Shown: piece after piece, positions 1 through 64,000 of the stretch
Layout of the letters: the number at the start of each line of letters is the position of its first letter
How positions within the stretch are numbered: the first letter of the stretch is position 1
NCBI GenBank assembly: GCA_946699065.1
Contig: CAMPDV010000013.1
Coordinates: 1,116,001-1,180,000, forward strand
Direction: 5' to 3'
Length of the DNA stretch: 64,000 bases
From: Loxodes magnus
Lineage: Eukaryota > Ciliophora > Karyorelictea > Loxodida > Loxodidae
Program-made: the position numbers and the translations under genes
Notes under the pieces: generated by a model
Databases searched by the model: none
Told to the model about the DNA's origin: nothing
The model's input: only the letters and a program-made list of their open reading frames with translations

Positions 1-3000
1 GTATATTCTCTAAATTCTTAAGTTAATATGACAAAATGTACATGTTCATTATAGAAAGCCTTATAGGGTTCTTGCTTAGCTATAATAAATGATAAGCTTT
101 ATTATTCTTACTTAATCAAAGATAATACTTTTGAAAATTGCATAGCTACTTAGCATGGAGGTGTAGGTTATATCTAAAATGCAAATGTTACGTTTCATTC
201 AAATTTGTTCTCAAATAATATAGTTGCAGGTGAAGGAACGCTGATATCAAAGGGAGGAGCTCTAAGACTTGTATGTGACAATTAGCAAGTTTGTAATTAT
301 ACCATTTATTGGAGCAAATTTATTAATAATAGAATAACTAATAAGATAAGCGAAGGAGGAGCCATTTCATTTTAGGGCACTTTAGTACATTTAATACCTG
401 ATATATGAAGTTAAGAAATTTGCCCCTTATTCATTAATAATTTGGCATATTATGGAAATAATTTCGCTTCATTTGCATAAAAACTTAGCAACTAATCAGT
501 TAATGATGTTTTGGAGCATTGCAATTTAAATAATACAGAAAGATAATTAAGTAACATATTGCCTGGATTTTCTATTCCTGAAAGTATTTTATATATCACT
601 GATATATTTGGACAAACTGTAAAAACTGATAACTTTTCAACAATCTCCATTTTCTCCGAAGAAGCTGAACTAGCAGGAAAAACTAGAATATCAGCAGAGT
701 TAGGAGTTTTCGAACTGAAAGACATTATAATAAAAGCAAAGCCTGGAGTAAAAGTAAATATATAGATGGAAACAAATGCAATAGACAAATATAACTTATT
801 ATTTGATAACTAATTTAGCAATCAAATTTAATCTGTAGTAGATATTGAAAACTGCATTTAAGGATAAATTCTGATAGATTAAAAACAGTGCCAAAACTGC
901 CTTTACGGATAGTATTCTTTGAATTTAACTGATAAATTATGTAAAGAATGTATTGATGGAGGAAAATGTCCAGGAAGTGATTTGATTTATCCAATAAAAG
1001 GACGCTGAAGAGAAAATTTTACAGCTGAAATAATTCATGAATGCCCAAATAAAAACGCTTGCTTAGGAACAAAATTAAATTAAAGCTTTATAACAGAATA
1101 CCTTAAGACTTCAGAATCAAAGCATAGACAATAAATGTAAAATTAAATAAATTGAAAAGGAGATTGTAGAAAAGGTCATCGTGGAGTTATGTGCGATGTT
1201 TGCACAGAAGGATGAAAAAAAGATGGACTGAATATGTGCTAAAAGTGTCTAAGCCAAAATTTAACACTAATTTTAGCCTCAATTATTATTTTTCTCTTCG
1301 CAGCTTTTATCATTTATGTTGTAAGATAAACTTTGAAATCAGCTTACGATTAAGAATCTTATTACGGAGTTTACTTCAAAATATTTACCAACTATATGCA
1401 ATTCTCTATTTTAATTCAAAATTTCAAATTCAGCTGGCCAGATATTTTCGGCGACCTTTTCCAAATTAATGTTTAGTATTTTGCAGCAACAGCATCAATG
1501 TTTACAGTAGACTGTATTGTTTAGGAAAGCAATAAGAAATATTATAGCAAAGTGGTAGGTAACATGTCTGTACCTTTTATCATTTTATTTGTTACTTTTA
1601 TAACTCTCCTTATTTGATCTCTTAAAAATAAGAAGGCATTCAATAAGTCAGTCTTCATTACAGTAATGAGCGTAGCTTTTTTCTAAATCTATACTAATCT
1701 CATTTTAATTATTTTCAGTGCATTCAGTTGTTACAACATCTCAGCTGACTTTTAAGTTCTTAATGCATATACAGATATAGTATGCTGGAAAGGAGAACAT
1801 CGCTAATTTGTGCTTATTTTTGCAATGCCTGGACTTGTTTTGTACGGAATTTTGGTTCCCTTTATAGTAGTCTTACATCTTTATAGGAATAGAGAAAAGA
1901 TAAAGTCTATATTAATAAAATCGTAGTTTGGATTTCTGACAATAGGATATAAAGAGTAGTTCTATTTCTGAGAGTTTGTTAAGATGTATGAAAAGTTTGC
2001 AATAACCTCTATCTTTATATTCTTATAAAAGACTACTATTGTTTTCTAGTTCTGGTGCTTAATTATGGTACTAATTGTTTGTATAGGTCTTTAAGTTAAA
2101 TACAAGCCTTTTATAAAAGCTGAACTTAATAAATTAGAGCTTATCTATCTAGTACTATCAGCTTTTATACTATACTTAGGCATTTATTTTGATTCAGGTT
2201 AGCGCTATCTCATTGTAGACTTAATTGCCTTTATTTTGCTTATTGTAATAAACGGATATTTCATCATAACCTGGTTACATTATTTAACCATTGAATTTGG
2301 CTACAATGTAATTTTCGACTCTATGAAGTTCTATTTCCGATTATGCTGCTTCAAGAAATTCGTAAAATTAAATGAATTAGTAATTAAATGAGAAAAGCAA
2401 GACTAAGATATTTAAGATAACTAAGAAAAGGAATCTAAACTTTTAAAGATAAAGAAGAAACTTTCTTCTATGTTCCTCAAAAGGAAAGTAAGTCAGGAAC
2501 CTATCTAAGAAAGTGACGGATATGACCTATAAATATAAAACAAGCACAGCAAGAAACTATATGAAGTATTTAAGAAAAAGCAAATGGTTAATCTAGTAAA
2601 GCAGATAGAATGATTGCTAGTATACGATGCGAGCTTAATTGATCTTTATTACTGAAACACATAAAATTTATTCTTAACATAGTAAGAATATTGAAACAAT
2701 AGAATTAAAAATTTTAATAGAAACTATAAACAAACTAAAAGGAATTAAAATTACCAACTCAAACAAGAATACAAGCAAATATCTTCTAAAATCATTGGGA
2801 AAACATAAGTAAGCGATTACTAATTTACACTGCAAATGGAAGAAAATTAAAAGCAAGCTGATGAGACAATGATTGTAGAAGATATTACAAATAAAACAAG
2901 CACAGAAATCACTTTTTCAAATAAATTTGATTAATCTTAACATAAACTTGATCCATAAATTGTCAGTCACGAATAAATAGCAAATCAACTTACTAATCTG

Positions 3001-3321
3001 AAAAAGGGAATGAAAATGGACAGTAAAAATTATCAAGCTTAATTTCCAAATGCCTAATGAGCATTTGAAGATCCTCAACAAGAAAAGAACTTTAATTAAA
3101 ATATTGAAATTGAAGAATTTATCTTAAATGACTCAGATAAATCAGATGACTAGGAAGAAGTAAAATAATAAGAGTGGGAAGAAAAAAGATAAATGAGAAG
3201 TAAAAAAAATAAGACAAAGAAAGAAGAAAAGGAAGATGAAAACTCAAAATAAAAGAAGAAAGAACGGAAGAAAGACAAGAAGAATGCGAAAAAGAATGAA
3301 AATAAGGATCTAGATAGCTGA
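1..3321 (+). CDS. Beta-helix / Cys-rich multi-pass membrane protein (5' end off window)
   Basis: One frame is open from base 1 to TGA 3319-3321 (about 1,106 residues), with TAA/TAG read as Gln and TGA as Trp. The N-terminal part has glycine-rich repeats (SKGGALRL, SEGGAISFQGT) typical of parallel beta-helix, Pmp-like surface proteins. A Cys-rich stretch follows (CQNCLYGQY, LCKECIDGGKCPG, CDVCTEGW). About seven hydrophobic segments lie between nt 1258 and 2300, and the tail is a long, Lys/Glu-rich, presumably cytosolic region. This architecture is common among large ciliate surface proteins of unknown function. In-frame TGA encodes Trp, e.g. LLIWSLKN near 1617. The true start lies left of the window. 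It converges with the receptor kinase. The specific function is unknown; the architecture call is fairly secure. Confidence 0.85.
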
Positions 3322-4309
3322 TTAAAACTTACTCTATATTAAAAATTAAAATTTATATGTTCTTAACTAATTTCTCTTTCCTTTTGTTTCATTAAATGAA
3401 ACACTTTAAACTCTTTCATTCCAAATTTATTTTCATCCTAAATAAGAAGCTTTAGTTTTACATAAGCCAAAATGATATCTAAAAGATATGATAGAATGCT
3501 AAATCTTAAGTGTAAATGCTAAAAGTCTATTTAAGTATTTTTTAATTTGGAATGACTGTAATTATTAAATTTAATAGGCATATGATTAAGAAGCAATGTA
3601 TCAAGTCAACTATACGAATTAATTTAATTTAGAATCTTTCTTGCCTTTTAGTGATGTAATAAACTTATCAAATATATGACTTTTATTAAAGAACTTTGGA
3701 AGATATCAATAATCTTATGAATTATAATTAAAATACATTAGATAGTAAAGTATTAAAATATGCAAACTGCTAATTATTTTGATTACCATATAGATAAAGA
3801 TAGTACCTTTAGTATTAATAACTATAATAGCTATATAGTCTCATAGACTAGAAATAATAATGATGGACTATTACTTCTAATTATCTAAATTACTATTTTC
3901 ATCCTTTAGAATTTATACATTTACAATTAATTATTTTGTAAGAGCTTCTTAAATATCAAACATATGGTTGAAAAAATATCTATTTAGTTATTTATTTAAA
4001 ATACTTAGTAAGTCAACTTTTAGAATCTAGCAATCTAATAGCTAATTTTTAAGATATTTACAAAATAAAATAGAAATATACATTCTTTATAGAGCTTAGG
4101 TAGATTACTTATAATCCTTCACTTTTGGTTAATAAATAAATAATTAAATTAAGTTTTTAAGTGCTTTTTGTCATAAAAAAGTCATTCGAAATATTAAAAG
4201 CAGCATTTATTTTCTAAGACTGATTCAGTTCTTCTAAAGTTATTAGTTTTAAGCTGGATATAGTGTTAGGAATTTAAAGTTAGGTTATCTTTCTCTAACT
4301 CTAAATGAA
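3322..4309. other. Spacer between convergent genes
   Basis: Very AT-rich DNA with no recognisable gene on either strand. If the receptor kinase ended at its first in-frame TGA (complement 4013-4015) instead of the TAA at 4310, about 300 bases of this spacer would be coding. The hydrophobic, low-complexity translation argues against that. Confidence 0.6.
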
Positions 4310-7300
4310 TTAGTAGATTGAAGATTGTTTGTATATATTTTGCAATTCTTCACTATCTATTAACGAACTTGGCTCTAGACGCATAATTATTTTCAGTTTT
4401 TCTAATACTTAGTCAATGTTTATTCTTTTTTTTGGGTCAGTCTTAAGGCAACCTTTTATGAGCTATAAAAGCTCACCTTTAATGGCTTGACATATCTAAG
4501 GTTTTTTATATTATACAAGAAATTTTATTACCTCAAATGGATCTTTTCCTTATCATGGTCTTTACAAACTGATTAATTCATTAATAATGCAACCAAAAGC
4601 TCAGATATCCACTCCAGTGTCAATTCCTTCACTTGAAAACACCTCTGGAGCCATATAATAGCAAGTTCCTGTAGTTTGACTTTTAAAAGATGTGTTCCTT
4701 TTTTTCTCATTGAGAAACCTACTAGTTCCAAAGTCAGTTAATTTAACGTTTAGTTTCTTATCAAGCAAAATATTTTCAGGCTTTAGATCTCTATGAATTA
4801 TTTATCTCGAATGGGAATGTAAACACTAAATTCCCTTTGCTATTTAATAAACAATTTGCAGTCTCTAGTTCAACGTTATCGAAATTCCATACTCGCTTTA
4901 ATGAATCAGTTTATCAAGCGAATAGTCCATAAATTCAGTAACAGTACAGAAAGGATGCTGAGTTTCTAGACTTATTCCAAAGAGATTGCAAAACCTATTT
5001 GACTTAAGTTCAAGGATAATAATAAGCTCTTTTAGAAAATTCTAAAGCTGCTCTAAGTCTTATATTCCTACATTTGCTATTTTAATTGCCACTTTATTAT
5101 TATTTATTCTTCCTTCATATACAGTTCCAAATCCTCCTTACCCTACTTTTCTTATCAGTGACTTCTATATTTTATCATAGGTTAAGATTTATACTTAGGA
5201 GTTCTTTAAATCTTCCAAAATTTGAAGATAAATCTCGCTAACCTCCTTAAGGTCTATAATTTTGTATAGTTTTAAGAGTTTATTTCTTTTAATCTGCTTT
5301 CGTCTATATAAATAGCATTGAAGTAAAATGAAACTTAAAGTTACGAAAACTATTATTATGGTTATAATGAACCACAGATTCTCTAATTTGGTATCTCTAC
5401 TTTCTATAATTTCTTAATACATTTCCATCTTTTTCTTAGCTTCCCAATATTCAGGAAAATAAACTTGCTAAGTGCAATTGTTACTGTTATAGAGTTAAGG
5501 CCAATTGTAAAATGTAATATTCAGATATTTTAGTTTTCAAATGTTGTATAAGTCTGTGTAATTAAAAGGCTTAATGAAATTCTACTCTCAGCATTGAGGA
5601 TTTAATCGATTATTTGAATGACATATTCCTTAGTCTTTTTTGTAGACTCTTTTAAACTGCTAAATGAAAGCAAGAGCTGCTTCGGAACCACTGGATGCAG
5701 TACAATAAGCTTCATCTTTGATAGGAGACTTAGAGCATATACATTATAAAATCTTTATCTTCTTTTCATCATTTTTAGACAAACAATCTAAATCACTTTT
5801 ACACTACCTGTTCTACTATTCATAAGCACTTTCACAAAGAGCATAGCTTTGGTTTTAGCGAAAGCAAGTAAAGGATTTGCAAGCATAGTCGAGATTATCT
5901 TCTATGCAATGAGAGTCTATTTATACTCCATTTTCTAGAGTAAAGTATTCAACACATTGGTGATTTCTGCAAACTTTGAAATTGACACACTAGAAATCAT
6001 TATAGCACTAGCTGCTATCATTATCAATTTAATCCTTACATTTATATTTATTTTATTCATCTTTAATGCATGCCAATCCTATATCACATCTTTAATCATC
6101 GTTACCACTACAGCTCTAACCATACGAAAGACCCTAACATATTCCATTTTCACAAGTCAAGTCAGCAATGCACTATAGCGAATCACTACATTTATAACCA
6201 GGAAAGAAAGAAATATCCTTATCTTTTCTTATTTAGCAAGTTGAATTAGATTCAAAAGTCTAAGGACAGTAAGTGCTTTATTAAGAAATTTCATTGCAGG
6301 GCAAGATTTCATATGTTTTATTGCTATTTCAGTAAGTTATACACTAATTAAGGAGAAAATCATCTTCATCTCCACATTCATAGGCTGAACACTGTGACTT
6401 ATTCTGGGTAAGCAAGGCATAAATGTTAGCTGAGTAATAATAATCGTAGAATTTAGTTTGCAAAATACAGGAATCTTGGATTTATATCTAAATAAGGAAA
6501 TTACCTCTGGATAATTAGCATATTCGTATTGGGCAATAAAGTAATTAAATATATCATCCAAATAAGCTGTCTCTTTAATATTAAAAAAGTAGCAAAAGGG
6601 CATAAGTCTTGTATAAGTATGACATATTTCTTAGCTAATGTTTATTATTTTCTTAGTAGCTTCAATATATTTAAGCGCTTGCTGAGAACCAGTATAATTC
6701 GCACAGAAAGCTTTTCCTTCTAAATTGCATAAGCATTAGCTTTGATATTCTATTCCTCATTGGTTCGTTACTTTACAGTCTTGGTCATATGCACATATTC
6801 TATCATCATAGTAGTAAGGAGGAATGCATCTTGCAGTTTAGTTATCAAGTTACTGGCATGTAAAAGATTCACAAGCTAGGTTACAATTTGTAAATTTGCA
6901 TAGAAGTTAGCTTATCTATTAAAAGCAAGTTCCTTTTCAAGTAAAACCATCGGAAAGAGAGAACATTTAAGTGCAAACACCACTAATACATACTGCTGAG
7001 TTTATACACTAATAATCGTTACTACATCCTTCTTCCGCATTTTTTAATTATTTAAGGCAGAAGTTGCTAATGCATGCTAGTCCTATATTGCATTCCGCAG
7101 AGCTTTAACATGATTCTCCAATTTTTTTACCAACACACTATGATTGATCACATTTCTAACTTAGGCAATCTGAATTATGTAAGCAGTAACTTCCTGGAAT
7201 AAAGTAAATATTATTATTAAATGAATTTTAAAAGCAATGGTTAGTATTATATTCTTATTATAAATTACACTAAGTAGATGTTGGACATTGCTAGTATACT

Positions 7301-9417
7301 CATAAGTCTTATTCTTCATAATATTAGGCACATTCATATTACGCTAATGATGTGTTTAAAGTCTCTGCACAGCTATAATAAGAGCAATTTAAATCAGGAA
7401 AATACTTCATTTAATACCCTTATTGAGCGTTTCAATAATCTTTAAAATATTATTCTTAGACACAATATTCAGCAAATCCAGGTTCTAGTGCAGGAAAATA
7501 TTCCCATCTATATTTGTTTATATTAAAATCTGCTAAAATTTCTAAATGTTGATGCATACAGAATTCTCAGCATTTTACATCTCTTCTTGCAAAGCTATGA
7601 CATTTGCCTTAATCCATTTTTGATATAGTTTTTAAGCTTTTTATATAAGCTAATGTAACAGCATCTCCTGTTTGAGCAGAGCAATATTTGAAGCCTTTGC
7701 TAAAATCACATCTAAGCTATGAAAATATCTGATAGTTCTAAGAGTTAAAATTTCTACAGAATCATTTATTATCTGTCTTAATGAAATTCTCTTTAGATCT
7801 AAAATTGTATGAACAGACTAGGGCAGAGTTAAGAGGATTATCGGGTTAACACGTGAAAGATTCACAAGCATATTCTTCCTTAGAGGTAGTGTTACAAGGA
7901 CTATTAAGCTTGTCTCCTATTCTAACAGAAAATAATTAAATACATTTATTTGCTCTACAGATAGCTGAATTTACACACTAGTAATCATTCTCACAGTTTC
8001 TTTAGTCTTTTTCTGTCAAAATTTACTCTTAACATTTATACCCTTCAAGAGATTTAATACAAGCTAAGCCAACTTCGCAGGAAGAATCACTTTAATTTTA
8101 GCATATTTCTCCTTTATTTTTTCCAACGCATCTGAAGTAATGGCATTAATTACTAAAGCAATCTGAATCTTTTCTGCAGAAAATTCCTGGATAATTTTTT
8201 CCAATATCCTGATAATCGATCTACGTGCAAGTAATGTTTGAAAATGAATTATTAGATGGGCATTAATAATCCTTAGAGCATTTATTAATAGTGACTTTGT
8301 TTTCCTACACTAAAATACAATCCTTATAAACGTTCAACGAGCATTCAAATTTGAAGCATTCTTTCGCTGTTTATTAAAGATAGTTCTTAGCTTTTCAGAA
8401 ATTAAAGGTATTAGAAGTTGGTTAATCTATAACATAAAATACGCTAGAACTTATATAACTTTCATTAATTCCATAGTTGAAAAGAGGGAGTCAGTTATAT
8501 AGCATAGTACCGCTTAAAGTAGTTAATGTGATATCATCAAGTCACAATTCAGCACATTCAAAACTGAAACGGAATGTAGACAAGCATTTTCCATTTGTCT
8601 GATTGATATAAGGAATAATAAAATTAATAAAGTCATTTCTTAAGTCATTAGCGAATTAAGAAGACATTTATACTTGGCAGTATTTATTTGTCGTATTTGA
8701 TATTGAGCAGTTACATTAAGCGAAGTCTCCTGATTCTAATTAGCATTATGAATCACTTTTACATTCTTAAGGCACTTAATATTTCATCTTTGGTGATTCC
8801 TAGCATGTCTTTATTTTATCTCCTGCACAGTACATACTTTTACAAGCTAACGAAAACTCTTCATAAAAGTATATCCTATTAAGACTATAATTAATGTTAC
8901 AAAGCTGAATTTCAATGTATTATGCATATTCTTAAATACAAGAAGCACCATTTTCTAGGGAGAACAAATTTACACAGCTGTTTCCATCGCATACCAAATC
9001 ATTATTACATTCGTTAGATCATTAGCACTTTCCTCCTAAAGGTTTTTAAGGGAGACACCTAGTTTTATTATTGCAAAAGTATCCAATATCACACTAGAAG
9101 TAATGCTAGCATTATTCTTTATTTATCCCTTTGCATATATTATTTTCACATTACTAAAACTGGCACTCTGAATTTCCTTTACATCTAAATCCAGGAGCGT
9201 ATTACGCAAAACTACAAAAACTTTGGTATCTACTAGTGTACATAGGACAAAAGTAATAATTAGGATTTACGCATTCATTTACATAAATAATGCTAGATTA
9301 GATATCGCAGTCTATGCATAAATAGTCTTCTTTAATAGTCTGTGATTCTTTGAATGCTCAGCATTAGCCATTAGATCTTTATAGATATAAGCAGAGAACA
9401 ATCAAAATAAAAGGCAT
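4310..9417 (-). CDS. Receptor-like protein kinase with Cys-rich ectodomain
   Basis: Model complement(join(4310..6487,6505..9417)), 1,696 residues. The start [19 protein letters not shown] is a signal peptide. The ectodomain runs to about residue 1337 and holds many disulfide-type modules ([33 protein letters not shown]) resembling Dickkopf/EB Cys modules. One TM helix lies at about 1339-1363. A kinase domain follows from about 1420, with [23 protein letters not shown] (Asp1538), DFG (Asp1556) and MAPEVF; all catalytic residues are present. The kinase looks TKL-like by eye. A 17-nt GTAA..TTTAG intron (complement 6488-6504) is required to keep frame. Gln codons are CAA up to ...YKQSSIY, then TAA..TAG..TAG follow, so I end it at TAA 4310-4312; the first in-frame TGA is at 4013. 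It probably transduces an unknown external signal by Ser/Thr or Tyr phosphorylation. Confidence 0.9.
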
Positions 9418-11495
9418 TGTATATTATAAAATAACTAAAGATAAAGGTATTAATTAATCTATATTAGTCTATTTATTTATCCACCAAATAAACAAATTAT
9501 ATTCAAAGGAAAAAGTATAAGTTTATGTATAGGAAGATTAATATTTACAGCAGTTGAAGATAGAAATTTAGTTATATATAAATCAACCTTATTACTTAAA
9601 TTTTCAAAAGTTAGAAAAAGTCAAGCAATAATTACCTGACTAAAAGCTCTATCAAGTAGAATAATATAGAAATTAAAAAATTTCTTTTTTCTTCTTTTCT
9701 ACACAATTTACTTTAATTCTCTTTCTAAGTTATTATATATAATTCTTTGCTATGATTAGCATTTCTTATTTGGCAAGACTTAGTTAATTTGTATTATAGA
9801 CATCTATAATACTTTCTAATTTATATCTTTAATAATTATAAAATCAAAAGGCTTCTTTATTTATTAGATTTTGCTATTTGCTAAATAAGCACAAGAAATA
9901 ATCTATAAAATCAAGTTTAGCTTTAATTTAAGGAAATTTTATATAGAAAATCAGTAATTAAATTAGTTTCAACTTTAGATATTTAAATTTAGATATCATT
10001 CTGAGCATTAAGTTTTATGATTTTCAATTACTTAGCTTTTATTCTCTAAGGAGGAGTAAATTGTATCTGAATACTTTTTTAAATTTAATATTTTTCACAT
10101 ACCTAAATCTTTACTAGCTTTCCTTATCACTAATAACTAAACTATTAAGATGCTAACTAAAAGTTCTAGTCTTAAGTTCCGTTACTTATTGATTAATGCT
10201 TTGAATATTTCTCAATACTTCTATTATTCTCCTTTCATAAATTATCAGCTTTACTATTATAAAAGTCTCTAATTAATAGCAATTTATTAGATTAATTTAT
10301 AAAATGATACCAAGCAGCGATACCAGCTTACTTAGTCTAGCTTCTTGTTACATCTTTTAATATTAACTAATTAAATTATCTATTATTTTCAAAGATATGC
10401 AATTATGAATTCCTCTTGGTATTAAAAGCAATAAGACAGGCTAATTATTATACTCTTCATAGTAACTAATAGCTTATTACATTGCTCTTAATTATTCTTG
10501 ACTAGAGTGTATTTATTATAGATATTAGCTTTATAAATAAATCTAAGCATTATAGTGATAATTAGAGTTAAGAAAGATATGCTTATATGCTTAATAGATG
10601 TATCTTATTAAGAGTTAGTTAGTTTATTCTTTTATGTATATCAGGGTTATTATATGTATATTGCTTGCCTGTTAAAGCTTTAAAATAGAATATATGTAGT
10701 TTTATTTAAAGATAGCTATAGAAATACTTATTAAGCTTTCCTATTTTTAAATGAGTATATAAGAATACAATTATATAATGCTTTCAATAAGAACTTTAAG
10801 TGAGCAATATATGCTTCCACCTTATAAAGAAGCAATCATATTAATTTATTTAAGAGAATAGCTTTAGAGTTTAACTAGCAGGGTAAGTTATGATATTAAT
10901 GAAATAAGCTTATAAAATAGTGATAGAAACTAATGGCTATATTAAACTCTCTTCTAGTTACTAAAATTACTTATGCAATGAACTAATAGTTTGATTTATA
11001 ATATTCCTTCTATATAATCTGCATAGCTATTTATTAATTGAGGTCTTAATAGTCTAATATTAGTTGCTAATATAAACTTTAGATTAGTAAGAGACTTAAG
11101 ATTGTATTGACTTAACTCATTAACGTATACATACCCTTACATTTAATTTAAACTATCAGCAACTTAACTTATTTAAAGCCATTAAGTAATTAGTTTAGTA
11201 TACTGAATGGAAGTTATTAGCATATAACTTACTTCATTTACTCTTTAGCTTAGTTTATTATTACCTATTTAACTAATCAAAGCTTTTTAAGGAAGGATAT
11301 TTTATGAAGTATATAACTCATTAAACTTCTTGCAAATATAGCAGAGGGAAAGGGTTTGCTTTAAGAGTAATAGAAGGTATTAATTAATCCTAGAGATATT
11401 GATATATTAGCAGAAAGCCATAAATTAAATAAAAAGAGCCTTAAAGTAAAGGAGAGGCTTAAATTTAATTATAGTAAGTTGAAGCTTTAATTCTT
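9418..11495. other. Long AT-rich spacer, no gene seen
   Basis: About 2.1 kb upstream of the receptor kinase and downstream of the next minus-strand gene. Neither strand shows a coding-like frame, a tRNA-like GC-rich fold or an obvious exact repeat. The kinase promoter should lie at its left end, but I see no recognisable element. Confidence 0.55.
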
Positions 11496-12323
11496 TCAAA
11501 GGTTAACATCTAGCTTTAAAATATGATTAAGATCAGCTTCATCAATAAACTATTGAATCTAGGATTTTTAACTTTTAAGTTAACTTTTCTTTTAGCTATC
11601 TTATTCCAGACTTTAATTCCTTCTAATAAGTTTTTTCAAATTTAGCTAATGCATAGTCAAGTAGGCTTAATTGGCTTTTTGATTGTCTAGGTTCTTTTAT
11701 TTAGTGAATAAATTTTAGAAATATAATGAAGGCAAGACTTGCTTGCTTTTAACATTTTGCCAATTTTCTAGGTGTTAATTAAAGTTAATTTTTTCATAGT
11801 CTATATTTTCTATTTGCAATTAGTCCATAACGCTCTTCACTTTCTAGTATCTACGACTTTGTCTAAAATGCATGTTATACTTTATTTGCAGGTTATTTTA
11901 TAGAGCAAACAGATTCTTTAGGTGCTTATTTCTTTTAGCTAGAAGTTATTTTGCCTGCTTATCTGATTATTTAAGGAAATTTCCATATTTAAGGTTCTTG
12001 AAGTCAAAATCGAAACTATTTTACCTTGACTTATTTCTACAGGAAGAGTTACTTGAGTACATTCTACTATGTTTGAATTGATCCTTGCTTTAGCGAGGAT
12101 TTCATTCTTTATTTAATAAGTACTAATTCAAAGTAAACTAAGGAATTGACTATTTCTATTAGTAAGTATCAAACATCTATTATTGACTTAGCTATTAATT
12201 CTTAAATATCGAGTTGTTACTATTATTTCTAGTTAGTTCGTAAGGTTAAATTTAGAATTAGCTATTAGCACTGTAAGGAGCCTATAAAGAAAATCTGTTT
12301 TATCTGTTTTAAGCTAAGTCCAT
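11496..12323 (-). CDS. Unknown protein with Gln/Asn-rich N terminus
   Basis: Single exon, 275 residues, ATG complement(12321-12323), TGA complement(11496-11498). The first 70 residues are rich in Gln and Asn, nearly all Gln written TAA or TAG. The rest is basic and helical (SDKQAKQLLAKRNKHLKN, RRYQKVKSVMDQLQIENIDY) and could form short coiled coils. No signal peptide, TM helix or known domain is visible. An in-frame ATG 60 bases upstream is possible; I prefer the later one because it follows AAA, as most starts here do. It lies 298 bases downstream of the SHIPPO-like gene on the same strand. I do not recognise the family. Confidence 0.65.
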
Positions 12324-12621
12324 TTTAATTTAGATTAAAACTTAACTTTAGGATAAACTAATATATTGAGCTAACTAGTTCATTAAAAACCTGCTTGCAA
12401 GTCTACTCTAGTTAATCAGTAAGCTTATGATTGCTTACTGCTGTTAAGATTAAATCATTTAGTTGCTTTAATAAATGAAGGATATATAGGTTTATGATGA
12501 ACTTATACTTACGACTCTTATTTGTCTGATAAGAGTAGATGATTAAATTTACATTTAAATATAAGTGCTTAGAGTTACCTCTCCATTTAAATTCTGAAAA
12601 TGAAATAACTTAAAATAACGT

Positions 12622-13498
12622 TCAAGAAATGAACACCGGCTCTGTGGCATCTGTATTAGTTTCACATCTTGAATTGATATTCCTGTCAATTTTTCTTTTA
12701 AATTGCATTTTCCCTCTTTTCTTAGAAGCGATTGGAGAATTAATTTGCAAAATGTCAATCATTTTCCCATTTTTATCAAGTATCATAAAAGGAATTGCTT
12801 CATGTGCTCTTGGTAAGCAACTTGTAGGTCTTTTTAATTTTTTTACAGATTTAGAATTACTGCTTTATGCCTAATTATATTGTCTATAGTTCGCTCCTTA
12901 TTTCAAATTCCTTTATTACCTTTCAAATTCATAAGCTAAAAGTTATTATTCAAATTTCTATGCTCTAGAAACAGACCCGCCTTAATTCTGTTTAATTCTA
13001 ATTTTCTTCTTTTTTTCATTTTTACCTCTGAAAGATTCGCAACTTTCACCAAATTATTTATTTTCTCACAAGCTTTTATCTGATGTAGTCATATAATAAG
13101 TTTAGCTATGCTGATTATGATGCTCTTTACAAGACTCTAAATTTTCGAATTATCCATTTTTTCTTACAGGCATAACTTAAGCATAAGCTTCATCGTAAAT
13201 GATATGATTTCCTATATAGTAATAGGCTTCACTACCTGTTTTTTTGACTGATTTTCTCTATATTAAATCTTACATATAAAGGTGTTGAAACTCTTTTATC
13301 TTAAACAGTGTTATAATGATCTCTATAAGTACCTGGTCCAATCCTATTAGTTGTTCTTTATTCTAATTGCTTATATTCCCCAAATCTAGTTTATCTTCCA
13401 AAAGATCCAGTTTTGTTGGAGTTTCAGCAAGCTCTTAAAGAGTAAGGAGAAGGAGTTCGTTCTCTAGGATCTCTAAATCTTAAATCAGTTGGTCTCAT
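12622..13498 (-). CDS. Sperm-tail PG-rich (SHIPPO/ODF3-like) protein
   Basis: Model complement(join(12622..13257,13274..13498)), 286 residues, stop TGA. The first exon carries NRIGPGTYRDHYNTVQDKR, matching the sperm-tail PG-rich repeat (GPGxY) of SHIPPO/ODF3-type proteins, which associate with axonemal or cortical microtubules. The rest is basic and Ser-rich and resembles no family I know. A 16-nt intron (complement 13258-13273, GTAAGAT..ATATAG) must be removed: reading through it breaks the frame, while splicing gives a clean frame to the stop. A role in cilia or cortical microtubules is inferred from the motif alone, with a single clear repeat. Confidence 0.7.
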
Positions 13499-14587
13499 TT
13501 ATTTTAAAGCAAATAAATAATTTTAAACATTCTTATAACTAATTTACTCTTATCCTTATCTTCCTCATTTCAAACTACTAACTCTTGCTTTTATCTTTAC
13601 TTTGCTATAACTCAATAAATCACTTTTTTACAACCTTTACCTTTGCACTTAGTCTTTAAAAGACTCTTAAACCCTAGTTTCTACCTTAGCACTTTCTAAT
13701 TAAATTCTCTCTAAATATTCTTTACTAACTATATTTTAAATTACGCATATAGCTATCTTCAAATATCCTTAGACTAAATGCTATAAAGTAAATATTATGA
13801 AGCTATAAATAGAATTTAGAATTTTAAATGGTAAAAAGCTAGAAATAACCATATATAAGCATACTTTATACTAAATAATTCCATTTTTTAATATTATTAG
13901 ATATTTATATTCAACCTACTTTTCTATTTAGTAATTAGTACTTAAGCTCATAAAGTTAATATGATTCACTTAGTTAGCATATTTGCTGAAGAAGTTTATA
14001 TTATCATTTTCTATAATCATACTATCCAAATTTAAAAGTTAAGATATATGATTTAAAGTTAATAAATCAAGCTAATACTTTAGAATTTTAGCAGCCATTC
14101 CAAATGGGTTATCTTATATATGATACTCTCATTATTATGGTTAGGTAGTAATTAGTTAAAACGCAATTTAGAATACAAAGAATCTTCATATAGCTAAAGT
14201 TTAAATGACTTCTCATTTCTTTCTTATTTTAATTGCTTTCATAAAATACTACCCAGCTTCCTGCTATCAAATAAGCAAAAGTGGAAAAATCTGAATAGTT
14301 TACAGTTAAACTGTTTAAAACAAAATACTTTTGAACAACAACATTTTCACTCTTCCAAACCTTATACAGTTGCTTATTTATAAATTATATATAATAGATC
14401 AATAGTAGATAGGGAATATGATGAAATAATATGTCTATCTTTAATAAACTTTAAGGAAATTGAATCTAGAAATTCTGTAAGCAATGCAGTAGAACTATAA
14501 AAGTTTTAATAACTACGAGTAACATAGAATAGCTGAAAGGAAGATAATAAAAAGTATAGGATTCTTTATATAATATACAAATTTAAA
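13499..14587. other. AT-rich spacer, no gene seen
   Basis: Between the start of the SHIPPO-like gene and the proposed end of the next minus-strand gene. There is no coding-like frame. Its right end would be coding only if the neighbour read through its TAA to the first in-frame TGA (complement 14399-14401). Confidence 0.55.
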
Positions 14588-15281
14588 TTAATTAACTTCA
14601 TCGGGTAATTCTTTTACCCATTCCAACAAATGATCAACTTGACTATCTATTTCAGATGCTATATCATTTTTGTTTTCTTTTTTAAAGCTTAATTCCTCTT
14701 TATGTATAGGAGGACATTTTTTAGTATTAATTGACTTTATTGAGCTAGTTTCGCTTGAAATTTCATTCTTAGTAATCTGAATTGTCTATTACTAATTAGC
14801 TGGCTTTTTATCAACTCCAAACAGTTTTTTCATTTTCAATACTCTCTGCTTATGCTCATTAATTGGTTTTAGTCTGTAATAGTAATTTAAATTCTTACTT
14901 CTGAATATTTTTAGGTCTAGGAGGGATTGGAGGTTTAGTTCTCTAGGGCTATTTGAAAGTAGTGTTCTCAACTTAATTTCATTATTTATAATAGTTTTCT
15001 ATACTATAAGGACTATTCCTTGATTTAGTACTTTCACTAACACTTCTATGACTTTTTTGATTTTAAGTTTTTTTAATAATGGGCAGTTCCGATTTAACAG
15101 ATTTTCCGCTTTTCTAGTCGTTTGAAATTATATTATTAAGCTTATATTTGTATTAGCTTTCTATATTATGTAGCTGTAAAGTATTCTCTTTCAGGGTTGG
15201 TACAATATTTCCTTATTCAATGTCTTATCTAACCTTTAAAACTTTAGCTAATTTGAATTCTTGCCATGGGCCTATATACAT
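14588..15281 (-). CDS. Unknown protein with proline-rich motif
   Basis: Model complement(join(14588..14873,14899..15281)), 222 residues, start MYIGPWQEFKLAKVLK. It has a Ser-rich middle, a PxxP-rich motif (TKPPIPPRPKNIQ) that could bind SH3-like domains, and an acidic C terminus (SEIDSQVDHLLEWVKELPDE). A 25-nt intron (complement 14874-14898, GTAAG..TACAG) restores the frame. No TGA occurs in any frame between the predicted end and 14401, and the last 50 codons use CAA, CAG and TGG but no TAA, TAG or TGA. I therefore end it at TAA 14588-14590; reading to TGA 14399-14401 would add 63 hydrophobic residues. Function unknown. Confidence 0.65.
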
Positions 15282-15903
15282 TTTAATTAATATACAACTT
15301 TCAGTTTTAATTCATGTTCAACTAATTTACATCCACATCTCCCTTGCTTCTCTTTATGCAACTATTTAGAAGTCAATACTCTTTAGTATGCTTCAGAGTT
15401 ATAAGGAAATAGAGAATTGGAATAGTGGTAAGTAATTAATTTTAAGACTTAGTAAATGAATATGCTCACTTTATAAGTTGATCCTTTATTACGTAAGCTT
15501 TAAATATAAATATTCTAGTTATATGCAAAAGATAGCTGGGAGCCTTAAAAATAATAGTAAGAGTATAATAAAAAGTATAGCTTCATTTATTTAATTAGCA
15601 TACTTAATACTTTCTTAAAGCCTAACTGTCTATATATTTATATTCAGCTTACGCTCTAATAGTTAATTACTTAGATATATTGAAGGTATTTCTAGATGAT
15701 AGTTTGCTAGCTTAGATAGACTTAAATTTATAAAGTGAAGGAAGAAGCAAGGATGTATAAGTAATAGTAAATAGGTATAAATAAGTATATGAGGTAGTTA
15801 TTTGTAATGTAAAGGATAAAAGAATAGTATATATAAGTGTAATTAAAACCAAGCGTTTAGGTGATTATCCTTAATAGCTTATTTAATATGCTTTTTAACA
15901 AAA
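15282..15903. other. Divergent intergenic region (bidirectional promoter candidate)
   Basis: AT-rich DNA between the divergent starts of the unknown protein (minus) and the Rab gene (plus). It must contain both promoters; no motif is recognisable by eye. Confidence 0.5.
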
Positions 15904-16524
15904 ATGAGCTTTTTTAAAATTTTAGTTATTGGCGAAGTGGCGACTGGAAAAACCTCTTTTGTAAACCAATTTGTGAATAAAACGTTTGATTAAACTTACA
16001 AAGCTACAATTGGGTGTGAATTTGGATTGAAAGTTTGCGAAATTAATGGTTAAGCGATTAGAATTTAGATGTGGGATATAGCTGGATAAGATAGACTTGG
16101 AGGAATTTCCAAAGTTTTTTGTCGCAATGCTAAAGGTGCTCTAATTTTATGTGATATCACTAGACCTGAAACATTAGAGTAAGTTATAAAGTGGAAAGAA
16201 TAAGTAGAAGATATTATGGGTGAAGAGAAAATACCAATGATCCTTTGTGGAAACAAATCAGATCTTCTAAGTGTTGAATAGGTATCTCAGCAGAGTTCAC
16301 TATTGAAATAGCATGCCAAAAAATCAACCATGATAGATGCCTATATAACTTCAGCAAAAACGGGTCATAATGTAAATGAAGCAGTTTAGAAATTAATCTC
16401 TACAATATTATAGAAATAATAAGAGGTTGGAACTTAGTAGAATAACACTGAAAATTTAGCTGAAGCTTTCAAAATTGAAAAGTAGAAGTCCCAGACTAAA
16501 AAGAAATAGAGTTGCTGTTCGTGA
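15904..16524 (+). CDS. Rab32-like small GTPase
   Basis: 206 residues, no intron. GTPase motifs are clear: P-loop GEVATGKT, G3 WDIAGQD, G4 NKSD and G5 TSAK. WDIAGQ with the following CDITRPETLEQVIKWKEQ is characteristic of the Rab32/38 branch, which acts on lysosome-related organelles and mitochondria-associated membranes. The C terminus is ...KKKQSCCS followed by TGA at 16522-16524. The Cys-Cys pair is the expected geranylgeranylation site, so termination at this TGA is well supported. A TAG only five codons earlier is read as Gln. The switch Gln is present (AGQD). Membrane trafficking is the expected role; the cargo cannot be inferred. Confidence 0.93.
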
Positions 16525-17389
16525 AACTTTTAATTAATTCATTTATCTATTTTAAAAAAATTTAATATCTATGGTAATTAATACAAGTAAGCAATCCTAC
16601 TACTACTCTCAAAACTTTTTATCTTATTATTAATTAAAGCTACTTTATCGAACCTTAATTTCTAACTTTCTATTAAAGAAGCAAATTTTAAAAACTAGCA
16701 CAATTTATTAACGAAAGCAGTTTTATTAATAAAGGGGTATAAAAAGATAAGTATCTAATTATATACACTATAGGTACTTTTAAATCTACCTGATTATATA
16801 AAATGTACTAGTATCACTTATATTTATATATCTAAAGGTATGAATAGATAGATTTAACTGAATGCTCATATATTACACTAACTTAATTTATTATTTATTA
16901 CAAAAAGCTTTAGTTTGTTTAATTACTTTAAATCTAAGAAAATTAAGCAAGAAATCAGATTTTATCATAGCTGATAGTATTTTCGTAAGCATTAACTAAA
17001 GAGTATTCATTTAAAATTAGCATCTTTAAAGTGATAAAAGTTATTATTTTGATTGCTATTACGAAACTTTATTAAAGCTTATAATAGTTTTATTGTATGG
17101 GTTATAGTTCCTTCTAGCTGACTTAGTATGGCTATTATGGTTTAATATATTAGAACTTAATATAATTTGATTAGATGGTAGTTAGTACATATAACTAAAA
17201 GCCTTTAAATGATATCTATGTAAGTTATATATCTCTCAGTACCTAATAGTCTTCTTTTGCAGGTTATGCTTCTAGTTTTAAGTTGCTTCCTTCTTATTAC
17301 ACTTTAGCCTATATTTGTTCTTTTGCTTTAATCCAATTTTCATAAATAGTTCTTTATTTAATTTCTTATCAATTGAAGCAAACATTAAA
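16525..17389. other. AT-rich spacer, no gene seen
   Basis: Lies between the Rab gene and the coiled-coil gene on the same strand. No coding-like frame or repeat was found. Confidence 0.55.
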
Positions 17390-20300
17390 ATGACAGACAA
17401 AGCAGAAACAGAGAAAAGATTGAATAAGCTAAAGAGATCTTAATAAGAGCAAAATACATAAGAACTAACTTTAACTCCTGAAAGTAGAACACTCTAAGAA
17501 CTAGCAAATAGCTAAATGGTAATTATATAATAGCTTCAAAGGGTAACTTCAACTTCAAATGATTTTAATTCTCAATCAAAGCATAAAGATGAAGTTAAAA
17601 ACCAACCTAAAAAATAATAAGGAGGAAAATAAAGTACTTAGTAGGTAGGAGCTGTAGAGTAAGAATTTTTAAAGCTAAAGTATGAGAATCTTCAACTTGT
17701 TAGCTAAATTGAAGATTTATAAGAGATAATTCTTAAACTTGAAAATGAAAATACCTTTCATGTTAAAACTATATAAAATTTAGTAAATCAGCTAGAAATC
17801 TTGACTAATAACAGCAATATCAAAGAATTAAACGATCTAAAAAATTAGTAGTTAGAACTGAGTTTAAGCTTTAAAAACAGCATTATAAAGTAACTTTAAG
17901 AAAAGGTTGAAAGCTTAGAAACTACAAAAACTGAGGATTAAGTTTCAAAAATTAGAGTATCGTAGCTTGAGTAATAAATTTTGAACTATAAGAAATAAAT
18001 TATATAATGTAACCAAAATGATCTTCTGCAAGAAATGGAAAAAATTAATATGATATAGGCAAAAAGCATTGAGAGCTTGATACATCATATTCAACTAGTA
18101 AAGTAAGAAAAAGGAAATACTACATTCAGTATTGAAAAACTTAGAAAAGCAGAAGAAAGGGAACGAAGACTGATGATTCATGTAGACGAAATTACCAAGA
18201 ACTTTAATATGATAATCAAGGAAAATAATATAGAATTTGACCGAGAAGCTGAAAAGTTTTTGCAGCTTTAGAAAAAGTTTGATGAAATGAGTAATGAGTA
18301 TAAAAACAAAATTTAAGCTCAGTAGTCAGAAATTCAAACGTTTAGGTCATAATAATCATAACCTCCTTAAAATTAGGCTAAGAAGAAACCTAATAAAAAC
18401 GCTCAAAATTAATGAAGTCCCGAAAAGCAAAAATTGCTTAACTAAGTAAAGGATCTTTTTGATGTAAATGATATTAAAGAAGCTGCTGAGAAGTGGAGAA
18501 CAGTAAGCTATATCTAGCTTGATATATAAGATATTGCAAAAAGCTACAAAATGCTAAAATAAGTTGTATTTCATCGAGAATGGGAAATTTAATAATTGAA
18601 AGCTAATAGTACTGAAAAAGAATAAAAATAGACTATTAGTAACACTAAGCCTACTACGAAAGTTCATAAAATTTAGGAGTTATAGAAATTATTGGAAGAG
18701 AAGGATGAAGAACTAAAAATTTTACATGATACTATTTAAGGTAACGGAAAATTTGAGCAGCTTCTGCTTGAAATAAAGGAACTTCAAACTTAAATAAAAA
18801 TAAGAGATAAGGATATTAAAGAGCTTCTTACTGAATTCGAAACTGTAAAATAATAACTTGACTAAGCAATTCTTAATTTAAATGCCAAAGACAAATATAT
18901 ACAACTTTTGTAAGAAAATGAGCAAATATCAAACTAACAAGGAACATCATATAACAGAAGTTAAGATGAACCTAATTCTGAAAATTTCTAAGAAGCACTT
19001 TAAGAACTTATAAGGAAAAATTAATCTCTAAGACAGGCTTTAACATAATTCCAGCAAAAAAACGAAATTCTTGAGGTGGAACTATAGAAAGTAGAATAGA
19101 TAAACAATGATAACAAGTTTCTGAAAGAAAGTAATGCTAACTTAGAAAGGCAGCATTAAAAGACATTGCAGTTACTTAATTTAAAATAAGCAGATAAGAC
19201 AAATAAAGCCATTAAGGCAGAACTAATAGGTTGTCTTAGTAGATTAAAAGAAGCAGAGAGTCATTTATAAGAGTTATGAAGAGATAGAGAGCAAAATTAT
19301 GAATTAATTAAAGAATTAAAGCTATTTAATCAAAAAATACTAAGTGATTTAGAAACTGTATAGCATAAATACAATGAAGCAAGTAAAGCTAACTTTAGTT
19401 TGATGGATGAAGTTCAATCAAAAACAGATAAAATTGAAAGTTTAACTTAGCAACTAGAAAAAGTGAAAACTGATTTATAGGATTAATAAAAAAGAAAGGA
19501 AAAGCATACTGAAAATTAGTTTCAGTAGTAAGAAGATAAAATTTAGTAACTAAAGACTGATTTGAAAAATGTTGAATACAAGAATCAGTGCTTACTTAAT
19601 GATTTGGATGATTACAAAATAATAATCTAGCAGAATTAAAGGGAAATACAAGTCTTGCAATAAAATATTAAAAGCTAAAGCGAACAGCAAATGAATCAGC
19701 GCTATTCATTATAAAGATAAATTTTGTAACTTGAGACAGAGCTAAAGCGAAATTAAGAATATGTAGATCTAAATCCTTCAAGATTGAGTCAAAATTAAGA
19801 AGTAGAAGTGATGAAATAGCTAAAGACTTAAAACGTAGAATAGAGAGATACTATTAAATACTAATAGTTGTAGATGGAAAATTTAAGAGAAATGGTATAG
19901 AAAAAAGATCAAATAATTGAAAACTAACAAATCTAGTTAGAAAGATTATAACATGATAATCCTTAGTCAATTATTCCAAGTGAAGGAAAAGAAAAACTTG
20001 AAAAAGATAAGTCAAGCAAAAGCTTAAATTAAGAAAACTTATCACTGAGACAATAATTAGAAAAACTGTACTAGTAATAAGAAGATTAAAAGCGTGAAAT
20101 TTAAGTTCTTAATAGTTAACTCAGTTAATAAAAATTGCTAAGATCTCAAACTGAAGAAGGAATAACCAGAAAATCTTTTGATTCGAATTAGAAAAGTAGA
20201 AATTCTTATGAATAAGAAGAAAGAAATGCAGTAAGCAGTTAAGGGATTTCATAAAATAAAGAAGAATGATACAAAAACTAGATAAAAGAGTTTGAGAGAA

Positions 20301-21010
20301 AACTTTAGTATCAATTTAGATAATTCTAAATAGAAAGATTGAGAAATGAATAGAGTAATCCAGATCTTAATAAAAGTTATGATAATGTAATTTTAAATAA
20401 ATAACCTTTGCCAAATGATGTTCCTTTGAACAAGAGTTTCACTATTGATGCTTAGTATTTAAACTCAAATTTTGACAGATTTTCTGATAATTTTAGCACA
20501 ACAGAAAACTACTGGAAGAATTAGCTTACATCGGTGATATAACGACTTGAGCAAAAATGCGGAATAAATGTAGATAGAAATTAGAAATTGGAAAACTAGA
20601 TACATCAATTAGATCAATAGCTTGATAAATTAATCTATAATAATAAAATAGAAAAGTAATAAGAAGATTAACCATAGGAGTAATATTGACCTCAAATCTA
20701 GAAGGATTATTAAAATTAGTTTTAAGAATTAAAGCGAAATGATTATTCGAATTAGGATTCTCCTAAATTTTCCCAATCGGTTAGTGCAAATCTATAAAAT
20801 TTTCAATCAGCTGAACGCTTGAGTTAAAATTACAAGCTGTAAAGCAATTATGAGAAACCAAGCAGTGAAAAAAGAGTTAATGAACTAATGAATTTGAGAA
20901 ATGATGCCATAAAAAAGATATATAATTCAGTATCTAATAATAAAACAATTGACCCAAAGCTTAGAACATATGTGAACGAACTTACCGAACAAATAAAGCT
21001 GTTTGAGTGA
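17390..21010 (+). CDS. Large coiled-coil protein
   Basis: 1,206 residues in one exon from MTDKAETEKRLNKLK to ...LTEQIKLFE and TGA 21008-21010. Almost the whole length is heptad-like and rich in Glu, Lys, Leu and Gln (LLEEKDEELKILHDTI, LIKELKLFNQKILSDLETV), so a long parallel coiled coil is expected. No motor, TM or globular domain is seen. A short acidic/Gln-rich low-complexity region occurs near residue 330, and the last 250 residues are less regular. In-frame TGA encodes Trp at a few sites (NQWSPEKQ, EEWYKN). Ciliates use many such proteins in basal bodies, the cortex and the cytoskeleton, so that is a reasonable guess and no more. It converges with cyclin H. Confidence 0.85.
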
Positions 21011-21376
21011 TTGAATTATACATTATTTTTTATTGAATTTTATTTAACTTCGAAAATTAGGCTAAAACTTTCTTTTTACCAAAATTAAATTTATAATAAA
21101 GTTACTAATTTGTGTACTATACATATGAACAAGTATAATCTATAACTTAAATATATTATAAAAGTTATTGAATAAATCTAAGAGATTAACCAGATAAAAA
21201 ATTAATAGGCACTGAGAAATTTATCTTGGATCTGCTTCGCTTAACTTTTTTGGATTCAAACAATTTTTTAATTGAATTATTTTTAATTTTAGCCAACTAT
21301 TTTCTTTGAGTTTAAATAGTTAAGACTGTTAAATTTAAGTATTAGGGAAAATTATAGATTTAAAATTAACATTTTA
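21011..21376. other. Short convergent spacer
   Basis: 366 AT-rich bases between the 3' ends of the coiled-coil gene and cyclin H. It holds both 3' UTRs; no gene is visible. Confidence 0.6.
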
Positions 21377-22282
21377 TCACTGAGAGAAGTTAACCATAGC
21401 CTTTTCAACCTCTTTTAAATAAGACTTAGTTTTTTTAAGTCTTTCCTAGTTTATCTAGGTTTTCAGAGCTTCTTATATTTGCTAACTAATTTTACTCAAA
21501 TTTTGCAAAATAGCTTACATTTTTTCGTTGGTAGATTAATAATTTTTTTATTCACACATTTTTTGAATGATTACTTCAATACTAAGATCTATCCTATGTT
21601 TGATTAAGGATAAATTCAAGCAAGAAAGAGCAATCAAACTAGGCTTGTATATAAATATAACATCACTCAGAAAACTTCGATTGCTATAGTCTATTGCCGT
21701 TGCTTGCAATTACTAAAACTGAGCTTCATCAATTATCTTGCTTGTGATTTCTAAGAACGCTTTTAAACTAGTATAAGGAGTGTAGCATCAGTATTCAAAA
21801 TTAATCCCTTTCATTATCTTAATTTCACCTTCAACAAGCTCTTCGATTTTTGTTTTACATGCTACTGCGAAATCTTATAGATTGAAAGGCTATTCCTCTA
21901 TTTTATAAGCCAAAAGAATACAAAATTTCGTTATTTTTTCAGGATCATGAAGAGTTAAATTTTTTAAGTAAAATCGCTTATAAAGTGAAAGAGCAAGTTG
22001 AAGCAGATCATCCTTCTATCAGTCTTCTTTAGTTTTGGATTTGGATAATATGCTAATCATCTTTAATAGCTAGTAATTATGTAAATTCATCATATCTTCT
22101 TCTGAAGGAGGCTTGTATTATTTCAGGTTATAAGTAGTTTAAGGAGAGACATAAGAAGGTGGATTTTCTAATCTTTCTATCTATTTATAGAAACTTCTGG
22201 TCTATTCTTGCATTTTTATCTAAAATGCTTGCTCAGTGAAAGTTCATCTTTTCTTCTAAGAAGAAGAGTCATACAAAGACAT
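21377..22282 (-). CDS. CCNH: Cyclin H (CDK-activating kinase / TFIIH subunit)
   Basis: 301 residues, single exon, TGA complement(21377-21379). The N terminus MSLYDSSSQKKRWTF matches the characteristic cyclin H start (SSQKRHWTF); its Trp is a TGA codon at complement(22244-22246). A first cyclin box follows (ALSLYKRFYLKN, ITKFCILLAYKIEEQ), then EGEIKIMKGINFEYWCYTPY, which corresponds to the EXXLLXXLXFHLXVHXPY pattern of the family, then a second, more divergent box and a C-terminal coiled coil. Cyclin H pairs with CDK7 and MAT1 to phosphorylate cell-cycle CDKs and the RNA polymerase II tail. The length is close to that of other cyclin H proteins. Confidence 0.9.
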
Positions 22283-22805
22283 TTTTAGATAATTACACTA
22301 TTTCACAACTCTATATACTTATTAATCAAATTCTATTACTACTATCTAATAGCTACTTATTGATTCTGTTTAGAATTCCTGCTAGCTAAACTTTACTGAC
22401 TTATCTTAGTTAAACTAGAGACATCTGCAACTGATTTAGAATCTTATAGAATGTATTAAGCAATATGCCTTATATATTAGTAAAGGGGAAGAAGATAGTT
22501 GTCTATATAAAAGATAAATCAGTTTTAGTATATTTATGATATAATAAATACGTAATCTTAATCCCTTTGTATGGTGTATTTGGTATTTAATTCAATATTA
22601 ATATGAATAACATCTATTTCTAATTACCCTTTATCTCTATCTGAGAGTGAATATGTTACTCTTATATAGTATTTATTTTCTATATTATTAGTAGATTTAA
22701 ATTGGGTTAAGAAGAAGGAAGTGTGTATCAGTTTCAGAGTAATGAATGATTTAAATTAGGAGAGGATTTTAAAGGTCTTTAAGTTAGTAAATAAGATATT
22801 TATAA
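22283..22805. other. Divergent intergenic region
   Basis: AT-rich DNA between the divergent starts of cyclin H and the ubiquitin protease. No motif is recognised; it should contain both promoters. Confidence 0.5.
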
Positions 22806-25800
22806 ATGGAAGCTTATCTTTCTAATTCGTCTTTAAAAGAGGAAGATTTGGACTAAGTCAATTAACTAATGAAAAGTAGTAAGTTTTAAGAAGCTGAAAA
22901 AATACTTAGCACATCTATTTCTAATCAGCCTGATAGCTTTTAAATGCTTTTTTAAAGAGCTTAATGCTACAAATAATTGGGGAAATACAAATTAGCTGAA
23001 ACTGATAGTGTTAATGCTTTTGATTTGCTGAACAGATAGTAGCCTAATAGTATAAAGGATTGATTAATTAAGATGCTAAAATTGAGAATTTAAATTAGAA
23101 TGAAGCTTAAAAAGCCTTAATAGATTATAGAAGATTGTGATGAACTCAAGTAGAAGTTATAAGATGAGGAGGAGCTAATATAAATAGGCTAAATCACTAA
23201 ATAGTGGTAAAAACAGATAAAAGAAGATATGGGAGAATAAGCTTTTCATGAAGGGAAAGAGATAAAATAATCAATGAAAAAAGAAAGAGTCTTAGGTGAA
23301 TAGTATTATATAGTTGATGCTAAATGATTCTAGAATTGGTAAAACTTCCTTTTTTCTAGGTTTGAAAGTAGTTTAAGCTAAAAAGAGAATGCTGAAGATT
23401 AGGTCAATTCTCTATAAAGAACTGACTCAGTTGAAGTGATTCTATCTCCTTTACCTATAATTAGAAAATCTAGTAGTATTAGAAGCTTTGCTCATCCTGG
23501 TCCAATTGATAATACTGATTTAATACAACATAACGTGGAAAATGAAATACTGACAGATAACGATAAGAAATACGAAAGCACCAACGTTCCGTTAAAATAA
23601 TATCTATAGGAGAATATTGATTTTGTTTTAATTCCATCAAAAGAGTTTGAAAAGCTTTTAAAGAGATTTAATTGCATAGAACCAATCAAGCGTCCTGCAA
23701 TAATGTCAGAGAATGGGAATATAATTGTTGAAATCTATTTAATGAAAATATAAGCAGTCCTACTCCATAAAAACTTCCTCAATACTAAAAATGCATATGA
23801 ATCCAAAGGTCTTATAATTTAAGTACTAATTAGCAGAAAAGATAAAGCAAAAGAATTAAAGTAGAAGATTCTAAGATTCTTTAATTAGACCTAAAAAAAG
23901 TAATTGGCAATGGACTGATTACGACTATGGAAAATTAACCCTAACCAAATAAAATTAGAGTCCTTAATTGAAAGCATTAATTAGATGATGCAAGAAGCCT
24001 AGCTCTAGAAGTAAAATTAAAACTAAAAAATCCGACCAATATATGAACAAAACTTGGTACAAATTGAAGATGATATTATGCTAGAAAGGGCTGAAATAGC
24101 AAATGAGGATGTAATTATTTGCGATTTCAAGTAGTAGATAGGATATTTTTATCTAACTGATATCCCTGATTAATAATGCTTTTAATGCAAAAATCCAGCA
24201 AGACAGTTAATTGTCTGCTAAAAATGCAAGAAAATCAAATATTGCAGTGAGTAATGTTTAAACAATAACGCCAAGGAACACAAAAAAATATGCAAGAAAC
24301 CTAAAATAAAAAGAAATCCTATGTGCAATTGATTATAACTAAGCTTTCTACCTTTTGCTTGTACCTGTTGCAAATAGTAAGAAGATGATTGAGAGGACGA
24401 TGAGATTATACTCGAATTTCCTCTAGTTTGAAGTCCTAATGCAAGAAATGGAATAGTAGGATTATAGAATTTGGGAAATACTTGCTACATGAATTCAGGA
24501 TTATAATGCTTGACAGCGATAAAGGAGTTGTCTATGTATTATTTATAAGGAAATTTCCTTAAAGATATTAATTAACAAAATAAGTTTGGGACTTAGGGGA
24601 AGTTGTCTAATGTTTATACTGAGCTTTTACGAAATTTATATTCAGAGGAAGCTTCAGTTTACTCTCCGTGAGTTTTTAAACGTGCGATTGGAAGGATTAA
24701 TCCAATTTTTCAAGGACACTAGCAACATGATTCTATGGAGTTTTTAAACTGCTTGATTGATAGCTTGCACGAAGATGTTAATTAAATTACTAACAAACCT
24801 TATATTGAAGAAGTGCACATTGAAGGAAAGTCTGATTAAGAATCAGCCTAAGAATCATGAAATAACCACAAAATGAGAAACAAATCAAAAATAGTAGATA
24901 TTCTACATGGATAGATTAAATCAACTATCACATGCAATTAATGCTAAAAAATCTCTATAAGATTTGAACCTTTTAGCATTCTGCCTGTTCCCATTCCTAA
25001 TCTTTCTTAGTTTCAAATATTCGTTTATTTCGTAAGTAATGTTCTTTCAGCTCTTCCATTAAAGACAGCAGTAGTACTATAAGGTGATAGCAGAATAGCC
25101 TAGTTAAAGTAATAGATAAAGTAAACGCTCGATTTGTCTTAAAACATTAAGCTTGAAATAGTTGCTTTGAAATTGATGAAGTTCTAATGTATTTGCTAAG
25201 ACAATTCCTATGTAGAATAATACAAAAATTCACTCGTTTTCGCATATTAGCTTGCAGATGATTACTCTTCCACTGATTATGTATCTATAAGAGTAAAGGT
25301 TCACTAATAGCTAAATAAGCAAAAAGACGCAAATAAAAGTTCAAAGTCTGTGTCATATCCTAGAATTTTTTGATTTAAGAACAATACTACCTGCAGAGAT
25401 GTCTCAATTAAAATTTTTACTTACTTCTATGGAGTATGAAATGAGTCAAAGCAAGATAATATATGAAAATAAGGGAATTTTTAGTAAATGGAGAAGGTAT
25501 TTAAATAAAAGTTTATTGACAATGAAAACTAAAAGTACTATAGCTTAAACATTATAAACAGCTCAGGAGTTACTACTAAAAAATGTTTTCAGAAGTAAAA
25601 AAAAATGGCATGCGATTTTTGCTATAGAATTGATTGCAAAAAATGTCCGTTTCCTTCGCTAACTGAAATGCCTATTTAAGAATGTATAAGTAGAGCAAAG
25701 TCATTTCAGAAGCCTTTCAGACTGGTATTAGAATGAGATTACATGATAAAGGACAGTTCTATTATGAGTCTAGATTTTCTTAATTAATATGAAGATCATA

Positions 25801-26276
25801 AAAGTGTCAAGAATCAGTAGAAAATTGAGTCCAAAGAAGAAGTCACATTGCATTAATGTTTTTAACACTTTGCAAAGGAAGAATAAATAGAAGGAGGAGT
25901 TTGATATTGTAAAAACTGTGATAATAAACCTTCAGCTAACAAGAAAATGGATATATACAAAACTCCTAAATACTTAATAATCTCTTTAAACAGGTTTTCT
26001 TATAGAGGATAGTTCCAAGAAAAAATACACACACCAGTTAATTTTCCAATATAGAATTTAGATATGAATTAATATGCTATTAAAAGCGAAAACTCAGCTT
26101 ACAATTTATACGGGATTATCAATCACTTTGGAGCAGCTAATGGAGGACATTATACAGCTTATGTGTATCACGAAAGTACTGATAAATGGTATGAATTTAA
26201 TGATGCATAAGTTTCTAAAATGAATAATTTAACAGGTAATAATGCTTACTTGCTATTTTATAAGAGCAAAGTTTGA
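22806..26276 (+). CDS. Ubiquitin-specific protease with DUSP and MYND domains
   Basis: 1,156 residues, single exon, TGA 26274-26276. From about residue 120 there is a DUSP-like domain containing GEQYYIVDAKWFQNW. A MYND-type zinc finger follows (CFQCKNPARQLIVCQKCKK..YCSEQC..HKKICKK, about 458-500). Next is the USP catalytic core: the Cys box GLQNLGNTCYMNSGLQCL (catalytic Cys560), HQQHDSMEFLNCLIDSLHED, USP zinc-ribbon cysteines, and the His box YGIINHFGAANGGHYTAYV (His1115) with WYEFNDAQV near the end. All catalytic residues are present, so it should cleave ubiquitin from substrates. DUSP suggests the USP4/11/15 group; a MYND finger upstream of the core is less usual there and recalls plant UBP15-type enzymes. 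Many Trp and Gln residues are TGA, TAA or TAG codons. Confidence 0.93.
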
Positions 26277-27406
26277 AAGAATGGTTCACTCTTAGTTAAA
26301 TATTTATTTATTTAATGAAGTCTTCTATTTATCTTAAATATCTTCAGTATGCTTATTTGTTGTCCTCTTAAGCTAGCATTTAAATCTTTTTCTTACTTCC
26401 TTTAATATATTTATTGCTCTACTCTAGGTTATTTTAGTTAGCTTAGAGACTAAGCTTAATTCTTAGGGTTACATGCAACTATTAATATTAAAGTGCTACA
26501 TTAGTATATAAATGGTAAGATCTTATAACATAATACATACTGTAAGTTATTAGTAATTTAGTACTTTATAGCAATAAAGATAATCACCATTTACTTCTGA
26601 GACTGGTTGTACAACTCTTCTATGGCAATCATAAGACAAATACTATAAATATTATAAGTAAATTCACTACTAGTAGTAGGTTAAAATTCCTTTATTTTAA
26701 AAGCTAACTTGGATAGCTATAATTTACATCCTTATAAAATATATTTGCATTTGTAAGTTTAAAGTTCTAAAGTATTAAGAGATATAAACTTGTAATGAAG
26801 CTATAGTTAAAATATAAAGCTATAATTTTTAAAAGGTTAATAGTTGCTTTACCTTTATATAATTTAGACTTGTTTATTATATTATTAAAAATCTATTTTA
26901 ATAAGTTAAATAAAAAAAGAACTGATGTACATTATTATTTAATACTGACTCATCTAAGAAACTTGGAAGATATACTAATCCTTTAAACACACTTAAACTA
27001 CATTTGCTCCTTTTAGAAAAAGAAAATAAAGCTTAGAGTAATTAACTACTATAGTTAATTAATAATTAAATTTATTTATTCTACTATGATTATCTTCTAT
27101 CCACTAATTATAGGCTTAATTATATAATATATCATTTATCTTAAATTATATCTATAAGCTTATCTACTATCTTAGCTTATTGGAGTTTATTATTATTGAT
27201 AAATGGAAGTTATCCTAATTATAATGAAGCAGCTTGCTAGTAAGCTGCTTTACTTATTTTAAGTTTATACTTGATTGGCTTTTAAGCTGATTTTAAATGC
27301 TTAATTCAAGTTTTACTTACGAAATTTATTATTTATAGCGTTTAGCTAGAGTAAAGCTCGCTAAGTTTATTTTGGTTTTTTATTTTATTCTAAAATTAAG
27401 AATACT
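26277..27406. other. AT-rich spacer, no gene seen
   Basis: Between the protease and the small unknown gene, both on the plus strand. No coding-like frame was found. Confidence 0.5.
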
Positions 27407-27829
27407 ATGCTATGAGCTCTAACGAATAGACACTATACAATTAAATGATTTGCTAGCTATCTAACTAAATTTAAGGAATAGAAATAGGAATAGAATCATA
27501 GGGAAAACACTTAAATAGAAAGCATCTAGTATCATATTGCCTTAATAAAGCATTATAACAGTAGTCATTTATTGACTGGTTTAAATATTGCTAAGTCTAT
27601 AGCCCAATTAGCATATAATCTAGTATTATTGCTACATTGATAAATATATCAAAGACAGAAATTTAAAGAACTACTTCTTTAGATGGAAAGAGGTAGCTAT
27701 TTAGCATACTCTGATATTCTAAATAATGAAGACAGAGAAGATATGATTACATTAATGGAATAGTACTGAGTATAAGTAAGGAGTCTAAGATAAAAAATTA
27801 AACAAAAAGTAAGAAAAAGAATAAAGTGA
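27407..27829 (+). CDS. Small unknown protein
   Basis: 140 residues, single exon, ATG 27407, TGA 27827-27829. The middle is amphipathic and protein-like (HLLTGLNIAKSIAQLAY, LLLHWQIYQRQKFKELLL, ERGSYLAYSDILNNEDRED) and the C terminus is strongly basic (VRSLRQKIKQKVRKRIK). The other two frames give much less plausible protein. An overlapping frame with ATG AGC TCT is open but loses quality after 80 codons. It lies 86 bases before the VPS13 start codon on the same strand. I recognise no family; a short adaptor or RNA-binding role could fit the basic tail but is speculation. Confidence 0.55.
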
Positions 27830-27915
27830 GGAGTTTATATCTTTTGGTAGATTCTTGATTTGATTTAAACTTAATAGCTATTTACATAATTAAAAGTTCT
27901 ATTTAACTTCTGAAT

Positions 27916-30900
27916 ATGGCTAACATGTTCAAGAATGCTTCCAAGAAAATTATATGATCTCTTCTTGGAGAATTTTTGGAAGATTTTTCCAATAAAGAAC
28001 TTTAAGTAAACTGAAAAGGAATAATTCAGAAGTAGAATATTAAGATCAGATCTTAAGGATTATTTCTTTTGAGTAAAATGCTTGGTTTTCCGTTGGACGT
28101 GATTAGAGGAGAAATTTAAGAACTCAAAATAAATTTTCCTTGGAATTCTTATTGAAATACGAACTTTGAAGTTTAAATTAAGGGTCTCTATATTGTTTGT
28201 GCTCCCTAGAAATAATGAAACTACGAACTTTATTTATCTAAGGTTCGCGCCTTTAAAACTTCTGTATTAGAGGTTTTAGCTCCTGATAAATAAGACTTGA
28301 AGTAATTAAATCTAAAATCTAGAATTTTGCTAACCATGAAATAGAATTTGAAGTTTTCTATGTAAGATGTTCACTTGAGGTATGAAGATGAAATATCCAG
28401 TTAACTTCCTTTCTGTCTTGGACTTAATCTAGAATTTTTCGAATATTACCAGACTGATTCGAACTGGAATAAAGCTTTCATTAGTCTTTAGGAAAAGTTC
28501 ACCTAATAGGTATCTTACTCTGTATATAGCTTTAAAAACTTCAGTGTATACTTAAACACAAATTCGGAAGGCTAGTTTTTATCGTATCAACCCACTATTA
28601 TAACAGGAGATTCAGCATTCTTTTATGAGAAATTACAATCTATAGAGAAGAAGTATCTAATAAAGCCTATGGATATATTTATCAAGCGATAGAATCATTT
28701 AAATTAGTCCGAGTTAGAACCTGGAAAGTAAATAACTATTTAATTAGACAGGATAGACTTACTTTTTGACTGCAAGCAGCTGCAAGATTTACTTCAATTG
28801 ATTTCCTCTATCTCTTGGCATAACTCGAAAAAGGGATACTATTCTTAAGTTCCTCAATAGTCTCCCAAAGAAAATGTCAAAGCTTGATGACATTACACCC
28901 TATTTGCAGTTAAGTAAGCCTTTGTCAAGAATAGCTTGCGATAACATTTGATAGACAGAAAGCAAAACAAACTAAAGTATATAGAGCTATATAAATACTT
29001 GCTAATCTAGAAATATGCAGAAAGAATCAACAACCAAAAACTTATTAGTGATTATGTACCAACTGACTTCAACCAGTTATAACTATTTCAAATTGAGGAT
29101 TTGTATCAAGTAGAGGAAATCATCTTATTTCGACTATTAGCTTAAAAGCAGTTTAAGATACTAAAGTCTCAGATTAAAACAGGATGAATTGCCTGGTTCA
29201 AAGGAAACAAAGGAAAGAATTTAGAAGACGATTAGGAGGAATAGCAGTTCAAGTAGATAGTCTTGTAGTTTTCAGATATGTTTAATAGCACGGACTAGCA
29301 TATCTCATTCATTAGGCTAGAAATTAAATAGATATCATGCGTTCTTGCCTTTAAAACTCCTTTCATCAGTTTGATTCTAAACTACATCTACCTTCAAAAT
29401 AACAATTTCACTAATTCTAAGAAATGAATCATTAAAGTTGCAGATTTTAGCATCGAGGATCTTTGAACTCCTCTAGTTTAATATTAGTAATTGATTAAAA
29501 CAGCTTAGCATCCTCGAGCTACTAGCTATGGGCCTGAAGAGGAACCTGATGAAGATATAGATCCGCCTTAACCATGGTTTTATATAGAAATAAATAAAAA
29601 ACTAAACATTTCTTCTGAACATGAAAGAAGCTATATAAAGATGCTAGTGAGAGTTGAGCCCGTCTAAATTTTATATAACAAAGATACTATTGCCAATCTA
29701 ACAGGCTTCTTCAAGTTCCCATCAGTATACAAGTCTATCGAACTTCAAAACTTAAACCAATTACAAACCTTTAAAGCAAGAACTCAAGCCAAATTAGAAT
29801 ACATTCTGAAAAATAAAGTCTAAATATTGCTTGACGTAGAGTTAAATAATCCAGCTTTGATTATTCCTTTTGATTTAGCTAATCCACAAAGCTCTTGCAT
29901 TTTTCTCAGCTTTTCTAAGTTGAGTATTTTAAGTTCTAAATTTCAAAATGCAGAAGAAGAGCATCAACGTGATATTAGCAAAGATATAAAAAGAAGGAGA
30001 ATTAGTTCAATGGATTAAGTTGAATATGAGGATACACACTTCTATGACAAGTTCCTAGTAAACATTGAAGAATTTTAACTTAGAGACTTTTATTCTTAGG
30101 AGTCTCTAATAGAAAATGTGTCTTTTAACATGATAGTGTATGTTTGTGTTTTACCATAAGATCCCTAATTGACCACATTTAAAATAGAAAGCACTGCAAC
30201 AGAATTTAAAGTAAATATTAAGCAATCCTAGCTTCTTCAAAAGTTAATTGACTTATAGATAATGAAAGAAAGATAAAAACTTGAGTGAGCTTCTTCAACC
30301 TAGAGCTCTGCTAACTGGCTTAAAGAAGAAGATTTCGAGGAGGAATTTTATGATGTTGTCGATACTCCTACAAAGCTTTTTGATGACTTTTGAAATCAAC
30401 CAATGACCTAAGCTTGATTCAAAAAATAATCCACTTTCAGTTCAGAAAAGTAACACTTAAATTTGACAATTAACTTCAGAAAAATAGAGTTTGATGTAGA
30501 TATTCCTTAAGTAAAGGCATAGTTAATATTCTAGGATATGAACACTTAATTCATATCTACTAACCAAAAGAAAGAATTCTAGATCCAATACAAGTAACTA
30601 GGCATTTAAAACTAGTATATAGAGATAGTCCAGCAAAATTTAGAAATTGAAGTAATGCTAACTAAAATGCCATAGGAAAGCATTGTGGTCAAAGTTAACA
30701 GTGGAAGTATTTCGGCAATTGTTGACGCTAAGAAACGCTTTTTATTAAATGATAAGTTGCTGGGTTAAACCTTTTAAATGAATAATAGCAAATAATCAGA
30801 TCTAAACAAGCAAAAGCCTTAAATAAAGGCTATTCTCAATATTGAATACTTTGAGATTTAAAACAAAGCAGATAACAATAACAAAATTCTTGATCTCAAT

Positions 30901-33900
30901 AACTTATATTTAGAAGTTAATTTAGAAGAATAAATAGCTGTTGACTTCAGCTTGTACTAGCTAAAAATGCAGCACCCTGATTATGAATGAACAATTATTG
31001 AGAGTAAATCTTAAACTAAGCTATTAAACATTTCTGTATTAGTTGACGAAAACAAATAAGTGTTTATTAATGGAACAATTTGCAACTGTAAGTTCACCTT
31101 AATTCACCAGTTAATTAATACCTTACTTCGTCTAAAGCAAAAGCCAAAAGATCCCTCTCCTATCTAATCAAACTATAAGTTATAAGAAATAAGTTTTGAA
31201 ATCTAAGAAAGCAAAATGTTAATCCCTCTGGATATTTAGAAATAGCATACAAACGCTCTAATCTTTGACGCTGAGCATATTTAGCTGCTTTTTAAATAAT
31301 AGAAATTTTATGTTGAAGTAAAAAACTTTTTGTTATAATCCCAGATATTGATTTCTAATCCTCAATTTGAGCATAAATTATTTGTAATGTTTATAGATAT
31401 TCTATAGTGCTAGATATCTTAAAATGCTGACTAGTATGAGTAAATGTATTAATAGGTCCAACTTGCTATACAAAAATGCTTATTAAACTTGGATCATAAG
31501 TAACTACATATGCTTAATGACTTCTACACTAAAGTGATAACAACATTCTAGCCTAACGTTCATCAAATGGAAGAAGAAAACTAATAAAACGGAAATAATT
31601 CCATTAACCAGTTTCTATTTTTATGTACCTTGTCACCTTCAATAACACTAAACGACTTTTTACTTAAGCCTAATTAAGAAAGCTTCAATTTACAGATTAA
31701 GTTTTTTGAAATGTCTTGGGAAAACGTTGACGACCCACATTTTAGTGAAGAGATAATGGAAAACAAAGTATTATCAGAATGGCAAGAATAGTTCGCTTAA
31801 GCTCCTCTGCATGAGAATACTCTTCCCTTAAAATTTGTTCTATAAGATATTTAGTTGAATTTCTGTAAGAACAACGACCAAATAATCTTTAAGATACAAG
31901 ATATTTAAATTCAAGAGAACTATGCATTCAATAGCAACTTTATACTCTTTAAAGACAATTCATTCCAGCATCAAGATCCCTTCTTAGTCCTGTAGAAGGA
32001 TAAATATTCCCTTAAACTCAATATTAATAACCCCTTTATTTACTGTAGTCCTGTACTGTTGCATAATATTCTAAAAGAACTGAATAGTATTGGGTCTTCT
32101 AGCAAAAAATCAGAGTTAAAGCAAGAGTAAAAAATCAGTTTAAGTAACATCAATTTTTGTTTCTTAGAAAGTACTTTAAAAAATGAATAGGATTTAGAGG
32201 AAGGTTGCTCCACTCCAGGATCTGAAAAATCATTTTTCTCGAATTTATAAAATTCTTTCATATTGCTTAGGCTAAAGTTTGATCTAAACTTATTTAGAAG
32301 AAATAAGGATGTCTAGAATGTAGAAGTTAAAGACTTAATGTTTTAACTTGGACGTACCAAACATTTATTTTTACATCCTACAACCAAGTTGAGAACAATA
32401 GACTTAACAAATCCTCTTAACTTTACATTAAGTTTACATCATAGTAGTCTAGTAGTAGAGATGAGTACTATTGAAATAACAGTGTCACTAGAATAGTTTG
32501 ATATAATATATGGAATAATACTTTAGTATGAAAAAATCATTAATTTGATACAAACCAAGCAATAAGAATAAACTAAAAAAGTATAAATCAAAAATGTAGC
32601 CATACAACTCAATTCTTTTGTCCTTACCTTAGGCATTAATAAGTATTTATCTGATGCTTTCTAAATTCATCTCAACTCTGAAGTAATTAAGTATGTTAGC
32701 TAGCATGAAAGTATGAGCCTTTCTACTGAGCAGTTTATTAATGTCAATTACTACAATCAATAAGTCAATGACTGGGAACCTTTTATTGAGCCATTTAATT
32801 TTAATGTCTCCGTTGCTTCAAAGGAAGGATCAACCGAAATGAAAATATAGAGCAAGTCTCAAGAAAACAGCGCCATGAAATAAAACTTTAACGTGAATCT
32901 AACAGTAGGAGTGCTAAGGTCACTTTATTTCTTTATGTACACTAGTTAAAATATATTTTTCTAGCGTCTACAATATAAGGAAAAGAGAAAACTCTCAAGA
33001 AGAGTTAGTACTTCGTATTATCTTAGAAATGAAACAGGAGAAGACATTAAATGCTGGTTTTAAAAAACTTATCTGTTTGTTAAGGTTAATGAAGAAGTAG
33101 CAATAGAAGAGGATTTCACTAAACCTCTTTCTAAATAAAAACGCCAGGCTATGCAGCTAAAAATTCAAATAGCTGATTTGCCAAGTTTTGTTTTAGAGCT
33201 TACACATCTATCCAGTGTATAAGTATAGCCACTATATATTAAAAAGCCTATAACTAACCAATAGCTAATAGTCTTTATGGAGGTGTAAATAATGAATGGA
33301 TATAGACTAATAATACTAAGTTCTCCACAAAAAATAGTTAATGAGTTAAAAATTCCATTATAGGCAAAGTTAATGGTTACTAAAGAAAAGGTAGTAAACA
33401 TTAATATACCAAGCTTCTCAACTGTCAACATTCCCATTCAATCTTGTCATTTCAATTTTCTGAAAATAAGACCATAGTAAAACCATAATTTTAGTGAATA
33501 TATTAACATTAATCTCGTTGAAAATTTCATTTATCTTGCTGCTAACTCTAGGGAATAGTTTTCGGAGAATATAATAACAATTCTTAGAGTTAAGTAAGTT
33601 ACTACATAAAATGTCCAGTACAAGGAGTATGTAATAAGTCCTACCTTCATTGTTGAAAATTTACTTCCAAGTCCTTTGTTTGTAAGAACAGAGTAAGAAA
33701 TCTCGAAATAATATTTGACTCAAGGATAAAAGGCTTAGTGAAGTAGTTTCCATCCAGAAAAGGAATTAAGCATGATATTCTAGTTAGAAAACTATTGTGA
33801 AACTCCTCCTTTAATAGTTACAAAATAGCAGCAAACTATCCTTAAGTTTTGGTAAAAAGATTATTAAATTAACGTATATTTACTGGTGCAGTTTTTGAAT

Positions 33901-36366
33901 GGAGGATTTGTAATTAGTATTTACAGCCAATATTGGTTTATTAATAAAACTGGCTTGCCTATTAGTCTTTAGCATGTAGAAGATAACTTTTTTTATGAGG
34001 AACTATCTCTGCCTTTCGAAGTTGAGGGTTATATCATGACAGAGTTGCTTACAAAAATGGAAACAAGTAAGTTTATAAAATATTTTAGAATCGCTTAAGA
34101 AAGCAACGCTTTAGGGACTGGGCTTTGAAACAAGAAGTAAAGAAGTTGAGATTGAAACTTACAAACCCTGACTTATGTTTTTAGAAGAAAATAGAATTGG
34201 ACTTTCTTCAGTGCTTTAAATAAAGGAATCCTTTAATTATGTTGACAGCCCTGAAAAACTAATTGTGATGTTTTCTGCTTAGCAAAATTATTTGAATTCC
34301 TATAGTCTCCTTAGAATTGCTAACTCATAGTGAAGTGAACCTATTCGTATTTCTAAATTATCTGAAGACATTATGCCCATGAGTGATGTCATTCAAATAA
34401 TAAAAATCCCTGAAGATATAGTTTAAGCCTCTATGTCTTAACGACCTTAATGTGAATATGAAATTATAATGAAAATTTAAAATGCTGAAGATGAATTTTT
34501 CAGAACTAAAAAGATTTAATTGATTCCAAGATTTTTGATGACAAATAATACTAAAATGATAATAGTAATAGCTCAATATCCTATTTCTTCAGCATGTCTA
34601 GGAGTTGCAAGGTTGCTTCCAGAAGAAACTTCCGCTTTTCATTGGCCAGATAGGTTTAAATCAAGATAATTGCTAATAAGATTTGAAGATGCTGGATGGT
34701 AATGGAGTGGTCGTTTTAATATAGATACATATGGAGACACTTTCCTACGATTAACTAACATATATTCACATTAAGAAGCTATCCTTCATATTACTGTAAG
34801 CTTTTCATTTAGAATACTCCATAAGACTCTTATTCAAAGATTACGTTTTAAGAAATTTCTCATCTTCCCCCATACAGAATTGAAAACTTCTCTATAGAAA
34901 ACATTAAATTCTACCAAAAGTAGTGTATTGAGCAGTCTAAGATACTTAACCCTTATGATACTACTTCTTATGCCTGAGACGAACCACTAGGAAAGAAAAT
35001 AATTAATGCTTACATTGTACAGCCTAGCTAGGAATAAATACTAATTGGCAAATTTGATTTAGAAGACGTTCCTTAATCAGGAAGTGTAACTCTCTAGAAG
35101 CATGGAAGTCATCCAGCTCATTGTATAAACTGGAGAATTTAAGCTTAAGGGTTCACTAAAGTATTAACTCTTCAGCATGGAGAAGTCGATTAGGTTAAAA
35201 CGACTCTTTAGCATTTAGATACCTTTTTCCATTTCAATTTGATTTTGGATTCAGTTGGAATATCAGTAATTGATCCTTAGCCAAGTGAACTTGTTTATAT
35301 TCATCTTTCTAATCTTCAGTTTAGCTTCTATAAAGCTAAGAATAGCGACTCTTAGTACGACTTTTAAATTGAAGATATGTAAGCTAATAATTAACTGTAT
35401 TCGGCGAAGCTTCCTGTCATTTTTAAGTTTTAGAGCAATTGATGGGGCCCTGGAATTAAATTAGGAGTTCAAGTAAGGAATTCACCTGAAATCATCTATT
35501 TAAAGAAGTTCATTTTGAAGCTAAATCCATTCTACCTAGTTATTGATGCTTAACTAGTTGATTTATTCGTATAGTTCTACAAACACCTTGCCTTTGATGT
35601 GATGCTTTAGAAGTAAAACTAAGGAAACTAAAGAAATATCTATGTGGATAATTTGGTAATTAAGCAAATACGAGCTAAGATTAAGTGTGAAGGACTTCCC
35701 TAGGTAATTCTTTAGAAGATTAAGCATCTTCAAACTTTAGTCCAGATTATATCCAACATTAATATTGGAAATGTACAAATCGCTAAAATACAAGAGTAGC
35801 ACCGCTTAACTACTATGTAAAGCTTAACTTAACAGCTAGGACATCATTTTAAAACTGAAATGACTCGCAATCTAAAATCATTAATATTACCTAACAAGCT
35901 TATTTTTAGGATCTATGCAATGCTTAGAAAAAAGCTTCAAAATAATATTAATGCTGGTAGATAATTAAGAACTAGACCTCCTAGAGTATTCCGTGAATCT
36001 TAATTACATCCTTATAGTTTTGAAGAATCACTTGGTTTATATGTGCTAAGCAAATTATCGGAAGGTGCTTACATGTTTGAAGGGTTAAAAGGTCACTCAA
36101 CTTTGACAAACAAATAATAAGAAATAGTTGTAGTTACTCATAAGAGGCTCCTCATAACAAAGCTTAATGAAGTATAGCCATTATGAAATGTTCCTATTAA
36201 TGACATTGTCAATTTTGAAATTGTCAACAATCTTTTCAAAGTTTACTATATCGAGGGTGAAGGATGCAAAATATCATGCAGAGAAATTAGTGGCACTTAG
36301 GAAGAGTTAGAAAGATTGTAGAAATGGGTTTTTGAGGTCATTAACAGTTAACATTTAATATTTTGA
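27916..36366 (+). CDS. VPS13: VPS13-family bridge-like lipid transfer protein
   Basis: Model join(27916..34066,34089..34795,34813..36366), 2,803 residues. The N-terminal chorein domain (WSLLGEFLEDFSNKELQV, FPLDVIRGEIQELKINFPW, KGLYIVCAP) opens a very long beta-rich middle typical of the hydrophobic lipid channel. Near residue 2250 is the VAB/SHR-BD type region (FHWPDRFKSRQLLIRFEDAG, DTFLRLTNIYSH), and the C terminus has the APT1/ATG-C-like motif RTRPPRVFRESQLHPYSF followed by a PH-like end. Two introns (22 nt at 34067-34088; 17 nt at 34796-34812) are needed to hold frame. VPS13 moves bulk phospholipid between membranes at contact sites. It ends at TGA 36364-36366, although a TAA four codons earlier (36349-36351) could also terminate. 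Slightly shorter than human VPS13A. Confidence 0.93.
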
Positions 36367-36821
36367 TCAAAAGTTTATAAATAAGCTACTTTTACTATTT
36401 TATCTCTCTATTCTCATTTGCTACTCTATACCCTAATATAAAAGGGATATAAATTCAGCTAACATAAGTAATTTAGGATGAATAGCTCTATTAATTTCTA
36501 GCGCTTGTCATTCAAATGAGTAGTTTTATAAATTAATACTCTGATGGTTATCTTTCTAAGTTTACTAAGAACATAAACTAATTTAAAGCTAGCTAAATAA
36601 ATATAAAGGATATCTCATTTAGCATGAACTAAGACTTAATTAGATTTCTAGTTCTAATTGAAGAATTAATTTAGACTGGTATCTAATTAATCAATTATAT
36701 ATCTATAAAATAAGTGTGTATGAGGTATTTAGATAGAATGTAAGCTAACTGTTTAACCAGGATTTAAATTATAGAGAATGGGTAAATTTAAACTTTGATA
36801 TAGGAAACTTCATTTTTAATA
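36367..36821. other. AT-rich spacer
   Basis: Between VPS13 and the secreted Cys protein, both on plus. No gene or motif was recognised. Confidence 0.5.
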
Positions 36822-37244
36822 ATGACTAAATTTATAGTTAACTAAAGCATTTCCACGTGCATTCTACTCTTTCTTTTCTTCGTATTATCTACAGTGGGTT
36901 AAGACTCTTCTGAAGAAGCTCCTTAATCCAAAGAACAAATTAAGGAATGTATTAAGTAATGCGATCGGTTTGAAAATTAAGATATTATCTAAATTTGTAC
37001 GATGAAATGCTCTAATCCTCAATGCTTCTAAGAAGTATACAGCGATGTTAAAACAGTCCAAGATTTGAAGAATGTTTATGGTTCAGATTAAGTAGCGAAT
37101 CAGAGAGATAAAATAATAAGAATAAAAAAATACCAAGATTGTATTAACAGAGAATATTTCAAAAACCACCCTGAAGAAAAATAAAAAAGATTGAAATAGC
37201 TTAATCAGGAACCTAATAAAAACAGCAAGAAAGAAGATTTTTAA
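36822..37244 (+). CDS. Small secreted Cys-containing protein, unknown
   Basis: 140 residues, ATG 36822. The N terminus has a hydrophobic signal-peptide core (STCILLFLFFVLSTVGQ). The mature part carries spaced cysteines (KECIKQCDRF, CTMKCSNPQC, QDCINREYF), which recall small disulfide-bonded or twin CX3C/CX9C-like folds, then a Lys/Asn-rich tail. I end it at TAA 37242-37244 (...NSKKEDF), which is followed by in-frame TAA TAA. The first in-frame TGA (37473) would add 77 low-complexity residues. No family recognised; secretion is inferred from the leader only. Confidence 0.65.
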
Positions 37245-37925
37245 ACGACTATTTAATAAATAATTTACTTTAATTTCCACTATCATCCACTAACATCCAC
37301 TAGCACTTATCATTTCATCTAAATATTTGAGTTAAGATCTTTATGGTTAAAATTACTAAGAATAATCCAACTGAAACTGTAGGTATATTATACTGATTAA
37401 TAAAATCAGGCTATCTTAAAGCAAAATTAGAAAATAATCTAAATAAGGTAAATTATATTATTCAGTACTATTTGAATTACTTAGAAAAAAGCTCTACGTT
37501 CTTAATTATTTCTTTATATTTTTTATTCATCTTTTTCATGCCAAACATACTAAGTAAAATACTGATAATTATTATTTTCTATCTTAATTGAATTAAGTTA
37601 TTTTCATATTAATATAATTTTAGTATAAGGCAGTCAAACGTAAAAGATATATAAATAATATTAGAAATAGAACTAAATGATAATAGTTAAGAGAACAATA
37701 GTATTAAACAATAATCAAGCTCCCTTTTAATCTTATAATAGTGAATTACATGCCTAAAATAAATGGAAATGGAATCATACTTCCATATTAATTAAGAGCT
37801 ATAATTTACAGGATACTTGCTAATTAAAATTGAGATTAAGAGTAATAGAGAGGCTTAAGAATTGAAAAATGTATTAAATCATGATTAATATATAATGAAG
37901 TAATCTAAAAGTTAAAACTTTTTTC
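37245..37925. other. Convergent spacer
   Basis: AT-rich DNA between the 3' ends of the secreted protein gene and the 413-residue unknown gene. The first ~230 bases would be coding only if the former read through its TAA. Confidence 0.5.
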
Positions 37926-39190
37926 TCAACTAAGAACTGATGAAATTCCTGGAGCATTTATTTCCAAAACTGCTGCTCCTACTGGAGTATTTACGAATAT
38001 CTTCATTACTCCTTTCGCTCTTTTTTTAAGTAAATTTACTATATTAGTTTCAGGAATATCTCCAAGACTAGTGAACTATAGATTAATCATCTAGATAATT
38101 TGCTTAAAATTATCCTATTTTATATTATCTTCTGCTATTTCTCTTACTTTTTATGGCAAATCAGCTACACTGCTGAAGTCAAATTCCCAATTAACTCCCT
38201 CAAATAAAATTGCAGGACCTACTAATGGTAAAACTGGAGGTGGCAACATGTTCTCGAACATATCAAATGCTTACTTTCTAAATTCCTACTTAATATCTGC
38301 AAATATTTCTACTTCAAAACCTTCAAACAGCTTCAAAATCATGTTATCTGATTTTATTATATCTCCTGGAGTATGCGATGAGCTTATTTTAATACTCAAG
38401 TTACTTTTGTGCTAAACAAGTTAACCTGCCATAGCTTCTACTTAGCTAAGAAATCCTTCCACCATTTCTACATATTGTTCTGCAGCTAACGATACTTCCA
38501 AAATTATATTTTGTCCTGAAGCATGAACTTTTCTATCAAATAGACCAGCAACCATTCCTAATACAGGTCCTGATTCTAAAGAATCAAGTGCCTCCTAAAA
38601 CTCTTATTTATAATCACTTGCCTCTCCTTCTACAGGGATTAAAATAGTCACTTTCTTTTCTTTGGCAATTCCATTTGTTAAGTTCTAGGCTTCAATTAAT
38701 TTTTCTTAGGCATAAATAGATCCTAAGTAAAAGGATACCTAAAGACCAGCTTTTATTTCCTAAACAAGATTGGATTTTCCAAAAGTTGCTCTAAAATGAA
38801 TAGGAACGTTTTAACTAGACATTTTTATTAAATTCAAATCAGTTAAGATTCTCTATATAGTATACTCAAATGCTTCTATATTCAACTGTATAATTTAACT
38901 AAAATCAAGATGATTGAACTTAAAAGGAAACCCTAATTTAGTGATATAGTTATTTGATTTAGGCAATCTCTAGAAAAGCTTTCTAAATATACTTTTCTCT
39001 CTAATTCAAAAATAGAATTAGACACAATTAAAAAGTGTCCATGCTCACCTTTGGTATTTTTTAACTCTATTATTTAATTAAGCTATTTAAGAGGAAATTT
39101 TATTTCTTCAAAGTTATAAAGGAATTTAAGTTTTAAAGCCTAAAAATAGATTAAAATAAGATCTAAAGTTAAATGATGTGAGTTAAGCAT
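37926..39190 (-). CDS. Unknown 413-residue protein
   Basis: Model complement(join(37926..38969,38993..39190)), start MLNSHHLTLDLILIYFQALK, TGA complement(37926-37928). A 23-nt intron (complement 38970-38992, GTATATT..TTCTAG) joins ELERK to RLPKSNNYITKLGF. An internal Met 115 residues in (MSSQNVPIHFRATFG) could be mistaken for the start, but the upstream exon is clearly protein-like. Recurring alpha/beta-looking segments (KKVTILIPVEGEASDY, LGMVAGLFDRKVHASG, LFEGFEVEIFADIKQEF, FEGVNWEFDFSS) suggest a folded soluble protein. No catalytic motif, TM helix or known domain is visible. Function unknown. Confidence 0.75.
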
Positions 39191-39766
39191 GATATATATA
39201 ATAAATGCCTTATCTTATAATTTGGCTACTTTCTTCAATTATAGGAAAACAGTTATAATAGATATAAATATACCCTCAAATTAATTAAGGCTGCTAATTA
39301 ACTTCTTAAATTATTCGTTTAAGCAAGAGTTAACTTTCTAATTCTAACTTTGAAGTAAGATAAAAACTAAGTATTATTTAATGAGTCTTTTGAATAAATA
39401 TAAGCAATTCCTATAAATAATAATAATCATTAATAAAAGAGAGAAATATAAACAGTCTATCAGCAGATTTATTTACATCATATTAAAATATCCATAAGCT
39501 GCTCTTTATTAATTGATGTAAAGCTATCGCTCTATCTAAAGTTTTAATTGATATCATTAAACTTATTAGCAAATTAGTATAAGAATGGTATGAGTATATA
39601 ATAAATAGAGTGAGCATTAACAGTATCTTTATCCTTTTATTTAATAATTAGTCTAGTTCTACTAGCTTTTGAATGCTTTACTTATATAATATAATTTATA
39701 AATCTACTAATTTATAAGTACTAATTGTATTACTTTTATATTATCTAGTTATACAAAAATTATTAT
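39191..39766. other. Divergent intergenic region
   Basis: AT-rich DNA between the starts of the 413-residue gene (minus) and RNF113 (plus). No element recognised. Confidence 0.5.
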
Positions 39767-40445
<679 letters not shown>

Positions 40446-41538
40446 ATTTAATTAAAAGTGGCAGAAGATAAATTATATTCTGTAATATGTAAAGCAAATT
40501 AAATTTAACTTTCAATATCTCTAGACAAAACTTTAGCTACTTCTTATTATTCTCCTTTTCATTTCTCTTTATTTATAAGCAAGTAAGGTAGTTAATTTAT
40601 ATCATTTATTGTTGGGCTTCAACTTTTATCTTTTATTCTTTTTCATTTTTCAAAACTCTTCAAGTTATTCAATTTCTGCTTTTATCAGATATCTTTTAGC
40701 AATAAATTAGCATGGAAATCTAAGAAAATTTGACATGTATTAAAATTAAATTTTTGACTTTGTTATTTCGAGAAATAATTGAAGATATAGGTAGATTAGA
40801 AAATACAAAACATATTATTTAGTTTATAATAACAAGGTAAAAATATATTTATACTATGAACAAAGAGCAGAAACTTAATAGCTAATTAAATATAATTCCT
40901 TATAGCTTCATTAATTATATCTAATTATTAGCTACCGTTTTTTAATCTTATACCAATCTGGTATAATTTATTAGTTCACAATGCTAAAATATTCCTACAG
41001 TTAGTGATAGATTCTATTAAACTATGTCAAATTTAAAAGAGAAGCTAAAGCTATATAGCACTTACTAAGATAGCAGCTTAATATAAAAAAGTATCTAAGA
41101 GATGGTAATTTACTATTTAGAAGATATATAAAGTCTAGCTCTTTATATACAATGCTGATATCTAATAACCTTAAGCAAGTTTGGGGTTATTTCTTAATAA
41201 CTTAAGACTATTATTAATTTTTTATTTATTTAGCTTCTACTTTACTACCAATTTCATATCACCATATTGACTAGTTATCTTAAGAGGCAGGCTACAAATT
41301 TAAATAAGATATAAAAATATCTTAATATATATAAGTATAAGTAATCTACATAAAATAAGAGGAAGAAGTTAATTAATAAACGTAAAAGGTAAATTGCTTA
41401 TATTGATATTTATTAAAGTTAGGTTGTTTTAATAAATTATCAGATTTTCAGTAAAAATACATAAAAGTAACTACTATTGACTTAACTAAAGTGGTAATAG
41501 GGTTATAAATAGTAATAATAATAATAATATACTTAAAG
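40446..41538. other. Convergent AT-rich spacer
   Basis: Contains the 3' flanks of RNF113 and the zinc-knuckle gene and a short (TAA)n microsatellite at its right end. No gene seen. Confidence 0.5.
41513..41529. repeat. (TAA)n microsatellite
   Basis: Nearly six perfect trinucleotide units just downstream of the proposed TAA stop of the zinc-knuckle gene. If that gene read through to TGA 41440, the repeat would encode a run of Tyr. This is one reason to prefer the TAA stop. Confidence 0.8.
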
Positions 41539-42340
41539 TTAGTAGAGTTTTGCATTCTCTGGAATTGCAACCAGTTCCTGCGGACAGTTTTTTTAACATG
41601 GGTGTGATCCACGACCTTTTTATTAAGTGGAAGGTTACCACTGAAACCGTTCAAGTGGTCTTGCAAAAAGCTTTTATTTGTAGATCCCTGTTGGAGTTAT
41701 TCATAATTTATTGAGTTGTCTCCATGTTCTTTTCTGCTCTTATTCGTTTATTTTCTTTCATTATCAACAGTTTTTTAAAATATGTTGATTTGATTTGCAA
41801 CATCAACAAAGTTTGTATTATTGTCTTTATTTCGTTCTTTTTTATGATAATTTATTTTCTATATTTTCTAATCTTTTAATGAAACTTGTAGCAATCATTT
41901 CTTTTTCTGGATTCAATTCTGTTTTTAATTCTATTGGTATTTTTTCTATTTCCATTTTTGTGTCGTATTTAAAATTTTATTATGATTAAGTTCAGAGTTA
42001 TTCTTCCGTTATTAATTTGCTACAAATAAGTTATCTTCTAAGTATTAGTAATTCGTTGTTCTAATCTTCTATGTTACTCATTAGTTCCCGTATTTTTTCG
42101 CCTAAGTTGTAAGTTGTTTCTTCATAATTTGAGATTACTTTTTACATTTGGTCTAATTAAATTTAAAGTTTTTGATAGTTTCGTTTTCAGGTTAACTTAT
42201 CTCTATTTATCCTACCATAACTTTACCTTCTGAAGAAGAGTTTGACTCCTCCTATTGTAATTATTTTTTCTAAATTTCTTTTGCCGCTTTTCTCTTTAGG
42301 TTTCTAAGTTAATTTTTAAGAGTCGAAGAGATTAATCCAT
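41539..42340 (-). CDS. Coiled-coil protein with CCHC zinc knuckle
   Basis: Proposed model complement(join(41539..42202,42222..42340)), 260 residues. A basic N terminus (MDQSLRLLKINLETQREKRQ) leads to a long coiled coil (ISNYEETTYNLGEKIREL, IEDQNNELLILRRQL), then the zinc knuckle CWCCKSNQHILKNC (CX2CX4HX4C) and a basic tail with another Cys pair (CQKNCPQ). Its Trp residues are mostly TGA. The order coiled coil then CCHC knuckle resembles ORF1/Gag-type nucleic-acid binding proteins, but no reverse transcriptase lies nearby, so an ordinary RNA/DNA-binding protein is equally likely. The 19-nt intron (complement 42203-42221, GTTATGG..AATAG) is my best choice among several splices; the first 40 residues are therefore uncertain. 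Stop TAA 41539; the first TGA in frame is 41440. Confidence 0.6.
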
Positions 42341-42807
42341 TTTTTTTCTATATAGGGTTATAAATAGTTTATTTACTATATTATTTTAGCTATCACATAT
42401 GTTATTTCTACTAATATAAGACATACTCATTTATCATGTTTCTAGAAACAAATTTAAAAGTTAAATTAATTGAAGAAGCATATTTGAATGAAAGTATCAA
42501 GATATATATAAATAAGATAATCTACTTTAATTAGCTACTATGAACCATATGTTTATATATAAATTAAGAAAAAAAGATAGCCTCGAATGCTATAAAAGTT
42601 AGTTTAAGAAGTCCGATTCTGCCTCAAATAGCTCTTTAATGTTTTTACAAATAGTATATAGTAAATAGAATATAAACTGAACAATCATTGAATGCTAGTT
42701 TAAGTGATTAAATAGATTATATTGAATAAATATAGTATTAAGCTGGACTAATTGTAGAAATTATATTATAGTTAATTTAAGAAGGAATAATACTTCAAAA
42801 ATCACGT
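42341..42807. other. Spacer between minus-strand genes
   Basis: AT-rich. A plus-strand frame is open from 42436 into the neighbouring gene, but it has no distinctive features (see rejected items). Confidence 0.45.
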
Positions 42808-44694
42808 TCATTGGAATAAATTATCCTAAAACATTCTAAATAGCCATTCATCAATACCTTTTTTCTCAGTTGAATTGGTAGTTTTTTAGTTTACTTTGGA
42901 GTTAGTTCTTTTCTTTTATTTTCCAGTATTTTTTAATTTGTGCTACTTTTTTTCTTTATCTTTCTATTAATCTAACTCGGATTAATTTATTAAAGTAAAG
43001 CTTTTTTATAAGAATTTATAATTTTCACTAGCATTAGTTATTGGCTTTCTAGTTGGATTTTCTTTTTTAGATAGAAATTTGTTCTTCAAATAAATGAATT
43101 TTCATTTTTGATAAGCTTTATTAAGGTTTAAAAGGAGTATTTTCCCCAGCTTTATCTTTACTAGCTTCTTTAAATTTCAATTTTAGTAAATTCTTCTAAA
43201 AGCGTTATACACTATGGCTTCTTCATAATGCATTACTGCTATATCTAGAATTTATTTCATCTGCTTTTAATATTTTTTTCAATTTTTAAAAGCAAATAGC
43301 AAAATGGCTGGGCATTTATTTTCTTCTTCATTTTACTATTCTAGCGCTTTTATTTGAGAAGGAAATTAGCTCTAATTTTTTAATAGCTCATTATTAAGTT
43401 ATGAGCTTTCTTTTTCTTCATTATTTTAAATTGTTTTCATCTTTTTACTCTGTAAAGTTTGAAGTCAATTATGCATGCAAAATAGAAGTAGCTTTTGAGA
43501 ATAAAAATATTATGAAATTTTAAGTTTCTACATTTCTTCGTTACATTAATGCTTTAGGGAAAAAAATAAAAACCCAATTTGTTTTTTTTAAAGTTTAAGT
43601 CAGATTTCATTCAAAATTTGCATATTTTCAAGTACTTTTTATTTATTCTATTTTCGCTCTCCTTTTTTAACTTATTTAGAGTTCTACACTTTTTGACTTT
43701 TTGACGGATCATTTTATTTTCCTTTTTAAAGAACTGCAATGCTAGATGCTTTTTTATCTATTTCAAAAGGTATAACTTTTTGATTCTAGGCTGGTTTGTT
43801 TTACTCTTCGATTTTATTAAGAGATAAGTTTGAAAGTTTTGTGTTAATCTAAGGAGTTAACTAATCGCTTGCTTCAGACATAAATTAATTATAGCTTTTC
43901 TAGTTTCGGTCTTAAGAGAAGCATTCTGAAAATTAAGTTTGCTACTAGTCATTAAAGTAATTGCTTTTGTCTTTTGTATCTACTTCAAAGTCTGAACAAA
44001 TAGGATTTATAGAAGATTATTAATTAGCCTTTTTACTCTTTAATCTGTTTATCCAATAGCATAAATAAATTTTTTAAACTATATTATTTCTTTATTCCTA
44101 GCATTGCAAATTAACTAGATTTTGCTTATTATTAATTAGTTTCATTAATTTATATATGTAGGCTAAGTTCTTAGTTGCAATACTTTGAATAGAGTTGGCA
44201 ATAATAATTAATTTTTAATTTAGTATCTTTTGCTTTATCTCCTTTTATCTAATAGTTTATTCATTTTTCTTTTTCTATTAAACTACCTTTTTACTCTTTT
44301 TCTGCTAACTCTTTTTTGGAGTGCAGACTTGAGAACATTATTAAGAACTGAATTTCTTTATATTCTTATTTTTAGTTTCTTTGCTTCTACAAGAATTTAA
44401 GTTAGTTACCTTTTTCTATCTAAAATGCTGTTTATCAGTGTTATCATCTCCTTAAGTTTAGTATAGTTGCATTATCTCATTTATCTTATCTTAATATCCG
44501 TTTTTATCTGAGAAAGATTTGTCACCTGTTTGTTTCTATTTTAAACCTCCAGTTTATCTTTCATTAGTTATATCATTAACGCTTTTTTCCTATCTCCTTT
44601 AGCTTTAATATTTTAAGATCGGAGTGACTCTTTCAAATATTGGCGATTTATCTTTAGTAGCCTTTTAAGGAGTAACAGACTATCTTCCTCTCAT
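42808..44694 (-). CDS. Trp-rich helical protein, possibly Sfi1-like (centrin binding)
   Basis: 628 residues, single exon, start MRGRQSVTPQKATKDKSP, TGA complement(42808-42810) after IDEWLFRMFQDNLFQ. The first 150 residues and the middle are low-complexity, basic and Gln/Ser-rich. The rest contains repeated aliphatic-aromatic-Trp patches: YLCYWINRLKSKK, FCMHNWLQTLQSKK, LLFAFKNWKKYQKQ, AFRRIYQNWNLKKL, NLNKAYQKWKFIYLK. The spacing AF/AY..(x)W(K) resembles Sfi1-type centrin-binding repeats, used in ciliates on infraciliary and contractile lattices, but the match is by eye and weak. Most of these key tryptophans are TGA codons. It diverges from the basic protein gene at 44881. Confidence 0.65.
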
Positions 44695-44880
44695 TTAATT
44701 CAGCATATGAAAATGTTTAGAAATAAGTTAAAAGAGTTATTGAATACTTCCCAAAATCCTTTAATTTGATACTAAATACTATTTATATTTCACTAGCTAA
44801 GAAACTTGCTATAATGATAATCTAAAACTAGTAGTAATCATTAAACTCTCTAAAACTATTACTGAAGGGCTTCATCTTAA

Positions 44881-45675
44881 ATGACTAAGCCTTTATAATT
44901 AAATAGCCAGCTTTAATACAAACACTCTTAACCTTTAGCGGAAATGAAAGCTACTGAATGAAGTAAAGGAAGGTATTATATTAAATAGTTATAGTTTTAT
45001 TCTGCTTACAATAGCAAAAACTCCTTAAATAAACTAAAAATGAATAACTATTCAAATGATTAAAATTTGCTATCTAATGTAAAGATAAAACACTAGAATA
45101 CGAGTATCTAGAATGAGCGATTATAAAAGCCTTTAACAATGTAAGATCTTGAATTATATGTGGAGAAGATATAATCTTACTAACATTAATGAAGAACCTG
45201 AACTTTAAATAAGTAGAATCGTAGTTACTCAACCTGTTTGCTTAACAAGAGTATTGATGTAACTTATTTAGTTAGCTAAAAATTATGCTTTGAAAACTCG
45301 TCATTAAGGATATTTGAAAGTCCCAAAATAGTTAAAGCTGATCATTAATTCGAGAAATATGCTAAAAAATCTCTGTAGATGTTAAAAACACCAAAAAAGG
45401 ACCTCATTTAAAATTTAAGCAAATCGAAAAAAAAATAAGATCTATTTGATACTAAAAAGGATATATTGTCTTAGAATGTCAAGGTAAAAGACGAATTAAA
45501 GAGAGAGAACTAGATTAATGATCAAAGTAATAGGTAAAATATACTAAAAAAGGATAAAAGCAACCTTAAAAAACTAGAGAAAAGAAAAATATCAATAAAC
45601 ATTCTTTTAGACAAGTTTCCTGAGTTTAAAAGTAAAAGAATTAAGCAGATAAATGGTAGAAGATCTATGATTTGA
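44881..45675 (+). CDS. Unknown basic protein
   Basis: 264 residues, single exon, start MTKPLQLNSQLQYKHSQPL, stop TGA 45673-45675. The protein is Lys-, Asn- and Gln-rich, with helical segments (LTMQDLELYVEKIQSYQH) and a strongly basic C-terminal half (LKKDKSNLKKLEKRK). A later in-frame ATG at 44944 is a possible alternative start. No domain, TM helix or signal peptide is recognised. It diverges from the Trp-rich gene by 186 bases and converges with the K+ channel gene, leaving only 235 bases before its proposed stop. Function unknown. Confidence 0.65.
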
Positions 45676-45910
45676 TATAATAAAACTTGCTTAATTATTT
45701 TTGTCTCTAATTGGTCTTTTTTTCTTTTAAATTAGGTCATATTATCAGTAAAATTTAAAATGAAGACTCTCACTTTATTACTAGATATTAATTTGAGTTA
45801 ATGACTCTTAAACATAATTTTAGCTTTTTGAATGTTATTTTAAACCTATACTTTAATAACTAATATGAAGTATTTGCTATGAGCAATAAATTTAAGTATA
45901 ATTATTATGT

Positions 45911-47474
45911 TTAACTAACGTTGCCTTCTTTAGAATTTTCAGTGTTTTCTTTTTCTGCTTCCTCAATCGAATAAAATTCTAGCATTTTTACAGCTCCTTT
46001 TTTTGATGCATCTCTAGTTTTAAAAACATAGTCTTAATTGTAACTATTTTTATAGCCTAAATTTAAATTTTTAATCCTTTGGTGCACAGTTAAGCACACA
46101 GTTTCTACTACATCCAATTTTTTCTAGATTTACTCAATTTCTTTTTTTAATAGCCTTATGTTATTAAAGATAAGAGTGCCAGAGTCACTATCTTTTACGC
46201 TTCTAAAGTAGACAAGTCTTTGCTTCTAGAAGAATATGCATGAACTTTTGAGTTTAGCTAAAAATATGCCTTAAATATCTGGAGAGTGACTAAAATGGAT
46301 TTTTATTTTGTAGTATTTGTAACCGTCTATAATCGCTTAAGCTGCCAATTCTGAGAGCTCTTATCTAATATTTAGGCGATTAAGCAATGTAAAGCTTTTA
46401 ATTTCACTGCTCTAAAATTAAAGAGTCGAGTTCACTATAATTACCACAAAACTCACTATTATCACACCTCAAAAGCATACACACAATCCTATAACCCTTC
46501 CAGAATGTGTTACTGGATAATAGTCTCCATATCCGACTGTTGTCATAGTAACTACAACATATCACATACAATTCCATAAATTACCGAAATCCATTCCAGT
46601 ATTACTAGAGAGAGGCTTTTCACATATTCTCAGGATATATGAATTAATAATCAGAATAGCAATTAGCAAATAAGTAAATATTTTCCTTCTATTATTTTCC
46701 ATTTTGCATTTCAATGCAAAAAGCAAGGAAGCTGTACAAGATTACATTTCACAAACTCGAATCGCTCTCATATTACTATATTCGCTTTCTTAAATTCAAT
46801 AGTCAATAAAATGGTAGATCCTATAGAAACTAATGACAAGCAGTACTGAATTATAGTAATAATTAACACGGGAATTAGTTGGAGGGTTATAATTAGAAAA
46901 GGTTTTGTTATAGAGCAGCAGGTTAGAATGAAAAGCATTTAATATTAATTTTTTTATCATTGTCTTTCTCAAACCTACTGATTATAATGTTTCCATTTCT
47001 CCATATATTTGCCTAGCCTTTAAAAATTACAGTTCTGCATAAAATCTCTACTTTACTCCAATTAATAAGAATAATGTTGAAGTGCTTGAAAGAATCAAGC
47101 AGAATTCAGCTGCTTGCTTACTATATGGATAGACTGAGAAAAGATCGTTTCCTGTTAATTCATATTCAAAAATTTCAGCTATAATTCCAATTCCAGCTCA
47201 AAGACAATTAATCAAAGTAAATAATTTAATTTCTTCTAAACAATCAGCTACCTTTCAATTTTCTTAAGACAAAGCTTTATCTATATGAAATTTACTCTAC
47301 TTAACAAATTCATTCTCGTCACTCACTTCAAGGCTTCTATTAGTCTATTTAGAACTATGTCTGGAATCTTTAACTATTTTAGTTTTATGTTTTGAGAAGT
47401 TTACTTCTAAAGCATTAGATTTTGATCTCGTTTTCTGAAATAAATAAAATTACCTTTTTAATTAGATGTGCCAT
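45911..47474 (-). CDS. SK-type (calcium-activated) K+ channel subunit
   Basis: Model complement(join(45911..47434,47454..47474)), 514 residues. The first exon is only seven codons (MAHLIKK), followed by a 19-nt intron (complement 47435-47453). There are six hydrophobic segments, with no obvious charged S4 array. The pore is WNCMWYVVVTMTTVGYGDYY with selectivity filter GYGD at 308-311. After S6 comes LLNRLNIRQELSELAAQAII..YKYYKIK, placed like the calmodulin-binding region of SK/IK channels, then a coiled coil (IRLLKKEIEQIQKKLDVVE). SK channels hyperpolarise cells in response to Ca2+, and in ciliates such currents shape swimming behaviour. The stop is taken as TAA 45911 (EGNVS), followed by in-frame TAA TAA; the first TGA is about 135 bases further. 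Confidence 0.88.
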
Positions 47475-49348
47475 TATACAATAAAAGCTAAGCTCTATTT
47501 TAAGAAGCTTATTGAATTATAACTAATTATTATATTACTATTTAAAGTCATTACCCTACTACTATTTAATCTTATCCTTTCTCTATTCACTAAAAATCAA
47601 AATTTAATTCCTAAGCTTATTCTTTGGAAATCTTTATAGTAGCAAATAGATAAAAGCTCATTAAGTGCTTATACAGATGGAGTAGCAATCTTAGTATATA
47701 AGAGATTAAGACAAACTCTAACTAACTAACTATAAAGGGTTTATTAATCAATCTAGTTTACTTTTCATTTAGCTTTTACTAATAAATTAACATTTAAAAT
47801 TAAAACTTCTATCTTATTTTCAAACTTATTACTTTAAACATTTATAAAAGTAATTAAAGAAAGCAACTACAATAGCAAAATATATTAAGAAAAGTATATT
47901 ATTATTTACAAATTCCTTGTTAGCAGCTTTATACTAAAATTATATAGCCAGCTTGCTTATTTTTAATCACTATACCTAATTTTTTTTGATAGTTTGCTTT
48001 ACTATAAATTCAAAGATAATAAGACCTCTTAAATTGTAATAAATATTGATTTAATTATTTTATTTTTAATTAAAGCAACTGAAACGCTATCAACTCTTTA
48101 TTTTATAATTTGAATTCTTAAACATTACAAGCTAACTTTAAATTCTTACAATATACTAAAAACATTAACTTAGCTAGATTAAAATTATAAACTATTAGCT
48201 TTTTATTTCAAAACTTGAATTTCATTTCAAGTTAAAACTCAAATATAGCAGTATATTTGCATTATAATCAAATATAAAGAATCCATGCTCTAATTTTTAT
48301 TCTATCTATTTATTTTAATCTTTCTATTTAAAAATGTTAATTAAATTCCTTTGGGCTACAAAAATAGATTTAAAGGTGTAATATTTATGTATCTAATGTT
48401 AATATCTAATTCTTTTATTTATTAATTCTAAAGTAATCGTTTTTTATTAAAATGCTATTCAGCTAGCATTTACTCTATTGGTATTTACGAAAAGGCAGGA
48501 ATTTATTTATAAGCTATATTTGCTTATAACTATTATAGCTTCCATTTTAGCTCATATATTTTTTATTTTCCTGCTTTTTATTGCTTCGATAGAATTTTAA
48601 TATGTCTACTGCTTTAATTATCTAGCTTCATATTATCTTTTATCTCTCCCTTATTCTTATAATTTATTAGGATATCTCATTCTTTCTACCAAAACTAACT
48701 AACTTAATTTAAAGTTGCTAATTCCACCCTAATTTGAATAATTATGTTTTTCTCGCAGGTTTTATTGCAAAGCAACTTAAACTTATTAACTATAAAGCAA
48801 TAAAAGTAAAAAGCAACTTCTCCATTAAAATATAAGGATAAGAAGATATTTAAGAGATATGATTTAACTATTTAATTATACTAAAAGGAAGTAGTTTAAG
48901 TTAATAATTGATTAACTATGAAAAGGGATAAATCATTGACTCAATTCTATTTAGTCATTATTTTAACCTAATTTATAAATCAAATAGTATCACTTAAAGG
49001 AAACTAGAATTTGCTATATTATTAATCGAGAAATAGTTTCATTAACTATAATTTTCCTCTATTTTAGTTTAAAGAAAGTTCAGTAGGAAAATCTAAATTT
49101 CTATATAAAAGCTAAAGAGATATTTTAATAAATAATCTATCTTTGAATAAAAAGAAAAGTTTTATTTCTTTTTAAGTAAATATTGTCAATAACGGGGGAC
49201 TTTATAACTTAATAATTGGAGGAATTTAAGAGAAAAATTACTTTTATTATTAATCTTGCTTTTAGTAATAAAAAGGCTATGAACTTAGATTAAGCTTATT
49301 TATAATTTAAATTAATTAGCTTCAGTTATTATCTCATTTAAGAAAGAA
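47475..49348. other. Long divergent spacer
   Basis: About 1.9 kb of AT-rich DNA between the K+ channel start (minus) and the PAP2-like gene (plus). No coding-like frame is visible; one short G-run (GGGGGAC near 49194) stands out but forms no element I know. Confidence 0.5.
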
Positions 49349-50935
49349 ATGCCAATACATAGAGGATGGATTTTTTTATTATTTTGCTGATTTTATTTTA
49401 TCTACGTTATTCCTAACAATCTGTCGAAATATTTCTATGTCCATAGAAAGTTATTGAGAGATTTAGGATGGGAAATGACAGTTCAACTGCCTAGGTTTGC
49501 TAATAGTTTGCCTTTGGCTTGTACAATTCTATCAATAGTAATAGCTTTTTGAATTAATAAGCCTAAAACCAGAATTTCAGTTTTTAAAATGTTTATTTTA
49601 GGCTATACTCTAAAATCTGCTACAATACTTTCAACTTAGTTACCCGATACAAGAGAAGAATGCTGAAATTTGACTAACTAAGACTTTTTCCAAATTTTTG
49701 TTTCTGCACCTTTTTAATCTTGTGGAAATTTGGTATTCTGTTCATATAGTTTTAACTAATGCTTACTAGCTACTGTAAGTCATTGAAAAACTAAATAAAA
49801 ACTGAGATGACTTTTGTGATTCCTTCTAGTTTTAACGATTTACTCTACTTTGTCTTAACGTTTGAATTACAGCGTATCAATCTTAATAGCAATATACACT
49901 GCTGTTTTAATTGTGCTTTTTTTTAAAATACCTGATTATGAAATAACTTAATATCAAGTGCGTTGAAGTAATTTTTCACTGAAAGATTTATATTTGAATG
50001 TTAGGCAGAATATTCGTATCGAATATTAGGAGTTTTAAAAGCATAAATGACTATATTGCTTTTGCGTTTGAAGTAGTTTCTTTTTATCTATTTGAAGCAG
50101 GAATTTTGTTTATTATATTCACTAGCCAGGTCCTTTATTAAATGACTTTATCTTTAAATTATTTCCTGAATAAATTCCTTTGGTTGAATTGCTAGAGAAA
50201 CCTTCCTTTTGATATTAAGAAAGACTAACTGCATGTATTTTTTGATTAATTTGGATTTAAAGGAAAACAAACGAAAAGCCTAGTTATGTTTAAATACTTT
50301 TTAGGATTTGCTGGGTGTGAACAATATCACACTACATGAGAATTACAACATATATGTTTACTTCACTTCCAGGAACTGACTAGCATTGCGTAGTAGGTAC
50401 TGAACACTTTTGAAGCTAATACGATCCACCTGATGATTCTGCTGATATTTTTAGCAGATTTACGTTAGACAAAGTACACTGTGGTGACTTGACATTTTCA
50501 GGACACGAAATTCATTTAGTGATATATATGCTGTTTGCTTAAGATTATTACGTCTTTATACTAAACAAATGGAGTCGGTATTTCATATTGGCAGTATTGT
50601 GAGTAACTGTAATAATAGAAAACTTCTTTATCATAATATTAAGGCATCACTACTCTATTGATATGATTGTTGGTATTTATATCAACACTCTACTCTACTA
50701 TGTATTTATGAGACTATTTCCTGATCCTTGTCTTTATGTCCAAGTTAAAGCAAAAAATAAACAGTCAAGTGATAGAAATTTACAGAAGTAGGAAGAAAGA
50801 CACACTTCTATTAGTGAATCTAACATCGATATCTAAAACTAGAATTCCTCTAAATAAGAAAGGGATTTTTATATCAATAAAGGCAACTAGTTATCAGCTC
50901 ATTAGATGATACTTGAGAGGGAAAACCATTTTTAA
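49349..50935 (+). CDS. Tandem PAP2 / sphingomyelin-synthase-like membrane enzyme
   Basis: 528 residues, single exon, start MPIHRGWIFLLFCWFYF, many TM helices. The C-terminal half has the full active-site signature of the PAP2_3/sphingomyelin synthase family: CGDLTFSGHE (Cys378, His386) and RHHYSIDM (His434, Asp438). It also has ITTYMFTSLPGTDQHC, like the family's conserved LP..C segment. The N-terminal half aligns with it (ATILSTQLPDTREEC, then CGNLVFCSYS at 125 and RLNYSVSIL), but every catalytic position is changed: Tyr133 for His, Asn173 for His, Ser177 for Asp. It therefore looks like an internal duplication with one dead half. The active half probably transfers a phospho-headgroup between lipids; the exact substrate is open. 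The tail is cytosolic and polar. Stop TAA TAA at 50933. Confidence 0.85.
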
Positions 50936-52482
50936 TAACAAATCTAAATATTATTTAATTTAACTTGCTCCCTAATATAAGACATTTAATTATAAGCTAA
51001 CTAAACACTTAAATACACATCTATCAAATATTAAGATATATAAGATATAATGAACTAAAGCTTATTAGAAAACTATTTCCCTTTTAATTAAAATAGTCAA
51101 ATGCTAGTTTAGTAATTATTTATAATACAATAGGTAAGAAATGGTAAGTATCTTATGTAAGATAAAAGATTAAGTAGAAAGTTGGTTCTAACTCTCAATT
51201 TAATAATTGAATATTTAGATTCTTGCAAGTATAATAAAATAGGTATTTAGACTATTAAACCTTCTTATTTATTCTTATATTATCATTTTATTAAGAATAA
51301 TAGAATCATTTGCATATTTGAGTCCATAAATTAATTTGGACTTTAAAATTTCAAGCCTTTTAGAAATTTAAATGATTTGCATTGATAATATTTAAACTTA
51401 ATCTAATCAATCTGTAAATGAATTTAAACCAATAAATATTACTAATAGCCCTTAAATAAATTTCCCTAGTAATACAATTTTTATTACTCCAATGCCTATA
51501 TTAAGATTAATAAACCATCCTACAATAGTTAAGCATAATAATAAAGCTTAATTATCAAAAGTCTCATAATAGCGTAAATTTAATTATAAATCTATATAAG
51601 AAATGCATTTAGTTTAGATATTTATTATAAATAATTAGCTTATATTATAAGTATAGCTTCTTATTTAAGCTATTAGTTATACAGATATCTAACCATTTTC
51701 AAGAGTTCTTCTTAAAGGATGTAATATTCTTTATCAGTCTAAGGATAAAGTTAGTTTGGATAGTGTAATATTATGAAACTTAGTATGTTTAAAATTTTGT
51801 TCTTGATATATATTTATAAATTGATTAGAGATCTAATTCAGTTAATTTCTATAGCTAAGTTTATTTAGTTTTATAGAGTGATAAGAGATTGAAAAGTTCT
51901 TAAATATAAATTTTATTATACAGGTTTATTGCTTAGGAAATGCGTATGTTTTATATTTAGATGAATATTAATTTATACTACTAGCATATGCATAACTCAC
52001 CCAATTGCTATAAACTTAAGAATGTATTTTATGTAATATTGCATCTTACTGATAGTTGAAATACAACTAAGTTAAATTTCTTAATAAATTAAATTTCAGG
52101 AAATTAGGTTTACAATTGTGATTTTTACTATGAGTAAAATTAGTGTTTGGCATTTAGAAATAATTGGAAAGATATTCCTCATAATATACTTAAGATAGAG
52201 ATTTGCTTATATTGATAAGTGATAATTAGTATCTTAAAATTTATTAACTACTTTATGATTTTTATTAATTATAAATTAGTAAATTTAATGATAATTATCA
52301 GCTTTCATTAAGATTGCCTTCAACAAACTTTAATAAAACTTTAATGATAGAAATTAGATTTTTGTTACATTTTTACATTATGGGATTCATTTTTGCTTAG
52401 TTTATTTTAGCAATCTAACAAATGAAGGATTTTAATCTAAATACTTGATATATTTGAAGAATTTATCAATGGAAATATAAAA
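50936..52482. other. AT-rich spacer, no clear gene
   Basis: Between two plus-strand genes. A 30-codon frame at 52131 is too short to support. An alternative upstream start for the next gene (52381 or 52422) lies at the right end. Confidence 0.45.
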
Positions 52483-52772
52483 ATGGTGGGTGAGGAGGTA
52501 AATAATCCATAAATTTTCCTAGTTGATATTATTGCTAATTTAATTCATCAACTATATGAATTTATACGAACAATACATTTTCGCTCCTTACATAACGAAA
52601 ATGAGTAAGTATCAAGATTAGTGAAACAATAGAGAGAAAGCTTTATACTGATAAAGTTAATCTATTAGTTCTTACTATTAAATGCTCTATTAAACTAACC
52701 ATTTTTCTAATAACTTCTCTATTGATTGCTACTTATCTTACTACAAAGTATAGCCTTATTTCTAAACGATAA
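52483..52772 (+). CDS. Small single-pass membrane protein, unknown
   Basis: Model join(52483..52604,52622..52772), 90 residues. The N-terminal part (MVGEEVNNPQIFLVDIIANL, HQLYEFIRTIHFRSLHNEND) is clearly protein-like, followed by one TM helix (IKLTIFLITSLLIATYL) and a short basic end (SLISKR) before TAA 52770-52772. A 17-nt intron (52605-52621, GTAAGTA..GATTAG) joins NEND to ETIERKLYTDKV. Alternatively the gene begins at ATG 52381 or 52422 and a 25-nt GTAAAT..CCTAG intron removes the codons for NNPQIFL. That version would have a Trp-rich N terminus and seems less likely. No family recognised. Confidence 0.5.
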
Positions 52773-53211
52773 AGTTCATTGCTTATTTAGTAAATAGTTA
52801 ATTTTTAATAGATAGCGTTTTATGTTTTAATGGTTTAAAGTATAATAATTTTATATAAAGTTAAGAGCGAATAAGGTATAATTAAAATAAAAATATACTA
52901 TTAGCAGTGAAGATTAGAGCAAATAAAATACTTTATATATTACCTTTACACTAAAATCTACATATGATTAATGTGCTTTTAGTTTAAAAACCATTCTAAT
53001 TTTTTGCTTAATTCGCATACAATAAAAATCGACTTAATAAGATCACAGTTAATGAAGTTTTATCTTAGAATGATAATCAGAAAAGACAGAAGTAGAGTAG
53101 TAAATATTAGCAGTAAATAGAGATATAATGAAGTAAATAGAGAGCGATGCATAGAATTAGAAGATTAGTGTTAGTTAATAATTAAAGTGCTTACATTCAT
53201 AATTAATAAAA
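52773..53211. other. Convergent spacer
   Basis: AT-rich DNA between the 3' ends of the small membrane protein and the Myb gene. No gene seen. Confidence 0.5.
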
Positions 53212-54614
53212 TTAATTCTCCATATTGAGTTTCTTTCTTTATTTGCTTTTAGTATCTTCCATGTCTTCGTTACTGTTTAATGTGTTTGGATCTATTATAT
53301 TCATTTGGTAAGGATAACTATTAGCATGCATTCCATAAGCAGAATTAGCAAAAGGTTCTTCTTTACTTTAAACTGCATCAAAATATTGATTGGATGGAGG
53401 ATGAAAAAGCGAAGAATCCGATCTTTCTAGGCTCATGCAACTCTTTGATTAAGTATATAAATTCAAATAGCTATTTCACTAGTTTTATGATAAATTGGAG
53501 CATTATGCATAAGGATCCTAGAAAGCATTATTCATTGCAAATGAATCTTGCCTTTAATCGTAATAACACTAGTTGTAATTTACCAGTGAGCTGAAGGGTG
53601 GAGAAAAATATTATGCTGAGGGCTACTATAATTGGAATTATTCGTAGTCATATCCATAAGGAATTTGGTTGGGAATTACTCCCTAACTATTATGCTTCGT
53701 GTTGCTTTCTGAATTTCTATTCAATAAAAACTTACTTTTAAAATTATCCTTTTTGGTTATCTTCTTGTTTTTATGCTAATTTCTTATGCTTTGCATTTTA
53801 CTTTTACTGATTGAAATTCTCTAATTATTTGATAATTATTTTTCCTCTATTTCTAACTTAATTTTCATTTCTTCCATCTAGAAGCTTGGTAATTTCAGCC
53901 CATTTCGCTCCAATTTATTAGTAAGAAGTCATGATAATTTTATCTTCTTCTTGAGTCCAATTTCCTTCTATAATATATTATAATTTTACTTTTGAGGTTT
54001 GGGTCAACATGGTTGTTCCATCTTTCTCTAGCCATTTTTCCTTTTCTAACTCTTTCTTATCCATGGACTTCTTTATTAAGTATATCAGCTATATCTTATC
54101 AAGAGTAGTGGTTATTGTTAGTTTTGAGTTAGAGTAATAACTAATCTTCTTCCACAGTTCACTTCTTTTACTTTTTAAGTCTATTATCTAAGTTGTAGCC
54201 GTAAAATGCTCTAGGAACAGAAAGTATAACTCCTTCTACACTTTCACTTCTCTACTTTCTCTTCCTTTGCTTTTTCGTAGGCTACGAAATGCACTCTTCA
54301 TAATTTTTAGGATTTTTTGTATGAGGCAATTTAGTTTGAGAAGACTACAAATTAACAAGTGATTAATTAGAGTTCACTGTGGTAAGTGAAAGCTGAGTTG
54401 ATAAATTAGAGTTTCGAGAATGATTTAACATGAAATCTGATTGGAATTCCTAATTTTTATCCCCGTCGCAAGTTTACTAGAAATAAGAATGCTACACTTG
54501 AGCAAATTCATTGCTACGGGGAACTTATTCAGGCATTCATTAAAGATACTATTTCTAATTGGGTACTTATAAATATTACTGCTAAGGTTCAAACTCTTGC
54601 TTGAATTTTTCCAT
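53212..54614 (-). CDS. Myb-domain (two-repeat) DNA-binding protein
   Basis: Model complement(join(53212..53716,53736..53967,53990..54614)), 453 residues. A Gln/Ser-rich N terminus and a basic stretch (PTKKQRKRKQRSE) precede two Myb/SANT repeats: KWTVEEDQLLLQL..SWQDIADIL..KMARERWNNHVDP, then LKKGNWTQEEDKIIM..GAKWAEITKLLDGRNENQVRNR. The regular Trp spacing and the linker NHVDPNLKKGNW are typical of R2R3-like Myb proteins; one repeat Trp is a TGA codon. A 22-nt intron (complement 53968-53989) splits that linker and a 19-nt intron (complement 53717-53735) follows the repeats. The C-terminal half is Asn/Gln/Ser/Tyr-rich. It is probably a sequence-specific nuclear regulator. It ends at TAA 53212 or at TGA 53197, five codons later. 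Confidence 0.85.
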
Positions 54615-56243
54615 ATTTTAAGAAGAAATTCTATTTCTAAATTTGTGATTAATTACTTGTTTAGTTTAAAAAACGATTTATTTTTAGCTTAAACCATCAT
54701 TTAAAAAACCACTTAGAAAGAAAGCATTCTGAATACATAAAAATGTATTAATATACTTTAGAATGCCAATTTATCCTCTAAATCATCTGTATTTGGTTTC
54801 TTTTTATTTAATATAAATAACATAAACTTTTTATGTAGAGACGAAGGTAGCTAGTATCAGTCAGTAATATTATTATGTTTAGCATATCTAAAGTATTAAG
54901 GCTTATTACTTATATTACTATACTTGATAATTCACTTTCAATATAACTATTAAAATGTAAATATCTTTGCACTTTAATAATGAAGGCTTTTGTGTATTAT
55001 GACCTCTTTATTTTAAACCGTAAATGTATTCATATAAAACTAGATTATAACTATGATTATAACTATTGCTAATACTTAAGATTTAGTTAACATTGTCAAA
55101 GATTAAGCATCATTTATACTAGGTAGAACTTATAAAGCTCCACATCATTAATACATGTTAACCCTTAGGTAAATTTGTCTCTTTGGATACATTAGTTAAA
55201 TTGAAGTAAAGTTGAATATAATTAACAGTATAATAAGGGAAGGCTAGCAAGTCTGACTTACTATATTAACTACCTTTTATCTAATTTTAAACTAGTAATA
55301 TTCCAAGAAAGTGTTTATAGTGTAAACATATTGATAATTTTACAATGGCACTTATTTCATTCTACCTAACTAAATTAAATAACTAAGATTAAAGTAGAGT
55401 TATAAAAATAAGTTCTATTAGAATCTATTTTTACAGAGCTTTTTTACTTTAATTGATTAATTATTATATTAAAATATTTATTAACTCATTACAGATTTAG
55501 ATAAATTTAATGGTTTAGATACCTTTTAATATAACCATAGTCTATTTTATTAATTTTCTAGATATCTAATAATTGTTTATTTTGAAATATTTCATAGTCT
55601 GTACATTAATCTATTTCTCTTATAAGATATCGAAATAGAGTACCTAATTATTTAATTTTGCTTATAAAGCATACCTAGTTAGACCTTTATTTGTTACTAA
55701 TTAAATCTAATTTAAATTTAGTTTGATATAAATTATTTTAGTGTAAGTGTCTTAGTTTAGTTCTTTTAAGTATCATTATAGCAGTAATAGCTTCTTCACT
55801 ATAAAGGTTATTATCTCTCTAATTGCTTCTGCATATCCATTCACTAACATATTTATCCTATACGCTTTTCATTAAATTTATGATCCAGTGATCTATAAAA
55901 TGCTTTATTGATTCAGGGTTATTAGACAATAGTTTAAGGAGTCTTCAAAGTAAATAAAATTAGGATAAAGATAAAGTTTAATTAACTGAATCGAATAAAT
56001 TATAAGCAAACCATTCATAAGTAGCATAATAATTATGCTACTTAGCATTCTTACATTATTAAGGTATTACACTAAAATGCTTCTCTTAATTGTCAATTTT
56101 GAAAGTATTACTAAGGGAACTAAAGAAGGTAGAATTAAAAATAGTGAGTAGATAATTAAATAAAAGGAATCATAATTAGATAAAATCTATTTATACTTAA
56201 TCCTTTAATTATCATTTGATTATTTATATAATAAAGAAAATAA
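54615..56243. other. Long divergent spacer
   Basis: About 1.6 kb of AT-rich DNA between the Myb gene (minus) and the GPCR-PIPK gene (plus). No coding-like frame or repeat recognised. Confidence 0.5.
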
Positions 56244-58307
56244 ATGAATGATTCAGATAACTAAAGTGATGACTCAAATATAGAGGAGTATTAATGTATA
56301 TTGTACATTACTTTAACTTCCATTATATGAGTTATCTACTTAATTTCCCTTTACAAGTATTTCTCTGATTATAATTGTAGGATACCTCCTTCTGATCTTA
56401 CCTTTTTCTAATCTACTTTTGGAGTTTTGATTTCCGCAAAGTAATTTTTAGCTGGAATTATAGCAAGTTTAAATGGTGGAGATCCATATCCAAGGGATTT
56501 CGTCTATTGTGATATATTAGCGGTTATTACTTTATATTGCTGAACTCTATTTACGATGTATAATGTAATGATAAGTTTTGAAATATACTAGTAGATATCT
56601 AATCCTTTTAAAAACCTAGAATACAACAAAAGAAAATACTTTTATCATACTATCAGTCATCTCATCTCCATTCTAATGACGTTATTCTGCACTATCTTTT
56701 ATGGAGTAGAGAAGTCTGATATAGGGATATGTAAGTTTAAAGAAAAAATTGTTATATAAATATCAAATATGCTGGTAACTTTTACAGGCATTGGCATTTC
56801 CTCTTTAGCTCTAGTTTTCACTTGGAGAGTTTTATATATTTCAGAAATAACCAAATTTCTACTGTTCAAGTACACTTTGTACATATTCACTATGAATTTC
56901 ATAGCTTTAATTCAACTCTGTGTCATGCTAATGTAATCAAGTCTAACCAAGTCTGCTTCTATTACTTTTAGCATTTTAGAGCTGTTTGATTTCATAGTTT
57001 TACTCCTCACTAGAATTTTAAATCCTTATTTAAAAGAAAAAAATAGCTTTCACAAGACTTCATCGATTGATGACAACCAATAATTTGTGGAGCTACTGAA
57101 GAACGATAAAACCCGTAGGTGAACATTTTGGAATAGATTCTAGAGTAGCAGTGCTAATAACTAGTCACTAACAAAATAAGTTTCTAAAAGGAACTAAAGA
57201 TCAATACTTAGTATAAGCTTCAATTAGTCAATCTACTCAATGCAAAGTAATTTAAACAAAGTATTGTTAGAATAAAATTTTAAGCTTTTTAAGAACAATG
57301 AAAGCTAGATATACAACTACACTATTCAAAGTGGAATAGTCGATAATCTTCAGATAGCCAAGTATATCATAGAGCAAAGAAACAAATGTGAATAATGTTT
57401 GGTTGATAGCAATGAGCCAGATTTCACCCTAATAAATTACTACCAAATACAAATTAAAGATAGAAAGAAATACATTTATTGTAGGGAAATTTGTCCTGAT
57501 ATATTCCACTAATTAACCCTCTCATCTAATATATCTAATGAAGAAATAGTAAATTCTCTAGATATTGAACAAAATTGGAAATACATAAGATAATTAAATT
57601 TAAATAAGTAGAAATTAAAAGGATAATCTGGGGCTTTTCTGTTTGAAACTTATGACAAAAAATTAATTCTAAAATCTATTTCAAAGTAAGAAGTAAAAAC
57701 ATTATTGCAAATCCTGCCTTTTTACTACTTTTATATTAAGCAGAATCCTTCTTCTTATATATCTAGAATTCTAGGCTTGCTTAATATTAAGTAGAATGAT
57801 GAAGTTAACCTTATTATAATGAAAAGCGTACTGCCTAAGAAATATAATATTAAATTTGACCTCAAAGGTAGTGATAGGTAAACTATTGATATCACTTCAA
57901 AGTCTACAAATATAAGCAAGAATAACATCTTTAAGGATAAAGACTTCTTTATTCTGATAAAGTAGATTTACTTATAGTAAGTTGAATGAAGATAAACAGT
58001 AGGATAGCTGGGACTTGATATTATGCTTCTGAATGATCTATGCTTAATAGACTATTCCTTACTACTTAGTATTAGTAACGAACAAAATGAGTTTAATATC
58101 TCTGTTGGAATAATCGATTTTTTGCAATTTTATAATATCAAAAAGTAAATGGAAAGATGCTTTAAGCGTTGCTTTCTAAGAAAGAAGAACTGCTCAATTA
58201 TACCACCTTAATAGTATGCAAGAAGACTCTTGAGCTTGATTCATTAAATATTCGTACTGAAATGGGAAGAGACAGTTCCATCTAGTTTTAATATAACAAG
58301 TGCTTAA
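56244..58307 (+). CDS. GPCR-phosphatidylinositol phosphate kinase fusion
   Basis: 687 residues, single exon. After an acidic N terminus (MNDSDNQSDDSNIEEY) come seven hydrophobic helices to about residue 260 (e.g. LVTFTGIGISSLALVF), then a polar linker and a complete PIP-kinase core: YDKKLILKSISKQEVK (ATP-site Lys), LLQILPFYYFYIKQNPSSYI, FDLKGSDRQT (Asp539), CLIDYSLLLSIS (Asp603) and VGIIDFLQFYNIKKQMERC. These are the defining PIPK motifs (DLKGS, DYSLL, IIDxLQ..KK.E), so the enzyme should be active on PtdIns phosphates. A 7TM receptor joined to a PIPK is known as a GPCR-PIPK (RpkA in Dictyostelium; expanded in oomycetes), coupling an external signal to PIP2 synthesis. Stop taken as TAA 58305; the next in-frame TGA is over 100 bases further. 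Confidence 0.9.
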
Positions 58308-58476
58308 AACCTTAACATCTTAATATAATAGGTATTATTCTTAGTCTTATTTACATATATTAAGCATATTACATTAAAAGGAAGGCATCATAGTAGTAGA
58401 AAGTGTTGATATGTAAATTAACTTAATGTTAAAGTAAAAAAGATTAATAAAATTATTCCAGTAAAATTGAATGAAG

Positions 58477-60395
58477 TCAAATTTTCTTATATACATTTTT
58501 ATCATTATTGCATAACTAGCACGAACTGCAGCACCTTGATTAGTCTTCTGCATAATCATCTGTCACTGAAGATTCACTTAATATTTGCACATCTTCATGA
58601 TTTGATCTTTCGCTTGATTCACCAGAATTATCTTTATTCTACTTAGCCTTGGAAAATCTTTCCGATGTTGTCTTATCCAAAAGCATATTTTTACATTAAA
58701 CGCAAAGAAGAACTCTAATATTAAAAGGCTTACAAAACAGGAAAAAGGAAAAGAAAGGAAATTAGAAACACAAGAAGAGAGAAAACAATTTCTAAGCTGC
58801 TTCAGGCAACTGAAGGTAGATTTGCATAGTATGCAATAATTGTGAATAAGCCTGATATTAAGCTTGAAGCTACGAAAAACACGTAAAAAACGAACACTCT
58901 ATGATTACTAAAAGCATATCAAAACTTACACTTCTCCAACGCAATTTCGAATCCAAGGACAGTGATGATCAAACTTTTTAACGCATTTATTGCAACAATG
59001 GCAATGTCGAGAACGAGGAGGTCGAAAAACAATGCAAGTTGGACACACTAAACTTGGATCAAATTTTTCATATAATTACTAAGTATTAAAAATTACCGAG
59101 AGTGTAGTATTAGGATTTGTCTTTATATAACCAGGATCCTTATTAACAATGTAAACGAAAATTGACACTGTAGAGATAATAATAGCAGCATGGATATGGG
59201 CTTATATCTCGTTTATCGCAGGTAAAATGAAAAAGAATAAATATAGGTTACCTAGAGAGAAAAGAATAATGAACGTTAAAAATGAGCAGTAATCTTCGTG
59301 ATAAGGAGCTAAAGGAGTTTTAAATCCAATTTTTTCTAAAAATCCAGGTTCTTTTAGTAGAGGAATTAAGGCAGACATTTAATTTTCATTTGCAATATCC
59401 ATTGGTGTGCGACCTCTAAAATCAACAGTATTTCTATTAGCTCCTTTCATCAAAAGGTATCTTACTATCCTTATATTTCCTGCCATTGTACCAAGATGAA
59501 GTGGAGTAAGACCATCTTAATCTCGACTTTCCACAGGGTGGCCTCAACTTAATAGTAATAAAACAGAAAGCTCACAACCAAGATAAGCAGCCCAGTGAAG
59601 AGGAGTAGATCCATTATGGTCTTATTCGTCAATAGAGCAATTCATTTCTTTTAGATATGCCATAACAATTACTTAATCAGCTTGTGCTGAAACATGCATT
59701 ACGGTTAATCCTTAAGAATTTTTCTAATTCAATTAGCATCCTTTTTCTACCAGCATTTTAACTAGTTACAAGTTACCTTTAAAAGCAGCAAAGTGTAAAG
59801 CCGTAAAACCCTCATTTGTTTTCAAATTTAGGAATCTTGGAAGTCTTTGCTCTATTTGAGACTTCTACTCCTCAAATTAAATATCTTAAGGAGTTTGACT
59901 AAAAGGAGTCTAAGACACAGCTTATGGACTACTGGTTTTGCGTGCACGAGGTCCTTCCATTTATGAAAGCCTCACTCAATCTATTAAAAAGGAAGCAATA
60001 TGAGTTTAATTGTTTAAGCAACTAACATGCAAACCGGAATATTTATTAGTGTCACATACAACAGTGACATCAATTTTCGCAGCAATAGATTATACATCGC
60101 GTAAGCAACCTTCTTTACAGGCTTTTAAAAATTTTTCAACTTATGATTCAACTGGTGATACTCCTCTAGATTCATCTGTTGAAATTACATTATCAGGCAA
60201 AGGAGAGGCATTTTGAGATTCTAGACAAGAGGGAGTTCCTTTGTTGTTAAATTCCTATTATTCTATAAGCTTCCTTTGCTCGTATTACTTTTCATTTTGT
60301 TTTTAAGAAGGATTTTCATCCTTTTCAGAATGAATCTCTTCCTCAGGAGTTAAAAGCTGAGCTTTAATCTTTACGCTTTAGCGAGGAGATTCCAT
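58477..60395 (-). CDS. Ankyrin-repeat DHHC palmitoyltransferase
   Basis: Model complement(join(58477..58714,58734..58907,58930..60395)), about 625 residues. A polar N terminus is followed by about six ankyrin repeats ([60 protein letters not shown]), four hydrophobic segments, and the DHHC Cys-rich domain ([35 protein letters not shown]) with the catalytic Cys near residue 479. This is the Akr1/ZDHHC13/17 type, which S-palmitoylates membrane and signalling proteins at Golgi or other membranes. A 22-nt intron (complement 58908-58929) follows NCVGEV and a 19-nt intron (complement 58715-58733) precedes the tail. An 18-nt GTAATTT..CTTAG (complement 59079-59096) may be a third. The tail is Ser-rich, ending in Cys-rich SRCCSSCQLC; stop TGA. 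Confidence 0.92.
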
Positions 60396-60629
60396 GTTTT
60401 TAAATAAATTAAAACAACAAAACTATGGCAATTAGCCATTTAAATTAAAAACGACTATACAATTCTTAAGAAGATTAAAAATTAAATTGCTTTAATTCCC
60501 TATTACCAGAATAATATTCAACTAGATATTTTAAGATAGCTACCTTTTGTATGGTGCAACATTAGAAAATTAAACAAATATATTTATGTTTGCTGCTTTT
60601 ATAAATAATCTGTAATTAATAAACAAATT

Positions 60630-61950
<1,321 letters not shown>

Positions 61951-63314
61951 TTAGTGTAAAATTATACGTAATATAATTTATCTTATTGTATTACTTGAAA
62001 AACTATTTCTAATATTTAAACTAAAAACACGCAACTCACAACACAAATTTTCAGAATAATGTATTTGAATTACTCAAACCATATTGATTATATTAGACTC
62101 TTATTAAAATGGCTGACTATTTTTGATAGCTAAATATTTAAGATAATCTTTGCCCTCCTTTTATATTTTCATTCAGTCATATAAATATAGATACCTTAAA
62201 CAGCTAACCTATTCAATAAAACCACTCTATTAAGTTACTTGAATAGCTATAGATGTAAATAGTTTTAATTTGGATATAAATAAATGCTTTTAGTTTCATA
62301 ATTGAACTTCTAGTATTTAATGCTCAATACTATTTTGAAAATAAACTAGTTACTTTCATTCAAATTATTAGCTAGAAATAGATAATTAAATTTACTTTTA
62401 AACTATTAACCTTTTACAATTTTATGAAACTGAAAGACTAAAGAGGATATGATAATAAGAGAAAGAATCAAATTATTATATTAGGGAATAATATTATTTT
62501 TATTTTGTTACTAATTACATAATAAGATACTAGTATACTTCAATTATACTCTTCTTCAGCTTATATATTTCCAATAACTATTCAGCACTCCTTATAATTT
62601 ATTAGAGGAATTTTAAGCTATTTAATAAGTTACTATTCTTTAATTGACCATTAAGGAGAGAGCTATAATAATAATTAGTAGCTTATGAAAGTTTTTAGTA
62701 AATAAGTATGTAAATATGCTTTAAGTATAGTTTCTAAAGAGTTAAAGTAGCAATTTAAAAATTTGAATACTAGCAATAAATACAGAATTAGGATTATTCT
62801 ACTTACTTGTTTTAATGCTTTATAGAAATACCTATACAATATGTTATTTCTAGCATGCTTGTAATATATTTAAATAGAACTAGTACATTGAGATAATTAT
62901 TCATAGAGATGACAACTCTTAAAATAGTGATAAATGCATTGGTTATCAAAGATATGCTAATATTAAGTTTAGAATCTTTAAAAGTAGACTATTATTTACA
63001 TACTTTCATTATATAAGTTTATTTACTTTGAGTGTCCTATTTATGAAATTATGATCTTCTATGTGTCATAAGTCAAATAGCTGAGATATGTAAAAATATT
63101 AGCACTAACTATTTTTAAAGAACTAGACTAAATTTTGAAATAAATGGATATACTTAAGCATTAGCCTAGAATTAAATACTTATCTATCTCATTAGAATTA
63201 AATGATAAAGAACTGATAGGAAGCTTAGAGTGCTATTAATTGAAAGTTAATAGTAAGAGAATAAGAAGCAACTTGGAGTTAATTTAAAGTGCTTTATTTT
63301 CTTAATTTTAATAA
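61951..63314. other. Divergent AT-rich spacer
   Basis: About 1.4 kb between the MAP kinase start (minus) and the MORN protein start (plus). No gene or regulatory motif recognised. Confidence 0.5.
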
Positions 63315-64000
63315 ATGGGAAATATCAATTGTACAAACTGCTCTTGTGCAAAAGAAAATGAGCAGAAGGGCTAACTGGAGTCTGAAAGAGGGGAGAAATA
63401 TACTCCAGCTCCTTAAAATATAGATGTTCAAGCAGCTAGTTAATAGTAGAATTAGAGGGATTATTAGAGCAATCTAAAGCAAATAATTAAAATTTAATCG
63501 TGATGAAGAGGATATTAAACTAGAAATCTTTTTAACCATTTAAGATCTTAATTCAAAGGTAATAATAAATACTTTACGGCTGATGAAAAGGCAGAAACTA
63601 TAGCCTCTGTTGGATAAGATTTTACTACTGGTGAAAGAGAGTAAAGGACATATACGTTTAAATCTGGTGCTGTATATAGAGGATAATGGAAAGATGGTAT
63701 GAGAGATGGATATGGTGTATAAACTTGGCCTGATAGTGCAAAATTTGAAGGGGAATGGAAGAAAAATAAAGCTCATGGGCACGGGCGTTTTTGACATGTT
63801 GATGGAGATGTTTATGAAGGTAAGATTTTTTAATAATTACAGGAGAATGAAAAGATGATAAAGCAAATGGTAAAGGAGTATACACTCATATAAATGGAGC
63901 AAGATACGAAGGAGATTGAAAGGATGATTTACAGCATGGATTTGGTACTATTATTTTATTATAGGAATTGAAACTTGGGCTGATGGATCAAGATATGAAG
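63315..64000 (+). CDS. IQ + MORN-repeat protein (3' end off window)
   Basis: Model join(63315..63819,63843..63944,63965..>64000), 214 complete codons visible. The start MGNINCTNCSC fits N-myristoylation (Gly2) with adjacent palmitoylatable cysteines, so membrane anchoring is likely. A Gln-rich stretch leads into an IQ motif (IIKIQSWWRGYQTRN; both Trp are TGA), a calmodulin-binding element. MORN repeats follow: YRGQWKDGMRDGYGVQTWPD, FEGEWKKNKAHGHGRF, YEGEWKDDKANGKGVY, YEGDWKDDLQHGFGIETW. MORN repeats bind membranes or act as protein scaffolds in protists. A 23-nt (63820-63842) and a 20-nt (63945-63964) intron each split a conserved Gly codon and must be removed to keep the repeats intact. The right edge cuts the gene. 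Confidence 0.9.

Follow-up and report, generated by a model that had tools for sequence, protein, structure and literature searches.

What do TAA, TAG and TGA mean in a stretch of DNA whose genes carry all three of them in frame, and how do such genes come to an end? The window considered here, the whole stretch of 64,000 nucleotides that was analysed, is almost certainly nuclear DNA of the karyorelict Loxodes magnus, with the context-dependent code of NCBI table 27. There is equally little doubt about the table 27 reading itself, in which UAA and UAG encode glutamine and UGA encodes tryptophan within genes and is the stop at gene ends. A Loxodes code with all three stop codons as sense is already published, and our additions are modest; an extract of PMC11441545 states table 27 for Loxodes, with UGA as both sense and stop. 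The original prediction, made from the letters alone, had proposed the three codon meanings and named tables 27 and 28 as candidate codes. Masked homology searches and Pfam scores bear out these meanings in the window families and in other genes tested, and table 27 proved to be the right choice of the two.

Tryptophan at TGA

All four TGA codons that had been cited with coordinates are indeed TGA and lie in the correct frame. One belongs to a cyclin H-like gene (21389..22294, reverse strand), where the TGA at complement 22246-22244 (context KKR-W-TF) stands opposite the cyclin H tryptophan and a second TGA stands opposite isoleucine. Two lie at tryptophan columns of a MAP kinase exon covering the C-terminal kinase lobe (60840..61440, reverse strand), as judged by masked search and Pfam, at complement 61296-61294 (ATR-W-YRAPE) and 61236-61234 (DM-W-SVG). 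The fourth, at 40151-40153 on the forward strand (S-W-Q), is read as tryptophan in a CCCH-finger gene (39767..40315, forward strand) that we take, like the original prediction, to be RNF113-like. Two more TGA codons, cited without coordinates, were located at 63848-63850 and 63917-63919 in a protein with MORN repeats and an IQ motif at the window edge (63117..64000, forward strand); they presumably occupy the tryptophan positions of the repeat, and a frame shift ahead of them suggests an intron.

In the masked test, TAA, TAG and TGA were replaced by X before the search against solved homologues, so that none of the three codons was assigned a meaning. The MAP kinase exon still finds solved homologues (E = 8.8e-50), as do a second protein kinase with a Cys-rich upstream part (4325..6406, reverse strand; E = 1.5e-35), a ubiquitin-specific protease with DUSP and MYND domains (22836..26246, forward strand; E = 8.5e-77), the cyclin H-like gene (E = 1.2e-12) and a Rab32-like GTPase (15934..16518, forward strand; E = 5.5e-29), which ends in KKKQSCCS followed by TGA. 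The sixth window query, the ankyrin part (59286-60000), matched no solved homologue; its ankyrin repeats (59376..59840, reverse strand) were placed from the code 27 translation, in which they span residues 513-667 of a crude segment (59286-61376). A VPS13-like C-terminus lies at 34810..36324 on the forward strand.

The tally covers seven alignment blocks, a part of those printed. The MAP kinase contributes two of its five homologues, the second kinase, the hydrolase and cyclin H one of five apiece, and the Rab one of two. TGA stands opposite tryptophan in eight of 11 cells, equal to six of nine distinct window codons, the difference arising because the MAP kinase exon was aligned to two homologues; the remaining TGA cells face Y, R and I, and TGG faces tryptophan in all three of its cells. 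The two TGAs of the second kinase domain are opposite W and Y in its best homologue. Outside the window, the single TGA of a Pelota exon, also masked, stands opposite N instead of W. The kinase Pfam score is 113.9 bits with Gln, Gln and Trp for TAA, TAG and TGA, compared with 103.3 bits when TGA is masked and 102.4 bits when it is read as cysteine. The window, eRF1 and a histone H3 variant together offer 1342 codons backed by homology, and TGA supplies six of the 12 tryptophan codons among them.

Glutamine at TAA and TAG

In the same seven blocks, TAA or TAG is opposite glutamine in 11 of 76 cells and CAA or CAG in three of 20; these families conserve glutamine poorly, which keeps the share low for both, and the window by itself therefore gives weak support for this assignment. 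Masked eRF1 and the H3 variant allow a sharper comparison: TAA or TAG faces glutamine in 12 of 24 cells (TAA 8/15, TAG 4/9) and CAA or CAG in five of 12. The Pfam scores of both domains tried peak under the Gln, Gln and Trp reading among the codes compared, at the kinase score given above against 98.0 bits with all three codons masked, 112.2 with glutamate and 106.0 with tyrosine, and at 147.3 bits for eRF1 domain 2 against 137.5, 142.8 and 136.0, respectively. The original prediction that TAA and TAG supply nearly all glutamine is right about the majority and overstates its size, as they account for 67 of 90 glutamine codons, or about three quarters, in the 1342-codon set.

A code like that of Blastocrithidia would make UAA and UAG glutamate and UGA tryptophan. 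According to an extract of PMC12153298, that organism shares the three sense codons and a tRNA-Trp(CCA) with a shortened stem that reads UGA; it differs in that UAR is glutamate and UAA the sole stop. The four-pair tRNA-Trp common to Loxodes and Blastocrithidia speaks for this code, as does the kinase score, only 1.7 bits lower with glutamate than with glutamine. Against it, TAR faces E in only two of the 24 eRF1 and H3 variant cells in which it faces Q 12 times, eRF1 domain 2 loses 4.5 bits under glutamate, and TAA encodes the glutamine of the GGQ motif in both eRF1 genes, which leaves glutamate at these codons extremely improbable. A standard-code genome, whose in-frame stops would be pseudogenes or sequencing errors, can be given hardly any credence either, and these data already refute it. 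We found no support for it; only one of 136 scored kinase domains is free of an in-frame stop codon, the matches of actin, histone, thioredoxin reductase and eRF1 pass through such codons over their full or near-full length, the codons coincide with conserved glutamine and tryptophan columns, and tRNAs with a UUA anticodon are present in the genome.

tRNA genes and the release factor

The original prediction had suggested a search for tRNA-Gln genes with UUA and CUA anticodons, and by the pattern used the former were found and the latter were not. The pattern gave 186 matches genome-wide and none when reversed as a control; its CUA-only form matched nowhere in the genome, so that all 186 carry UUA. 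ARAGORN reported the anticodon tta in all ten loci tried, and no tRNA in the window.

As to how UGA is decoded, the search that the original prediction had pointed to turned up a CCA tRNA whose anticodon stem is shortened, and no cognate UCA tRNA; a UCA pattern fitted to the body of the former found no match in the genome. On the evidence of the gene sequences, this near-cognate tRNA would best explain UGA as tryptophan, over a cognate UCA tRNA. It forms a tandem array on contig C148, which holds 34 of 40 scored BLAST rows, with an identical body in the seven loci read and 13 copies in each of five loci run through ARAGORN. U26 and C42 (gene numbering) are unpaired, with four anticodon-stem pairs beneath, a stem read by eye from the tRNA layout and ARAGORN's gene call; the minimum-energy fold of the tRNA is not a cloverleaf. 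A smaller CCA group on contig C110 has the full five-pair stem, so some tRNA-Trp-like genes are unshortened. Extracts of PMC12005148 and PMC13092985 describe the four-pair tRNA-Trp(CCA) motif, and the latter reports it for Condylostoma magnum as well. A GGTAG pattern for tRNA-Trp met only the C110 copy, which has the five-pair stem and an odd T-arm; a BLAST search that used this copy as query then led to the C148 array. A generic tRNA family search was set aside: it returned 63 scored rows, and in the 30 loci run through ARAGORN every centre was tRNA-Lys.

The genome holds two eRF1 genes (L002 and L003) about 35 kb apart. Compared with solved eRF1, TASNIKS is changed to RAQNIKS and YLCxxxF to FLCxxxF in one copy, and the other is identical there. 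The best PF03463 match (L001) was rejected as eRF1, being Pelota (TIGR00111, 196 bits; solved Pelota, E = 2.7e-81).

Together, these genes are consistent with a mechanism in which the multi-copy, tRNA-Gln-like tRNA with anticodon UUA would, if charged with glutamine, read both UAA and UAG, the latter presumably by wobble. UGA would be read as tryptophan by the near-cognate tRNA-Trp(CCA), its top anticodon-stem pair broken (U-C) and four pairs left. In the competition with these tRNAs, eRF1 with its altered stop-recognition motifs would win at the true stop, and it may do so because the transcript end is near, as Swart 2016 proposed.

Gene ends

The 42 gene ends read have TGA in 37 cases, TAA in five and TAG in none, a sample too small to exclude a rare UAG stop. 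TGA, present at conserved gene ends as well as within genes, therefore serves as sense codon and as terminator, in agreement with the published Loxodes code; the original prediction, sound on the codon meanings, had left the terminator unstated. The ends of window segments were left out of the 42 because homologues fix few of them; the segments, derived from codon statistics, are crude and merge exons, and their codon totals were not used. An in-frame TGA lies within 14 codons at eight of the 11 segment ends inspected, and none lies within 75 codons at the other three (4325, 36891-37238 and 59286). For the cyclin H-like segment the first in-frame TGA downstream gives NFSQ-TGA, and for the ubiquitin-specific protease LLFYKSKV-TGA.

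Extracts of PMC11441545 on Loxodes magnus and of PMC4967479 on Parduczia sp. give the same assignments, with UAA and UAG as glutamine and UGA as tryptophan or stop, and the likeness to the karyorelict code extends to AT-rich sequence after most gene ends here. The extract of PMC4967479 on Condylostoma magnum (table 28) describes the same three sense codons, a context-dependent stop and UGA also as selenocysteine; Condylostoma stops at all three codons, in contrast to the distribution found here.

The five TAA ends suggest that UAA is a minor stop, and table 27 may therefore be incomplete. A code nearer to table 28, with UAA as a minor terminator besides UGA, has in our view slightly the better of an even contest. 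The five ends lie where paralogues or the frame end: two actin-related proteins (C10, HSKTF-TAA; C193, HYKTC-TAA), two H3 variants (GEKHLTDM-TAA, with a sister ending in GEKQLTDV-TGA) and Pelota (NPEAFMI-TAA). The next in-frame TGA lies 23 and 40 codons downstream in C10 and C193, five and 168 in the H3 variants (L103/L119 and L106/L118) and 170 in Pelota, and the sequence past all five ends scores as non-coding (-0.36 to -0.59 bits per codon). Seah 2022 (Peer Community Journal) is said to suggest in its abstract that a small proportion of karyorelict transcripts have UAA as their stop. On the other side, the candidates are few, about four independent events, and no TAG end accompanies them, against a code like table 28. 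The Pelota end lies 42 residues beyond the last Pfam-matched residue, so no homologue fixes it. The coding score is weak at C10 and C193, where the 24 bases upstream are not coding-like either (-0.29 and 0.07), and four actin ends score in the wrong direction (0.13 to 0.30 after TGA). One H3 variant meets TGA only five codons past its TAA, the C193 end lies inside a GT-AG stretch of 40 bases, and the candidate ends may be extensions, pseudogenes or unseen introns. The extract of PMC11441545 cuts both ways: it reports UAA, not UAG, to be scarcer ahead of stops in published transcripts, and it names UGA as the sole stop, in contrast to the five candidate UAA stops here.

As a separate observation, all non-TGA ends are TAA; for some four events, with 1/9 for each over all single-base neighbours or 1/3 over transitions only, this is hand arithmetic that was given no weight in our odds.

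Selenocysteine at UGA

From gene sequence, UGA appears to have a third meaning in L. magnus, selenocysteine. Each of the five ends fetched for thioredoxin reductase has the sequence Gly-Cys-TGA-Gly-TGA, and two of the 3' ends contain a GTGA...ATGA stretch, read by eye, that may be a SECIS element. Three tRNA-Sec genes score above the cut-off, each with anticodon tca, and 49 more matches fall below it. Taken jointly, the balance tips a little towards a reading in which UGA is tryptophan, stop and selenocysteine, UAA is glutamine and a minor stop, and only UAG has a single meaning. By the same narrow preference, one thioredoxin reductase gene would use UGA in all three ways, if its other in-frame TGAs are tryptophan.

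Implications

A published code has thus been re-derived from raw DNA and its published tRNA basis confirmed. The analysis also provides candidate genes in which UAA should terminate, namely two actin-related proteins, two H3 variants and Pelota, and these make residual UAA recognition by eRF1 testable with existing RNA-seq. Thioredoxin reductase is of interest for its UGA-selenocysteine two codons ahead of a UGA stop. If the joint reading is true, table 27 would not be complete, and UAG would have been the first of the three codons to lose its stop function, with UAA close to losing it and UGA the least affected.

Codon meaning in conserved proteins

The original prediction, that TAA and TAG encode Gln and TGA encodes Trp in the window (assembly G000, 7843 contigs and 705,730,643 bases; C13:1116001-1180000), is right as a reading of the code but incomplete; the observation is confirmed, and the code is already published. 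TGA codons that had been cited with coordinates were confirmed in the sequence, and those of the MORN repeats were located too. Under this code (NCBI table 27), 12 of the 18 window segments scanned gave a Pfam match and six gave none; the matches include kinases, a Ras/Rab GTPase, a cyclin C-terminal domain, a USP with DUSP and MYND domains, a CCCH finger, Myb, ankyrin and MORN repeats, and a VPS13 C-terminus. The complement strand at 4325-9351 encodes large Cys-rich proteins, one of them fused to a kinase domain in receptor-kinase-like fashion.

For a homology test without code bias, TAA, TAG and TGA were masked as X before a search against solved structures; homologues were obtained for five of six window queries, and none was found there for the ankyrin query. 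In a tally of seven alignment blocks, which covers part of these homologues, TGA stands opposite W in 8/11 cells (6/9 distinct codons; the misses are Y, R and I) and TGG in 3/3, while Q is opposite TAA in 5/44 and TAG in 6/32, about like CAA (1/14) and CAG (2/6). Gln is unconserved in the window families, so its assignment has to rest on conserved proteins. For eRF1 plus an H3 variant, Q is opposite TAA in 8/15 cells, TAG in 4/9, CAA in 4/9 and CAG in 1/3. The alignments bear out the predicted columns, TGA falling mostly at Trp in the window families, and TAA and TAG at Gln in half of the cells of eRF1 and the H3 variant. Among the rival codes tried, Pfam scores are highest with Gln, Gln and Trp, the lead over Glu being small for a kinase (113.9 vs 112.2) and wider for eRF1 domain 2 (147.3 vs 142.8). 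One Pelota TGA opposite Asn is counter-evidence to TGA as Trp.

tRNAs and release factor

The tRNA-Gln complement expected under this code was recovered in part: the UUA tRNA is present, and a CUA tRNA was not found by the pattern used. A Gln-type pattern with either anticodon gave 186 matches, against 0 for a reversed control; all of the 100 matches listed carry UUA, and the CUA-only form has no match in the genome. Across 30 loci, the UUA tRNA has one common sequence in 25 and five single variants; ARAGORN labels it tRNA-Stop, and we take its body to be that of a Gln tRNA.

A tRNA-Trp(CCA) tandem array occupies C148 at about 155434-165068 (L071-L094), with a unit of ~241 bases and 13 copies in each of the five 3 kb loci tried. 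Its anticodon stem, paired by eye, sets UUCGA against UCGAC with U-C at the top, so that four pairs remain. This is the same U26-C42 motif that the available text of PMC12005148 describes for Amoebophrya and matches to that of Condylostoma; a short-stem tRNA-Trp of Loxodes is stated, crediting Swart et al., in the available text of PMC13092985 and PMC12005148. Two observations complicate this scheme: C110 carries a smaller CCA group that keeps all five anticodon-stem pairs, and the minimum-energy fold is not a cloverleaf for either tRNA. A pattern fitting the C148 body found no UCA anticodon. Loci on C110 (L065, L066, L068, L069, L070) and C7736 (L067) form a tRNA-like family with similar bodies, anticodon arms with CCA, CAT or CCT and, by eye, an extra T-arm base in all except L068.

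Both eRF1 genes on C196 (L002 and L003, very similar and ~35 kb apart) are intact frames, and a search of solved structures with masked L002 (436 residues) matches eRF1 chains at E = 4.5e-153. In both genes TAA encodes the glutamine of the GGQ motif, which peptide release requires. Stop choice is governed by positions at TASNIKS and YLCDNKF; in the stop-recognition domain, alignment of L002 with the best solved chain sets DEFGTASNIKS opposite DAHGRAQNIKS and SLYLCDNKF opposite TFFLCENTF, and the altered motifs may weaken UAA and UAG recognition.

Gene ends and UAA as a possible minor stop

The 42 gene-end codons read comprise 37 TGA, 5 TAA and no TAG, from 20 of 31 histone matches, 14 of 96 actin-family matches, 5 of 10 thioredoxin reductase (TrxR) matches (those above cut-off) and all 3 PF03463 matches (two eRF1, one Pelota); these ends are not independent, including many paralogues, near-identical actin ends (L127-L130) and two identical ends (L120, L122). 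In TrxR, the TGA at the selenocysteine (Sec) site was counted as sense and the following TGA as stop; all 20 histone ends were read by eye before a script allowed a TAA end for L103 and L106 only. An additional TGA, possibly a kept back-up stop, lies exactly three codons past the stop at all five TrxR ends (four distinct; L120-L124) and at both ends of eRF1 genes; this spacing is not common to the other gene ends read. About 40 full-length actin matches (C266, C437, C711, C707, C524 and others), the ends of only four of which were read, have near-equal scores and, across the matched region, several TAG codons and no TGA.

Stop-UAA was reportedly raised for a small minority of transcripts in the abstract of Seah 2022; a search for stop-UAA in ciliates found no literature by those terms. 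We lean slightly towards UAA as a minor stop in Loxodes, akin to the table 28 view. Two actin-related genes end HSKTF-TAA and HYKTC-TAA, against TGA in the 12 other actin-family ends fetched; two H3 variants finish GEKHLTDM-TAA, and a sister GEKQLTDV-TGA; and Pelota ends NPEAFMI-TAA. The Pelota TAA, however, lies 42 residues beyond the last Pfam-matched residue, so that this end is not fixed by homology, and UAA termination is for that reason held at lower confidence. The next in-frame TGA follows after 23 and 40 codons in the actin-related genes, 5 and 168 in the H3 variants and 170 in Pelota; the median 3' UTR of published L. magnus transcripts is 41 bases (available text of PMC11441545).

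Sequence downstream of TAA scored non-coding in 5/5 cases, the non-coding model having been trained only on sequence that follows TGA ends. The coding score was, however, wrong on four actin ends, and it is little informative for the two actin-related genes, where it covers 24 bases upstream. The TAA ends may instead be short extensions, which is fairly likely for the H3 variant whose next TGA is five codons away; other alternatives are that function was lost or that an intron went unseen. Residual UAA recognition close to mRNA ends fits the depletion of UAA, not UAG, before L. magnus stops (same source). In the window, the frame of a small protein (36891-37238) closes at KKEDF-TAA; two further TAA follow inside six codons, and an in-frame TGA is absent from the next >70 codons. 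This is possibly another TAA stop, at an end not fixed by any homologue.

UGA as selenocysteine

Three tRNA-Sec matches lie above the Rfam cut-off, all with a UCA anticodon, and 49 below. The TrxR end reads Gly-Cys-TGA-GGT-TGA-NNN-NNN-TGA in all five fetched ends (four distinct sequences), and the matched region of each gene contains 3 or 5 TGAs in frame, the Sec site among them and the others presumably Trp. L121 with L126, and L124 with L125, have a common stretch, GTGAYTTACT...AGTAATGAG, starting 41-42 bases past the Sec codon, which looks like a candidate SECIS core. UGA as Trp, stop and Sec is stated for Condylostoma and Parduczia in the available text of PMC4967479; the terms selenocysteine, selenoprotein, SECIS and selenium are absent from the main text of the L. 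magnus paper (PMC11441545). Among the papers searched, a single one, a review of 2015, mentions Loxodes as well as selenocysteine. What is added to the published code is a list of candidate UAA stops and a case of UGA as selenocysteine in Loxodes magnus.
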